64,000 nucleotides of DNA from Streptomyces natalensis ATCC 27448 (GTDB lineage Bacteria; Actinomycetota; Actinomycetes; Streptomycetales; Streptomycetaceae), in the NCBI RefSeq assembly GCF_000935125.1, contig NZ_JRKI01000056.1:1-64000 (forward strand). The letters run 5' to 3'. Numbering within the stretch: the stretch's first letter is position 1; every line of letters begins with the position of its first letter. Positions 1 to 64,000 of the stretch are shown here, one piece after another. Made by a program: the position numbers and the translations under genes. The notes beneath the pieces were generated by a model that saw only the letters and a list, made by a program, of their open reading frames with translations, made no database searches and was not told where the DNA came from.

Positions 1-506
1 CCCCCCCCCCCCGCCCCGCCCCACCTGCCTCTCCGGCACCCCTCACTCCATGCTTTTCACCCCCACCACGTCGGCCTCACCGGTTCGAGTAGCCCCGGTG
101 CTCCGGTTGGCGTCGTTGCATATGCGGGTGGCCAAGGACGGTGTTGGGCTGGCACCGCAAGCCCAACACCGGCGGCCCTTGGTGTGCCGTCGGTGTTGCC
201 GCTGCGTGCTTCCCCCCGAAAGCCCACGCCCTCGCGAGCCCACGCCCTCACGAGCCCACGCCCGAAAGCTCACGCCCGCGAGCCCATCCCCACGCCCTTC
301 CCCCCTCCCATCCCTGCGCGCCACACACACCGATCCCCGCACGTCCATCCCCCACGTCCAAATTCCCCCCACGCCCGCCCCCACCAGCCCCTCCCCCTCA
401 CCCTCAGCCTCCCCCTCGCCCCCCTCCCCCTCAGCCCCCGTGCGCCCGTGCGCCCGAGCGGAATTCGCCTGCGCGCGTACTGCTTCCCGAGAAGGAGAAA
501 AGATCA
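1..506. other. Upstream region of the peroxidase/oxidase operon; C-rich leader
   Basis: No convincing gene lies in these 506 bases. Open frames that run through it are proline-rich artefacts of base composition. From about 207 to 460 the plus strand is almost pure C with T and A and very little G, including degenerate copies of an AGCCCACGCCC unit around 235-300. The minus strand is correspondingly G-rich. The DyP gene frame is open far upstream (to 141), but the ribosome-binding site at 491-500 argues that translation begins at 507, leaving this stretch as leader or promoter DNA. Confidence 0.6.
140..170. terminator. 11-bp perfect inverted repeat (hairpin)
   Basis: GGTGTTGGGCT at 140-150 and AGCCCAACACC at 160-170 are exact reverse complements around a 9-base loop. 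Short complementary flanks (CCAAGG at 133-138 and CCTTGG at 177-182) could lengthen the stem. It may be the terminator of a gene left of the window or an attenuator/operator for the operon starting at 507; the sequence does not decide. Confidence 0.45.
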
Positions 507-1985
507 GTGACCACCATCTCCGCGCGTCCCACAGCCGTACCGGACATCGAGCAGATGCCCGTGCCCCCGCTGCGCCGGTCCAGGGAAATTCAGGGCAACA
601 TCCTGGCCGCGTTCAACAAGGACTACATGGCGTTTCGTTATGTGCGTTTCCCCGACGACAAGGGTGTCGGCGGCCGAGGCTGGCTGTCCGTCATGCTCAA
701 TACCATCTCGGTGACCGCGACGGTCGAGGACTTCAACGAGGAGTTCTCGCTCTCCCGCCGGGCCTATGGCCAGGATCCCGCCCTCACCGCCACCTGGGTC
801 GGAGTGTCCCTCACCTATGACGGCCTGCTCCAGGTCGCCCGCGATCCCAAGAAAATCACGGAGGACCTGAAGCAGCAGTCCCCCGCGTTTGTGGAGGGCG
901 CGGCCGCGCGGGCGGCGGGGCTCGGCGACGTCGATGAGAGTGCACCCGGAAACTGGAAATTCGGCGCCGGTGACAAGGCCGTACACGCGCTCCTGATCGT
1001 GGCCTCGGACACCGAGACCGCGCTCAAAGAGAAGCTCGCCAACATCGAGGCGGCGGATGCGGCGCACGGGGTCACGCTCGTCCATCAGGACGACGGCCGT
1101 ACCTTGACCGGAGAACTGCGCGGGCACGAGCACTTCGGCTACAAGGACGGTATTTCCCAGCCGGGAGTGAAGGATTTCCACCGCCCGGACCGCGAGCATC
1201 CCGAATTCCGGGAGAACCGGCCCGGGGCCCGGCTGGTCGAGGCCGGCGAGTTCGTCTTCGGCTATCCGGACGAGAGCGGCGAGAAGATCGCGCGGCCGGA
1301 ATGGCTCCGCAACGGGTCACTCCAGGTGGTGCGCCGGCTGCGGCAGGACGTCAAGGGCTGGGATGCCGCGGTGAAGCGCGAGGCGAAGAAGTTCACGGGG
1401 AACGGCAGCGGCATCGATCCGGTTCGGCTGGGCGCCTGTCTGGTCGGGCGCAAGAAGGACGGTACGCCCCTCGACCCGGGCGACAACCCACTGACGGGCG
1501 TCGGCTCCAGCGCCAACGACTTCACCTACAAGAACGACCCGGAAGGCAAGCACACCCCGTGCGCCGCGCATATCCGCCGGACGCATCCGCGTTCTTTCGA
1601 GAAGACCCAGAAGCACCGCATCATGCGGCGCGGCATTCCGTACGGGCCCGCGTACACGGAGCAGATGCCGGACACCGACCGCGGTCTGATGTTTGTGTGC
1701 TACGGCACCTCGCTGGAGCGGCAGTTCGAGTTCGTGCAGCGGGACTGGTCGAACAGCCCGAAATTCGTTCCCGGTAAGGCGGGCGCCCCCAATGGCATCG
1801 ACAAGCTGACCGGGATCACCAAGGAGGGGGATCCGGACGCGCACATGGTGCTGGCCGGTGGTGAGAAAGGCACCGTGTCGATGGACCGGTTCGTCCACAC
1901 CACCGGTGCTGTTTACGCCTTCACTCCCTCCGTCACCACTCTGCGGCGGCTGGCCGCGCACTCCTCGCTGCACGGGAAGGGCTGA
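507..1985 (+). CDS. DyP-type heme peroxidase
   Basis: This 492-residue protein is a dye-decolorizing peroxidase, a heme enzyme that oxidises phenolic and dye-like substrates with H2O2. The family's catalytic motif is present as GYKDG, with Asp214 as the likely acid-base residue. The proximal heme ligand is probably His355 in AAHIRR, and RRGIPYG downstream matches the distal-arginine segment. The length fits the longer, advanced DyP classes rather than the ~350-residue Tat-exported type, and no signal peptide is visible. GTG at 507 is chosen because GAAGGAGAAA lies just upstream; the open frame extends to 141 but is low-complexity there. It is the first gene of a four-gene operon, 6 bases before the glutamate-oxidase-like gene, which would supply H2O2. 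Confidence 0.9.
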   Translation: MTTISARPTAVPDIEQMPVPPLRRSREIQGNILAAFNKDYMAFRYVRFPDDKGVGGRGWLSVMLNTISVTATVEDFNEEFSLSRRAYGQDPALTATWVGVSLTYDGLLQVARDPKKITEDLKQQSPAFVEGAAARAAGLGDVDESAPGNWKFGAGDKAVHALLIVASDTETALKEKLANIEAADAAHGVTLVHQDDGRTLTGELRGHEHFGYKDGISQPGVKDFHRPDREHPEFRENRPGARLVEAGEFVFGYPDESGEKIARPEWLRNGSLQVVRRLRQDVKGWDAAVKREAKKFTGNGSGIDPVRLGACLVGRKKDGTPLDPGDNPLTGVGSSANDFTYKNDPEGKHTPCAAHIRRTHPRSFEKTQKHRIMRRGIPYGPAYTEQMPDTDRGLMFVCYGTSLERQFEFVQRDWSNSPKFVPGKAGAPNGIDKLTGITKEGDPDAHMVLAGGEKGTVSMDRFVHTTGAVYAFTPSVTTLRRLAAHSSLHGKG

Positions 1986-5988
<4,003 letters not shown>

Positions 5989-5992
<4 letters not shown>

Positions 5993-7659
5993 CCCCGAAA
6001 GGCACACAGCCGGGCTCGCCGGACGCCCCCGTGGGCGAGTCCGCGAAGATGCTCCGGCACGCCATGAGCGGCCTGTCCGGACCGCAGGCCACCGGCTGGA
6101 CCGGCACCGTCGACGGCGGCGCGGCCCCGGCCAAGGGCGCGAAGGTGCTGATCCTGGGCGCCGGCGTCGCGGGGCTGACGGCGGCCTACGAGCTGAGCAG
6201 CCGCGGCTATCAGGTCACCGTCCTGGAGGCGCAGAACCGCGTCGGCGGACGCAACCGCACCGCACGCAACGGCGATGAGCTCTACGAACTCGACGGCAAG
6301 GGCGGCGTCACCCGCACCCACACCTGCGCCTTCGACGACGGGCTCTATCTCAACCTCGGGCCCGGCCGGATCCCGTACCACCACCGGCGGGTGCTGCGCT
6401 ACTGCCGGGACTTCGGTGTGGAGCTGGAGCCGTACGTCATGGAGACCACGGCCAACCGGGTCCGGCCCCCGGCGGCGGAAGTCGCCTGGCCCAACCGGCG
6501 GGTGGCGAACGACACCCGCGGCCATCTCGCCGCGCTGCTCACCGAGACGCTGGTCAGCCGGGATGCCTTCACCGGTGAACTGCGCGACCTGCTGCGGGTG
6601 TTCGGCGCGCTCGACACCAACGGCAAATACCGCGGGTCGACCCGCTCCGGCTATCTGGACCGGCCGGAGATCGAGGACTGGCCCGTACCGGCCCCACCGC
6701 TGTCCTTCGAAGACCTGGTGAACTCGGGTTTCTGGAAAGCGCGTTTCTACCAGCCGGTCGACTATCTGTGGCAGGCCACGATGTTCCAGCCGGTCGGCGG
6801 CATGGACCACATCGTGAAGGCGCTGGCCCGCGAGGCCAAACGGGCCGGTGCGCGCTTCGTGCTCGGCGCCGAGGTGCGGTCCGTCGGGATCTCGGACGTC
6901 GCCGCCGATCCGGGTGTCACCGTCACCTACCAGAAGGGCGGAGACGAGTTCTCCGACCACGCACGCTACTGCGTCAGCAACATCCCGGTCCCCGTGCTAC
7001 GCGATCTGACCCTGGACAACTTCTCGGACGGCTTCCAGGATGCGCTGGACGTCGTGGAGTTCGAGGAGACCTGCAAGGTGGGCTGGCAGGCGAACCGCCG
7101 TTTCTGGGAAGGCGATGTCGACAGGCCGTGCGGCGATGACGACGGAATCTACGGCGGTATCAGCTGGACCGGCCACAACATCACCCAGCTGTGGTACCCG
7201 TCCAACGACTACTTCTCCGACAAGGGGACGCTGACGGGCGCCTACAACTTCCAGAAGGCGGCCGAGCACCTCGGCGACCTCCCGCCCCAGAAACGCCTTG
7301 ACCTGGCCCGCAAGGGCGCCATCGAACTGCACCCGGAGTTCGCGGACAAGGAACTCGTCCCCGACGACAAGGGCGTCTCCATCGCCTGGCACAAGGTGCC
7401 GTACCAGCTGGGCGGCTGGGCGGCCTGGGATCCCGGCAAGGAACAGCACAAGACGGCCTACAAGCAGCTGCTCAAGCCGGAGGGGGTGGACGCGTTCTTC
7501 GTCACCGGCGACCAGATTTCCCCGCTGCCCGGCTGGCAGGAGGGCGCCATGATGTCGGCGCACTACGTCATGCATCAGATCCTGGGCGTGATGCCGCTGG
7601 CGGCACCGGAGGAGGTGGCGGTGCCGGACTCGGTGGCGCTGACGCAGGGTCTGCACTGA
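5989..7659 (+). CDS. Flavin amine oxidase / L-amino-acid oxidase-like
   Basis: This 556-residue protein is a second FAD-dependent amine oxidase, only distantly like the glutamate oxidase upstream. It carries the Rossmann motif LGAGVAGLTAAYEL at about 52-65, the EAQNRVGGR segment that follows the first beta-alpha-beta unit, and near the C-terminus the FAD-contact region FVTGDQISPLPGWQEGA. The ~50-residue stretch before the FAD motif is not part of the core fold. Substrate cannot be named; an L-amino acid or polyamine is likely. The start ATG at 5989 overlaps the preceding stop (ATGA). It is the last gene of the operon. Confidence 0.82.
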
Positions 7660-8033
7660 CGGTGGGGGCCGGGGGGCGGGGCTTGTGGTGCGGCACACCG
7701 CCCCACTGCGCCCGCCCTGCGGCCTGTCCGCGACCCCGCCCCCGACCGCACCTCCGCACGAAATCCACGGTTCGGGGGCAGGGGGCAGGGTGGAGAAGGG
7801 GACGGGTGCGCCTCGGCACATTATGGCGCCACCTTGGCGCCACGCTTGGGGATGGACCGCGCCAGAACGTGACGCGCGGAGGCGGCGAGCGGACGGAGCA
7901 CCGGGGGCCGGGCAGCTTGAACACAGTGCGGCCGAGGGGCCGGAGCGCCTTTCTGGGCACCACGTCGCCACGTGGTGCCATTTAGACGCCATCGAGGCTT
8001 GCAATGGCGCCATCGCGATGCCATCATCGAGTC
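7660..8033. promoter_or_regulatory. Intergenic region with palindromic operator-like repeats
   Basis: No gene is seen in these 374 bases. The second half is full of palindromes. TGGCGCCA occurs at 7824-7831 and 7835-7842 (one helical turn apart) and again at 8005-8012, with a variant TGGTGCCA at 7973-7980. A perfect 10-bp inverted repeat, GGCACCACGT / ACGTGGTGCC with a 4-base spacer, spans 7956-7979. They lie directly upstream of a ribbon-helix-helix protein gene, a family that often represses its own promoter from such sites. Confidence 0.55.
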
Positions 8034-8570
8034 ATGGACCTCACCCCCTACGTCGACAACCTCCGTCACGAGCTCGCGGTCGCCGCGGACGCGGGCGGAG
8101 AAGAAGCCCGCGACCTGGCCGAACGACTCACCACGCCACTCGAATCGGCGGTCCGTCTCACGCTGCTGAACGCGCTGTCGGCCGCCATGGAAGAGATCAC
8201 CCGCGAGCTGGCGCCGGGGTCGGTCGATGTGCGACTGCGGGGGCTCGACCCGGAGTTCGTGGTGACGGCGCCGCCGAGCCGGGAAGCGTACAAGGAGGCC
8301 GAGGGCCCGCCTGTGGTGGCGCACGAGTCCCCGCCACCCGTGTCGCCGGGGGTACCGGACGGCGAGGAGGGCGGTACGGCGCGCATCAACTTCCGCCTCC
8401 CCGCCCACCTCAAGTCCCGGATCGAGGGCGCCGCCGGGCAAGAGGGCCTCTCGGTCAACGCCTGGCTGATACGGGCCGTCGCCACCGCGCTGGAGCAGCC
8501 CGACGCACGGTCCCGCCCGGCCGCCCGTAGCCACAACGGCCAGCAGGGGTTCATGGGTTGGGCCCGCTAG
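8034..8570 (+). CDS. Ribbon-helix-helix (HicB/Arc-like) regulator
   Basis: A 178-residue protein. The C-terminal part (about 119-160: RINFRLPAHLKSRIEGAA, then LSVNAWLIRAVATAL) has the pattern of a ribbon-helix-helix DNA-binding domain: a short strand with alternating polar residues followed by two helices. The first ~90 residues are helical and acidic with no recognised fold. Such proteins are annotated in Streptomyces as HicB-family antitoxins, but no toxin partner is adjacent. ATG 8034 is preferred over an in-frame ATG at 8004 because the latter lies inside the operator-like repeats. It precedes ABC-exporter genes and may control them. Confidence 0.75.
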   Translation: MDLTPYVDNLRHELAVAADAGGEEARDLAERLTTPLESAVRLTLLNALSAAMEEITRELAPGSVDVRLRGLDPEFVVTAPPSREAYKEAEGPPVVAHESPPPVSPGVPDGEEGGTARINFRLPAHLKSRIEGAAGQEGLSVNAWLIRAVATALEQPDARSRPAARSHNGQQGFMGWAR

Positions 8571-8722
8571 CCCGGCAACGCCCCGTCTGTCCGCTCCGGC
8601 TCCCCCTGCCCTGACCGCGGACCGGCAGCTTCCACCCCAGGTCCCCCACCACCCCCGGCTCCGGCTCCGGCTCCGACCGCCCACGACTACACCACCGACA
8701 ACAGAACAAGGATGTACCTGGC

Positions 8723-9807
<1,085 letters not shown>

Positions 9808-9811
<4 letters not shown>

Positions 9812-10599
9812 GCGCCATGACCTATGCCGCCCGAGACTCGCTGACGATGCTGCGGCGCAATCTCAAGCACGCGCTGCGCTACCCGTCCATGACGGTCACG
9901 GTCGTCGCCATGCCCCTCGTGATGCTGCTGCTCTTCACCTATGTCTTCGGCGGCGCGCTGGGCACCGGCATCGGCGGCACGCCCACCGGCGGCGGCGCGT
10001 ACATCGACTATGTCGCGCCCGGCATCATCCTGATGGCCGCGACCTCCGGGGCACTGTCGACGGCCATCAGTGTGTGCTCCGACATGACCGAGGGCATCGT
10101 CAACCGGTTCCGCACCATGTCGATCTCCCGGGCCGCGTTCCTGACCGGACATGTCGCCGGCAGCGTGATCCAGACACTGGTCAGCATCACGCTCGTCGTC
10201 GGCGTCGCCCTCCTGATGGGCTTCCGCCCCAGCGCCACCCCCGTGGACTGGATCGCGACCGCCGGCCTCCTCACCCTGCTCGTCGTCGCCCTCACCTGGC
10301 TGGCGGCCGCGATGGGCCTGGTGGCCAAGAACGTCGAGACCGCCAGCAACATGCCCATGCCGCTGACGTTCCTGCCCTTCCTCGGCAGCGCCATCGTCCC
10401 GCCGGAGTCGATGCCGACCGGACTGCGCTGGTTCGCCGAGTACCAGCCCTTCACCCCCGTCATCGAGACGCTCCGCGGCCTGCTGATGGGCACCGGCATA
10501 GGCAACAGCGGGCCGATCGCCATCGCCTGGTGCCTCGGCCTCACCCTGGTCGGCTACCTGTGGGCGCGCGCGGCCTTCAACCGCGGCATCAAGCGTTAA
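9808..10599 (+). CDS. ABC-2 type exporter permease, DrrB type
   Basis: A 263-residue integral membrane protein with about six hydrophobic segments, beginning [26 protein letters not shown], the charged amphipathic N-terminus of DrrB-type permeases. The ABC-2 segment after the third helix ([20 protein letters not shown]) is clear. ATG 9808 overlaps the ATPase stop, so the two subunits are co-translated. The pair probably forms a homodimeric-permease exporter for a hydrophobic compound; the P450 downstream suggests a metabolite-linked role, which is inference. Confidence 0.9.
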
Positions 10600-10657
10600 G
10601 TCACCACCTCACTCTTCGCCCTACATCGATGCACCTCGCCCCACACCGGAGGACACC

Positions 10658-11920
10658 ATGCAGCAACAACCCTCGACCCCACCCCCAACCGAGCCGACCC
10701 TCCCGGCCGCGGCGCCGCTCTCCGAACCGGTGACGCTGCCGACGACCCGCCCCACGGGCTGCCCCTTCGATCCACCCGCCGAGCTGGCACAGCTGCGCGA
10801 GGAGCAGCCGCTGCGCCGGATGCAGTACCCCGACGGCCACCTCGGATGGCTGGCCACCGGCCACTCCGTGGTCCGCTCGATACTGGCCGACTCCCGCTTC
10901 AGCTCACGCTACGAGCTGATGCACCTCCCCCTCCCCGGCGGTCCCGGCGAACTGCCGCCGGCGCCGCCCGGCGATATGAGCGGACTCGACGCACCGGAAC
11001 ACACGCGATACCGACGGCTGCTCATGGGCAAGTTCACCGTCCGCCGGATGCGCGAACTGACCGCACGCGTCGAGGAGATCACCGCCGAACACCTCGACGC
11101 CATGGAGCGCCGCGGCGGCCCGGTGGACCTGGTGACGGCGTTCGCCCAGCCCGTCCCCGCGCTGATGATCTGCGAACTGCTCGGTGTGCCCGCCGCCGAC
11201 CGCGACATCTTCCAGCGCCATACCGCCGCGGTGACCGACCAGAGCACCACCCTCGAAGACCAGATGGCCGCCTACACCGCGATCCAGGAGATCATTCACG
11301 GACTCGTCCTGGCCAAGCGCGCCCGGCCCACCGACGACCTGCTCAGCGACCTCGCACAGGACGGCGGTCTCACCGACGAAGAGCTCGCCGGCGTCGGGGC
11401 CTTCCTGTTGGGCGCCGGCCTCGACACCACCGCCAACATGCTGGCGCTCGGCACCTTCGCGCTGCTCAGCAATCCGGACCAACTCGCCGCCCTGCGCAGC
11501 GATTCCGGCCTGGCCGACCAGACCGTCGAGGAGCTGATGCGCTATCTCACCATCGCCGACACGGGAATCCGGGCCGCGCTGGAGGACGTCGAGCTGGAGG
11601 GTCAGCTGATCAAGGCCGGCGAAACGGTCACCGTCTCGATCCAGGCCGCCAACCGCGACCCGAAACGGTTCCCCGAGCCCGATGCGCTCGATGTGCACCG
11701 GAAGGCCACCGGCCATCTGAGCTTCGGCCACGGCGCGCACCAGTGCCTGGGTCAGCAACTGGCCCGCGTGGAGATGCGCGTCGCCTTCCCCGCCCTCCTC
11801 ACCCGCTTCCCGACCCTGCGCCTGGCCGTCGCGCCGGAAGACGTACCACTGCGCACCCGCTCGAACATCTACGGCGTGCACCGGCTCCCGGTCACCTGGG
11901 ACCAGGAGTCGGGCCGGTGA
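10658..11920 (+). CDS. Cytochrome P450
   Basis: A 420-residue soluble bacterial P450 monooxygenase. The I-helix oxygen-activation motif is GAGLDTTAN (about 252-260), the K-helix ExxR is EELMR, and the heme-binding loop is [10 protein letters not shown] with Cys363 as the thiolate ligand. Overall style is that of the CYP105/CYP107 group of Streptomyces; the substrate is unknown. It lies 58 bases after the exporter permease and its stop overlaps the GTG start of a ferredoxin, the usual electron donor arrangement. Confidence 0.93.
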
Positions 11921-12123
11921 AACTCAGCGTCGACCGTGAGCGCTGCTGTGGCGCCGGCATGTGCGCACTGACCGCTCCCGAGGTGTTCGATCAGGACGAC
12001 GAAGACGGTCGGGTCCTGTTACGTGACCCCCAGCCGCCACACCGGCACCATGCGGCCGCCCGCGAGGCGGCAGCGATATGCCCCGCCGCGGCAATCACCG
12101 TCATCGAAGCGCGAGAGACCTGA
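11917..12123 (+). CDS. 3Fe-4S ferredoxin, P450 partner
   Basis: A 68-residue ferredoxin starting at GTG 11917 (GTGA overlap with the P450 stop). Cysteines in CCGAGMC near the N-terminus and in [10 protein letters not shown] near the C-terminus give the CX5C...CP layout of Streptomyces single-cluster 3Fe-4S ferredoxins that feed electrons to P450s. A basic His-rich stretch (HRHHAAAR) lies between. Codon 35 (12019-12021) is TTA, the rare leucine codon read by the bldA tRNA, so synthesis may depend on developmental stage. Confidence 0.9.
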
Positions 12124-12178
12124 GGAAACCCACAGATCTCAGAACCGGGAGAGGGTGGATACCCGCCGCGTTGTCATC

Positions 12179-12222
12179 GCCGTACGACCGCCCACCGCTT
12201 GTCGGTTGGGCGGTCGTACGGC
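12179..12222. terminator. Strong bidirectional terminator hairpin
   Basis: A perfect 16-bp inverted repeat (arm GCCGTACGACCGCCCA at 12179-12194, partner at 12207-12222) closes a 12-base loop that itself contains CCG/CGG. It lies between the ferredoxin gene and the convergent nuclease-like gene and can end transcription from both sides. Confidence 0.8.
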
Positions 12223-12310
12223 GCGTTCTCGTCCGAGCGGGGCGTCGGCGCCCCGGCGCGGTGGGCAGGCGAGCGCGGGCGGGCGAGCGTGGACGGGCGC
12301 GGACGGGCTT

Positions 12311-14731
12311 TCAGTTGCCGATGTTGGTGAGTCCGCCGCCCGCTTCCACCACGTTCAGGACCGATCGCGAGATGACGTGATTCGCGATTCCGGTCGGGGA
12401 GTAGCGGATGGCGATCATGACGAATCCCTTGGGGATACTGCTGTCGGCGGATCCGAAGAACGGCTCGACCAGGTAGCGGATGCTACAGCCGGGTTGTTGC
12501 GACAGGGCCGTGGCCACTTCGCGCTCGAACGCCGACATGCCGAGTGCGCCGTTGTTCGTCACGCGCTGTCCGCAGGGGCTGAGGTTCGCGCCCAGTGTGT
12601 TCGAGCCGCCGAACCGAGCCGCGATGATGTGGCATCTCGCCAGGTCGTGCTCGGGGTTCAGGCCGAGGCTGCGGACCTGGGCCTGTGCCTCACCCCAGCC
12701 GATGGGATCGGCCTTGCGCTCGTCGCTGCTGTTGTTGGGCGGGTTCTTCAGACAGGCCCGGCCGGTCTGGCTCCGGCCTTTGGCACCAACGGTGTTGAGG
12801 ATCCAGCCGTCGCCGTTCCTGTCGGCGTGTGCCGGGATCGGGCGGGTGCAGTCCCGCGCCGCATCCTCGTCGTCGTTCCGGGTCGGCGCCGTCCTGCCGG
12901 CCACGTCGGCCGGGGCCGGCGCCTCGTCGGTCAGCTGCTCCTCGTCCTGCTGTGCCTGTTCCAGCGCCGCCACGTCCACCTGCGCCAGCACACGGACGTA
13001 GGTGTCGGCGACGGCGTGGATGTCGTAGCGGACCTGTGTCCCGCCCTGTGCCTGGGACTCGGCATCCGCCTCCTGCTTCTTGAGCGCCTCCTGTTCCACG
13101 AAGACCGACCCGGCGTCCGCATCGGCGCACGCGATGTCGCCGGCGCTCTCCAGCGGCAGTTCCTCGGTGGCGGTACAGGTACCGGCCTGCTGTCCCTCGA
13201 TCGTCACCGTCGCCGTCAGCTGGACCGTGACCCGTCCGCTCGTGATCCGCTTCCGGGCCTCGCGGCTGGGGACGACGCCGGTGATGTGGGTCCCCACCTG
13301 ACATCCGGCGGCGGAACAGCTCAGTTCGGGCTTCTCCTCGAAATGCGCCGTGATGCCGGCGTCGAGGGCGCCGGCCAGTTGCTTGGTGTCGTCCCGGATC
13401 TCTTTCCGCAGGGCTGTGCTCTCGGGCCGGGACAGCTCGGACAGGGTGAAAGCGCCCACTGTCCGTGTGCTCACCCATGCCTTGAGGGCGGTGAGGCCGT
13501 CCGCGGCGGTCGGGAGACCGTCCACGGCTGCCGGGAGACCGTCCGCGGCTGTCGGGAGGCCGTCCGCGGCGGTCTGCTTGCGCAGGCCGACCTGCTGTGC
13601 GGTGAGGTGCGTACGGGTCGGCCTGTCGCTCTCCGGTGAGGCACGCGGGACGAATTCCAGCAGCCGGTGGGGGCGCGCCGTCGAAATGAGCAGGTCGCCC
13701 GTCGGCGTGGTCGCCTTGAGCGCGGGCACCCCGCCGACGGTCACGGGCGGAGCGTGGGGGGCCGGGAGCGTCGTTTCCTTGCTGTTGAGCGCTTCGAGGA
13801 GCAGATTCGCGAGCGTTGCGGGGCGCTGCCCGGCCTGGGGAGTCCCCGCGGTGCCCGCCTCGCCGGTCTTGGTGGCACCGGCGACCCACTTGCCCGCGAG
13901 GCCCGTCCGGCCGTCCGAACCGCCCAGCCCGGCGGGCGGCGTGCCGGGCATCTTGACGTATGTGGTGCCGCCCACGGTCAGCGTCGTGACGCGGCTGCCG
14001 TCGTAGGGCGCCTCGCCGAGCGCCTCGCCGGTGGCGGTGACACGCGACTCGGACCAGGTGGAGCCGTCGGTGGACGTGCGGTACCGCACCCCGGGTTGCA
14101 GTGCGAGGCTCACCAGCGCGGCGGCGAAGGGTGCACGGCGATCCGCTTGTGGTGGCGGTTGGGATTGTGGTGGTGGTTGGGATTGTGGTGCCCCGGAGGT
14201 GTGCCCCCTGAGCAGTCCGGCGGCGAGGGCGACGACCACGCCGACGGCCACGAACACCACCCACAGTCCTGTGCGCCGCATGAACACCACGGCGATGGCC
14301 GCGGCGGCCCGGGGCGCCGGACGGTGCGGCGTCGGCTGGTGCTGTTGGGGTTGCTTTTGGGGTTTCTGTTGCTGTTGGGGTCCGGGCCCCGGTCCCGGTC
14401 CCGGCCCCGGCCCCTGCGCCGGTCCGGGAACGGGTGGGCCCCCGGGCGGCGCGGGCTGCCGCCGCGGACCAGTCCACGTCGATCCGCCCCCGACAGCGGA
14501 AGGCACCCCACCCGGACCGGCCGACGTCGCCCCGCCCGCACCGGCCGACGTCGCCTCACCCCCCGCGTCGTCTCCCCCCACGGCGGACCGGCCGGACGGC
14601 GGCTGCACGGACGGTGGCCGTACATCAGTCGGCGCAGGCTCCCCCTGTGGCGGAGGCACCGCCCGAGGGGTCTGCTGCCACGTCGGCAGCTTCGGCTCGC
14701 CGGATCCCGTCCGCCAGTAGTGATCCCCCAC
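12311..14731 (-). CDS. Membrane-anchored protein with C-terminal nonspecific nuclease-like domain
   Basis: An 806-residue protein. Residues 1-150 are Pro/Gly/Gln-rich and low-complexity. One hydrophobic helix (LWVVFVAVGVVVALAAGLL, about 155-174) preceded by Arg-Arg predicts an N-in, C-out orientation, so most of the protein is outside the membrane. The middle region contains short ADGLP repeats and a Cys-containing segment of unknown fold. The last ~140 residues (DLARCHIIAARFGGSN, then LSPCGQRVTNN) resemble DNA/RNA nonspecific endonuclease domains of polymorphic toxins, where a His starts the beta-beta-alpha-metal core; the usual RGH is RCH here. Start GTG 14731 has only a weak ribosome-binding site. 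The gene is divergent from the vWA-phosphatase-kinase genes. Activity is inferred. Confidence 0.72.
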   Translation of the reverse strand: MGDHYWRTGSGEPKLPTWQQTPRAVPPPQGEPAPTDVRPPSVQPPSGRSAVGGDDAGGEATSAGAGGATSAGPGGVPSAVGGGSTWTGPRRQPAPPGGPPVPGPAQGPGPGPGPGPGPQQQQKPQKQPQQHQPTPHRPAPRAAAAIAVVFMRRTGLWVVFVAVGVVVALAAGLLRGHTSGAPQSQPPPQSQPPPQADRRAPFAAALVSLALQPGVRYRTSTDGSTWSESRVTATGEALGEAPYDGSRVTTLTVGGTTYVKMPGTPPAGLGGSDGRTGLAGKWVAGATKTGEAGTAGTPQAGQRPATLANLLLEALNSKETTLPAPHAPPVTVGGVPALKATTPTGDLLISTARPHRLLEFVPRASPESDRPTRTHLTAQQVGLRKQTAADGLPTAADGLPAAVDGLPTAADGLTALKAWVSTRTVGAFTLSELSRPESTALRKEIRDDTKQLAGALDAGITAHFEEKPELSCSAAGCQVGTHITGVVPSREARKRITSGRVTVQLTATVTIEGQQAGTCTATEELPLESAGDIACADADAGSVFVEQEALKKQEADAESQAQGGTQVRYDIHAVADTYVRVLAQVDVAALEQAQQDEEQLTDEAPAPADVAGRTAPTRNDDEDAARDCTRPIPAHADRNGDGWILNTVGAKGRSQTGRACLKNPPNNSSDERKADPIGWGEAQAQVRSLGLNPEHDLARCHIIAARFGGSNTLGANLSPCGQRVTNNGALGMSAFEREVATALSQQPGCSIRYLVEPFFGSADSSIPKGFVMIAIRYSPTGIANHVISRSVLNVVEAGGGLTNIGN

Positions 14732-14967
14732 CGAAGCTCGACCCCCGTATCACTTCCGTCAACCCCCGCCCACGGAACATACTTCAACTGTCGAGTCGCT
14801 CCTAGGGAGTTGACACTGCGGGCCCCCAATCCGACAGGACGCGCGGGACCGGAAACAGAACCGGAAACACCATCGGAATCAGAACCGGGAGCAGAACCAC
14901 AAGCAGGACCGGAAACAGAACCAGAAGCGGCACCGGAACAGGACCAGGAACGGGGAGACGGATCCGG
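14732..14967. promoter_or_regulatory. Divergent promoter region
   Basis: This 236-base gap separates the nuclease-like gene (minus) from the vWA gene (plus) and must hold both promoters. A consensus -35 hexamer TTGACA is at 14810-14815 on the plus strand; the matching -10 around 14833-14838 is poor. On the minus strand TTGACG occurs near 14754-14759. The part from about 14846 is repetitive and is listed separately. Confidence 0.4.
14846..14955 (+). repeat. Degenerate 6/12-base tandem repeat before the vWA gene
   Basis: The stretch is built of imperfect copies of GAACCGGAAACA and shorter GAACCA/GACCAG variants, about nine units, ending at the ribosome-binding site of the vWA gene. It is strongly purine-rich on the plus strand. 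In another frame it would read as a Glu-Pro-Thr repeat, but that frame is not joined to a gene. It will lie in the 5' leader of the triad transcript if the promoter at ~14810 is used. Confidence 0.6.
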
Positions 14968-15648
14968 ATGGCGGAGACCAAGGGCGTACTGCTGCCGGCC
15001 TATGTGGTGGCCGACGAGTCGGGGTCGATGGGGCCCTATCAACAGGAGTTGTCACATGGCTTGGCGTCGTTGTGCGAGGGGCTGCGTGCCGAACCGATGA
15101 TCGCGGCGAAACTGCGCCTGGCCGTGCTGGGCTTCTCCGACGATGTGCAGGTCCGGCTGGCCGTCGCGGACATGCGTACGGAGACCACTCTGCCGCAGCT
15201 GACGATCCGGGGACTGACCGCCTACGGGGCGGTGTTCGACGATCTGCTGAGCCGGATTCCGGCGGACGTCCAGTGGCTGCGGGACCAGGGCTACAAGGTG
15301 CACCGGCCGGTGGTGTTCTTCCTCAGCGACGGACAGCCCACGGACCGGGGCTCCTGGCAGCGGCCGCACGCCCGTCTGACCGACAAGTCCCAGACACCGA
15401 CCGCACCGAACATCATCGCCTGCGGAATCGGCGACGCCCAGGCCGCCACCATGGTGAAGGTGGCGACCCGTCCCGAGTTCGCCTTCGTCGCCAAGGCCGA
15501 AACCGACATCGGCCAGGCGATCTCCGAGTTCTTCCACTCGCTCACCGCCAGCCTGGTCGCCTCCGGGCACGCGCTGAACTCGGGCAGTCCGCAGCTCGTG
15601 GTGAACAAGCCCGACCAGTTCACCATGGCGATTGACGAGGTCGGCTAG
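14968..15648 (+). CDS. vWA-domain protein, TerY-like
   Basis: A 226-residue von Willebrand factor A domain protein. The metal-ion-dependent adhesion site is intact: D16-x-S18-x-S20 (ADESGSMG), a conserved threonine in the GLTAYG loop and the FLSDGQPTD aspartate. It is a bare vWA domain without signal peptide or membrane segment, as in TerY. A GGGGAG ribosome-binding site precedes ATG 14968. The stop TAG shares its last base with the GTG start of a PP2C phosphatase gene, and a kinase follows, giving the vWA-phosphatase-kinase order of the TerY-P triad known from comparative genomics of Ter stress systems. Confidence 0.88.
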   Translation: MAETKGVLLPAYVVADESGSMGPYQQELSHGLASLCEGLRAEPMIAAKLRLAVLGFSDDVQVRLAVADMRTETTLPQLTIRGLTAYGAVFDDLLSRIPADVQWLRDQGYKVHRPVVFFLSDGQPTDRGSWQRPHARLTDKSQTPTAPNIIACGIGDAQAATMVKVATRPEFAFVAKAETDIGQAISEFFHSLTASLVASGHALNSGSPQLVVNKPDQFTMAIDEVG

Positions 15649-16640
15649 TGACGACACCCCGCCGGGGCGGCCCTGCGGGGCCGCCCCCGCCGATGCAGTC
15701 ACCGATGCACCGACCGATGAATGCGCCCGTGCCGACCCCGCCGCCTCCGCCCGAGTCCCCGCCCTGGCTCCGTATCCCGGTGGGCACGCCCGGCCCGGAG
15801 TTCGAGGCCCGGCCACCAAGTCAGTACGCCTACGACTACCCCGACACCGAGTGCGACGGCTGGTCGACGCCCGATCTGACCCTGCGTTTCGCCTCCGTCC
15901 GCGGAGCCAAGCACCGTTACTACCGGCAGCCGCGCCAGGATGCGGCCCGCGCCGCCGCGCACGAGCCGACCGGCGCGATCGTGTTCGCCGTCGCGGACGG
16001 CGTCTCCAGCGCCACGAGTTCCGAACTCGGCGCCGTCGAGGCGTGCCGGGCCGCCGTGGAACGCCTCCTCCATCTGCTCTCCCAGCGCCCGGAACGGGTG
16101 GACCTCCAGGACGTCGCCCACCACGCGGCGCAGCGGCTGCGGGAGATCACCCGGTGGCGGCTGAACGGGAAGGAGCCCGAGCCCGCCGAGGTGGCGGCCC
16201 TGCACGCGACGACGCTGATCGCGGGCACCGTACGCCCCGACCGGGACGGCTGCCTGGTCGAGCTCTTCCGCATCGGGGACTCCGGCGCCTGGACGCTCGA
16301 TGCCGGGCGTGCGCGCTACGCCCCGCTGTTCGCGACGAAGACCGGATCGGATGCCGTGGTGGTGTCCAACGAGGTGGCGCCGTTGCCTCATGTACCCGAT
16401 CCCCTGGAGCAGATCAGCATGCGCCTGACGGAGCATCAGGCGCTGCTGATCGGCACCGACGGCTTCGCCGACCCGCTCGGCGACGGCGACGGTCAGGTCG
16501 GCTCGCTCTTCGCCGGGCAGCTCGCCGCGCCTCCCCCGCCGCTGTGGTTCGCGCATCTCCTGGACTTCTCCCGGGAGACCTTCGACGACGACCGGACGCT
16601 GCTGGCGGTCTGGCCCCGTACGGCAGTGCGTGCGCGATGA
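15648..16640 (+). CDS. PP2C-family protein phosphatase
   Basis: The 330-residue protein has the metal-binding aspartates of PP2C phosphatases: FAVADGVSSA (about 113-122), LIGTDGFADPLGD near 265 and DDRTLLAVW near the C-terminus. The first ~45 residues are proline-rich. It presumably removes phosphate from Ser/Thr of proteins phosphorylated by the kinase encoded next. The GTG start overlaps the vWA stop by one base and the stop overlaps the kinase start (ATGA), so the three proteins are made in a coupled way. Confidence 0.88.
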   Translation: MTTPRRGGPAGPPPPMQSPMHRPMNAPVPTPPPPPESPPWLRIPVGTPGPEFEARPPSQYAYDYPDTECDGWSTPDLTLRFASVRGAKHRYYRQPRQDAARAAAHEPTGAIVFAVADGVSSATSSELGAVEACRAAVERLLHLLSQRPERVDLQDVAHHAAQRLREITRWRLNGKEPEPAEVAALHATTLIAGTVRPDRDGCLVELFRIGDSGAWTLDAGRARYAPLFATKTGSDAVVVSNEVAPLPHVPDPLEQISMRLTEHQALLIGTDGFADPLGDGDGQVGSLFAGQLAAPPPPLWFAHLLDFSRETFDDDRTLLAVWPRTAVRAR

Positions 16641-18565
16641 CGTCGGAGCGCGTCCCCACCGTGGACCACGGTGCGCTCGCCCTGGGCCGTCGGCTCGGTC
16701 AGGGCGGGCAGGGCACGGTCCACGAGGTGACCAACAAGAAAATCAACGAGACCGACGGCGGCGGCTGGGAGGTGGCCTACAAGGAGTACAACGCCGCCGT
16801 ACTGCCGCATCTCGACGCCGCCGCTCTGGCCGCGAGCGTCGCGCTGCCGGGCGAGCTGAGCGCCGCCGAGGGGCGGTGGCTGTGCGAGAAGACGGCCTGG
16901 CCCGCCGCGCTGGTCGAACGGCAGGGCAGCGCCAGTGGGTTCCTGATGCGTACGGTGCCCGACCGTTTCCGGTTCACCTTGCAGAGCCTGGGCGGCACCA
17001 CACCGGGGGCCCGGCGGCCGGCGAATCTGGAGTACCTGCTCAACGACGATGCCTATGTCGCCGGGATCGGGCTGTCCGTCAGCGAACGCGACCGTCTGCT
17101 GCTGCTGACCGACCTGGCCGCGACGCTGACCCGGCTCCACCGGATCGGCATCACGGTCGGCGACCTCTCCCCGAAGAACCTGCTGTTCACCACCGGCACG
17201 CCGCCGGAGTGCTTCCTCATCGACTGCGACGCCATGCGGCTGCGCGGTACCGGCGTCCTGCCCCAGGCCGAGACGCCCGACTGGCAGATTCCCGACGGAG
17301 AGGAGAAGGCGACCCGCGCCAGTGACGTCTACAAACTCGCGCTGCTCGCCATCCGGCTCTTCGCCCGGGACCAGACCTCCCGCGATCCCGCCGCGCTGGC
17401 CTCGGTCAGCCCGGAGCTGAGCGACCTGGCCCGCGCCGGTCTCGATCCGGATCCGGCGCGCCGGCCGTTACCGGCCCAGTGGGCCGAGCAGCTTGCGGCG
17501 GCGGCCACGACGGCCTCGACGGCGCCCGCCGCGGCCCCCGCCGCGAACGGGGGCAAGGGCGCGTCGGCGCCGCCCCGTCGGCGTGCCGGTGCCCCGGGCC
17601 CGCCGGGGACGCCGCCCGGTCCGCCGGGAGGCGGCCCCAACTGGTCCGCCGCCAAGGCGCTCGTTGCCGCCGCCGCCGTGATCTTGGTGATCATCGTCGG
17701 GGTGGTGGGCGGGCACTCCGGCGGTGGGTCCGGTCAGGCATCGGAGAGTTCCACGCAGCCCAGCGTCTCGCAGGACGACGGCGGCGGGACGTCCCCGTAC
17801 GACGACTCCTCGGGCGGCTCGGGCTCCACTTCCCTCGACCCGACCCCGTCCGACAGCCCCTCCGAATCGGCGTCCCCGACGCCCGATCCCGTCGGGGACG
17901 CCGAAGTCGGCTCCTGCTTCGACGACAGGGGCACCGGCAACCACTCCGACCTGACGCCGACCAGCTGCACCTCCGGCGCGTTCAAGGTGGTGCAGATCAA
18001 CTCCGCCACCACCGACCTGAACAGCTGCGACGGCGTGACCGACAGCGACCGGAGCGTGTCCTCGGCGGAGCACGACCGTGTGCTGTGCCTGAGCTACCTC
18101 AGCCCCGGCGGCACGGCCTACCACGCGCGCAGCGGGGACTGCGTCTACGGAACCAGCCCCAGCAGCTCCTGGAGCGAGGTGTCGTGCCAGACGGGGAACT
18201 TCAAGGTGCTGGCCGCCTACCGCGGGACCTCCGACAGCGCGAAGTGCAATTCGCTGACGCACTACAACCAGTGGCTGCACATCCCCGCCGGCGGCTATTC
18301 CGGCCTGGACATGATGCTGTGCCTGTCGATGAACTACCCCGACGACGCGGGCTACGCCACCCAGCGCGAATGCCTGCTGAAATCCGGCGACGGCCCCAAG
18401 GCCCGGTTCACCAACGTCGGCTCCTGCGCCTCCTCGAACGTCTACGTCACCGGGCGCACGAGCACCTACAACGACGCCGGGTTCTGCAACCAGGACGGCT
18501 GGACGACCTGGGAGAACCCGGACTATCCGCGGCTCGGGTACACCGTGTGCTGGAGACCCAGATAG
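16637..18565 (+). CDS. Transmembrane protein kinase with Cys-rich ectodomain
   Basis: A 642-residue protein. Residues ~10-290 are an atypical protein kinase: glycine loop GQGGQG, lysine in AYKEYN, catalytic loop VGDLSPKN in place of HRDxxxxN, and DCD in place of DFG, as in kinases of vWA/PP2C triads. A Pro/Ala linker leads to one transmembrane helix (about 337-355) and an extracellular Ser/Thr-rich stalk. The C-terminal ~200 residues hold three related Cys-containing modules (GSCFDD, GDCVYGT, RECLLKSGD) that look like a small secreted sensor or binding domain. Codon 278 (17468-17470) is TTA, suggesting bldA dependence. The 3' end lies 3 bases from the convergent marR-type gene. Confidence 0.86.
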   Translation: MTSERVPTVDHGALALGRRLGQGGQGTVHEVTNKKINETDGGGWEVAYKEYNAAVLPHLDAAALAASVALPGELSAAEGRWLCEKTAWPAALVERQGSASGFLMRTVPDRFRFTLQSLGGTTPGARRPANLEYLLNDDAYVAGIGLSVSERDRLLLLTDLAATLTRLHRIGITVGDLSPKNLLFTTGTPPECFLIDCDAMRLRGTGVLPQAETPDWQIPDGEEKATRASDVYKLALLAIRLFARDQTSRDPAALASVSPELSDLARAGLDPDPARRPLPAQWAEQLAAAATTASTAPAAAPAANGGKGASAPPRRRAGAPGPPGTPPGPPGGGPNWSAAKALVAAAAVILVIIVGVVGGHSGGGSGQASESSTQPSVSQDDGGGTSPYDDSSGGSGSTSLDPTPSDSPSESASPTPDPVGDAEVGSCFDDRGTGNHSDLTPTSCTSGAFKVVQINSATTDLNSCDGVTDSDRSVSSAEHDRVLCLSYLSPGGTAYHARSGDCVYGTSPSSSWSEVSCQTGNFKVLAAYRGTSDSAKCNSLTHYNQWLHIPAGGYSGLDMMLCLSMNYPDDAGYATQRECLLKSGDGPKARFTNVGSCASSNVYVTGRTSTYNDAGFCNQDGWTTWENPDYPRLGYTVCWRPR

Positions 18566-18568
18566 CGT

Positions 18569-19141
18569 TCAGATTCCGGGCCCGCCCGTCAGCACGTCCC
18601 GGGGCGCTGCGGTGGGGGACGGGCCCACCGCGGGGTCGTCCGCAACCTCCACCAGTGCCCGCAGCCCGGCGACCAGGCCGGAACGGACGTTGACCGGCAG
18701 CCTGCCCACCAGCGCGGCGATCTCCCGGTGCCGGTGGTCGAGCACGGTCCGCACCACCTCGCCACCGGGTTCCGTGAGACGCAGGACGACCTCCCGGCGG
18801 TTGTCCGGGTTGACCTTGCGGTCGACGAGGCCGCCGGTTTCCAGCCGCTCCACCATGCGCAGCGCCGTCGACGGGTTGACCCCGAGCGTGGCGGCCAGCT
18901 CGGCCAGCTTGACCGGCCCGCATCCGTCGAGGACGACCAGGGCGCGCAGCTGCGGCAGCGTCAGCGCGCTGCTGACCTCGGCGAGCGCACGGGCCGACAG
19001 TGCGACCAGGAGGCGCGAGGCCGCCATCAGCGCCTCGGTGACCTCCTCGGTGTCCTGGGCAAGACCGTCGGGGTGCTGGTCCGGCCCGGCCTCGGGGACG
19101 GCTGCCGCTTCCCCGTACGGTCCGTGACGTGCGTTCATCAT
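18569..19141 (-). CDS. MarR-family transcriptional regulator
   Basis: A 190-residue winged-helix regulator. The core LTLPQLRALVVLD, LAATLGVNPSTALRMVERLE (recognition helix) and GLVDRKVNPDNRREVVLRLT (wing with the family's DxRR) is canonical MarR. ATG 19141 is chosen because GGTGAT stands 7 bases upstream; the next codon is also ATG. The upstream DNA carries a 7-bp palindrome suited to MarR dimer binding, so autoregulation is likely. The target beyond itself is not evident, because the neighbouring divergent frame is a gene fragment. Confidence 0.9.
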   Translation of the reverse strand: MMNARHGPYGEAAAVPEAGPDQHPDGLAQDTEEVTEALMAASRLLVALSARALAEVSSALTLPQLRALVVLDGCGPVKLAELAATLGVNPSTALRMVERLETGGLVDRKVNPDNRREVVLRLTEPGGEVVRTVLDHRHREIAALVGRLPVNVRSGLVAGLRALVEVADDPAVGPSPTAAPRDVLTGGPGI

Positions 19142-19164
19142 TGTGTTATCACCGTCATATTTAT

Positions 19165-19181
19165 CATTGCACTCTGCAATG
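19165..19181. promoter_or_regulatory. Probable MarR operator palindrome
   Basis: CATTGCA (19165-19171) and TGCAATG (19175-19181) form a perfect 7-bp inverted repeat with a 3-base spacer, in an AT-rich patch 24 bases upstream of the marR-type start. TTGCA/TGCAA half-sites are typical of MarR-family operators. Confidence 0.65.
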
Positions 19182-19278
19182 TTACTTTGGGGCTGGAGTC
19201 CCGATCCTCGTCCGCACCACGACTGGCGCCGCCGGCCGAGCAGTCGCCGGTTTCTCCTGCTCCCGTTCCCACCGGGCA

Positions 19279-19920
19279 ATGATGCCCGCCCCTTGCCGCT
19301 CTGTGACCACACGACGGCCCGCCGACACCTGCCCGTCGCGGGGCCGCAGGCTCGCCCGCCGCGGCCTCCACCTCACCCGCGAGTACTCCGTGGACCCCCT
19401 CGAAGTCCACCTCGTACGGCAGCTGGAAACCCCGGTCGCCACCACGTTCCGTACGGACCGGACCGCCGCCGAAGCCGGCGCGCTGCTGCACGAGGCCCAT
19501 CAGGCGCGCGATCCCGACGGCGTGCTCGCCCAGCGGCTCTACCCGGTCCTGGACGGCGAGGGCCGCCTGGCCGGGGTCGTCACCCGCGCGGAACTGCTGC
19601 ACGGCGCCCCCGACGACCACCGGCCGCTGAGCGCCCTCGCCCGTCCCGCGATCACCGCCCATCCGGACGAAACGCTCCGCACCATCGCCAACCGCATGGC
19701 CGCCCACCGCATCACCCGCGTCGTCGTCACCCCCCGCACGGAACCGCACTGCGCCGAAGGGATTCTGAGCCTGCGTCAGCTACTCGAAGCCCGCCGGATC
19801 GACCTGCAGGAAGAGCAGCACGCCGAACGGCTCCTCACCCCGTTCCGGCGCACCCCCCGACAGCCCGAACCGGCCCTGGCGGCGCCCGCCGAGACGCTCA
19901 GCGACGCCGCCGGCCGCTGA
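19279..19920 (+). pseudogene. C-terminal CBS-domain remnant of a ClC chloride channel
   Basis: The frame from 19279 encodes 213 residues, of which the part from RRGLHLTREYSVDPLEV onward matches the cytoplasmic C-terminus of Streptomyces ClC-type chloride channel proteins: two CBS repeats (LYPVLDGEGRLAGVVTRAEL and ILSLRQLLEARRIDLQEEQ). None of the ~400-residue membrane channel is present upstream; the marR promoter lies there instead. It is therefore best read as a truncated remnant, although a free CBS protein cannot be excluded. No good ribosome-binding site is seen. Confidence 0.68.
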
Positions 19921-19967
19921 TCTCCCGCGCCGCGCCGACCGCCGGATGGCGGTACCGCGCGGCCGGT

Positions 19968-20100
19968 GTGCGCGAGCGGTAGACGACGTACGGGCGGACG
20001 AGGTACCCGACCGGTGCGGTGAAGGCATGCACGAGGCGGTTGAAGGGCCACAGCGCGAACAGCGTGCCGCAGGCTGTCGAGCTGATCGGGCCCGATATCG
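19968..20100 (-). pseudogene. Fragment of nitrate reductase gamma subunit (narI)
   Basis: Read on the minus strand, this stretch encodes LFALWPFNRLVHAF followed by GYLVRPYVVYRSR, the last transmembrane helix and cytoplasmic end of NarI, the diheme cytochrome b subunit of respiratory nitrate reductase. Upstream (to about 20150) similarity fades and would need frame changes. No other nar gene is nearby. It is a short decayed remnant facing the ClC remnant. Confidence 0.62.
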
Positions 20101-20150
20101 GAGCCACGGAGGTCGACAGCGTACTGACCGGCGTCCCCAGCGCGTGCCGC

Positions 20151-20883
20151 CCGACCGATGCGCTGCCAGCGGGGCTGCATGACGGCACCGCCTTCCACGT
20201 TGATCCATTCCCCGAGCGCCGTGGCGATCTCCTCGCGCCAGCCCACGTGCCAGTCCCCCCTGTCTGCGGCCCTCGTGTCCGGAGCGGCAAATCTACCCAC
20301 GCTCACGAAGTGACATACAGCGAGGTTGCGTGATGGATAGTCAGAAGCGCGCGCACGGACCTTGCTGGAGCCGGGTGCAAGATGCCGACGACTACCGCGC
20401 CCAGCCCCGCGCCATTTCCTCGTCCGTCGCCTCAGTCGTCCGTCGTCACTGTCACGAGCGATGGCCCCTCGAAATCCGGGGTCACGCGCAGGCCATCTCT
20501 CCGAGGCGCTCCCGCAATCACGCTGCCCTTCAAGGATTCACTGTGTGCAGAGATCCGAAATGCTCTGATGCAGAACAAGTCCCAACCCGGTTGACGACCA
20601 AGACATCGCCTTCCGCCGCGATCTGAGGGCCATGCAGCGGCATCTGAACCGGTTGGAATGCCGTCCCCGGAGATCAGGGAACCCCTCCGCAGCGGCCTGT
20701 CCCGGACGTAGGGGCCGGAAGGCCGATCCAGTCTGTGTGATCGCTTCCTACGGCGGGATGGCGATCAGTACGCTTGTAGCAGTGATTCGTCGGTGTCCAC
20801 GTCACCCACGCCGTTCTTGTGCGGCGGCGTGGATGCACGCACCGAGCGAGGTCACGCTGTCGTTACGGGAGTCAGGGGGTGCG
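20151..20883. other. Gene-poor stretch between remnants and the defence locus
   Basis: No gene can be supported here. Base composition is more mixed than in flanking genes and short open frames lack codon bias. Around 20594-20656 a frame reading VDDQDIAFRRDLRAMQRHLNRLE looks protein-like but has no continuation, and may be another gene fragment. The promoter of the kinase gene starting at 20884 should lie in the last ~150 bases; no confident -35/-10 pair was found. Confidence 0.45.
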
Positions 20884-22092
20884 GTGAACGGCAGAACTTT
20901 GCCGCCGCGTATCGGTCCGTACCTCGTCGAGCGGCGGCTCGGCGCGGGCGGTATGGGGGAGGTGTACCTCGCCTACTCCGTCGCGGGTGAACCGGTCGCA
21001 GTGAAGGTGATCCGGCCCGACCGCACGGATCCACACACCCGCGCCCGCTTCGAACGCGAAGCGACGATCGCGCGCACGATCTCCGGCACGGGCCGTGTAG
21101 CCCGTTTCATCGACGCGGACCCGTTTGCCGAGGAGCCGTGGCTGGCCATGGATTACGTCCCGGGCCGCGCTCTCTCCGACCTCGTGAAGGACCAAGGACC
21201 TCTCGCGGCGCCACTCGTGGCGAGCCTGGGCGCATTATTAGCCGAGGGCCTTGCTGCCGTGCACGCTGTGGGCCTGGTCCACCGCGACCTGAAGGCGCAG
21301 AACGTCATCCTGGGCGACTTCGGCCCAGTGATCATCGACTTTGGGCTCGGCGCCTTCCTCGGAGCCTCCAAGGGCTCGCTCTCCCAGGCCGGCACTGTCA
21401 TCGGTACGGTGCGCTGCATGCCACCCGAGCAAGCCTTGGGCGAGGTGGACATGACGCAGGCCGCCGATGTGTACGGCCTGGGCACGGTTCTTCTCTACGC
21501 AGCGACCGAGCACTACCCGTACGACGGCGCCCGGTGGGAGGCGGTGGCCGCGCAGGTGGTCAATCCCGAGGCCGACCCCGATCTGTCCGGGCTGCCCAAG
21601 GAACTTGCCCCCGTCGTGACGTCGATGTTGGCGCACAAAGCGGATGACCGCCCCTCTTTGGAGGAGGTGACCCGGCAGTGCGCCGATCTCATGCGTCTGC
21701 TGGGTACGAGTCCAGCCCGCGCGCGACGCGCGCTGATCCAGGAGACGACGGCGAAGGATCATCCCACGATGGTGCTTCCGCAGCCGGACGCACCGATGCT
21801 TGACCGGCTCGACTCGCTGGAGAGGCTGCTGCGCGAAGAGTTGGTGTCCGGGGAGCGGAACATCCCTGTCCCCACCGCCGCCGGTCAGCCCGGTACGGAC
21901 ACTGCGGGCGAGATCAACATCGAGATCTCGCTATCGCCCGAGCCCTTGACCGCGCGGGGTTCCGAACCCGGGAGCGGAAGACCGGCGGAGCCCGTACCGC
22001 AGCGAGGCCGTCCCCCCGCTTCCCGCAGGGTTGCCGACGAGCTGCGCGAGCGCTACGCGAGACGACCGGCACTCGCCTGGTCGAAGCGCTGA
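20884..22092 (+). CDS. Hanks-type Ser/Thr protein kinase
   Basis: A 402-residue cytoplasmic kinase. The catalytic domain (about 10-275) has the glycine loop GAGGMGEVYLAY, the VAIK-type lysine in VAVKVI, the catalytic loop HRDLKAQN (Asp near 135) and the magnesium loop DFGLG, all intact. The ~125-residue tail is polar with a short coiled-coil-like LDRLDSLERLLREEL and no transmembrane helix. GTG 20884 is chosen for the GGAG/GGGGG purine run just upstream; an ATG at 20833 is in frame. Two consecutive TTA codons (21235-21240) are very unusual and predict strict bldA dependence. It precedes the SNF2 helicase gene by 164 bases in the same direction and probably belongs to that system. Confidence 0.88.
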   Translation: MNGRTLPPRIGPYLVERRLGAGGMGEVYLAYSVAGEPVAVKVIRPDRTDPHTRARFEREATIARTISGTGRVARFIDADPFAEEPWLAMDYVPGRALSDLVKDQGPLAAPLVASLGALLAEGLAAVHAVGLVHRDLKAQNVILGDFGPVIIDFGLGAFLGASKGSLSQAGTVIGTVRCMPPEQALGEVDMTQAADVYGLGTVLLYAATEHYPYDGARWEAVAAQVVNPEADPDLSGLPKELAPVVTSMLAHKADDRPSLEEVTRQCADLMRLLGTSPARARRALIQETTAKDHPTMVLPQPDAPMLDRLDSLERLLREELVSGERNIPVPTAAGQPGTDTAGEINIEISLSPEPLTARGSEPGSGRPAEPVPQRGRPPASRRVADELRERYARRPALAWSKR

Positions 22093-22256
22093 GCCGCTGC
22101 CCTCCTCCGTCCTCCCGCCAACGAGCCGACACAGTACGGAACTCGGGACGTCGGTATGGCCCTGGACACAGCGCACCCGGCTCACCGGACGACCTCGCGG
22201 GCTCCCCCACAAGCACACCGGACAGCACGAGTAGACCGTTCACAGAGGAGCACCAC

Positions 22257-25200
22257 GTGACCACGGCGATGCAGCCAGAGGTCCCTGAGCCGGGCGACGC
22301 CGATCCGGCACATCCGCCGTACCCGACCGGCGCGAAGCCGGTGTTAGCCCCCGGCGCCCAGGTGCGCATCCGCGACGAGCAGTGGCTCGTGAAGTCCGTC
22401 GGGGAGTCCCGCGACGGACTGATGGTCGAGGTCAGCGGGGTTTCCCCGTTCGTCCGTGGCACGGACGCAGTGTTCTACTCCGGCCTCGACCAGATCGACG
22501 TACTCGATCCGCGCAAGACCCGGCTCGTGCCTGACGGCACCTCCAAACACGCCAAGGCCCGCCTCTACCTGGAGGCGGTCATCCGCAAGACCGCGCTGCC
22601 GCAGACCGAGCACGGCATCGCGCTCGCCGACTCCTTCCTCATGGACCGGCAGGAGCATCAGCTGCGCCCCGCCGAGCTGGCGCTGTCCATGCGCAACCCG
22701 CAGCCTCGCCTGCTTATAGCCGACGTCGTCGGTCTGGGTAAGACGCTGGAGATCGGCGTCACGCTCTCGGAACTGATCCGGCGCGGGCGCGGCGAGCGCA
22801 TTCTCGTGGTCACGCCCGCCCATGTGTTGGAGCAGTTCCAGCGCGAGCTGTGGACCCGCTTCGCCCTGCCGCTGGTGCGCCTGGACTCCACCGGTATCCA
22901 GCGCATCCAGCAGGAGATCCCGGCGGGCCGGAACCCGTTCGCCCACTTCAAGCGGGTCATCGTCTCCGTCGACACCCTCAAGTCGGCGACGTACGCCCAC
23001 CACCTGGAGAAGATCACCTGGGACGCGGTGGTCATCGACGAGTCGCACAACCTCGTGAACAAGGGCACCCGCAACAACCGCCTCGCCCGCCGCCTCGCCG
23101 AGCAGACCGACGCACTGATCCTGGCCTCCGCCACTCCGCACAACGGCGACGCGGAGTCCTTCGCCGAGCTGATCGGGATGCTCGATCCGGCGGCGATCGC
23201 CGACCCCAAGAACTACAAGGTGGCCGCCCTCGACCACCTCTACGTCCGGCGCACCAAGTCCGACCGCGAGGTGCGCGACGGCCTCAAGGACAAGCCCTGG
23301 GCCGAACGGGGCGAGTCCCTGCCGGTGCCGGCTCCGGCGACGCGCAAGGAGGTCGCCGTCCTGGAGAAGCTCGCGAGCGAGTGGACCCCCGGGGAGCCGA
23401 ACCGTTCGTCGGTGTGTGCCGATCCGCTGGTCGGCTACAACTTCCTGAAGGCGTTCCTCTCCTCCCACGTCGCCCTGCGCAAATCCCTCACCGCCCGCCG
23501 CGTCTACCTGGACAACCCCAGGAGCGCCATGGTGAAAGGCAAGGACGGCAAGAAGGCGGACTCTCCCGAGCGCCGCGCCGCGCTGGCGGCTGAAGGTGCC
23601 GCACTCGCGGAACTGGAGGCACTGGTCGCGGATTTCACCGATCAGGACTCCGCCAAGCTCGACGCGCTCGTCCGCACATTGAAGGACGACCTCCAGGTCG
23701 GCCCGGGCTGCGAGCGCCGCGTCGTGATCTTCTCCGAGCGGGTCCACACCTTGGACTGGCTGGCCCAGCAGGTCCCGGGCCTGCTCGGCTTCAAGAAGAA
23801 CCCGGCGGCCAAGGCCGACAAGACGCGCCCCTGGCAGGCGTACGGCGGTGTCGTCGAGGTCATGCACGGCGACACCACCAACGACCAGCAGCAGCGGGAG
23901 ATCATCGACCGCTTCGGTCGGGCCGACGAGCCCGTGCGGCTGCTCTTCACCGGCGACATCGCCTCCGAGGGCGTCAACCTGCACCACCAGTGCCACGATC
24001 TCGTTCACTACGACCTCCCCTGGTCCCTCATCCGCATCGAGCAGCGCAATGGGCGCATCGACCGCTACGGGCAGGCGGTGAGCCCCGAGTTCCGTGCGCT
24101 CACCCTCACCGCCGAGGTGCCCTGGCGGCGCGACGAGGAGAGCGGCAGGACGCTCACGCTCGACGACCGGCTGGTCGGCGCCCGCCTGCTGCGCCGCGAG
24201 GCCCAGGCGCACGAGATCGAGACCGGTGAGGGCAGCGCCGAGGCCGTCACCGGCCTCTACGACGACAAGAAGGAAGAGGACCGCCTCACCCGCGACCTCA
24301 TCAAGGGCGGCACCGTCGAACGCTCCATCAAGCAGTCCCAGCAGGAGTCCGGCGGAGTCCTCGCCGACCTCCTCGCCGGCGCGAATGCCCGGCTCGCCGA
24401 CCCGACGGCCGCTCCGGCCACCCTCGGCACGGCCCCGGTGCCCGAGGCGGACGTGCCCCACGTATTCGCCGACACCAAGGCGTACTTCCACGCCGCAATG
24501 GACCTCATCTACCCGCAGGCCGAGCGCGAGGCTCTCGACTGGAAGCCCGAAACGGCCCACGGGCGCATCGAGTTCACTCCGCCCGACGACCTGCAGTACC
24601 GCTTCCGGGAGCTGCCGAAGTCGTACCTGGAGCAGGAGAAGATCCTTACCACCCCCAAGTACGACGGCACACTGCGCATCACCTTCGACAAGCGCTACGC
24701 CGCCGACCGCCTGGACGCCGCCCGCAACGCCAAGCAGGGCAAGGGCGACCAGCCCACTTCCCAGTGGCCCAATGTCTCCTACGTCTCCGACATCCACCCC
24801 GTACTCGACTGGGTGACGGACAAGGTCCTCGCCAAGCTCCGGTACGACGAGGCGTTCGTCCTCGCCCACCAGCCCGACGCCGACAAGGCCAATCGGATCG
24901 ATGCCGCCCTGCCCGAGGCCCTGACCAGCCCCGTCTACCTCCTCCAAGGCATCTACTCCAACGCGGCGGGGAAGCCGACGGTCGTGGAGTGGATGGCCGT
25001 CACCGGACTCGCCGAGGCCGCTCCTCGCGTATGGCGCATGGACTCGGCGTTCCTCGCCGCCTGCGGTGTAGGCCCCGGCATGCCCGGCCGCGGCCGGCCC
25101 GTCGACCCCGGCCTCCTCCAGGCACTCGTCCCCGCGGCCGTCGACGCGGCCGAGACCCACCTGCGCGAGCGCCGTGCCGACTACGACAAGCAAGTCGACT

Positions 25201-25433
25201 CCTACCTGGCCCCGTACGAGGACCGGGTACAGGTCTGGGAGCAGGGCGCCCTGATCGCCGTGGGCAATCAGCAGCAACGCCGCAAGCAGGTGTACGACAC
25301 CGCCGCCCGCCGCCGCGACCTCGTACGCCGCCTGCGGACCGACGGCGACCCGATGCTGCGGGTCCTCTGCGTCCTCGAACCCCTGCACACCACCACCGTG
25401 TCCGCCGCGCACGCCGAGGAGTCCGCACGATGA
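22257..25433 (+). CDS. SNF2-family helicase, DrmD-like
   Basis: A 1058-residue SWI2/SNF2 (RapA-like) ATPase. Walker A is DVVGLGKT near 156-163, motif II is DESH near 260, motif III SATPHNGD, and the C-terminal helicase half has FTGDIASEGVNL and IEQRNGRIDRYGQ (motif VI). The N-terminal segment (GAQVRIRDEQWLVKSV..., ARLYLEAVI) and the LVRLDSTGIQRIQQEIP region resemble DrmD, the SNF2 helicase of class 1 DISARM phage defence, as I remember it. GTG 22257 follows a GAGGAG ribosome-binding site. Codon 30 (22344-22346) is TTA. Its stop overlaps the methyltransferase start by four bases. Confidence 0.85.
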   Translation: MTTAMQPEVPEPGDADPAHPPYPTGAKPVLAPGAQVRIRDEQWLVKSVGESRDGLMVEVSGVSPFVRGTDAVFYSGLDQIDVLDPRKTRLVPDGTSKHAKARLYLEAVIRKTALPQTEHGIALADSFLMDRQEHQLRPAELALSMRNPQPRLLIADVVGLGKTLEIGVTLSELIRRGRGERILVVTPAHVLEQFQRELWTRFALPLVRLDSTGIQRIQQEIPAGRNPFAHFKRVIVSVDTLKSATYAHHLEKITWDAVVIDESHNLVNKGTRNNRLARRLAEQTDALILASATPHNGDAESFAELIGMLDPAAIADPKNYKVAALDHLYVRRTKSDREVRDGLKDKPWAERGESLPVPAPATRKEVAVLEKLASEWTPGEPNRSSVCADPLVGYNFLKAFLSSHVALRKSLTARRVYLDNPRSAMVKGKDGKKADSPERRAALAAEGAALAELEALVADFTDQDSAKLDALVRTLKDDLQVGPGCERRVVIFSERVHTLDWLAQQVPGLLGFKKNPAAKADKTRPWQAYGGVVEVMHGDTTNDQQQREIIDRFGRADEPVRLLFTGDIASEGVNLHHQCHDLVHYDLPWSLIRIEQRNGRIDRYGQAVSPEFRALTLTAEVPWRRDEESGRTLTLDDRLVGARLLRREAQAHEIETGEGSAEAVTGLYDDKKEEDRLTRDLIKGGTVERSIKQSQQESGGVLADLLAGANARLADPTAAPATLGTAPVPEADVPHVFADTKAYFHAAMDLIYPQAEREALDWKPETAHGRIEFTPPDDLQYRFRELPKSYLEQEKILTTPKYDGTLRITFDKRYAADRLDAARNAKQGKGDQPTSQWPNVSYVSDIHPVLDWVTDKVLAKLRYDEAFVLAHQPDADKANRIDAALPEALTSPVYLLQGIYSNAAGKPTVVEWMAVTGLAEAAPRVWRMDSAFLAACGVGPGMPGRGRPVDPGLLQALVPAAVDAAETHLRERRADYDKQVDSYLAPYEDRVQVWEQGALIAVGNQQQRRKQVYDTAARRRDLVRRLRTDGDPMLRVLCVLEPLHTTTVSAAHAEESAR

Positions 25434-28400
25434 GCTACACCTACGACTCCTTCGCCAACCGCGGCGAGTACCTCTCCGCCCACTACTTCAGCGAGGAGCT
25501 GGAGAACACCCTCAAGAAGAGCAAGGCAGGCGACGAGGGTCTGTTCACCCTGTGGACCGGCCGTGAGACCGACCCGCACGACCCGCAGCCCACCCCGCGC
25601 GAACTACTCCCCCGGCTCCGCGGTGAGTACCTGTCCACCGTGCGCCCCTTCCTGGCCTCCCGCACCCAGCAGGAAGAACTCGGCAGCACCTACGACGACC
25701 CGACGGGTGAGTGGGCCGAGCACCTCACCACCTGGCACGCCACCGTCCTCAAGGCCCTCGGCTACGGCGGTGACCGGCCCGAGCCGCTCACCGTGCACAA
25801 CGCGGGCAGGGAGTACGAACTCCAGGTCGCCTGGCACGGTGACGGCATCGTCGCTCTCGACTGCGGCTGGACCGCCCGCCTCGACGACGCCCTCGTCCCC
25901 GACGGGGCCGGACGGCTCCTGCACCCCCTCAAGACCGCCGACGGCCTCCTCGAAGTCGGCGAGAAGCTGGCCGACTGGCTCTTCCAGAGCGAACTGCACG
26001 AGCCCGGCGGCGACGCACCCCGCTTCGTCCTGCTGCTCTGCGGCGGAGTGCTCGTCCTCGCCGACCGAGGCGCCTGGGCCGAAGGCCGCTATCTCGCCGC
26101 CAGTCTGGACGCGGCCCTCACCCGCAACGACACCGCGAAGGCCGGCGAACTCGCCCTCCTCGCTGCCCTTTTCTCCCACGACATGCTCGCGCCCCGGCTC
26201 GACGGCAAGGGCCGCCGCATCGACGACCTCCTGAAGGCTTCCCGTGACAACGCCGTCGGCGTCAACTCCGATTTGCGCAAGGGGCTCCAGCGCTCCGTCG
26301 AGATCATCGCGAACGAGGTGCTCGCCCGGTTACGCAAGGCGGGGGTCGAGCCACGGGAGATCGAGGACCTGAAAAAGGGCCCGTTCGCCAAGCAGCTCAC
26401 CCGCGAGTCGCTGCGCTACCTCTACCGGATCCTCTTCCTCCTCTACGCCGAGGCCCGCCCCGAGCTGGGCATCCTGCCCGCCGACGACTCCACGTACGAG
26501 GCCGGGTACTCGATCGCCCGGCTCCGCGAACTGGTGGCACGCGAGCGAAAGCTGGTCGATGAGGACAGCCGAGGCGGCTTTCACCTGTACACCTCCCTCG
26601 ACGTCCTCTTCAACAAGATCAACTACGGCCACCGCCCGCACGGCACCGAGGCGGACGACGACAAGCCCGCCGAGGAACGCAGCGAATTGCGCGGCCTGCG
26701 CTTCGAGCCGCTGCGCAGCGAGTTGTTCGACCCGAAGGCGATCACCCTCATCGGCCGCCGTGTCCTCGACCCCCGGTGGGACGAGGACGGGGACGAGCCG
26801 CCTCGGTGGCTGGACCTGCGACTGCGCAACGAGGCGTTGCACCAGGTGCTGCGTCTGCTGACCATGAAGGAGGCCGGTCAGAAGGGCAGACAGGGCGGCT
26901 TCATCTCCTATCGAAACCTGGGCATCAACCAGCTCGGCGCCGTGTACGAGGGGCTGATGTCCTACACCGGCAGAATCGCCAAGGACGAACTGGCCGAGGT
27001 CGCCAAGCCCGGTGCGAAGAAGGGCGACAAGCAGTACGGCGACCCCGAGAAGGGGTCCTGGCTCATCCCCGCTGAGCGGCTGAAGAACTACCAGGACAAC
27101 ACGCACGTCGTGTACTCCGCTCAGGACGCCGAACAGTACGGTCTGCGCGGCCCCAAAAAGTACGGCAAGGGCAGGTTCGTCTACCGCCTGGCCGGCCGCG
27201 ACCGCGAGACCTCCGCCTCGTACTACACCCCTGAGTCCCTCACCAAGGTCACCGTCGAACTGGCGCTCAAGCACCGCCTCGACCAGGAGAAGGACGCGGA
27301 CGGCAACACGGTTCGGACTCGCGCGAGCGAGCTCCTGCGCTACACGATCTGCGAACCGGCCCTGGGCTCCGGCGCGTTCCTCAACGAGGCGATCAACCAG
27401 GTCGCAAAGGAGTACCTGAAGCGCCGCCAGGTTGAACTGGGCATCCACCTGGACACGTCGAAGATGCTCCAAGCGGAACAGAAGGTGAAGGCGTACATCG
27501 CCCTCCACAACGCGTACGGGATCGACCTGAACCCGATGGGTGTGGAGCTGGCGGAGGTGTCGCTGTGGCTCAACACCATGTACCCCGGGATGCGCGCGCC
27601 GTGGTTCGGCCTGCATCTGCGGCGCGGCAACTCCCTCATCGGGGCCAGACGGTGGGTGTACGAGGCCGAGCGGATCATGAAGGAGCGGACCCTCGGCGCG
27701 CAGACGCCGACCAAGCTGCCGTTCCGGGCGCCGGAGGGCGATACGGAGCAGTCGCTGCCGGACGGGGCCGTGCACCAGTTCCTGCTGCCCACGCCCGGTT
27801 GGGGTGCGGTCGCGGGGGCGAGCGGGGATGCGAAGAAGTTGGTCGAGCAGCTCGCCGAGGCGCAGGTCGAGCAGCTGAGGGCGTGGAAGAAGGGTGTGCA
27901 GACCAAGCCCAAGACGACGGGCGGCAAGAGCAGCCAGCTCGCCCGGTTGCAGGCTGCGGCTTGCCGGGTGGAGTTCTTGTGGAAGCTCGTCGCCAAGCGC
28001 ATGGAGCTGAGCGAGCGCGAGATCGCCCGCACCATCCATGTGTGGGGCGCCGATCGTGAGGAGGACGCGGAGGAGTTCGCCTTCCTCCGCCATGACAAGC
28101 AGAACGCGGACCAGAGCCTGCCACTGAGCAAGGAGCAGGTCTTCACAGACCTCTTCGCGGCCGAGGGCTCCCCTTACTGGCGGCTCAAGCAGGTCATGGA
28201 CGCGTGGTGTGCGCTGTGGTTCTGGCCGCTGGAGAAGGTGGGACTGCTGGACGGGTCGGACGCGGAGTACGACACGGATCCGGTGGTGACGGCACAGGTG
28301 GGTGTTGACCTGGATGCGTTGCTGTCGTCGGTGGCCGGGCAGCCTGTTGAGGTCGAGCAGCCGCCTGTGCCCGAGCCCACGCCCGCGCCTCAATTCGTGG

Positions 28401-30919
28401 AGAACGGGCTGCTGTTCGCGCTGGACGGTGACCCGATGTCCTTGGGCGAGTCCAGGGACGACGGCGGGCTCGTGGAGAAGCGGGAGGTCAAGAAATCGCG
28501 TACGCCCTCCGCGCCCAAGAAGCCCGGCGGGCCGGTGCGTCGCCGGGACGTCATTCCGCTCGCGGACATGGACGACTGGATCGCCTTTCTGGAATCCATG
28601 GTGGGTACGGCGTCGATCCCGGAGGACACCTTTGCCACGACGGTCGACTCTCTGGAAGAGCTGAAGGCTCTTGAAGATCTGCTCCAGGCCGAGATGGGCA
28701 TGGACGATGCTCGTAAGGCGGTGGAGACTCGGTATCCGTGGATGCGGGTGGTTCGCGATATCGCCGAGGCACAGGGGTTCCTGCATTGGGAGTTGGACTT
28801 TGCGGGGGTGTTCGCCGGTGCAGCGGGGGGCTTCGACCTTCAGGTGGGTAATCCGCCGTGGGTGCGGCCGGAGTGGAAGGAGAACCCGGTCCTCGCAGAG
28901 TACGAGCCGTGGTTCATGCTCACCGAGAAGCCGAAGGCGGAGGAGAAGAACCGGCGGCGGGATGTCGAACTCGCGCGCGAGGAAGTACAGGAGTATCTGC
29001 TCGGCGAGGTGACGAATACGGTCACAATGGCGAGCTACCTCTCAGCGGCGCCCATCTACCCGCTGATTTCAGGTAGCCAGCCGGATCTGTATCGGGCATT
29101 CATGTGTGAGGTGTGGGACCACGCAGGCAACGGCGGGGCCGCCGGGATGGTGCACCCGGACACTCACTTCGCGGGGGACAAGGAGGCCGCGCTGCGGGCA
29201 GCGGCGTACCGGCGGCTGCGCGTGCACGGTGACTTCGTGAACGCGGGCAACCGGTTCTTCCCGCCGCCGGTGGGACGGTCGAGCCACTTCGGCGTGCACA
29301 TCTACGGGGCCGAAGGAGAGATATCCTTCGACTCGTTGTCGTGGCTCTTCACCGTCGACTCGCTCCGGTTGTCGGCCTCTGCCGAGGACGCGGGCGCGGA
29401 TCCCGGCGTCAAGTACGACGGTGACTGGGACGAGCGCCCTCACCCGAAGCGTGTCGTCCGCGTGACTGCCAACACCCTCAAGCGGTGGCGTCGGCTGGCA
29501 GGCGATGAAGGGCCTCTGGAGCACACGCGTCTACTCACGCCGGTCAGCACGGCCGAGGACCCGGCGATCGACGCATTGGGGACCTATACCTTGCGTCTCG
29601 GCGCGCTGGATCCGGATATCGCTCCCGGGTACCACGAAAGCGGCGCCAAGAAGGCGAATTTCGGCCCGAAGAAGGACCAGCGGCTCATCGACTACAACAC
29701 CGGTATCGACGGCGAGAGCGACTACCACGCGAAGACGTGGAGCGATGTCATCCTCAAGGGACCGCAGATCGGCGTTGCCAATCCGATGTTCAAGCAGCCC
29801 AGCCAGGGCGGCGGCGAGGTCCGCGGCCTCGACCCGAGGACGCTCGCGAACGACGCGGTGCCGGAGTCGGAGTACCGGTGTGTGGCTCCGCCCGATGTTT
29901 TCCTCGACGAGCAGGACAAGTGGCCCGACTGGGAGAGGTACGAGGCGCTGATCGCGTCGCGGGAGGAGCGGGTGCAGGCCCGGTTCAGGATCGCGGAAAC
30001 GCGCAAGGTGGAACCGGAGAAGGTCGGGGACGAGCAGGTTGAGAAGTTCCTGCTTGCCAAGGCCAGCAGGCCTTTCAGCGAGCAATTTCGATGGGCGTGG
30101 CGGAACCAGATCGCTCCCGACACCGAACGTGCCCTGTACGTAGTGTTGTTGCCTCGCAAGGCGACGCATGTAGGGGGAATCCGTAGCGCCTCCGTTGCCT
30201 CAATGCGGCACTCAGCGTTGGTGGGTGGATTTTGGGCGGGACTTCCGATCGACTACTTCTTGCGAACACTTGCTTGGACTCATCTGCATGAAAGCCCGGC
30301 CAAGCTTCTACCTGTCCCCCATAACGACCACCCCCTCTCCCCCGCCCTACTCCTCCGCACCCTCCGCCTCAACGCCCTCACCACCGCCTACGCCGACCTC
30401 TGGGCGCATCTCTACGACCCCAAGTGGCCCGGCTACGAACCCTGGGCAATCACATGGCCCCACCTCAAGACCAAACTGCACAACATCACCCCCACCTGGC
30501 AACGCGACACCCCCCTCCGCACCGAGTACGCCCGCCGCGCCGCCCTCGTCGAGATCGATGCGCTCGTCGCCGTATGGCTCGGCATCGACGCGGACACCCT
30601 CATCGCCATGTACCGGGCCCGTTTCCCGATCATGGAGGACTTCGACCGGGTGACCTGGTTCGACGCCGAGGAGCGGAAGATCGCCGGGGACCGGTACACG
30701 TACGGCTTCGACCAGACCAAGGACCACTGGATCCAGTTCGAGGCCTACCAGAAGGACCCCGAGACCGCCCCCGTCCCCGACGGCTACACCGCCCCCTTCT
30801 ACAAGGCCAACCGAGAACGCGAAATGCGCGAGGCCCACGCCTACTTCCACAAGCGCCTCGATGAAGCCGTGAGCAAGGGTCTCTGGGACCCGGAGAAGAT
30901 GGAGGCCCCGTCCCCGTGA
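25430..30919 (+). CDS. Large adenine-specific DNA methyltransferase (DrmMI/PglX-like)
   Basis: The 1829-residue protein is a gamma-type N6-adenine methyltransferase. A YYTPESL segment near 600 precedes motif I (CEPALGSGAF, about 638-647), and motif IV is NPPW near 1141; the ~490-residue interval carries inserted helical material. The first ~590 residues (NRGEYLSAHYFSEEL...) resemble the N-terminus of PglX/DrmMI-type enzymes. The ~690 residues after NPPW should contain the target-recognition region. No PD-(D/E)XK nuclease motif was recognised, so modification-only is likely. TTA occurs at codon 301 (26330-26332). It overlaps both neighbours by four bases. Confidence 0.87.
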   Translation: MSYTYDSFANRGEYLSAHYFSEELENTLKKSKAGDEGLFTLWTGRETDPHDPQPTPRELLPRLRGEYLSTVRPFLASRTQQEELGSTYDDPTGEWAEHLTTWHATVLKALGYGGDRPEPLTVHNAGREYELQVAWHGDGIVALDCGWTARLDDALVPDGAGRLLHPLKTADGLLEVGEKLADWLFQSELHEPGGDAPRFVLLLCGGVLVLADRGAWAEGRYLAASLDAALTRNDTAKAGELALLAALFSHDMLAPRLDGKGRRIDDLLKASRDNAVGVNSDLRKGLQRSVEIIANEVLARLRKAGVEPREIEDLKKGPFAKQLTRESLRYLYRILFLLYAEARPELGILPADDSTYEAGYSIARLRELVARERKLVDEDSRGGFHLYTSLDVLFNKINYGHRPHGTEADDDKPAEERSELRGLRFEPLRSELFDPKAITLIGRRVLDPRWDEDGDEPPRWLDLRLRNEALHQVLRLLTMKEAGQKGRQGGFISYRNLGINQLGAVYEGLMSYTGRIAKDELAEVAKPGAKKGDKQYGDPEKGSWLIPAERLKNYQDNTHVVYSAQDAEQYGLRGPKKYGKGRFVYRLAGRDRETSASYYTPESLTKVTVELALKHRLDQEKDADGNTVRTRASELLRYTICEPALGSGAFLNEAINQVAKEYLKRRQVELGIHLDTSKMLQAEQKVKAYIALHNAYGIDLNPMGVELAEVSLWLNTMYPGMRAPWFGLHLRRGNSLIGARRWVYEAERIMKERTLGAQTPTKLPFRAPEGDTEQSLPDGAVHQFLLPTPGWGAVAGASGDAKKLVEQLAEAQVEQLRAWKKGVQTKPKTTGGKSSQLARLQAAACRVEFLWKLVAKRMELSEREIARTIHVWGADREEDAEEFAFLRHDKQNADQSLPLSKEQVFTDLFAAEGSPYWRLKQVMDAWCALWFWPLEKVGLLDGSDAEYDTDPVVTAQVGVDLDALLSSVAGQPVEVEQPPVPEPTPAPQFVENGLLFALDGDPMSLGESRDDGGLVEKREVKKSRTPSAPKKPGGPVRRRDVIPLADMDDWIAFLESMVGTASIPEDTFATTVDSLEELKALEDLLQAEMGMDDARKAVETRYPWMRVVRDIAEAQGFLHWELDFAGVFAGAAGGFDLQVGNPPWVRPEWKENPVLAEYEPWFMLTEKPKAEEKNRRRDVELAREEVQEYLLGEVTNTVTMASYLSAAPIYPLISGSQPDLYRAFMCEVWDHAGNGGAAGMVHPDTHFAGDKEAALRAAAYRRLRVHGDFVNAGNRFFPPPVGRSSHFGVHIYGAEGEISFDSLSWLFTVDSLRLSASAEDAGADPGVKYDGDWDERPHPKRVVRVTANTLKRWRRLAGDEGPLEHTRLLTPVSTAEDPAIDALGTYTLRLGALDPDIAPGYHESGAKKANFGPKKDQRLIDYNTGIDGESDYHAKTWSDVILKGPQIGVANPMFKQPSQGGGEVRGLDPRTLANDAVPESEYRCVAPPDVFLDEQDKWPDWERYEALIASREERVQARFRIAETRKVEPEKVGDEQVEKFLLAKASRPFSEQFRWAWRNQIAPDTERALYVVLLPRKATHVGGIRSASVASMRHSALVGGFWAGLPIDYFLRTLAWTHLHESPAKLLPVPHNDHPLSPALLLRTLRLNALTTAYADLWAHLYDPKWPGYEPWAITWPHLKTKLHNITPTWQRDTPLRTEYARRAALVEIDALVAVWLGIDADTLIAMYRARFPIMEDFDRVTWFDAEERKIAGDRYTYGFDQTKDHWIQFEAYQKDPETAPVPDGYTAPFYKANREREMREAHAYFHKRLDEAVSKGLWDPEKMEAPSP

Positions 30920-33900
30920 GGCCGACCCTCGAAGCGCAGGGACTCAAGGAGAGCCTGCTCCAGTACCTGTCCACGACGTACGGTCTGGCAGACGAGGGGG
31001 CCCGAAAGGCCCTGCACGCCTTCCTCGGGAACGAGACGACGGGCATGTTCCGCGGACCGTACCTGCGCCTGCGCACCCCCTTCACCCCGGCCGACGACCG
31101 CTGGCAACAACACCTGGACTGGGTACGAACGGACGGCTGGACGCCGTACGCGCACCAAGCCCGCGCCTTCGCCCGGCTGACCTCCAAGGGCGGGCACTCA
31201 CCCGAGCCCACCCTCGTCACCACAGGCACCGGCTCCGGCAAGACCGAGTCGTTCCTCTACCCCGTACTCGATCACTGCGCCCGCGAGCGCGCGGCCGGGA
31301 ACAACGGGGTCAAGGCGGTCTTCCTCTACCCGATGAACGCCCTGGCCACCGACCAGGCGGCCCGGATCAACCAACTGCTCACCGATTACGACAAGCTGAG
31401 CGGCGTACGCGCAGGCCTGTACATCGGGGAGAAGGCGGCGACGCACTACGACCGGGTCTACACCCGCCGCCAGGACATGCAGCTGTCCCCGCCGGACATC
31501 CTGATCACCAACTACAAGATGCTCGACCTGCTTCTGCAGCGGGCTGCCGACGCGCCGATGTGGGACGGCAGCGACATCCGATACGTCGTCGTCGACGAGT
31601 TCCACACCTACGACGGCGCGCAGGGCACCGACGTGGCCATGCTGCTGCGCCGCCTCGCCATCGCCGTCGACGCCAACCGGCCCGGCAAGCCGCTTGGCAC
31701 GATCACCCCCGTCGCCACCTCCGCGACCCTCGCCTCCGGTACCGATGAGGACGGGGTTCGCCAACTCCTTTCCGTGGCCACCAACGTCTTCGGCGCCGAG
31801 TTCACCGAGGACGCGATCGTCGGCGAAGACCGCCTGACGGTCGACGAGTTCATCCTCGGCAATGACGAGTCGATCCCGGACGCGAGGTTCCTCCCCGGCC
31901 AGGCCACTCCCCCCGAGACACTGACCGCCTTACCCGACCCGGCCGCCGGTCCCTCGGCGCTCGCGGACCTCGCCGAGGCCGTCACCGGAAGCCGCACCAC
32001 CGATCCGGTCGCCCTCGGTGCCGCGCTCAAGCGCAACCGGCTCACGTACGCGGTCCTGAACGCCTTCGACGGCACGGTGCGCACATACGACGAAGTGCTC
32101 GACGTGATGCGTCGCAGCGGGGCGAGGAGCTGGGACGAGGCGATCACGACGCGGCCGCAGATCGCCGCGGTGGCGCTCGCCCGCTTCGTCGCCCTGCTGG
32201 CCGTAGCACGTGCCCCCGAGGCGCCGGCCGGGATCAGTCGCCCGCTCGTCCAGATCGAGGTGCACCAGTGGGCGCGGTCCGTGACGCGCATGCTGCGTGG
32301 CGTACTGCCTTGGCCGAAGGCGGAGTTCGCGTGGGACACGACCGGGGCGCAGTGCCAGTCGCGCGCAACACCGAACACCACCACCTCACGCGACACCAAG
32401 ATCTTCCTTCCCGCGGTGTACTGCCGTGAGTGCGGGCGCTCCGGCTGGTCGGTCCTCGCCCCCGAGTCGGACCTGGAGGAGTTGAGCTTCGAGCCCCACA
32501 AGATCCGTCGGGCCACCGTGACCGCCGACAAGGCCAAGGTGCGCACCCTGGTGGCGGCCACCGACAACGAGGCCCGCGAGGGCAATGGCCGCACCACCAT
32601 GGACCGCGCCACGCAGAAGTCGCTGACCACCGGCGGCGCGGGCGTGCTCATGATGCTCGACGGTCTCTCCCGTCGCCTGCGCCTGCCAGACCCTCAGAGC
32701 GACTACGACAACGAGGGCGACCCTCAGCCGGCGGGGCCGGATTCGGTCTTCGTCCTCGTCCAGCTCGGCGACACCGCGGAGCGGGCCGCCAAGGACGACT
32801 GGTGCCCGGCCTGCGGTACGCACAACGCGATCCGCTTCGTCGGTACGGGCGCCGCCGCGCTCGCCGCCGCCTCCATCACCCAGCTCTTCACCGGCGGGGA
32901 GATGGACAAGGAGCAGCGTGAGACGAAGACGCTGATGTTCAACGACTCGGTGCAGGATGCCGCCCACCGGGCCGGGTTCGTCGCCTCCCGCTCGTACACC
33001 TTCTCCCTGCGGGCGCTGTTCACCAAGCACCTGAGCGAGCAGCGGCCCAGTGCGCTCAACGACCTCGTCGCCGACGTCGTCGCGGCCACCACCGACCGTG
33101 AGACGCTGGCCGCCGTCGTCCCGCCGGACCTGCACGACGACACGGGCGTGGCGCGTCTGCTGTCGGGCACGGGGCGGGGCGGGGACAGGAAGACGTGGGA
33201 CCTGATCGGTGAACGGTTCGCGTTCGAGGCGGTCATGGAGTTCGGCCACCGCTCACGCAACGGCCGTACCCTCGAACTGACCCGTACCGCGGCCGCCTGG
33301 GTGGACATCCCCGACATACGGGTGGCCGTGGCAATCGCACGTGCCGCCCACGAGGAGTCCGCCGATCGCGGGCTGGCGCTCACCGCACACGACGACGGAC
33401 GCTATCTGGCGTTCTTGCGCGGGCTGTTGGAGCGGCTGCGTACGCGGGGCGCGGTCGGGCACCGGTGGCAGGAGAAATTCCTCGACGAGGCGGGCACCAG
33501 CCGTTACTTCATCTGGGGTGGCCGCCCGCGCGGCATGAAGGCTTTCCCGAAGGGCGTCTCCGCACCGACGTTCCTGCTCGCGCGTCCCAAGCAGGGCAGC
33601 GAGTTCGACTTCGCCGCCGGGCGTCTGTCCTGGTACCAGACCTGGGCGCAACGCTGCCTCGACATGACCCGCGAGCAGGCCGACGAGTTCTGGGTGCGGC
33701 TGCTGCCCCGGCTCACGGACGCCGGTCTGCTCTCGGCCCGCACCCCGGGCGACACGGCCGCCCGGCTCTACGGTCTCCAACCGGGCGCCGTTCAGCTTCA
33801 GTTGCTGACTGACGGCCACGTCAATGAGTCCTATGTGCGCTGCCCGAAGTGCTTCTGGGAGCAGACCGTCCACCCCTCACTACTGGCTCAGTATCACGGG

Positions 33901-36900
33901 CAGCCCTGCCAGGCGTACCGCTGCACGACCGGACGGCTGATCGCGGGTGACCGATGGCTGGAGACCGTGGACCGGCACGACCGGGACCGCGACTACCGCG
34001 ACGACTACTACCGCAGCCTGTACCGGCGAGCCGGCACCTACCAGATCATCACCGCCGAGCACACCGGTCTGCTCTCGCGCGGCAAGCGCGAACGCGTCGA
34101 GGACGCCTTCCGCAGCGGCAAGGGGTTCAACGACCCCAATGTGCTGTCCTGCACGCCCACGCTGGAGATGGGCATCGACATCGGCGAGCTGTCCGCCGTC
34201 GTCCTCGGTGCCCTGCCACGCCGGCCCGCCAACTATGCGCAGCAGGCGGGGCGGGCCGGGCGCCGTACCGGCAACGCCTTCCTGCTGACCATCCCCGACC
34301 GCTCCCGCCGTGACCTGTACTTCCTCGACCGGCCACGGGACATGATCGACGGGCGGATCGTGCCGCCGGGCTCGTATCTGTCAGCCATCGAGATTCTGCG
34401 GCGCCAGTACACCGCGCACCTCCTCGACCTCGCGGCGCGCGGCCGGCTGCTGCGCGAGGACGGCAAGCCGCTGGCTGCCGTGTCGCGCAGGGTCGACGAG
34501 CTCTTCGGCCCCTCCGGCTACCTCGCCGACCTCACCGACGCCGCCCTCGCCCACGGCGAGGAACTCGTCGCGGGCTTCCTCGCACTCTTCCCCACCGGCG
34601 TGAGCGACGCCGCCCGGGATGAGCTGACGAAGTACGCGGTCCGCGGCATCCGCAGCGCCATCGAGAAGGCCGAGCGAGAGTGGGAGCGGGAGAACCAGAA
34701 GCTGCGCACCCGTATCCGTACGATCCGCTCCGCGATCGACGAACTCAAGGAAGGCGACGACGAACAGGCCCGTACGAAGGCAGAGTTGGAGGCCGAACTG
34801 CGCGCCGTCTCGAAGCAGGGCGCCACGCGCCGGCGCCAGCCCGCCCAGACCGTGCTGTGCGACCTCGGCCTGCTGCCCAACTACGCCCTCATCGACGCCG
34901 CGACCACCCTCGACGCCACCGTCTTCTGGCCGGAGGGCACCACGCCCGAGGGGCGGGTCCGTTACACCTCGAAGTCGTTCTCCTACGGGCGGCCACGCGG
35001 CTTCGCCTTGTCCGAGCTCGCCCCCGGCAACACCTTCTACGCCGAGGGCTACAAGCACCGGATCACCGGCATCGACATCGTCACCGGCCGGGACCAGGAC
35101 TGGCGCCAATGGCGCTTCTGCCCCTCGTGCGGTTACGTCCGCACCGAGAACGCCGAGACGGACGTCACGCCCTGCCCTCGGTGCGGGGATGCGGGGATCG
35201 CCGACTCCGGCAGTCTGTGGCAGATCGTCCAGCCCAGTGTCGTCACGGCCCGTGACAAGCGGGAGGATGCCAGGATCGGCGACGAGAGCGACGACCGCGA
35301 CCGGCGCTTCTACACGGTCATCGACATGGTCGACATCGACCCCAAGGACTTCGCGGTGGGCAAGTCCTGGCGGCACACCAAGGAGATCTTCGGCGTCGAC
35401 TACACCCGCCGCGCCGTCATCCGCCGCGTCAACGCCGGGCCACTGAGCATCGGTGCCCAGGACAACGATCAGCTCGCAGGGAAGCCTGTGCGCATCGCCC
35501 CTTTCCACGTGTGCACCGCGTGCGGAGCCGCGAGCGCCGACGGCCGGCCCGTCTTCGACGACGACCAGGACGCCGTCGACAACTCGGCCAACCGCCAGCG
35601 CGAACTCAAGCACCACACCCCCTGGTGCCCACTACGGCGCGGCAAGAAGGGTGTGGATCAGGAACCGGTCCTGCTCGCCCACGAATTGGAGACCGAAGCA
35701 CTGCGGGTCCTGCTGCCCGCCGCGACCGTCCTCGTCGAGGAGAAGGTCCACTCCTTCCAGGCGGCCCTGCGCCTGGGCGTGGACGGCGCCTTCGGCGGCG
35801 ACCCACAGCACCTCGCCACCACCCTCGCCACCATGCCGGACCGCGACACCGCGGAGAGACGGCATTTCCTGGTCCTGTACGACCGCCTCCCGCACGGCAC
35901 CGGCTACCTCGACCGCCTGACCGACCCCCTGAACTTCCGGCAGGTGCTGGAGGGTGCACGCCGGCTGCTCGTGGAGTGCCCTTGCAACGGGGAGGGCCGA
36001 CATGCCTGCTACCGCTGTCTGTACCTGTACGCCGACGAACAGCACATCGAGCGCGTCTCCCGCCAGGCCGCCCTGGAGATCCTCGACGAACTCCTGGGTA
36101 CCGACACCGACGCCTGGGACACCAAGGCGGTCGGTAACACTGACCAGATCGGTCTTGACGGACAGGTCGAGTCCGACCTGGAGGCACGCTTCCTCAAGGC
36201 CCTGCGCGGGTGGGCCGGACAGCGCGCCGACGCCGTGCTGGAAGAGAGCGGTGACAACAGCGCCTATCTGCGGCTCGACGAGGTCGGCACCGTGCACGGC
36301 TGGCGTCTGACCGCTCAGCGCAACGAGGGTTTCACCCGTACCGACTTCACCTTCGAGCGCATCGACGGCCCCAAGCGGAAGATCACCGTCTACCTCGACG
36401 GACACCGCTTCCACGCCACCCGGCGTCACAACCGGCTCGCCGGTGACTCCGACAAGCGCAACCGGCTCCGGGCCGAGGGCCGCGTCGTCTTCCAGCTCAC
36501 CTGGGACGACCTCGACGCCTTCGAGCGGCAGACGAACACGGCGGAGTCCTCCGCGGGGCGGGAGGCAGCCGAAGCGGTGTGGCCGCCGTATCCGCGCAGC
36601 GCCCAGGACGTCGCCAAGCGGCTCTACGCCGAACGCGGTAGCGACGACCTCACCGACACCGCCTTCACCGACCCCATGACCATGCTCCTCGCCTACCTGC
36701 GCAGTCCGGACGACGCGGCCTGGGGACGACGGGCATCGGCGGTGGTCGGCGGGCTCCTCGGAACCGGCAAGGAGATCCTCGTCGGCAACGGCGCCCCCGA
36801 GCAGACCCGCCAGACGCTCGACCGTCTCCTCGACGCCTGGGGCCGCACCGACGGCATGGACACGGCGCCCGTCCAGGGCACTGGCACGCTCAACCTGTTC

Positions 36901-37629
36901 CAGACGTGCGACGAGTCCCATCTGCCCGTCGCCTTCCTCGTCGACGGGGCCACCGGCCGCTGGTCCGCCCTGGCCTGCCTCGACGACACCGCACCCGACC
37001 AGCTCGGCACACCCGAACACAAGGCGCGCTGGCGCTCCTGGCTCCAGTGGTCCAACATTCTTCAGTTCCTCGCCGGCGACGACGGCGACGGTGTCCAACT
37101 GACGACCACCACCGCGGGCCGCTTCGACACCGCGATCCTCAAGGCCTTCGGCGGCCTCGGCGAACTCGAATCCCTCGTCGTGCGGTACGGCACCGGCGTA
37201 CCCGCGACGCAATCCGAGCCCGCGGAGGCATCTCACGACACTCCTCTCGAAGCGGCGGTCCGGGATCTGCTGTGGGACCGGGAGATCCTCGAATACCTCG
37301 ACGAGGACGAACCCGACGCCCCCCTCACCCGCCTCGCCCACATCCTGGCCGACGGCGGCAAGAAGGCCCCCGCCTACGGATACGAGCTCGGCGAACGCGG
37401 CTGGCTCGCCGACTTCGCCTGGGACCACGGCGAACAGCGGATCGCCGTCATGGCCGAACCGTACGACCAGGCGAACGAGGAGAGCGACAAGACCTGGAGT
37501 GCCTACCGCGACGCCGGGTTCACCATCCGCTCGGCCGACGACTGGCTCACCGGCCTCGACGCTCTGCTGACCACGCTCCCCGACGCGACCGCCCGCCCCG
37601 ACTCCGAAGAACAGAGTGCCGCACGATGA
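30916..37629 (+). CDS. Giant DEAD-box helicase with DUF1998 and Vsr/DUF559-like C-terminus
   Basis: A 2237-residue protein. Helicase half one has Walker A TGTGSGKTESF (about 103) and DEFH near 224; half two has CTPTLEMGIDIG and QQAGRAGRR near 1078-1117. Several Cys pairs (CRECG, CPACG, CPSCG, CPRCG, CTACG) are scattered between, and the DUF1998/MZB zinc motif CPCNGEGRHACYRC is near 1688. Beyond it, residues 1806-1870 (TDFTF, VYLDGHRFH, KRNRLRAEG, QLTWDDL) follow the Vsr/DUF559 endonuclease pattern, and a similar block sits near 2159-2215. The protein could be a DrmA-DrmB-like fusion or a Druantia DruE-type helicase. TTA is codon 339. It overlaps both neighbours by four bases. Confidence 0.85.
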   Translation: MRPTLEAQGLKESLLQYLSTTYGLADEGARKALHAFLGNETTGMFRGPYLRLRTPFTPADDRWQQHLDWVRTDGWTPYAHQARAFARLTSKGGHSPEPTLVTTGTGSGKTESFLYPVLDHCARERAAGNNGVKAVFLYPMNALATDQAARINQLLTDYDKLSGVRAGLYIGEKAATHYDRVYTRRQDMQLSPPDILITNYKMLDLLLQRAADAPMWDGSDIRYVVVDEFHTYDGAQGTDVAMLLRRLAIAVDANRPGKPLGTITPVATSATLASGTDEDGVRQLLSVATNVFGAEFTEDAIVGEDRLTVDEFILGNDESIPDARFLPGQATPPETLTALPDPAAGPSALADLAEAVTGSRTTDPVALGAALKRNRLTYAVLNAFDGTVRTYDEVLDVMRRSGARSWDEAITTRPQIAAVALARFVALLAVARAPEAPAGISRPLVQIEVHQWARSVTRMLRGVLPWPKAEFAWDTTGAQCQSRATPNTTTSRDTKIFLPAVYCRECGRSGWSVLAPESDLEELSFEPHKIRRATVTADKAKVRTLVAATDNEAREGNGRTTMDRATQKSLTTGGAGVLMMLDGLSRRLRLPDPQSDYDNEGDPQPAGPDSVFVLVQLGDTAERAAKDDWCPACGTHNAIRFVGTGAAALAAASITQLFTGGEMDKEQRETKTLMFNDSVQDAAHRAGFVASRSYTFSLRALFTKHLSEQRPSALNDLVADVVAATTDRETLAAVVPPDLHDDTGVARLLSGTGRGGDRKTWDLIGERFAFEAVMEFGHRSRNGRTLELTRTAAAWVDIPDIRVAVAIARAAHEESADRGLALTAHDDGRYLAFLRGLLERLRTRGAVGHRWQEKFLDEAGTSRYFIWGGRPRGMKAFPKGVSAPTFLLARPKQGSEFDFAAGRLSWYQTWAQRCLDMTREQADEFWVRLLPRLTDAGLLSARTPGDTAARLYGLQPGAVQLQLLTDGHVNESYVRCPKCFWEQTVHPSLLAQYHGQPCQAYRCTTGRLIAGDRWLETVDRHDRDRDYRDDYYRSLYRRAGTYQIITAEHTGLLSRGKRERVEDAFRSGKGFNDPNVLSCTPTLEMGIDIGELSAVVLGALPRRPANYAQQAGRAGRRTGNAFLLTIPDRSRRDLYFLDRPRDMIDGRIVPPGSYLSAIEILRRQYTAHLLDLAARGRLLREDGKPLAAVSRRVDELFGPSGYLADLTDAALAHGEELVAGFLALFPTGVSDAARDELTKYAVRGIRSAIEKAEREWERENQKLRTRIRTIRSAIDELKEGDDEQARTKAELEAELRAVSKQGATRRRQPAQTVLCDLGLLPNYALIDAATTLDATVFWPEGTTPEGRVRYTSKSFSYGRPRGFALSELAPGNTFYAEGYKHRITGIDIVTGRDQDWRQWRFCPSCGYVRTENAETDVTPCPRCGDAGIADSGSLWQIVQPSVVTARDKREDARIGDESDDRDRRFYTVIDMVDIDPKDFAVGKSWRHTKEIFGVDYTRRAVIRRVNAGPLSIGAQDNDQLAGKPVRIAPFHVCTACGAASADGRPVFDDDQDAVDNSANRQRELKHHTPWCPLRRGKKGVDQEPVLLAHELETEALRVLLPAATVLVEEKVHSFQAALRLGVDGAFGGDPQHLATTLATMPDRDTAERRHFLVLYDRLPHGTGYLDRLTDPLNFRQVLEGARRLLVECPCNGEGRHACYRCLYLYADEQHIERVSRQAALEILDELLGTDTDAWDTKAVGNTDQIGLDGQVESDLEARFLKALRGWAGQRADAVLEESGDNSAYLRLDEVGTVHGWRLTAQRNEGFTRTDFTFERIDGPKRKITVYLDGHRFHATRRHNRLAGDSDKRNRLRAEGRVVFQLTWDDLDAFERQTNTAESSAGREAAEAVWPPYPRSAQDVAKRLYAERGSDDLTDTAFTDPMTMLLAYLRSPDDAAWGRRASAVVGGLLGTGKEILVGNGAPEQTRQTLDRLLDAWGRTDGMDTAPVQGTGTLNLFQTCDESHLPVAFLVDGATGRWSALACLDDTAPDQLGTPEHKARWRSWLQWSNILQFLAGDDGDGVQLTTTTAGRFDTAILKAFGGLGELESLVVRYGTGVPATQSEPAEASHDTPLEAAVRDLLWDREILEYLDEDEPDAPLTRLAHILADGGKKAPAYGYELGERGWLADFAWDHGEQRIAVMAEPYDQANEESDKTWSAYRDAGFTIRSADDWLTGLDALLTTLPDATARPDSEEQSAAR

Positions 37630-39959
37630 CTGCACGCCTGAGCCTCTATCAGAAGGCCGAGAACGAGCTCTACAAGATGGACTCGTCGGTCAAGACGAAG
37701 TTCTACGACTTCTGCCACCAGTTCCGTCTCGACCCGTATCACCCCAGCCTCGACCTCAAGCCTCTCAAGGGCGACGGCCGGATCTTCCGCGCCAAGATCG
37801 ACCGTTCGTACCGGGCGCTCCTCGCCCGGGCGGGTGTCGGTGCCGATGGCATCCAGCAGTGGCTGATCGTCGCCGTCCGCCACCGCAAGGACGTCTACGA
37901 CCAGCTCAGCGTCGCCGTCAACCGGGTGACCGGCGAGATCGAGTTCGTCGACCTCGGCGTCGTCGGACAGAGTGTCCTTCAGCGCGCGGGACTCCAGCTC
38001 ACTCCGGCCACGGACGATCACGACGCACCGGCCCCGGACGAGCAGGCCGTACCGGCCGAGCCCACGCCCGCGCCCGTCGTGACGGAGCAACCGGCCGCCC
38101 TCACCGAACCATTCCTCACCGGCTGCGCCCCCGAGGACCTGCGCCGTCTCGGTGTCGCCGATGCCCTGATCGACGTCGTCCTCACGGTCACGACCGAAGA
38201 GGAACTCGACCAGCTCATCGTCGGCGCCCCGCGGCTGACCGCCGAGGTCCTCACCGGCCTCGGCTCCGGCATGTCCGTCGACGAGGTCGAGCGTGAGATC
38301 ACCCAGCCCGCCTCTGCCGAACTCGAACCGGGCTTCGAGAACGACATGGCGGCGGCCCTCACACGCACCACGGTCACCACAGTCGACGACGACATCCGCA
38401 ACGTCCTGGCCGAGGGCGACTTCCGCGCCTGGAAGGTCTACCTCCACCCCACCCAGCGCAAGACCGTCGAACGGAACTACAGCGGCCCCGCCCGGGTCAG
38501 CGGCGGCCCCGGCACCGGCAAGACCATCGTCGCCCTGCACCGCGTCGCCCGCCTCGCCGCCGCCCTACCGCCCGGTCACGGCAAGCCGATCCTGCTGACG
38601 ACGTACACCAAGAACCTCACCGCCGATCTGCGCTCCCGGCTCACGTCGCTCATGGATCCGGCGCTGCTCGGCCGCATAGACATCAAGCACATCGACCAGC
38701 TCGCCCAGAACGTCCTGAACGAGAACACCGCGCCCGGCGCGCAGCGCGGCCTGATCACCGACGACCGGGCACTGGACGTGTTGCGCGAGGTCCTCTTCGA
38801 GCACGACGAGCAGCGCTGGGAGGCCGAGTTCCTCTTCGACGAATGGGAGCAGATCGTCCTCGGACAGTCCCTCGCCACCCGCCAGGGCTACTTCAAGGCC
38901 CGCCGTGCCGGTATGGGCCGTGCCCTCAACCGCCCCGAACGCGCCGCCGTCTGGAAGCTGCTCGACCAGTTCACCCTGCGCCTGGGGGGCATGGGCCGTG
39001 AGACCTGGGCGCAGGCCGCCGAACGCGCGGCGCGCTACGAGATGGAGCGCGCGCGCAAGATCCATCATCGGGCCGAACACAAGGCCGAGATCGGCGGCGG
39101 CGACCTGGCCCACCTCGACGACAACAGCTCCGCGATGCGCTACCTGCACCACCGCTACCGCCATATCGTCGTCGACGAGGCCCAGGACCTCAGCCCCGCC
39201 CACTGGAAGATGCTGCGCGCCATGGTCGCGTCCGGCCCGGACGACCTTTTCATCGCCAGTGACACCCACCAGCGGATCTACGACCGGCAGGTCACCCTCT
39301 CCACTGTCGGCGTCAACATCCGCGGGAGGTCCTCGAAGCTGACGCTCAGCTATCGCACGACGCAGGAAATCCTCGACCAGGCCGCCAGGGTCGTCCACGG
39401 GGCCACCTATGACGACCTCGACGACGGCACCGACACCCTCGACGGCTACCACTCCCTGCTGCATGGCCCGGCGCCGGAGTACGTCGCCTGTGCCGACTGG
39501 ACCGACGAGATCACTCAGCTCGCCGAGGCCCTCAAGCAGTGGCGCGAGGACATCGCCCAGCCCGCCGAGGACGGCACCGTACGCGACCCGAGCGGGACCA
39601 TGGCCGTCTGCGTCGCGGACGGCGAGATGGCCGGCCGTGTCGCCACCGACCTGGAGATGAAACACGGCATCACCACGGCGACCCTCACCAAGGACGGCCC
39701 GCAGGGGGGCGGAGAGGTCCACATCGGCACGATGCACCGTTTCAAGGGCCTCGAATACCAGAAGCTTGCGGTCGTCGGCGCGAGCGACGGCGTCCTTCCC
39801 CGCACCGGCCTCATCGAAAAGTACGCGACGACCGACCCCAAGCGCTACGAACGTGAACTCAAGAAGAGCCGCAATCAGCTCTTTGTCGCCGCGACGCGAG
39901 CCCGCGACGCGCTGCGAATTTCCTGGCACGGCAGACCCAGCCCATTCCTGCCCCTGTAG
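37626..39959 (+). CDS. UvrD/Rep-type helicase with N-terminal RelE-like domain
   Basis: A 777-residue superfamily 1A helicase. Residues 1-105 (DSSVKTKFYDFCHQFR, LDLKPLKGDGRIFRAKIDRSYRALL, AVRHRKDVY) have the RelE/ParE toxin-fold pattern. A linker with an HhH-like repeat follows, then Walker A GGPGTGKT near 292, motif II VVDEAQDLSP near 516, GTMHRFKGLEY and the terminal VAATRARDAL. It has intact ATPase motifs and no nuclease domain. It is the last gene of the operon, starting at an ATGA overlap. Unlike its partners I see no TTA codon. RelE-UvrD fusions occur in defence islands; whether the RelE part is catalytic is unknown. Confidence 0.85.
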   Translation: MTARLSLYQKAENELYKMDSSVKTKFYDFCHQFRLDPYHPSLDLKPLKGDGRIFRAKIDRSYRALLARAGVGADGIQQWLIVAVRHRKDVYDQLSVAVNRVTGEIEFVDLGVVGQSVLQRAGLQLTPATDDHDAPAPDEQAVPAEPTPAPVVTEQPAALTEPFLTGCAPEDLRRLGVADALIDVVLTVTTEEELDQLIVGAPRLTAEVLTGLGSGMSVDEVEREITQPASAELEPGFENDMAAALTRTTVTTVDDDIRNVLAEGDFRAWKVYLHPTQRKTVERNYSGPARVSGGPGTGKTIVALHRVARLAAALPPGHGKPILLTTYTKNLTADLRSRLTSLMDPALLGRIDIKHIDQLAQNVLNENTAPGAQRGLITDDRALDVLREVLFEHDEQRWEAEFLFDEWEQIVLGQSLATRQGYFKARRAGMGRALNRPERAAVWKLLDQFTLRLGGMGRETWAQAAERAARYEMERARKIHHRAEHKAEIGGGDLAHLDDNSSAMRYLHHRYRHIVVDEAQDLSPAHWKMLRAMVASGPDDLFIASDTHQRIYDRQVTLSTVGVNIRGRSSKLTLSYRTTQEILDQAARVVHGATYDDLDDGTDTLDGYHSLLHGPAPEYVACADWTDEITQLAEALKQWREDIAQPAEDGTVRDPSGTMAVCVADGEMAGRVATDLEMKHGITTATLTKDGPQGGGEVHIGTMHRFKGLEYQKLAVVGASDGVLPRTGLIEKYATTDPKRYERELKKSRNQLFVAATRARDALRISWHGRPSPFLPL

Positions 39960-40420
39960 GCCGGATCGATTCGCCGGAGAAGGGGGTCGCAGAGCACACC
40001 GGATCTCATGCCACCGGGCACGTGACGTGGTGGAGCGGTGGGAGCAGGGCGAGGGCAGGCCGCTCGATCCCACCTCCGACACCGCCCGTACGGCCGCCGT
40101 GCACCCCCGCCGCGCCTACGACTTTCGACGCCTGCCGCCTGCCGCCTGCCGCCTGCCGCCTGCCGCCTGCCGCCTGCCGCAAGAGGCTCACGGCAATGAG
40201 CGTCACGCAGTATGACCACATGGCGAGGGCCACGCCGCCCGAGCGCCTCGACGTAGGCGAGCGTCAAGAACATGACGAGAGTGCGGCCACGGCTTGCGCC
40301 ACCGTCGTCGAGCCCCGACGAATCCGCAGGTCAGGCGCGTACGGCCGACCAGCCCCGCGTTTCAGCTGTTGTACGGACGGAAACAGGTGGAGCGCACCAG
40401 GCCCACCACAAAACCGCAGG
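39960..40420. other. Intergenic region after the defence operon
   Basis: These ~460 bases separate the helicase operon from the convergent RNA methyltransferase gene. No supported gene is present; short minus-strand frames crossing the heptamer repeat look artefactual. No strong terminator hairpin was found. Confidence 0.45.
40131..40179. repeat. Seven perfect copies of a heptanucleotide (CCTGCCG)
   Basis: The unit CCTGCCG is repeated seven times without error over 49 bases, with one further base continuing the pattern. It lies ~170 bases beyond the end of the helicase operon, outside any supported gene. Perfect short tandem arrays of this kind are prone to slippage. Confidence 0.93.
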
Positions 40421-41749
40421 TCAAGAGCCCTTGGCCGCCCGCTCCAGAATCACCACACACTCCACATGATGCGTCACCGGAAACAAATCAAACGCCCGCA
40501 TCCGCCGCGGCACATACCCCGCCTCGCGGAAGTACTTCAGGTCGCGGGCGAGGGCAGCCGGGTCGCAGGCGACGTAGGCGATGCGGCGGGGGGTGAGGGA
40601 GGCGAGGTGGGTGACGGTTTTGTGGCCGGCGCCGGCGCGGGGTGGGTCCAGGACGACGAGGTCGACGTCGGTGATGCCGGTGCGAGGGAGGACCGACTCG
40701 ACCTTGCCGTGTTCGATGCGGACGCGGTCCAGGTCGGCGAGGTTGTGGCGGGCGTCTTCCACCGCGCGCTTGCCGGACTCGATGCCGAGGACGGCGCCCT
40801 TGTCGCCGACGCGTTCGGCGAGGGCACCGGCGAACAGGCCGACGCCGCAGTAGAGATCGAGGGCCATATCGCCCTTCTTCGGCATCAGGCCCTGCATGAC
40901 GGCCTCGACGAGGAGGTCGGCGGCCTTCGGGTGGACCTGCCAGAAGCCGCCGTGGCCGACCCGCCAGGTGCGGTCGGCGGCGCGTTCGCGGACGAAGGGG
41001 CGGCCGTGGACGCGGTGGATCTGTTCGTCCTTCTCGCCGATGCGCAGGACGGAGACGGGCTTGTCGAGCTCGACGATCGGGAGGCGGCCGCCGGGCTTGG
41101 GCGTGAGGATGACCTGGCGGTCGTGCGAGCCGGTGGCGGCGATCGCCTCGATGGTGGCGATGGTGGGCCAGTCGCGCTGCTCGATGCCCAGTTCGCTGAC
41201 GCCGGGGGCCGCGATCATGCAGTGGGTGACGGGCTCGACGTCGTGGGAGCGGTGCTTGCGCAGGCCCACCCGGCCGTCGGCGTCGACGGCGTACTGGACG
41301 CGGGTGCGCCAGGCCGGGACCTCGCCCTTGGCGACCTTGTCGCCGGGGGCGGGTTCGACCGTGCCGTCCCAGTGGGCGTCCTCGGGCGTCAGACCGGCCA
41401 GCCGCTGGAGCTGTTCGGCGATGACCTGGCCCTTGAGCCGGCGCTGGGCACCGGGCGCGGCGTGCTGCCAGTCGCAGCCGCCGCATTTGCCGGGGCCGGA
41501 GAAGGGGCAGGGCGCCTCGACCCGGTCCTTGGAGGCGGACAGGATCTCCACCGCGTCGGCGCGCAGGAAGCGGGCGCCCTCCTCGCCATGGGTGACGCGG
41601 GCGACGACGCGCTCCCCGGGGAGGGTGTGCCGTACGAAGAGGACCTGGCCCTCGGACGTACGGGCGATGCAGTGGCCGCCGTGGGCGACCGGGCCGACCT
41701 CGACCTCGTACTCCTCGCCGACCAGCGACGTCTTCGGTTCTGTCTGCAT
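40421..41749 (-). CDS. TRAM-domain RNA m5U methyltransferase (TrmA/RumA family)
   Basis: A 442-residue SAM-dependent RNA (uracil-5-) methyltransferase. The N-terminal ~60 residues form a TRAM RNA-binding domain. Cysteines CPFSGPGKCGGCDWQH near 81-96 fit the 4Fe-4S site of RumA-type enzymes. The SAM motif is ALDLYCGVGLF near 295, DPPRAGAG follows near 365, and the catalytic cysteine is in YVACDPA near 398. The target uridine (tRNA or rRNA) cannot be told. ATG 41749 is chosen at the start of the TRAM homology; upstream in-frame sequence is the kimA-like gene in another frame. It follows the transporter gene in the same direction. Confidence 0.9.
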   Translation of the reverse strand: MQTEPKTSLVGEEYEVEVGPVAHGGHCIARTSEGQVLFVRHTLPGERVVARVTHGEEGARFLRADAVEILSASKDRVEAPCPFSGPGKCGGCDWQHAAPGAQRRLKGQVIAEQLQRLAGLTPEDAHWDGTVEPAPGDKVAKGEVPAWRTRVQYAVDADGRVGLRKHRSHDVEPVTHCMIAAPGVSELGIEQRDWPTIATIEAIAATGSHDRQVILTPKPGGRLPIVELDKPVSVLRIGEKDEQIHRVHGRPFVRERAADRTWRVGHGGFWQVHPKAADLLVEAVMQGLMPKKGDMALDLYCGVGLFAGALAERVGDKGAVLGIESGKRAVEDARHNLADLDRVRIEHGKVESVLPRTGITDVDLVVLDPPRAGAGHKTVTHLASLTPRRIAYVACDPAALARDLKYFREAGYVPRRMRAFDLFPVTHHVECVVILERAAKGS

Positions 41750-41910
41750 GGCGGGAGGGCTCCAAAAGGTGGCGGCGAGGAGGCGGGCGGCGAGAAGGCT
41801 GCGGGCACGGCGGCGGACGCGCGGGACCGGCCGGCCCGGCCTCCGGGGCGGAGGCCAGCCGTCAAGTCTACGTCCCGCAGGGCGGTGCCCGCGCCCCGTG
41901 CGAGCCGTGC

Positions 41911-43986
41911 CTACTCCTCGACGGCCGCCGCCTTCTCCTTCTCCTTCTTGCGCTCCTTCTTCGGCTGCGCCGTGACCGGTCCGCGCCGTACCGCACCGGG
42001 GGCGTTCCAGTCGGCGCGCTTGCGGGCGCGCCGGCGGGCGGCCTCGGAGGAGTCCAGCTGCCAGGGGACGGAGGTGACCATCACGCCGGCGGTGAACAGG
42101 AGGCGGCCCTTGAGGCGCAGGGCGCTCTGGTTGTGCAGGAGGTGCTCGTACCAGTGGCCGACGACGTATTCGGGGATGAAGACGGAGACGACATCGCGCG
42201 GGCTCTCCCGGCGCAGCGATTTGACGTGGTCGATGAACGGGCGGGTGATCTCGCGGTAGGGGGAGGCGAGGACCTTGAGGGGGACCTCGATGCCGCGGCG
42301 GTCCCATTCCTCGCGCAGCGCCTTGGTGTCGGCCTGGTCGACGTCGACGCTGACCGCTTCGAGGGTGTCCGAGCGCATCAGCTTGGCGTAGTTCAGGGCG
42401 CGCAGGGTGGGCTTGTGGAGCTTGGAGACCAGGACGATGGAGTGCACGCGGGAGGGGGCCACCACGTCGTCGTCGGGGCTGTCGTCGGGCGCGATCTCCT
42501 CGGCGACGCTGTCGTAGTGGCGGCGTATCGCGCTCATGGTGACGAAGAAGACGCCCATGCCGAGAACGGCCACCCAGGCGCCGTGGGTGAACTTGGTCAG
42601 CAGGACGACGACAAGCACCAGGCCGGTGAGGCTGGCACCGAAGGCGTTGATGGCGCGCGAGCGCTGCATGCGGCGGCGGGCGGCCGGGTCCTGCTCGGTC
42701 CGCAGATGGCGGTTCCAGTGGCGGACCATGCCGACCTGGCTGAGCGTGAAGGAGACGAAGACGCCGACGATGTAGAGCTGGATCAGGCGGGTGGAGTCCG
42801 CGCCGTAGAGGTAGGTCAGGACGGCGGCGGCGCCGGCCAGTACGACGATGCCGTTGGAGAACGCCAGGCGGTCGCCTCGGGTGTGCAGCTGGCGCGGCAG
42901 ATAGCGGTCCTGGGCGAGGATCGAGCCGAGCAGCGGGAAGCCGTTGTAGGCGGTGTTCGCGGCGAGGAAGAGGACCAGGGCGGTGGCGGCGGCCAGGACG
43001 ACGAAGAGGAACGAGCCGTTGCCGAACACCGCCTCGGCGACCTGGGAGATGACCGGGTTCTGGGTGTAGCCCGGGCCGAGCGGCTTGCCGTGGTCCAGGA
43101 GGTCCTTGGCCGGGGTCTCCGCCATCTTGACGTGGGTCGTCATGGCCAGCGCGATGATGCCGCAGAACATGGTGACCGCGAAGCCGCCCATCAGGGCCAG
43201 CGTGGTGGCGGCGTTCTTCGACTTCGGCTTGCGGAAGGCGGGCACGCCGTTGGAGATCGCCTCGACGCCGGTGAGCGCCGCGCAGCCGGAGGAGAAGGCG
43301 CGCAGGAGGAGGAAGAGCAGGGCGAAGCCGGCCAGGCCGCCCTGTTCGGCGTGGATCGTGAAGTCGGCGGTGGGGGCCTTCATGGTGTCGCCCATGACCA
43401 GACCGCGGAACGCACCCCAGGCGATCATGATGAAGACGCCGGCGACGAAGACATAGGTCGGGATCGCGAAGAGCTTGCCCGATTCCTTGACCCCGCGCAG
43501 GTTCATCAGGGTCAGCAGCACGATGACGGCGACCGCGCAGAGGGTCTTGTGCTCGACGACGAAGGGGATCGCGGAGCCCAGGTTCTCGATGCCGGAGGCG
43601 ATGGAGACCGCGACGGTCAGCACATAGTCGACCAGCAGGGCGCTGGCGACGGTCAGGCCGGCCTTGGGTCCGAGGTTGGTGGTGGCCACCTCGTAGTCGC
43701 CGCCGCCGCTCGGATAGGCGTGCACATTCTGCCGGTACGACGCCACCACGGTGAACATCAGCACCACGACCGCGACGGCGATCCACGGGCTGAAGCTGTA
43801 CGCGCTCGCACCTGCGATGGACAGGACGAGCAGCACCTCGCCCGGCGCGTACGCCACGGAGGAGAGCGGGTCGGAGGCGAAGACGGGGAGTGCGATGCGC
43901 TTGGGGAGCAGGGTCTCGCCGAGCTTGTCGCTGCGCAGTGCGCGCCCGATCAGGATCCGTTTGGGCACGTCGGTCAGTTTGGACAC
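41911..43986 (-). CDS. APC-superfamily permease, KimA-like K+ symporter
   Basis: A 691-residue membrane protein with about 12 transmembrane helices in the first ~460 residues and a ~200-residue cytoplasmic tail. The opening LPVFASDPLSSVAYAPGE and the YPSGGGDYEVA loop match the KimA (YdaO) group of high-affinity K+/H+ symporters within the APC superfamily, whose tail is a universal-stress-protein-like domain. The tail here (VHSIVLVSKLHKPTLRAL, ALREEWDRRGIEVPLKV) fits that. Its neighbours, a CASTOR-like channel, TrkA proteins and kdp genes, support a potassium role. Amino-acid transport is the alternative. Confidence 0.8.
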   Translation of the reverse strand: MSKLTDVPKRILIGRALRSDKLGETLLPKRIALPVFASDPLSSVAYAPGEVLLVLSIAGASAYSFSPWIAVAVVVLMFTVVASYRQNVHAYPSGGGDYEVATTNLGPKAGLTVASALLVDYVLTVAVSIASGIENLGSAIPFVVEHKTLCAVAVIVLLTLMNLRGVKESGKLFAIPTYVFVAGVFIMIAWGAFRGLVMGDTMKAPTADFTIHAEQGGLAGFALLFLLLRAFSSGCAALTGVEAISNGVPAFRKPKSKNAATTLALMGGFAVTMFCGIIALAMTTHVKMAETPAKDLLDHGKPLGPGYTQNPVISQVAEAVFGNGSFLFVVLAAATALVLFLAANTAYNGFPLLGSILAQDRYLPRQLHTRGDRLAFSNGIVVLAGAAAVLTYLYGADSTRLIQLYIVGVFVSFTLSQVGMVRHWNRHLRTEQDPAARRRMQRSRAINAFGASLTGLVLVVVLLTKFTHGAWVAVLGMGVFFVTMSAIRRHYDSVAEEIAPDDSPDDDVVAPSRVHSIVLVSKLHKPTLRALNYAKLMRSDTLEAVSVDVDQADTKALREEWDRRGIEVPLKVLASPYREITRPFIDHVKSLRRESPRDVVSVFIPEYVVGHWYEHLLHNQSALRLKGRLLFTAGVMVTSVPWQLDSSEAARRRARKRADWNAPGAVRRGPVTAQPKKERKKEKEKAAAVEE

Positions 43987-44176
43987 GGAGAGGATGTTAA
44001 GGGTTCGTCAAGATCCCTGCCCAGTGGTCACCGCCCCGGGCGACAACCGGCGGGTGGCCGCGGCTCGTGTGACCTGCGCGGCGTCTGCGGTCGGCGCGGT
44101 ATCTCCACACGATCCACACGCGGTCGTCACACCTCGACTGCATACGGCATGGGGCGGCAGAGGTGTGTGGTACGTC
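43987..44176. other. Gap upstream of the kimA-like gene
   Basis: A 190-base gap between two same-strand genes. No gene, strong hairpin or riboswitch-like fold was recognised; in particular the conserved elements of a ydaO (c-di-AMP) riboswitch were not seen. Confidence 0.4.
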
Positions 44177-46228
44177 TCACGGTTGCCGGGTCCGGTCGGC
44201 CCCGTCCCCGGCACCGGCCGCTGCGCGCGGGCGGCGGGCCAGGAGATCGCCCAGGCCCTGGCGGGTGGCGGCGAGCAGTACCCGGTCCTGGGGGCGCAGG
44301 ACGTAGCCGTCGCCCAGTTCGTGGACCAGGAGCGCGGGCGCGCGGTCGGTGCCCGGCGGCGCCGCGGCGGCCGCCTCCGTCGTCTCGTCGGGTGCGGAGG
44401 TGTCGACGGCCAGGACGCGCAGCCGCCCGGGGCGCAGGACCTCGCCGATGGTGCGGCCCTCCAGGGCGGCATGGCCCCGTACGCCGACCCGGGCGACCAG
44501 CAGCACCCGCCGCTCGACGGGAATCGCCCCGAGGATCTGACGACCCATCATGGCGCCGGCGAAGGCGGGGGCCGCGAGGAAGGAGACGCTGCGGCTACGG
44601 GTCAGGGCGCGGGGATGGGCGGCGCGCAGGGTGCGGTAGACGGCGGTGGCGAAGTGGTCGTCGAACAGTCGCAGGGTCACCCGCAGCCGGGGCTTGACCG
44701 AGCGGGCGTACAGGGCGGCCTCCAGATTGGTGGTGTCCTCGCTGGTCAGGGCGAGGAGGGTGTGCGCCCGGTCCACCTTGGCGGCCTCCAGCACACCCTC
44801 GTGGGTGACGTCCCCCACGACCGTGGGCACCCGCAGCCGACGGGCAACGGAGATACCGCGCGCCTCCGGGTCGGCCTCGATGCACACCACGGGGATGCCC
44901 CGCTCGTGCAGCAGCGTCAGCACCCGGGTGCCCACCTTGCCCAGGCCGAGCAGCACCACGTGCCCGGACAGCCCGCGCGGCGGACGGCGCAGGGCGGAGG
45001 CGCTGCGGAAGGTGCCCAGGCCCTCGAAGGCCGCGGCGACCAGCACCGGCAGCAGCAGCATCCCGGTGAGCGCGGACAGCAGCTGAAGGATCTTGCGGGG
45101 CAGCGGCTCGGCGAGCGCGGGGTCGTCGATGGCGAAGAGGTCGAGGAGGGTCAGATAGGCGGCGTGCAGCGGCTGTTCGCCGGTGCTGAGGCTGGAGGCG
45201 ACGGCCAGGGCGAGGACGGCGAGGACCACCCCGGCCAGTGACCAGCGCAGCCGCCGGGAGAAGAGGGAGGCCAGCGGGGCGCCGCGGCCGCGCAGGAGGG
45301 AGGGGCGCACCGTCCGCCCCGTGTAGGAGACGGTTTCCAGGACGATGGTGCCGCGCCCCTCGGCGGCCGCGGCCGTCTCGTCGTCCGGCAGCAGTACCGG
45401 GCGCTCGTCCCCGGCCGGCGGCACGGTGGCGGCGGAGCCGGCGGTGGCCGGGTCGGTGGCGGCCGGGTCGGTGGCGGAGGCGGTGAGCACCGCCAGGGTG
45501 CACAGGCCGGGCCCGGCCGCCCGGCCCGGTGGCACCGGCGCGCGCTCCACGGCCCGCAGCAGCAGCCCGTCCGCCTCGATGACCTTGCTGGTCCCGGCGA
45601 CCGCGGTGGCCGCCAGCGCCGGGGCCACGGTGTCGGCGTCGGAGAGCACGGTCGTGGAGGCATCGGCCTGGGCGGCGTCGTCGCCGCCCGGGGACGCGAC
45701 CGTCGCCGCCTGGTCGAGCAACGCCTCCAGATGCTGGCCGAGTTTGCGGTTGTAGAGCCGGATCACCAGCCGCAGCCGGGGGTTGAGCCGGCGGGCGCGC
45801 AGCGCGGCGTGGATGTTGAGTTCGTCGTCGTCGTAGACCAGCGCCAGCGCGCCCGCCCCGGCGATGTCCGCCGCCGTCAGCACGGCATCGTCGGCCTCCG
45901 CCGCCTCCAGGATCCGCACCGGCTCCTCGGGCATGTCGTCGCCGTCGTCCGCCCCGGCCGCCGCAGCCGCCTCCGGCGGCAGCAGGGTCGTCCGCGTCAT
46001 CGCCGCCGACATCCGTCCCAGCAGGGCCGTGGCCCGGTCCAGCGCACGAGCCGGCGGCGGGATCCGGGGCCGGTGCGGCTCCCGGGCGGAGGGGACGACC
46101 AGCGTCACCCGTTCGCGGTAGACGTCCTTGAGTTCCGCGGCGAGCCGGTGCGCGAGCGCATCGTCGCCGCAGACCACCATGTGCGGTGCGATGGAGTCCT
46201 GTTGGGGCTGCTGAGGCAGATTGGGCAC
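44177..46228 (-). CDS. CASTOR/POLLUX-like ion channel protein with two RCK/TrkA-N domains
   Basis: About 683 residues. An N-terminal NAD-binding half (HMVVCGDDALAHRLA) is followed by two hydrophobic segments (about 328-348 and 378-402) flanking a possible pore region, then a canonical TrkA-N Rossmann domain (VVLLGLGKVGTRVL, CIEADPEA, LALTSEDTTNLEAAL) and a TrkA-C-like end. This layout resembles the CASTOR/POLLUX-type RCK channels annotated in actinobacteria. GTG 46228 (MPNLPQQ) is preferred, but GTG 46288 is in frame and neither has a clear ribosome-binding site. It is divergent from the trkA pair and upstream of the kimA-like gene on the same strand. Confidence 0.75.
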   Translation of the reverse strand: MPNLPQQPQQDSIAPHMVVCGDDALAHRLAAELKDVYRERVTLVVPSAREPHRPRIPPPARALDRATALLGRMSAAMTRTTLLPPEAAAAAGADDGDDMPEEPVRILEAAEADDAVLTAADIAGAGALALVYDDDELNIHAALRARRLNPRLRLVIRLYNRKLGQHLEALLDQAATVASPGGDDAAQADASTTVLSDADTVAPALAATAVAGTSKVIEADGLLLRAVERAPVPPGRAAGPGLCTLAVLTASATDPAATDPATAGSAATVPPAGDERPVLLPDDETAAAAEGRGTIVLETVSYTGRTVRPSLLRGRGAPLASLFSRRLRWSLAGVVLAVLALAVASSLSTGEQPLHAAYLTLLDLFAIDDPALAEPLPRKILQLLSALTGMLLLPVLVAAAFEGLGTFRSASALRRPPRGLSGHVVLLGLGKVGTRVLTLLHERGIPVVCIEADPEARGISVARRLRVPTVVGDVTHEGVLEAAKVDRAHTLLALTSEDTTNLEAALYARSVKPRLRVTLRLFDDHFATAVYRTLRAAHPRALTRSRSVSFLAAPAFAGAMMGRQILGAIPVERRVLLVARVGVRGHAALEGRTIGEVLRPGRLRVLAVDTSAPDETTEAAAAAPPGTDRAPALLVHELGDGYVLRPQDRVLLAATRQGLGDLLARRPRAAAGAGDGADRTRQP

Positions 46229-46288
46229 ACGTCGTAGCGTGCCGTACGGGAGCCGCGTGGCGCAGCCAGGTGCGGTAAGCGGGTGCAC

Positions 46289-46533
46289 CGGCCGATTGGG
46301 CCCGCATCTGCCGGGTGGCGACCGCGCCCCTTAACGGACGGCGCATTACGGCTACGGTTGTACCCGGACCACGCTGCGCCCAACGCGCCCGTTGATGCGT
46401 ACGGGGTCCCGGTCGCGAGCAGTGGCCTTGCGACCGCGAGCCGTAGCCGCGCTTTGCCGGCACTCGGAGAAGGAAGAGTTGAGCAGGGTGTTTGGGCAGA
46501 TCAGCGCGCTGAGTCAGGGCACGGGGTAATCGC
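46289..46533. promoter_or_regulatory. Divergent promoter region of the potassium genes
   Basis: These bases separate the channel-like gene (minus) from the first trkA-type gene (plus) and should contain both promoters. No confident hexamers, operator or riboswitch was identified. Confidence 0.35.
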
Positions 46534-47202
46534 ATGCACATCGTCATCATGGGGTGCGGCCGGGTGGGCTCCGCGCTCGCACAGACCCTGGAGAGCCAGG
46601 GCCACACCATCGCGGTGGTGGACCAGGACCCGACCGCCTTCCGCCGCCTGGGCTCGGCCTTCGGCGGCCGCCGCGTCACCGGCGTCGGCTTCGACCAGGA
46701 CACGCTGCGGGAGGCCGGGATCGAGGAGGCGGGCGCCTTCGCCGCCGTCTCCAGCGGCGACAACTCCAACATCATCGCCGCCCGGGTGGCCCGCGAGATG
46801 TTCGGCGTCGAGAACGTCGCGGCCCGGATCTACGACCCGCGCCGCGCCGAGGTCTACCAGCGCCTGGGCATCCCCACCGTCGCCACCGTCCGCTGGACGG
46901 CCGACCAGATGCTGCGCCGGCTGCTGCCCTCGGGCTCCGAGCCGCTGTGGCGCGACCCCAGCGGCGGCGTCCAGCTCGCCGAGGTGGCCGCCTCCCCGGC
47001 CTGGGTCGGCCACAAGATCAGCAAGCTCCAGGACGAGACCGGCGTCCGCGTCGCCTTCCTCACCCGGCTGGGCGAGGCGATGCTCCCGACCTCGCAGACG
47101 GTGCTGCAAGAAGGCGATCTGGTGCACGTCATGATGCGCACCGACGAGGTCGAGAAGGTCGAGGCGGCGTTCGCCGCCGGTCCCGAGGAGGCGCACGCAT
47201 GA
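46534..47202 (+). CDS. TrkA-family potassium regulatory protein (first of pair)
   Basis: A 222-residue cytoplasmic RCK subunit. The TrkA-N Rossmann motif IMGCGRVGSALA is at 5-16, the nucleotide-ribose acidic residue in VVDQDPTAF follows, and SSGDNSNIIAARVAREMF is the family's dimer/NAD segment. Residues ~140-215 form the TrkA-C (RCK_C) domain. Such proteins gate Trk/Ktr-type K+ channels in response to NAD(H), ATP or c-di-AMP. ATG 46534 has a modest purine run upstream. The stop overlaps the next start by four bases. Confidence 0.9.
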   Translation: MHIVIMGCGRVGSALAQTLESQGHTIAVVDQDPTAFRRLGSAFGGRRVTGVGFDQDTLREAGIEEAGAFAAVSSGDNSNIIAARVAREMFGVENVAARIYDPRRAEVYQRLGIPTVATVRWTADQMLRRLLPSGSEPLWRDPSGGVQLAEVAASPAWVGHKISKLQDETGVRVAFLTRLGEAMLPTSQTVLQEGDLVHVMMRTDEVEKVEAAFAAGPEEAHA

Positions 47203-47870
47203 GGGTCGCAATCGCGGGCGCGGGTGCGGTGGGTCGATCCATCGCCGGTGAGCTCTTGGAAAATGGCCACGAGATCCTGCTGATCGACAAGGCGCCGACC
47301 GCCATCTCGGTCGAGCGGGTGCCGCTGGCTGAGTGGCTGCTGGCCGATGCGTGCGAGATCACCTCGCTCGACGAGGCGGCGCTCCAGCGCTGCAACGTCG
47401 TCATCGCCGCCACCGGTGACGACAAGGTCAATCTGGTGGTCTCGCTGCTCGCCAAGACCGAGTACGGCGTGCCCCGGGTGGTCGCCCGGGTCAACAACCC
47501 GAAGAACGAGTGGCTGTTCAACGAGTCCTGGGGCGTGGACGTCGCGGTCTCGACACCCCGCCTGATGTCGGCGCTGGTCGAGGAGGCCGTCAGCGTCGGT
47601 GACCTCGTACGGCTGCTGCGCTTCAGCCACGGCGACGCCAACCTCGTCGAGCTGACTCTGCCCCCGGAGGCGGCGCTGGCCGGCACCCGGGTCGGCGACG
47701 TGGAGTGGCCCGAGGACACCTCCCTGGTGACGATCATCCGCGGGACGCGGGTGCTCACGCCGAACAAGGAGGACGCGCTGGAGGCGGGCGACGAGCTGCT
47801 GTTCGTGGCCGCGCAGTCGCGCGAGGAGCAGCTGGAGGATCTGCTGTCGGTGCGGCGGACGGACGCCTAG
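47199..47870 (+). CDS. TrkA-family potassium regulatory protein (second of pair)
   Basis: A 223-residue paralogue of the preceding gene. AGAGAVGRSIAGELL (5-19) and LIDKAPTA form the NAD site, with ATGDDKVNLVVSLLAKTEYG as the conserved middle and a TrkA-C domain to the end. The pair resembles mycobacterial CeoB/CeoC. ATG 47199 overlaps the first gene's stop. No TrkH/KtrB membrane subunit is encoded beside it, so the partner may be the KimA-like permease or a distant channel. Confidence 0.9.
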   Translation: MRVAIAGAGAVGRSIAGELLENGHEILLIDKAPTAISVERVPLAEWLLADACEITSLDEAALQRCNVVIAATGDDKVNLVVSLLAKTEYGVPRVVARVNNPKNEWLFNESWGVDVAVSTPRLMSALVEEAVSVGDLVRLLRFSHGDANLVELTLPPEAALAGTRVGDVEWPEDTSLVTIIRGTRVLTPNKEDALEAGDELLFVAAQSREEQLEDLLSVRRTDA

Positions 47871-47894
47871 CGGACGGTCGCCCGGCAACGCGGC

Positions 47895-47927
47895 GGGGCC
47901 CGGGAACCTTCGCGGTTCCCGGGCCCC
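47895..47927. terminator. Bidirectional terminator hairpin
   Basis: A perfect 14-bp stem (GGGGCCCGGGAACC at 47895-47908, partner at 47914-47927) closes a 5-base TTCGC loop. It sits between the trkA pair and the convergent DUF3159 gene and serves both. Confidence 0.88.
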
Positions 47928-47948
47928 GGTGCGTTGCTGCCGGGTGGG

Positions 47949-48836
47949 TCAGCGGCGGTGGCGCGGCCCCTGCGGGCGCCGCGCGGCCTCCACGGCGACC
48001 TCGGCGGCGAGGCCGTGACCGAGATCCTCGGCGACGGCGTCCAGGACCTCCCCCTCGGCGCTCCGGCGCTCCGCGGCCGCCCGCTGCGCCTTCTCCCGCT
48101 CCTCCTCGGCCTCCATCTCCGCGAAGACATCGATCGGCGGCGGCGCCTTCGTCAGGAAGACCCAGGTCAGCCACAGCGCGAGCAGGAACGGCGGCAGCTT
48201 GAGGGCGACCAGCACCCAGCCGAGCTGCGCGGTGTTCGCCCACCAGTACAGGGGGAAGAGGATCGCGCATTTGGCCAGCAGGATCAGGCCCCAGGCCCAG
48301 CTGGACTTGGCGTAGGCCCGCTTGCGGCCGGGGTTACGGGTGCGCCAGGAGAGGTTCTCCTTGAAGACCGGGCCCAGGATCAGGCCGAGCAGCGGGACAC
48401 CGGCGAGCGTGGTGGCGATGTAGGCCAGGGCCAGGCCGAGGGTGTAGAGCATGCTCGGCAGATAGAAGTCCTTGGCATTGCCGGTCATCATCGCGAAGAC
48501 CACGCCGAAGGCCACGCCGAAGACGCCGCTGAAGGCGTGCTTGAGGGTGTCCCTGCGCACCAGGCGGACGGCGGTGAGCACCAGGGAGACGGCCAGGGCG
48601 GCGATCGCCGAGACGTGCAGGTCCTTGCTGACCGTGTAGATCGCGACGAACAGCAGGCCGGGGAGGATGGTCTCCACCGTGCCGCGGATGCCGCCGAAGG
48701 CCTCGAAGAGCGCCTGTTCGGTCGCGGCTCTGCCGTCGGCGGCCTGGCCGGCGTCGGCGTCCGCCGTGGCGGGCGCGGTGGCATCCGCGCCGGTGGTCGG
48801 TCGTGGGTCGGTGGTCGGTCGGTCGTGAGACGGCAC
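47949..48836 (-). CDS. DUF3159 integral membrane protein
   Basis: A 295-residue membrane protein with about six transmembrane helices between residues ~55 and 235, a Thr/Ala/Asp-rich N-terminal tail and a charged, helical C-terminal tail. FGGIRGTVETILPGLLFVAIY and SKDLHVSAIAALAVSL are typical of DUF3159, a family of unknown function common in actinobacteria. It lies 3 bases after an OB-fold gene on the same strand, the arrangement I recall from other Streptomyces. Confidence 0.85.
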   Translation of the reverse strand: MPSHDRPTTDPRPTTGADATAPATADADAGQAADGRAATEQALFEAFGGIRGTVETILPGLLFVAIYTVSKDLHVSAIAALAVSLVLTAVRLVRRDTLKHAFSGVFGVAFGVVFAMMTGNAKDFYLPSMLYTLGLALAYIATTLAGVPLLGLILGPVFKENLSWRTRNPGRKRAYAKSSWAWGLILLAKCAILFPLYWWANTAQLGWVLVALKLPPFLLALWLTWVFLTKAPPPIDVFAEMEAEEEREKAQRAAAERRSAEGEVLDAVAEDLGHGLAAEVAVEAARRPQGPRHRR

Positions 48837-48839
48837 CGG

Positions 48840-49238
48840 CTACTCCTGTCCGAGCGGTCGGAGTTCGTACTTCGGGTTGAAGAGCACCCGGCGTCCGTGA
48901 CTCATGGAGACCCGGCCCGAGGCGATGAGCTTACGGCCCGGCTCTATCCCGACGATGGAGCGGCGGCCCAGCCACACCACGTCGAGTGCGGCGGAGCCGT
49001 CGAACAGCTCCGCCTCCAGCGCGGGCACACCGGCGCGCGGCCGCAGCGTGACATGCCGCAGGGTGCCGGTGACCTTGACTATCTGGCGGTCAGCGCAGTC
49101 GCAGATACGGGTACAGCCCGTGTCCTGCGCGTCCTTTCGCAGCTCGGCGCTCTGCAGCTCCTCCTCGGAGGACGACAGCCGCTCGATCATCCGGCGGAAA
49201 CGACCGGCCGGCTTCTCGGATCGGGTCCCAGCACTCAT
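48840..49238 (-). CDS. OB-fold nucleic-acid-binding-like protein
   Basis: A 132-residue protein. After a helical N-terminus (RFRRMIERLSSSEEELQ) the sequence VKVTGTLRHVTLRP, LEAELFDGSAALDVVWLGRR, GIEPGRKLIASGRVS is a five-strand OB-fold of the tRNA-anticodon-binding type. Cysteines in CTRICDC are a small oddity near residue 42. ATG 49238 is the first start in the homologous part. The role is unknown. It is co-directional with DUF3159 and probably co-transcribed. Confidence 0.82.
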   Translation of the reverse strand: MSAGTRSEKPAGRFRRMIERLSSSEEELQSAELRKDAQDTGCTRICDCADRQIVKVTGTLRHVTLRPRAGVPALEAELFDGSAALDVVWLGRRSIVGIEPGRKLIASGRVSMSHGRRVLFNPKYELRPLGQE

Positions 49239-49330
49239 AACCCCAGCGTACCGGTGCCCCCGGCCGGGGATCACGAGCCGCGACGCAAGGTCGTACCGGG
49301 CCGTACGGGGCCGCCGGGACGCCGCCCGCC

Positions 49331-49552
49331 CCTCACTGCTCGAAGCGATACCCCATCCCCGGCTCCGTGATGCTGCATCCCCCGGGGGCAACCCCCGGAC
49401 CCCCGGCCGCAACACCCGCCCCTCACTGCTCGAAGCGATACCCCATCCCCGGCTCCGTGATGCTGCGTCCCCCGGGGGCAACCCCCGGACCCCCGGCCGC
49501 AACACCCGCCCCTCACTGCTCGAAGCGATACCCCATCCCCGGCTCCGTGATG
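49331..49552. repeat. 90-bp-period tandem duplication of the kdpE 3' end
   Basis: A 42-base block starting CCTCACTGCTCGAAGCG occurs at 49331, 49421 and 49511. Copies are separated by 48-base linkers (49373-49420 and 49463-49510) that differ at one base and contain the self-complementary run CCCCCGGGGG. The rightmost block is the real end of kdpE (last residues ITEPGMGYRFEQ plus stop); the other two are duplicated copies downstream of the gene, each keeping the reading frame and stop because 90 is divisible by three. Confidence 0.93.
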
Positions 49553-50196
49553 AAGTGCCGGGGGTGCGACGGATCGCTCTCCAGCTTGCGGCGGAGCTGG
49601 GCCATGTAGACCCGCAGATAGTTGGTCTCGGTGCCGTACGAGGGGCCCCAGACCTCCTGGAGCAGCTGTTTCTGGCTGACCAGGCGGCCCTGGTTGCGCA
49701 CCAGGACCTCCAGGAGGTGCCATTCGGTGGGGGTCAGCCGGATGTCGCGGCCGCTGCGGTTGACCTTCTTGGCGGCCAGGTCGACGGTGAAACCGTCCGT
49801 CTCGATGATCACCTCGTCCTCGGCCGGACCGGTCGGCTCGGCCCTGCGCACCGCGGCGCGGAGCCTGGCCAGCAGCTCGTCCATGCCGAACGGCTTGGTG
49901 ACGTAGTCGTCCGCCCCCGCGTCCAGCGCCTCGACCTTCTCGTCGGAGGTCTGCCGGGCCGAGAGCACCAGGATCGGCACCCGTGTCCAGCCGCGCAGCC
50001 CCTTGATCACTTCGACCCCGTCCATATCGGGCAGGCCCAGGTCGAGGACGATGACATCGGGGTGGCGGGCGGCGGCGAGCTTGAGGGCGGTGGCCCCGTC
50101 GGGGGCGGCGTCGACCTCGTACTTGCGCGCCTTCAGGTTGATCACGAGGGCGCGGACGATCTGCGGCTCGTCATCGACCACAAGCACCCGGTTCAC
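49513..50196 (-). CDS. kdpE: KdpE, response regulator for potassium transport
   Basis: A 227-residue OmpR/PhoB-type regulator. The receiver domain has the acidic pair DDEPQ near 9-10, the phospho-acceptor in VIVLDLGLPDMDG (about Asp53) and the lysine in YVTKPFGMDELLARL. The C-terminal winged helix ends TNYLRVYMAQLRRKLE and ITEPGMGYRF. It should activate kdpFABC when phosphorylated by KdpD under potassium limitation. The start is GTG 50196, 118 bases after the kdpD stop. The gene's last 36 coding bases and stop are duplicated twice just downstream. Confidence 0.93.
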   Translation of the reverse strand: MNRVLVVDDEPQIVRALVINLKARKYEVDAAPDGATALKLAAARHPDVIVLDLGLPDMDGVEVIKGLRGWTRVPILVLSARQTSDEKVEALDAGADDYVTKPFGMDELLARLRAAVRRAEPTGPAEDEVIIETDGFTVDLAAKKVNRSGRDIRLTPTEWHLLEVLVRNQGRLVSQKQLLQEVWGPSYGTETNYLRVYMAQLRRKLESDPSHPRHFITEPGMGYRFEQ

Positions 50197-50213
50197 TGGC
50201 GTTCTCCCTCGTC

Positions 50214-50245
50214 GTCACGGTTTCTCGGCGTCACGGTTTCTCGGC
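50214..50245. repeat. 16-bp direct repeat in the kdpD-kdpE gap
   Basis: GTCACGGTTTCTCGGC occurs twice back to back (50214-50229 and 50230-50245) between kdpD and kdpE, followed by GTCGTGGTC-like variants up to about 50290. No function is apparent. Confidence 0.8.
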
Positions 50246-50314
50246 GTCGTGGTCCGCCGTCGTCATGGTCGGTCGTGGTCATGGTCTGGTGTCGGGTGGT
50301 CCGGGCCGCCGGGC

Positions 50315-53641
<3,327 letters not shown>

Positions 53642-53683
53642 CCGCTCCCCCGCCGGCGACTCGGTGCCCGGCGACGGCACGCA

Positions 53684-53716
53684 GCGGCCCCCGGGGAGAA
53701 GCTCCCCGGGGGCCGC
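53684..53716. terminator. Bidirectional terminator hairpin
   Basis: A perfect 15-bp stem (GCGGCCCCCGGGGAG at 53684-53698, partner at 53702-53716) with a 3-base loop lies between the convergent acetyltransferase and kdpC genes. Confidence 0.88.
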
Positions 53717-53733
53717 CGTCGCTGCGCCGGTGC

Positions 53734-54396
53734 TCAGCCGCGGCTGTGCACCAGGTCCTTGAGCGCGGTGTTCAACTCCAGGACGTTCACCCGCGGTTCG
53801 CCCATGAAACCGAGGGCGCGGCCGCTGATGTGGTCCGTGACCAGCTTGCGCACCGTGGCCATGGGAAGCCCGTTCTCCTTGGCGACCCGGTCGGCCTGGA
53901 GGCGCGCGTACTCCGGCGAGATGTCGGGGTCCAGCCCGGAGGCGGAGGAGGTGACGGCGTCCGCCGGGACCTTCGACGCGGGCACGCCGTAGGTCTTCGC
54001 GACCCACGTCTTGCGCTCCTTGACCGCCTTGATGAGGTCGGTGTTGGTGGCGCCCTGGTTGGACGCACCGGAGACCTGGAGGTCGTACTGGGTGTTGACC
54101 CCGTTGGTCTTGTTGCTGCCCAGACCCGCCGAGGGGCGCGGCTGGAAGTACCTCAGGTCCGGTACGGGGTTGCCGGCCTTGTCCGTGCCCTTGTCGTAGC
54201 GCTGGCCGAGCAGCGAGGAGCCGACGACCTTGCCGTGGGAGCTCACCTCGGACCCGTTGGCCTGGTCGCGGAAGGCCGCCTGGGCCACTCCCGTGACGGC
54301 CAGCGGGTAGAGGACCCCGCACAGCACGGTCAGGACGAGCAGGGCGCGCAGCCCCGCACCGAGCAACCGGGCGGTGTTGCTTACCGAGTTGTTCAT
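53734..54396 (-). CDS. kdpC: KdpC, potassium-transporting ATPase subunit C
   Basis: A 220-residue subunit with one N-terminal transmembrane helix (LRALLVLTVLCGVLYPLAV) and a periplasm-facing domain containing YFQPRPSA and the conserved end DPDISPEYARLQADRVAK, HISGRALGFMGEPRVNVLELN. KdpC stabilises the KdpFABC complex and influences nucleotide affinity. ATG 54396 (MNNSV) is preferred; an in-frame GTG at 54405 is possible because the AGGAG at 54410-54414 is awkwardly spaced for both. It ends the kdp operon, 20 bases after kdpB. Confidence 0.92.
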   Translation of the reverse strand: MNNSVSNTARLLGAGLRALLVLTVLCGVLYPLAVTGVAQAAFRDQANGSEVSSHGKVVGSSLLGQRYDKGTDKAGNPVPDLRYFQPRPSAGLGSNKTNGVNTQYDLQVSGASNQGATNTDLIKAVKERKTWVAKTYGVPASKVPADAVTSSASGLDPDISPEYARLQADRVAKENGLPMATVRKLVTDHISGRALGFMGEPRVNVLELNTALKDLVHSRG

Positions 54397-54416
54397 GACG
54401 GTCACAAGCTCCTAGA

Positions 54417-56561
54417 TCAATGCAGCCCGGGGATGAGGGAGATGAGCAGATCGATGAGCTTGATGCCGATGAACGGCGCGATCAGGCCACCGAGCCCGTA
54501 GACGGCGAGGTTGCGGCGCAGCATCTTGTCGGCGCTGACCGGCCGGTACTGCACGCCCCTGAGGGCGAGCGGCACCAGGGCGACGATGATCAGCGCATTG
54601 AAGATGATCGCCGAGAGGATCGCGGAGTTGGGGCTGGACAGCCGCATGATGTTGAGGGAGTCCAGGCCGGGGTAGGCCACTGCGAACATCGCCGGGATGA
54701 TCGCGAAGTACTTCGCGACGTCGTTGGCGATCGAGAAGGTGGTCAGCGCGCCCCGGGTGATCAGCAGCTGCTTGCCGATCTCGACGATCTCGATGAGCTT
54801 GGTCGGGTTGGAGTCGAGGTCGACCATGTTGCCGGCCTCCTTGGCGGCCGACGTACCGGTGTTCATCGCCACGCCGACGTCCGCCTGCGCGAGCGCGGGC
54901 GCGTCGTTGGTGCCGTCACCGGTCATCGCGACCAGCTTGCCGCCGGCCTGCTCGCGCTTGATGAGCGCCATCTTGTCCTCGGGCGTGGCCTCCGCGAGGA
55001 AGTCGTCCACGCCCGCCTCGTCGGCGATGGCCTTGGCCGTCAGCGGGTTGTCACCCGTGATCATGACGGTCTTGATGCCCATCTTGCGCAGCTCGACGAA
55101 CCGTTCGCGCATGCCCTCCTTGACGACGTCCTTGAGGTGGATGACGCCCAGGACGCGCGGGCCGCGCTCGTCCTCCAGCGCGACCAGCAGCGGGGTGCCG
55201 CCGGCCTGCGAGATGACGTCCGTCAGCTGCTGGGCGTCCTCGGCGACCTCGCCGCCGCGCTCCTGCACCCAGGCGATGACCGAACCGGACGCGCCCTTGC
55301 GGACCTTGCGGCCGTCGACGTCCACCCCCGACATCCGGGTCTGGGCGGTGAACGGCACCCACTCGGCGTCCACCAGCTCGCCCTGGTGCCGCTCGCGCAG
55401 CCCGTACTTCTCCTTGGCGAGGACGACGATGGAGCGGCCCTCGGGCGTCTCGTCGGCCAGCGAGGAGAGCTGGGCGGCGTCGGCGACCTCGGCCTCGGTG
55501 GTGCCGCGTACGGGCACGAACTCGGCGGCCTGGCGGTTGCCGAGGGTGATGGTGCCGGTCTTGTCGAGCAGCAGGGTCGATACGTCGCCCGCGGCTTCGA
55601 CGGCGCGTCCGGACATGGCCAAAACGTTGCGCTGCACCAGCCGGTCCATACCGGCGATGCCGATGGCCGACAGCAGCGCACCGATCGTCGTCGGGATCAG
55701 GCAGACCAGCAGCGCGAGCAGCACGATCATCGGCTGCTCGGCGCCCGCGTAGATCGCGAACGGCTGGAGGGTGACGACCGCCAGCAGGAAGACGATGGTG
55801 AGCGAGGCGAGCAGGATGTTCAGCGCGATCTCGTTCGGGGTCTTCTGCCGTGCGGCGCCCTCGACGAGGTTGATCATCCGGTCGATGAAGGTCTCGCCGG
55901 GCTTCGTCGTGATCTTGATGACGATGCGGTCGGAGAGCACCTTCGTGCCACCGGTGACGGCACAGCGGTCGCCGCCGGACTCGCGGATGACCGGCGCCGA
56001 TTCACCGGTGATCGCCGACTCGTCGACGGAGGCGACGCCTTCGACGACGTCACCGTCGCCGGGGATGATGTCGCCGGCCTCGCAGACGACCAGGTCGCCG
56101 ATGCGCAGTTCGGTGCCGGGGACCTGCTCCTCCGCCTCGCCGTTCAGCCGGCGCGCCACGGTGTCGGTCTTGGCCTTGCGCAGGGTGTCGGCCTGCGCCT
56201 TGCCGCGGCCCTCGGCCACCGCCTCGGCGAGGTTGGCGAAGATGACGGTCAGCCACAGCCAGGCCGCGATCGCCCAGCCGAACCAGTCCGAGGGCTTCGT
56301 GACGGCGAAGACCGTGGTCAGCACGGAGCCGACCTCGACCACGAACATCACGGGGGACTTGACCATCACCCGCGGGTCGAGCTTGCGTATCGCGTCCGGG
56401 AAGGACTTGATCAGCTGCTTGGGGTCGAAGAGACCGCCGCCCACGCGGCCGTCGCCGGGCTGGTGCCCGCTGGGGACGTCCTGGTGCGGAGCGCGAGTCG
56501 GAGTAGCTGTCGAACTGGAGGCCATGGAGCCGGGCCCTTCCGGTTTCACGGGGGCGGTCAT
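54417..56561 (-). CDS. kdpB: KdpB, P-type ATPase subunit
   Basis: A 714-residue P-type ATPase that drives K+ uptake. The phosphorylation motif is DKTGT (about Asp333), the actuator loop TGES stands in [10 protein letters not shown] (the serine inhibited by phosphorylation in E. coli KdpB), and the hinge is [18 protein letters not shown]. Compared with E. coli it has a ~30-residue Pro/Ser/Gly-rich N-terminal extension. Its start overlaps the kdpA stop by four bases. Confidence 0.96.
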
Positions 56562-58234
56562 GACAGACCCTCCGCCAGCGGCCCGAGGGCCAGCGCCGGG
56601 AAGTAGGTCAGACCGGTGATGATCAGGATCGTGCCGACGAGCAGCCCCGCGAAGAGCGGCTTCTCGGTACGCAGGGTGCCCGCGGTCTCCGGGACCGGCT
56701 GCTGCTCGGCGAGCGAGCCGGCCAGGGCGAGCACGAACACCATCGGCAGGAAGCGGCCGAGCAGCATCGCCAGACCGATCGTGGTGTTGTACCAGGGCGT
56801 GTTGGCGTTCAGTCCGGCGAAGGCGGAGCCGTTGTTGTTGCCGCCGGAGGTGAAGGCGTAGAGCACCTCGGAGAAGCCGTGCGCTCCGGCGCCCAGCGCC
56901 TTGGTGTTGAGCATCGAGCCCAGCGCGTCCGGCAGCACCATCGAGGCGGCGGCGAAGCCGAGCACCAGCGTCGGGGTGATGAGGATGTAGCAGGCCGCGA
57001 GCTTGATCTCACGGGTGCCGATCTTCTTGCCGAGGTACTCGGGCGTACGGCCCACCATCAGGCCGGCGATGAACACCGCGATGATCGCCATGACGAGCAT
57101 GCCGTAGAGGCCGGAGCCCACACCGCCGGGCGCGAGCTCACCGAGCATCATGCCCAGCAGCTGGATGCCGCCGCCGAAGGCCGTGAAGGAGGAGTGGAAG
57201 GAGTCCACCGCGCCGGTGGAGGTCAGGGTGGTCGACACCGAGAAGATCGCGGAGCTGCCGACGCCGAAGCGGGTCTCCTTGCCCTCCATCGCCGCGCCGG
57301 CCGCCTGGAGCGCCGGGCCGCCGTGGGCGAACTCGGTCCACATCATCAGGGCGACGAAGCCGAGCCAGATGACGCCCATCGTGGCGAGGATCGCGTAGCC
57401 CTGCTTCACGTTCCCGACGAGCTTGCCGAAGGTGCGGGTCAGCGCGAACGGGATGACGAGGATCAGGAAGATCTCGAAGAGGTTGGTGAAGGCGTTGGGG
57501 TTCTCGAAGGGGTGGGAGGAGTTGGCGTTGAAGTAGCCGCCTCCGTTGGTGCCCAGTTCCTTGATGGCCTCCTGGGAGGCGATCGCACCGCCGTTGGTCT
57601 GCTGGTGGCCGCCCATGAACTGGCCGACCTCGTGGATGCCGGAGAAGTTCTGCACCGCGCCGCAGGCGACCAGGACGACGGCGCCGATGACGGCGATCGG
57701 GATGAGCACGCGCACGGTGCCGCGCACCAGGTCGGCCCAGAAGTTGCCCAGGTCGCCCGTACGCGACCGGGCGAAGCCGCGGACCAGGGCGATGGCGACG
57801 GCCATGCCGGTGGCGGCGGACACGAAGTTCTGCACCGCGAGACCGGCGGTCTGGACGACGTGGCCCATGGCCTGCTCGCCGCTGTACGACTGCCAGTTGG
57901 TGTTGGAGACGAAGGACGCGGCGGTGTTGAACGCCTGGTCCGGGCTGATCGACGCGAAGCCCAGGGACAGCGGCATCCCGCCCTGGAGGCGCTGGAGCAG
58001 GTAGAGGAAGAGCACACCCACCACGGAGAACGCCAGGACGCCGCGCAGGTACGCGGGCCAGCGCATCTCGGCGTCGGCGTTGGCGCCGATGCAGCGGTAG
58101 ATGACCTTCTCGATACGGAGGTGCTTGGGGGAGCTGTAGACGGCGGCCATGTAGTCGCCGAGGGGGCGGTACGCCAGGGCCAGCGCCGCGATGAGCGCTA
58201 TCAGCTGGAGCACGCCTGCGAGGATGGGGCTCAT
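56558..58234 (-). CDS. kdpA: KdpA, potassium-binding channel-like subunit
   Basis: A 558-residue membrane subunit with ten or so transmembrane helices and the four pore-loop repeats of the superfamily of K+ transporters: [39 protein letters not shown] and [13 protein letters not shown]. It provides the selectivity filter of KdpFABC. It begins 8 bases after kdpF. Confidence 0.96.
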
Positions 58235-58242
58235 GGTCGTGC

Positions 58243-58332
58243 TCAGAACCTCTCCGGGAAAACGAGGGCAAGGACCAGGTATCCGAGCAGGGCGACGGCA
58301 ACGATCAGGCCGACGATGTTTTCGATGGTCAC
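58243..58332 (-). CDS. kdpF: KdpF, small stabilising subunit
   Basis: A 29-residue single-helix membrane protein ([16 protein letters not shown], ending FPERF) immediately upstream of kdpA, the position and size of KdpF, a lipid-like stabiliser of the KdpABC complex. It starts at GTG 58332, overlapping the stop of a preceding 27-codon gene by four bases. Confidence 0.85.
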
Positions 58333-58412
58333 AGCTTCGTCACCCCCTTGGCGACGAGTGCCACCACCGCGAAGACCGCGAGCGTGACGACGACGAAGGC
58401 CACGTCGGCCAT
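58329..58412 (-). CDS. Tiny membrane protein at the head of the kdp operon
   Basis: A 27-residue frame starting at ATG 58412 with AGGAG 7-8 bases upstream. It encodes a single hydrophobic helix ([20 protein letters not shown]) followed by the basic end AKGVTKL. The stop overlaps the kdpF start (GTGA), so it is translationally coupled. I recall similar small hypothetical proteins before kdpF in other Streptomyces, but no function is known; an extra KdpF-like subunit is the obvious guess. Confidence 0.7.
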
Positions 58413-58559
58413 CGTGTGCTCCTAGATGAACGGGGAATGGGACCCCCACAGCAAAGCGTCCCCATGGCCCGTTGTGAGCGCCGTTGACGCCTCCCTTACG
58501 GCCATTAGCGCGCCCTTGACGGAATCTCTACGCGTCGCGGGCCTGACCTGCACAAACGA
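58413..58559. promoter_or_regulatory. kdp operon promoter region
   Basis: The kdp promoter and KdpE binding site should lie here, between the first small gene and the terminator hairpin at 58560. No KdpE consensus was recognised with confidence. Confidence 0.4.
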
Positions 58560-58598
58560 CGAGGGCCCGGACCCCTTCTCCAGGGGTACGGGCCCTCG
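58560..58598. terminator. Terminator hairpin after the DUF3710 gene
   Basis: A 16-bp stem with a single mismatch (58560-58575 with 58583-58598, 7-base loop) lies 58 bases beyond the end of the DUF3710 gene and upstream of the kdp promoter region. Confidence 0.8.
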
Positions 58599-58655
58599 CG
58601 GGCGCACGGCCCGGCCGTTGCAGTGGCGCATTTGCAGCGCCCGGCCGGGGACGGA

Positions 58656-59435
58656 CTAGCGGATCTCGGTGATTTCCGGTCCGCGCTCCAGGCGCTCGAC
58701 GCCGCCGCCGAAGCGGGACGGCTCGGCGGCATCCTGCTGGACACCGTCGGGCACCATGTGGGCGTCGTCCGGCAGCTTGAGGACGATCGGGTCGCGCGGC
58801 GCCATCGGGCCCTCGCCGCGGACGACGACGGTGTCCCGGAAGATGTGCTCCAGCACCCCGGCGGCCTGCGGCTGTACCGCGCCCTGGCCGGAGATCACCC
58901 CGCGCAGGAACCACCGGGGACCGTCGACGCCGATGAAGCGCACGACCTGCACGCCGTTCGTCCCGTCGGGCAGCTGTACCGGAACCTGGGCGCGCAGCTC
59001 CCAGCCCAGCGGGCCCTCGGCCTCGTCGATGACCCCGCCCTGCTGGGTGATGCCGGCCGCGATCTCCTCGCGGACCTCGCCCCAGATGCCCTCGTTCTTG
59101 GGAGCGGCGAAGGCCTGCAACTGGACGGCGCTGTCCTGCAGCACCACGGTCGCGGCGACGATGGCGTCACCGGCGACCTCCACCCGCAGCTCCATGCCCT
59201 CGACACCGGGCACGAACAGACCGCCGAGGTCGACCCGGCCCTCGCCGGGGCTGGTGACCTCCGACGCGTCCCAGGGACCGTCGGGGCGCGGCGCCGGCGG
59301 GAGACCGATCCGCCGCTCGCCCGCCTCGTCTTCCCCGGCCTCGTCGTCGCCGTCGCGCACAGTCGACTCCTCGGCGAACGCGGTGTCCTGCGCCGGCTCT
59401 GGGTGAGCCTCGTTCTTCTTGCGACGTCCGAACAC
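58656..59435 (-). CDS. DUF3710 domain protein
   Basis: A 259-residue soluble protein starting at GTG 59435 (FGRRKKNE) with a GAAGGA ribosome-binding site. A basic then acidic, disordered first ~60 residues precede the DUF3710 core: RVDLGGLFVP, WGEVREEIAAGI, GWELRAQVPVQL, FIGVDGPRWFLRGVISGQ. The family is widespread in actinobacteria next to dut and has no assigned function. It follows dut by one base, so the two are co-translated. Confidence 0.88.
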   Translation of the reverse strand: MFGRRKKNEAHPEPAQDTAFAEESTVRDGDDEAGEDEAGERRIGLPPAPRPDGPWDASEVTSPGEGRVDLGGLFVPGVEGMELRVEVAGDAIVAATVVLQDSAVQLQAFAAPKNEGIWGEVREEIAAGITQQGGVIDEAEGPLGWELRAQVPVQLPDGTNGVQVVRFIGVDGPRWFLRGVISGQGAVQPQAAGVLEHIFRDTVVVRGEGPMAPRDPIVLKLPDDAHMVPDGVQQDAAEPSRFGGGVERLERGPEITEIR

Positions 59436-59436
59436 G

Positions 59437-59958
59437 TCACTGTCCTTCCCGGTCGGATCCGACCGATGCGTATCCATTCCCGCCCGTGGAGCCACCCACC
59501 GCCGCATGACCGCCGGTGGAACCGAATCCCCCCTCGGCCCGCGCCGAGCCGGGAAGTTCCGCCACCTCGTGGAAGCGCACCTTCTCGACCTGCTGGACGA
59601 CCAGTTGGGCGATCCGGTCATACCTCTCGAACCGCACGGTCTCGCGCGGGTCCAGATTGACCACGATCACCTTGATCTCCCCACGGTACCCGGCATCGAC
59701 CGTCCCGGGGGCATTGACCAAGGCCAGTCCGCAGCGGGCGGCAAGCCCGGAGCGGGGGTGTACGAACGCGGCATACCCGTCGGGCAGCGCGATCGACACC
59801 CCGGTGGGCAGCACCGCGCGCTCCCCCGGCGCCAGCTCGGCGGCCTCGGTGGTCACCAGGTCCACGCCCGCGTCACCCGGATGCCCGTACGCCGGAACGG
59901 GCACCTGCGCATCCAGCCGGCGCAGCAGCACATCCACCGGATTCCGTACCTGGCTCAC
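59437..59958 (-). CDS. dut: dUTP diphosphatase
   Basis: A 173-residue trimeric-type dUTPase, converting dUTP to dUMP and pyrophosphate to keep uracil out of DNA. All five motifs are present: HPGDAGVDL, HPRSGLAAR, VNAPGTVDAGYRGEIKV (uracil-binding hairpin and catalytic Asp), RIAQLVVQ and the glycine-rich C-terminal GGFGSTGG arm. The last ~25 residues are an extra flexible tail. GTG 59958 overlaps the stop of the upstream thioesterase gene by four bases. Confidence 0.95.
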   Translation of the reverse strand: MSQVRNPVDVLLRRLDAQVPVPAYGHPGDAGVDLVTTEAAELAPGERAVLPTGVSIALPDGYAAFVHPRSGLAARCGLALVNAPGTVDAGYRGEIKVIVVNLDPRETVRFERYDRIAQLVVQQVEKVRFHEVAELPGSARAEGGFGSTGGHAAVGGSTGGNGYASVGSDREGQ

Positions 59959-60548
59959 GGGTTCACCTCAAACGCACGCGCTCGCTTGACCTGGTCCGGG
60001 TCGGCCATCGCCGCCTGGATCTCCTCGGGCCTTCCGTTGTCGATGAAGTGGTCGACCTTCACCTCGATGAAGACGGCCTCCGCGCGCACCGCGACCGGAC
60101 CGTCCGGGCCGCCTATCCGTCCCTCGGCCGTGGAGTAGATCTTCCGGCCGTGCACCGCGGTGACCCGCGCGTCCAGGTACAGCACGGTGTCCAGCGGGAC
60201 CGGACGCAGGAAGTCGGTCTCCAGGCGGCCGGTCACCGCGATCACCCGCAGCAGCCAGTTCAGCGAGCCGAGCGTCTCGTCCAGCGCGGTGGCCAGTACG
60301 CCGCCGTGCGCCAGGCCCGGCGCGCCCTGGTGGGCCTCCTTGACGGTGAACTCGGCCCGTACGCTCACGCCCTCGCCGGCCCGCGCCTCCAGGTGCAGGC
60401 CGTGGCTCTGGCCCGTGCCGCAGCCGAAGCACCGGTCGTAGTGCGCGCCGAGGAGTTCTCCGGGTGCGGGCGCCTGGGGATGCCGCACCGGAGCGGCGGC
60501 GTCCTTCGGCGGCGTCAGCCGCGCCCTGGGTTCGTCAGTTCCACTCAC
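59955..60548 (-). CDS. PaaI-family (hotdog) thioesterase
   Basis: A 197-residue hotdog-fold protein. Cysteines in YDRCFGCG, then HGGVLATALDETLG (catalytic segment with HGG and Asp/Glu) and ETDFLRPVPLDTVLYLDARV are the pattern of PaaI/YbgC-like acyl-CoA thioesterases. The first ~50 residues are a polar leader. GTG 60548 is chosen as the start of SGTDEPRARL; the in-frame DNA farther upstream is the divergent DUF3093 gene. It is first in the thioesterase-dut-DUF3710 operon. Confidence 0.85.
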   Translation of the reverse strand: MSGTDEPRARLTPPKDAAAPVRHPQAPAPGELLGAHYDRCFGCGTGQSHGLHLEARAGEGVSVRAEFTVKEAHQGAPGLAHGGVLATALDETLGSLNWLLRVIAVTGRLETDFLRPVPLDTVLYLDARVTAVHGRKIYSTAEGRIGGPDGPVAVRAEAVFIEVKVDHFIDNGRPEEIQAAMADPDQVKRARAFEVNP

Positions 60549-60606
60549 GAGTGCAGACCCTACCCGCGCACCTAAGGGGCCTGCGCCGCCGTGCCAAGCT
60601 GGAGCC

Positions 60607-61050
60607 ATGCAGTCGTACGAAGAACGTCTCACCGCACCCCGGTCCTGGTGGGTGATCGCCGTGCTGGTCGGCGTCTCCTGTGCCCTGATCCTCTTCCCGC
60701 TGGGGACGCTGCCGATGCTCGGCGGGCTGATCGGCGGCGCGGCGCTGGCGGCGGTGGCGGTCAGCTCGTACGGCTCGGCGCGGATCCGCGTGGTGGGCGG
60801 CGCGCTGATCGCGGGGGACGCCAAGATCCCGCTCGCGGCGCTGGGCGAGGCTCGGGCGCTGGACGCGGACGAGGCGGTGGCCTGGCGGACGCACAAGGCC
60901 GATGCACGGGCTTTCATGCTCTTGCGCGGCTATATCCGTACCGCGGTGCGGGTGGAGATCACCGATCCCGAGGATCCGACGCCGTACGCCTATCTCTCGA
61001 CGCGGGAGCCGGAGCGGCTGGTGGCGGCGCTGGCGGCGGCGCGGGCCTGA
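60607..61050 (+). CDS. DUF3093 membrane protein
   Basis: A 147-residue protein with two adjacent transmembrane helices (WWVIAVLVGVSCALILF, and MLGGLIGGAALAAVAV) followed by a soluble C-terminal part (YGSARIRVVGGALIAGDAKIP, YLSTREPERLVAAL). This is the DUF3093 pattern. It is divergent from the thioesterase gene with 58 bases between starts and convergent with the next gene. Confidence 0.88.
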   Translation: MQSYEERLTAPRSWWVIAVLVGVSCALILFPLGTLPMLGGLIGGAALAAVAVSSYGSARIRVVGGALIAGDAKIPLAALGEARALDADEAVAWRTHKADARAFMLLRGYIRTAVRVEITDPEDPTPYAYLSTREPERLVAALAAARA

Positions 61051-61072
61051 GACCCCGGCCGGAGGGCGCGGG

Positions 61073-61891
61073 TCAGCCGCGGGGCGGCGGCCCGGCCCGG
61101 ACGGCGTCCGGTAGGGCGTCCCAGGGGACCTGTCGGGCCCGCAAGTCCTTGCGGATCTTTTTCGCAAGCTTTCCGGTGTCGCGGCGGTTCACTGCCGCGC
61201 CCACGGCGGCGCCCACCAGGAACGGCATGAGGTTGGGAAGATTGCGCAGGGTGCGCTTCATGATCTGCCGACGCAGTTCCCGGCGCATCGGCCCGCCGAG
61301 CGCGGCATTGAGCGAGGCGGGGTCGGCGATCTCGACGCCCCGCTCCTCGGTCCACGCCGTCACGGTGGCCATCGCGCGCTGCCTGCGGCCGCCCGGGGGC
61401 CGCAGGCCGTAGACCTCGTGCAGTTCGGCGATCAGCTTGAGCTCCACGGACGCGACGCCGATGATCTCGGCGGCCAGTTCGTAGGGCATCGCGGGCGGGA
61501 CGGGCAGCATCGCTGCCGCGCCGATGCCCGCGCCGACGGTGGCGGTGGCCTTGCGCGCGCCCTCGACCAGCTCGTCGGCCAGTTCCTCGGGGGTCAGGCC
61601 GGGGAACTGTACGCGCAACGTCGCCAGGTCGCGGACCGGGATGCGCGGGGCGGTATCGATGATCCGGTCGGCGATCGCGGTGAGTCCCGCGATCAGCCGG
61701 CCCCCGCGAACGGCACCGTGGTCAGCCCCGGCCGCGAGCGAGGCCGTGCGGCCCCGCCCCTGCGGTGTGCCGGTCGTGCGTTCCGGAGGAAGGGCGGTCG
61801 GGTCGGCGGGCACGGGCGCGGATTCCTCGCGTGGTCGTGCGCCTGCCGCCGGTCCTTTCGCGCCCCTCGGGCCCTTACGGAACGGGTTCAC
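61073..61891 (-). CDS. EcsC-like protein of unknown function
   Basis: A 272-residue protein. After a ~65-residue disordered, Pro/Arg-rich leader, the helical core (LIAGLTAIADRIID, ATATVGAGIGAAAMLPVPPAMPYELAAEI, ELKLIAELHEVYGL) and the C-terminal NLMPFLVGAAVGAAVNRRDTGKL resemble the EcsC family loosely; the assignment is tentative. GTG 61891 (MNPFRKGP) is the likely start, 23 bases after the DUF4193 stop, so the two probably share a transcript. Confidence 0.65.
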   Translation of the reverse strand: MNPFRKGPRGAKGPAAGARPREESAPVPADPTALPPERTTGTPQGRGRTASLAAGADHGAVRGGRLIAGLTAIADRIIDTAPRIPVRDLATLRVQFPGLTPEELADELVEGARKATATVGAGIGAAAMLPVPPAMPYELAAEIIGVASVELKLIAELHEVYGLRPPGGRRQRAMATVTAWTEERGVEIADPASLNAALGGPMRRELRRQIMKRTLRNLPNLMPFLVGAAVGAAVNRRDTGKLAKKIRKDLRARQVPWDALPDAVRAGPPPRG

Positions 61892-61914
61892 GCCTGGCAC
61901 GGCGTCGGCCCTTC

Positions 61915-62217
61915 TCAGGCCGCGCAGTCGCGGCAGATCGGGTTGCCGTTCTTGTCCTCGGCGGCCAGCTGGCTGCGGTGGTGCACCAGGAAGCAGCTCA
62001 TGCACGTGAACTCGTCCTGCTGCTTGGGCAGCACGCGCACCGCGAGCTCTTCGTTGGACAGGTCGGCGCCGGGCAGCTCCAGGCCCTCGGCCTGCTCGAA
62101 CTCGTCGACGTCGACGGCAGAGGCGGACTTGTCGTTCCGCCGGGATTTCAGTTCCTCGATGCTGTCCTCGTTGAGGTCGTCATCGGTCTTGCGTGGGGTG
62201 TCGTAATCCGTAGCCAT
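61915..62217 (-). CDS. DUF4193 zinc-ribbon-like protein
   Basis: A 100-residue acidic protein, very conserved in actinobacteria. The N-terminal half (DDLNEDSIEELKSRRN) is helical; the C-terminal half has CMSCF and CRDC, a likely zinc-binding pair of Cys-x-x-Cys knuckles. Function unknown. A strong ribosome-binding site (GAGGGGGAGAG) precedes ATG 62217. Confidence 0.9.
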   Translation of the reverse strand: MATDYDTPRKTDDDLNEDSIEELKSRRNDKSASAVDVDEFEQAEGLELPGADLSNEELAVRVLPKQQDEFTCMSCFLVHHRSQLAAEDKNGNPICRDCAA

Positions 62218-62802
62218 TTTCGCTCTCCCCCTCTGGGTGTCTGCGGTGTCTCAGCGCTCGTAACGCGTGAGAGGCCGGACTTGTGCCCGACCTGAGGCGG
62301 AGATTTTGCCTCACATCAAGGTCTGTTACTCAATCGACACCCAACCGCACCCCTGAAGAGGTGATCGGTTTGGATGGCGATCAGGACCGTACACGGTCCG
62401 AAAGTCGCACCTCGCGCAGCCCATCACGGGTACTTCCCGTGATCAGGCCCCCCGGAAACCCGGATTTTCCCGGCTTTCCACCAGGCGTTTTGATCACGCA
62501 ACGTAGACGGCCGGAAATTCTCGCCTGTGAGCGATCACACACGCCCAGGGCGCCGGAAGGACCGGCCGAATTCCGCGCAAAGCGAACTCGGGCGAAGGAT
62601 CCATGGTGACCGCCCCTCCCGTCAAACCGGAGGCGAGGCGGTGTGCGGCCGCCCGGCGGGCGATCATACGCACGAATGTCCGAAACCTCGTACGCGGCCG
62701 CGCAACGCCCCCAGCGGCCGCACACGCCCTCGTACGGCCCCGCGGAGCGCGCCGCGGCACCCGCCCCGCCACCGGGCCCGGTACGTCCGCCGTCCACGCA
62801 GC
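62218..62802. other. Long intergenic region with an 8-bp palindrome
   Basis: No gene is supported in these 585 bases between the DUF4193 gene and the end of the histidine kinase gene (both minus strand). The DUF4193 promoter is expected near 62290-62340, where the DNA is AT-richer. ATCACGGG / CCCGTGAT (62423-62443, 5-base spacer) is a perfect inverted repeat that could be an operator or part of a terminator. The stretch 62690-62800 is very GC-rich and looks non-coding. Confidence 0.5.
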
Positions 62803-64000
62803 TCACAGCGGCAGCACGACCCGCATCACCAGTCCGCCGCCCTCGCGCGGCTCGGCGGTGATGCTGCCGTCGTGGGCGCGCACCACCGAGCGCACGATGG
62901 ACAGGCCCAGCCCCACGCCCTTGTCGCTCCCGGTGCGCTCGGTGCGCAGCCTGCGGAACGGCTCGAAGAGGTTCTCGATCTCGTAGGCGGGGACGACCGG
63001 GCCGGTGTTGGAAACCACCAGAACCGCGCAGCCGGGCTGCGGCTCGGTGGTGACCTCGACCCAGCCGTCCTGGGGGACGTTGTAGCGCACCGCGTTCTGG
63101 ACGAGGTTGAGCGCGATGCGCTCCAGCAGGACGCCGTTGCCCTGGACGAAGACCTGCCGGCGCACGCCGCGCAGCTCCACGCCCTTGGCATGCGCCTCCT
63201 CGCGGGTCTGGTCGACGGCCTGCGAGGCGACCTCGGCGAGATCGACGGGCTTCTTGGCGACCACCCTGTTCTCGCTGCGGGCGAGCAGCAGCAGGCCCTC
63301 CACCAGCTGCTCGCTGCGTTCGTTCGTCGCCAGCAGCGTCTTGCCGAGCTGGGCGAGCTCGGGGGACGCGTCCGGGTCGGCGAGCTGCACCTCCAGCAGG
63401 GTGCGGTTGATCGCCAGAGGGGTGCGCAGCTCGTGCGAGGCATTGGACACGAAGCGGCGCTGCGCGTCGAAGGCCCGGTCGAGCCGGTCGAGCATCTCGT
63501 CGAAGGTGTCGGCCAGCTCCTTGAGCTCGTCGTCCGGGCCGCCCAGCTCGATCCGCCGGTGCAGATCGGATCCGGCCACCCGCTGGGCGGTGCGCGTGAT
63601 GCGGCCCAGAGGGGACAGCACCCGCCCGGCCATGGCGTAGCCGAAGGCGAAGGCGACGACGGTCAGGCCCAGGAGGGCGAGCAGCGAGCGGTTGAGGAGG
63701 GTGTTGAGGGCGAAGGTCCGCTGGTGCTGGAGGCACTCGGCCACCGCGCTGTTGAGCTGGGCCACGTTGCGTACGGCCGGGGTCAGCTCGGGGCAGGTGT
63801 CGCTGGTCACATGCAGCTCGGACGCGCCCACGATCTTGAACGGGATCTGGTTGCCCGCGCTGAGCGTGTTCGCCGCCAGCATGTAGATGATCGTCAGCAG
63901 CACGATGCCGGCCATCAGGAACATGCCGCCGTACAGCAGCGTCAGCCGTATCCGGATCGTGGGCCGCAGCCAGGGGAACGGCCGGACGTTGACCGGCGGC
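62803..64000 (-). CDS. cutS: CutS-like sensor histidine kinase (5' end outside window)
   Basis: The frame is open to the window edge; about 399 residues are visible. A first transmembrane helix (MFLMAGIVLLTIIYMLA) leads to a ~60-residue extracytoplasmic loop with two cysteines (TSDTCPEL and AVAECLQH), a second helix (LLALLGLTVVAFAFGYAMA), a HAMP domain, the phospho-acceptor His in NASHELRTPLAINR and ATPase boxes NLVQNAVRYN, VSNTGP and GVGLGLSIVRS. Gene order with DUF4193, DUF3093, thioesterase and dut is that of cutS in Streptomyces, whose two loop cysteines are proposed to sense secretion/redox state. The response regulator would lie beyond 64000. Confidence 0.75.
   Translation of the reverse strand, partial: PPVNVRPFPWLRPTIRIRLTLLYGGMFLMAGIVLLTIIYMLAANTLSAGNQIPFKIVGASELHVTSDTCPELTPAVRNVAQLNSAVAECLQHQRTFALNTLLNRSLLALLGLTVVAFAFGYAMAGRVLSPLGRITRTAQRVAGSDLHRRIELGGPDDELKELADTFDEMLDRLDRAFDAQRRFVSNASHELRTPLAINRTLLEVQLADPDASPELAQLGKTLLATNERSEQLVEGLLLLARSENRVVAKKPVDLAEVASQAVDQTREEAHAKGVELRGVRRQVFVQGNGVLLERIALNLVQNAVRYNVPQDGWVEVTTEPQPGCAVLVVSNTGPVVPAYEIENLFEPFRRLRTERTGSDKGVGLGLSIVRSVVRAHDGSITAEPREGGGLVMRVVLPL

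Follow-up and report, generated by a model that had tools for sequence, protein, structure and literature searches.

The 64,000-nucleotide stretch of Streptomyces natalensis DNA analysed here (the window) carries a four-gene ARMADA type II anti-phage system, an identity of which we are all but certain from gene content and alignment (ArmA to ArmD, 22257-39959), and directly upstream a gene for a Hanks-type Ser/Thr kinase. The locus likely represents a kinase-bearing actinobacterial branch of ARMADA type II, in which the kinase would dock by its tail and switch the Arm complex. Taken on its own, the claim that the kinase is a functional part of the system is held with high confidence, and the odds that it is a switch acting on the Arm complex itself are about even. 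The four-gene core is already known; the new part is the kinase. The features are as follows, all on the + strand.

20733..39968, +, likely transfer unit: five genes and about 150 bp upstream (DNA homology ends of relatives)
20884..22092, +, Hanks-type Ser/Thr kinase, 402 aa, for which the label ArmK is coined here (domain, motifs, AlphaFold2 model)
22006..22074, +, C-terminal tail of the kinase, residues 375-397 (conserved pattern, predicted helix 379-392)
22257..25433, +, ArmA, BrxHII/RapA/DrmD-like SNF2 helicase, 1058 aa (Walker A K162, Walker B D261)
25430..30919, +, ArmB, PglX/DrmMI-like adenine methyltransferase, 1829 aa (SAM motif G646, NPPW N1141)
30916..37629, +, ArmC, YprA/DruE-like helicase with MrfA Zn-binding domain, 2237 aa (K109, D227)
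36166..36714, +, ArmC residues 1751-1933, possible Vsr/DUF559-like nuclease domain (VIA-align to 3hrl)
37312..37593, +, ArmC residues 2133-2226, possible second Vsr-like domain (VIA-align to 3r3p)
37626..39959, +, ArmD, RelE-like N-terminal domain and GajB-like UvrD helicase, 777 aa (K299, D517)

The reading frame of the kinase is open from 20632, and its likely start is the GTG at 20884, with AGGGGG four bases upstream, which gives 402 aa. A gap of 164 bp lies between the kinase and ArmA and permits separate expression. ArmA, ArmB, ArmC and ArmD follow in strict order on one strand (22257-39959), with four-base overlaps at 25430/25433, 30916/30919 and 37626/37629 and the start of ArmD at ATG 37626. 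Open frames and domain matches thus bear out the original prediction of five genes (kinase, SNF2, methyltransferase, DEAD/DUF1998 and UvrD), all correctly placed, and the overlaps that it described between the last four genes were verified at the three junctions. Recurrence of this five-gene order in further genomes shows that it is not due to chance and that the synteny is conserved.

In the main parts of the preprint that describes it, ARMADA type II consists of ArmA, ArmB, ArmC and the RelE-UvrD protein ArmD in strict order (Bell et al. 2025 preprint, PMC12458937). Anti-phage activity was demonstrated there in E. coli, in which type II systems are represented by those of strains NCTC 12900 and ATCC 8739, all four Arm proteins are required and protection is direct and non-abortive (PMC12458937). 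Eight residues were mutated in E. coli, namely ArmA K136 and D236, ArmB G605 and N971, ArmC K110 and D234, and ArmD K266 and D454 (PMC12458937). By alignment, all eight correspond to identical residues in the window (ArmA K162 and D261, ArmB G646 and N1141, ArmC K109 and D227, ArmD K299 and D517), in columns that are invariant or hold one gap over 84, 88, 55 and 45 rows for ArmA, ArmB, ArmC and ArmD, respectively. Domain searches identified SNF2-rel_dom (7.6e-14) and Helicase_C in ArmA, an Eco57I/MmeI-type methyltransferase in ArmB, DEAD (5.4e-20), Helicase_C and the MrfA Zn-binding (MZB) domain within the single protein ArmC, and UvrD (1.1e-23) in ArmD. The core is assigned to ARMADA type II because gene content, order, RelE-UvrD fusion and the eight residues agree with the preprint, the window ArmC matching one from an E. 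coli type II system at 29.7% identity along 83% of its length. The copy of PADLOC used dates from 2023 and is older than the ARMADA preprint; its best matches per gene were scattered over PD-T4-6, DrmD, REase_MTase_IIG, DruE and GajB. Filing the locus under one PADLOC system was rejected, as no single system is common to these best matches. A single published system, ARMADA type II, accounts for every gene of the five but the kinase.

Additional domains are suggested at the ends of ArmC and ArmD. A profile built from 15 ArmD relatives matches the RelE/YoeB structures 1wmi, 2khe and 7v5y (E 3.5e-4 to 5.7e-4), and 10 of the 15 also matched Pfam ParE_like with an E-value no worse than 0.1 (best 0.0028); the N-terminus of the window ArmD alone matched no Pfam model, ParE_like included. 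A RelE-like N-terminus, anticipated by the original prediction of a RelE-UvrD helicase, is thus supported on the basis of the family profile. According to the main parts of the preprint, type II ArmC proteins carry BrxA-like and Zn beta-barrel inserts and a C-terminal Vsr-type nuclease, often followed by inactive copies (PMC12458937). In the window, ArmC 1751-1933 aligned with 3hrl (VIA-align, rmsd 2.6, 94 aligned, 22% identity) at a Z of 6.0 that lies within the chance range; D1810 and H1833 are invariant in 14 relatives, and position 1828 is D or E. Residues 2133-2226 aligned with 3r3p at Z 6.9, likewise within the chance range (rmsd 3.1, 83 aligned); this possible second Vsr-like domain would probably be inactive. 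Many unrelated folds of the E2 type also aligned with the ArmC C-terminus (Z 4-5), for which Foldseek returned no match at E 0.001 or better. Between the helicase halves, about 770 residues contain three CxxC motifs (503, 630, 976), seen at the sequence level only.

The kinase matches the Pkinase domain at 4.5e-33 and its catalytic K41, HRD 133-135, N140 and DFG 152-154 are intact; K41, HRD, N140 and D152/G154 are retained in 76/76 locus-linked kinases. Its AlphaFold2 model has a pLDDT of 84 and retrieved general kinases only among the best 50 Foldseek matches listed. A variable linker precedes a C-terminal tail with the core AxxLRxxYA. Of 77 ARMADA kinases, 68 have the strict tail pattern within their last 45 residues (71 anywhere in the kinase), and a looser pattern, drawn up only after the exceptions were known, is found within the last 45 residues of 77/77, of 41/44 in the family sample and of 16/16 in the class sample. 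At three family loci (L172-L174) the tail is clearly different, and the kinase of L175 is just 28% identical. This genome has 35 kinase places, the ARMADA kinase included; in 20 of the other 34, taken as paralogues, neither pattern occurs in the last 45 residues (0/20), and the looser one occurs anywhere in the sequence of 3/20. ARMADA kinases form one group apart from these 20 paralogues (support 100), and kinase-domain distances correlate with ArmA distances (r 0.83; 0/2000 permutations). The tail pattern is absent from ArmC (0/56) and ArmD (0/46), and its occurrence in 1/85 ArmA and 2/89 ArmB is probably due to chance. Three of the Arm proteins have greater median lengths in the kinase-bearing branch than in kinase-free rows (ArmB 1810 versus 1596, ArmC 2239 versus 2116, ArmD 770 versus 719 aa). 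As candidate branch-specific docking surfaces in ArmA-D, a comparison with 7 kinase-free rows for ArmB-D and 21 for ArmA yielded short segments only, the longest of 28 residues (ArmD 481-508), and these segments revealed no binding partner of the tail and no phosphosite.

The linkage of kinase and core extends well beyond the window. In a set made up of the 80 best relatives (from at least 573) and four plasmid loci, the kinase accompanies ArmA at 76 of the 79 loci that have an uncut ArmA; L050, with a cut ArmA, and four loci that lack ArmA were not counted. An even sample of the own family shows it upstream of ArmA at 44/44 evaluable of 48 places (excluded: L140 and L155, at contig ends; L169 and L170, without ArmA), and in a class sample outside the own family it is found there at 16/31 evaluable of 32. 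The latter derives from 42 matching genomes, from which 11 of the own family were set aside (the G367 fragment is also outside the family sample); G278 (already included as L102), the C-terminal fragments in G690 and G825, and L194, which is too short, were omitted. An ArmA tree of 162 rows requires a single change between the 137 rows with the kinase and the 21 without it (support 97; shuffled mean 20.0), four rows being unlabelled and L103 omitted (436 bp upstream, ArmA call too short). Some species are in two collections; thinned at 98% identity, the set holds 125 kinase-bearing and 21 kinase-free rows. The simplest account is a single gain of the kinase in one branch of the actinobacteria, and no loss is seen among the sampled loci; that there was one change is surer than where on the tree and in which direction it took place, because only three rows come from outside Actinomycetota and the basal branches are long. 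At L196, a kinase-free locus, a larger kinase is encoded on the opposite strand. No kinase was found directly upstream in the E. coli relatives L010, L208 and L209, and ARMADA as such can do without one, since four genes suffice for the system to work in E. coli.

The kinase also lies inside homology borders common to the other four genes. DNA homology starts at 20622-20911 in 14 relatives and ends at 39952-39968 in 13, L013 being cut at a contig end; the comparison used matches over 300 bases, no shorter ones lie beyond the borders, and the sequence available behind ArmD is below 1 kb in 11 relatives and nil in L013. An apparent 3.3 kb insert in L013 is an interrupted ArmB frame, with ArmB and ArmC adjoining, and the locus was counted as contiguous. 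Five genes and about 150 bp upstream are the likely unit of transfer, judged from these homology ends. The VWA-PP2C-kinase triad further upstream was rejected as part of the system, as homology in the relatives does not extend upstream beyond the ARMADA kinase; VWA and PP2C occur near one other locus only (L083), on the other strand. ArmB is present (E 1e-100) in 45 of 297 genomes of the own family, own genome included, and plasmid-borne relatives of the cassette exist (4 plasmid loci). In some members of the branch further defence systems are nested between ArmB and ArmC.

A kinase apparently gained once and kept in the sampled loci suggests phosphorylation control of defence in this branch. 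ArmB would mark host DNA. With ArmA and ArmB as guides, ArmC would load on phage DNA that is unmarked or abnormal and cut it with its Vsr-type nuclease, while ArmD would process nucleic acid. The kinase could dock on the Arm complex via its C-terminal helix and, upon a signal of infection or replication stress, phosphorylate one or more Arm proteins. By analogy with PglW in Pgl, phosphorylation might keep a dangerous helicase-nuclease-RNase complex off until needed. More tentatively, and with rather less than even chances, Actinobacteria may have made ARMADA type II a phosphorylation-controlled platform, with a kinase gained once, helix docking, an infection switch and, in several sub-branches, an ArmB-ArmC slot for whole further systems such as NsnABC, HEC-01AB and caspase/Mko-like ones, which the kinase would perhaps also control.

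Alternatively, the targets of the kinase could be host proteins. In one such reading, which we regard as unlikely, it would be a backup abortive effector that phosphorylates essential host proteins and stops growth when ARMADA fails, like stand-alone defence kinases. The top PADLOC kinase profiles, PD-T4-6 (5e-56) and mad6 (3.7e-49), point in this direction, and the systems nested in sister-locus operons are consistent with layered defence; yet these scores mostly reflect the common kinase fold, AfsK scoring higher in NCBIfam, E. coli ARMADA is non-abortive in the published account (PMC12458937), and the tail of the operon-linked kinases, missing in 20 paralogues, favours a partner within the cassette. 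That the kinase is a host-type regulator lying upstream by accident, or a passenger gene with no direct ARMADA role, is quite improbable: such kinases are abundant in Streptomyces genomes (35 places here) and the 164 bp gap would fit, but linkage is 44/44 and 16/31 in even samples with one change on the ArmA tree, and the gene is enclosed by the homology borders and groups apart from its 20 paralogues. A role of the genes in DNA repair or chromosome upkeep, suggested by the repair enzymes that occur among YprA/MrfA and SNF2 relatives, is scarcely credible given patchy presence, plasmid carriage, sharp homology borders and the relation to a system whose anti-phage activity has been tested, the eight residues mutated there all being conserved in the window.

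ARMADA is described as a four-gene system, nothing on regulation appears in the main parts of the preprint, and the word 'kinase' is absent from its main text, supplements being outside this scope (PMC12458937). Literature searches on ARMADA or DISARM and kinase returned, among the matches listed, no paper that connects ARMADA with a kinase, and no experiment on a kinase-bearing ARMADA was found in the literature. With a branch-fixed kinase, a docking-like tail and intact catalytic residues, restraint of a toxic complex is testable by point mutants.

The locus had originally been read as a DISARM/Druantia-type hybrid with an architecture of its own. DrmD, DrmMI and DruE are indeed among the top PADLOC profiles, but the core of four genes already carries the name ARMADA type II (PMC12458937), which refutes this reading for the core, ArmA reaches 282.9 bits against NCBIfam DrmD, far below the cut-off of 610, and separate DrmA, DrmB and DrmC are missing among the five genes; a new hybrid is now exceedingly improbable, and what stands of that claim is the kinase, which lies outside the published description as given in the main parts of the preprint. 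With ARMADA type II the window has in common gene set, strict order, RelE-UvrD fusion and the eight mutated residues. The Vsr-like domains that type II ArmC proteins have at the C-terminus are weakly supported in the window. As differences, ArmC is only about 30% identical, the E. coli relatives examined lack an adjacent upstream kinase, and some members of the kinase-bearing branch carry other defence systems between ArmB and ArmC. The predicted relation to, and distinction from, class 1 DISARM holds: a DrmD-like SNF2 helicase, a DrmMI-like methyltransferase and a YprA-type helicase are common to both, whereas DISARM has separate DrmA and DrmB where the window has, as noted originally, one fused 2237-aa helicase/Zn-binding protein, and lacks the RelE-UvrD helicase and the kinase. 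DrmC, correctly reported as missing, had no PADLOC match in the five genes and five upstream frames, some overlapping (best 25 of the longest lists). The Druantia-type likeness of the giant helicase was confirmed, ArmC matching DruE profiles (1.7e-91) in pieces over three stretches; no profile of a Druantia partner (DruH, DruM, DruA-D) was among the matches listed for the five genes (best 25), and the window differs by its methyltransferase and three more enzymes. MADS is likewise a methylation-linked system with a kinase (MAD6), but its profiles score far under their cut-offs (MAD6 111 bits against 460, MAD2 21 against 720). BREX type 2, or Pgl, also combines an adenine methyltransferase (PglX) with a Hanks kinase (PglW) in Streptomyces, and in the parts of the S. 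coelicolor study consulted a PglW kinase-dead mutant is phage-sensitive, so that kinase activity is required (PMC4365076). In contrast, the window kinase is small and stand-alone (35.6 against the PglW cut-off of 990), with no NERD-kinase fusion, PglY or PglZ among the five genes; for PglZ this covers the PADLOC matches listed and NCBIfam run on the genes other than ArmD. The parallel to PglW suggests that actinobacteria have on more than one occasion put methyltransferase-based defence under Hanks kinases.

Four of the five genes belong to a known system. The original prediction had described a Hanks kinase followed by four genes overlapping by four bases, all on the plus strand, an arrangement that is confirmed by the frames (with a four-base overlap at each junction from ArmA to ArmD) and by the Pfam domains. 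It had also viewed the locus as a hybrid of DISARM and Druantia type with its own architecture. In a search against defence profiles, PADLOC 2023 names no one system that accounts for the five genes; four of them, however, match ARMADA type II, a published anti-phage system (2025 preprint, PMC12458937). The four-gene core is therefore not novel, and what is new is the kinase-bearing actinobacterial branch. No kinase tied to ARMADA was found in the literature searched, which for the preprint comprised its main text.

20884-22092, plus strand: Hanks kinase, 402 aa, Pfam kinase domain
22257-25433, plus strand: ArmA, Pfam SNF2 plus Helicase_C
25430-30919, plus strand: ArmB, Pfam Eco57I/MmeI-type methyltransferase
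30916-37629, plus strand: ArmC, Pfam DEAD, Helicase_C and MrfA Zn-binding domain
37626-39959, plus strand: ArmD, Pfam UvrD, RelE-like N-terminus by family profile

The first 120 residues of ArmD, combined with those of 14 relatives into a profile, match RelE/YoeB structures; Pfam ParE_like is matched by 10 of the 15 N-termini, the window's own sequence not among them.

The five-gene order recurs in other actinobacteria; S. cellulosae and S. jietaisiensis, for instance, have it on plasmids. Of the loci compared (the best 80 of at least 573 relatives on genome contigs, together with 4 plasmid loci), 80 contain ArmA, uncut in 79, and in 76 of these 79 the kinase lies upstream on the same strand, an estimated -66 to 281 bp away. 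The three without a kinase call are from Tsukamurella (L009), from E. coli (L010) and from a locus with only 340 bp of upstream sequence (L085). Because this set favours near relatives, two even samples were taken. Within the Streptomycetaceae, 45 of 297 genomes, our own counted, match ArmB at E 1e-100 or better, and the kinase is found at 44 of 48 places and absent from none, 4 not being judgeable. Across the Actinomycetes, 42 of 394 genomes match ArmB at 1e-60; at the 32 places outside the family, the kinase is present in 16 and absent from 15, and 1 is too short. A kinase profile found an upstream match at all 60 kinase loci of both samples, and its single match on 21 kinase-free loci was to a larger kinase on the opposite strand. 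Two ArmB homologues (L169, L170), with no ArmA within the 8 kb retrieved, are solitary or reshuffled methyltransferases.

DNA homology to 14 relatives starts at 20622-20911 and ends, in 13 of them, at 39952-39968. No matches were found beyond these borders within the spans compared, namely 4.4-10 kb upstream of the kinase and, behind ArmD, 17.5 kb in two plasmids, just under 1 kb in 11 relatives and none in L013. The borders enclose the five genes, and the kinase is thus most likely transferred together with ArmA-D. Two features lie further upstream.

12311-14731, minus strand: open frame, DNA/RNA non-specific endonuclease domain at its C-terminal end (1.3e-10)
14968-18565: VWA protein, PP2C phosphatase and divergent kinase-like protein (642 aa) in a row

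The 642-aa protein has weak PADLOC kinase matches only. The triad, which we take to be TerY-P-like, is separated from the ARMADA kinase by about 2.3 kb and lies outside the transferred unit.

In a FastTree phylogeny of 162 ArmA proteins, rooted on three kinase-free rows from outside Actinomycetota, one change (support 97) divides 137 kinase-bearing from 21 kinase-free rows; shuffled labels needed a mean of 20.0 changes. Thinning at 98, 90 and 70% identity left 125, 80 and 24 rows with the kinase and 21, 20 and 16 without. Given the long branches of the root rows, the gain can be placed only approximately. When 20 paralogues from one and the same genome are included, the ARMADA kinases still group together, and kinase-domain distances follow those of ArmA (r 0.83; 0 of 2000 permutations), somewhat below the ArmA-ArmB correlation (0.90).

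Since the catalytic residues (K41, HRD, N140, D152/G154) are retained in 76 of 76 ARMADA kinases, the kinase is predicted to be, and should be, catalytically active. Its linker (291-374) varies between loci (mean modal fraction 0.25), but conservation returns in the C-terminal 23 residues (0.54, and 0.69 at residues 384-392), compared with 0.66 in the kinase domain. AlphaFold2 models a helix at residues 379-392 (block pLDDT about 82) after a stretch below 50, a layout that would be usual for a docking peptide. The tail pattern A..[LIVM]R..[YF][AG] occurs within the last 45 residues in 68/77 kinases of the first set, 40/44 of the family and 11/16 of the class; a looser pattern, composed after the exceptions were known, occurs there in 77/77, 41/44 and 16/16, and neither in the last 45 residues of any of the 20 paralogues. 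A divergent kinase group within the family (L172, L173, L174) shares a different, PWxDRWRxKIRDRRSDFGG-like tail and may dock differently.

ArmB and ArmC are contiguous in 35 of 58 kinase loci with both in view (34 by script plus L013), and 1.1-9.7 kb separate them in 23 (e.g. L075, 17312-20775; L053, L055, L056, L077). These inserts, frequently whole defence systems, were searched with seed proteins named by PADLOC and contain NsnA, NsnB and NsnC (presumably Menshen) in 10, HEC-01A and HEC-01B in 5, and a caspase/Mko-like protein in 5. The kinase-free Tsukamurella locus carries DrmA (5e-244) and DrmB (4.5e-66) at 3504-8413, directly upstream of ArmA (8449), and homologues precede ArmA in four more genomes of the class (L193, L195, L197, L201); these are DISARM-ARMADA composites, in which one methyltransferase may be common to both. 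The ArmB proteins of two plasmids (L007, 14479-20004; L008, 14464-20004) are near-identical for about two thirds of their length from the N-terminus and strongly different beyond, the DNA-recognition half having likely been exchanged.

By homology, ArmB would mark self DNA and ArmC would act as a helicase-nuclease; we infer that the kinase, docked by way of its tail, regulates the Arm complex. In E. coli, all four proteins are reported to be required and protection not to be abortive (PMC12458937). In Pgl, phage resistance is reported to depend on PglW kinase activity, which its authors propose leads to activation of PglX (PMC4365076).

The preprint describes, for a system tested in E. coli and of strict gene order, a BrxHII-like helicase (ArmA), a PglX-like methyltransferase (ArmB), a YprA-like helicase-nuclease (ArmC) and a GajB-like UvrD helicase joined to RelE (ArmD), and reports that six of eight mutations abolished protection, ArmB G605A and ArmD D454N merely lowering it (PMC12458937). 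Aligned through an E. coli relative (L208) whose numbering is consistent with those mutants, all eight residues are identical in the window (ArmA K162, D261; ArmB G646, N1141; ArmC K109, D227; ArmD K299, D517), and their columns are invariant or have one gap (84 ArmA, 88 ArmB, 55 ArmC and 45 ArmD rows). In a separate model of the ArmC C-terminus (pLDDT 77), two places bear a tentative resemblance to Vsr-like nucleases, with modest scores, a likeness that would agree with the preprint. The four window genes agree with ARMADA type II in both content and order.
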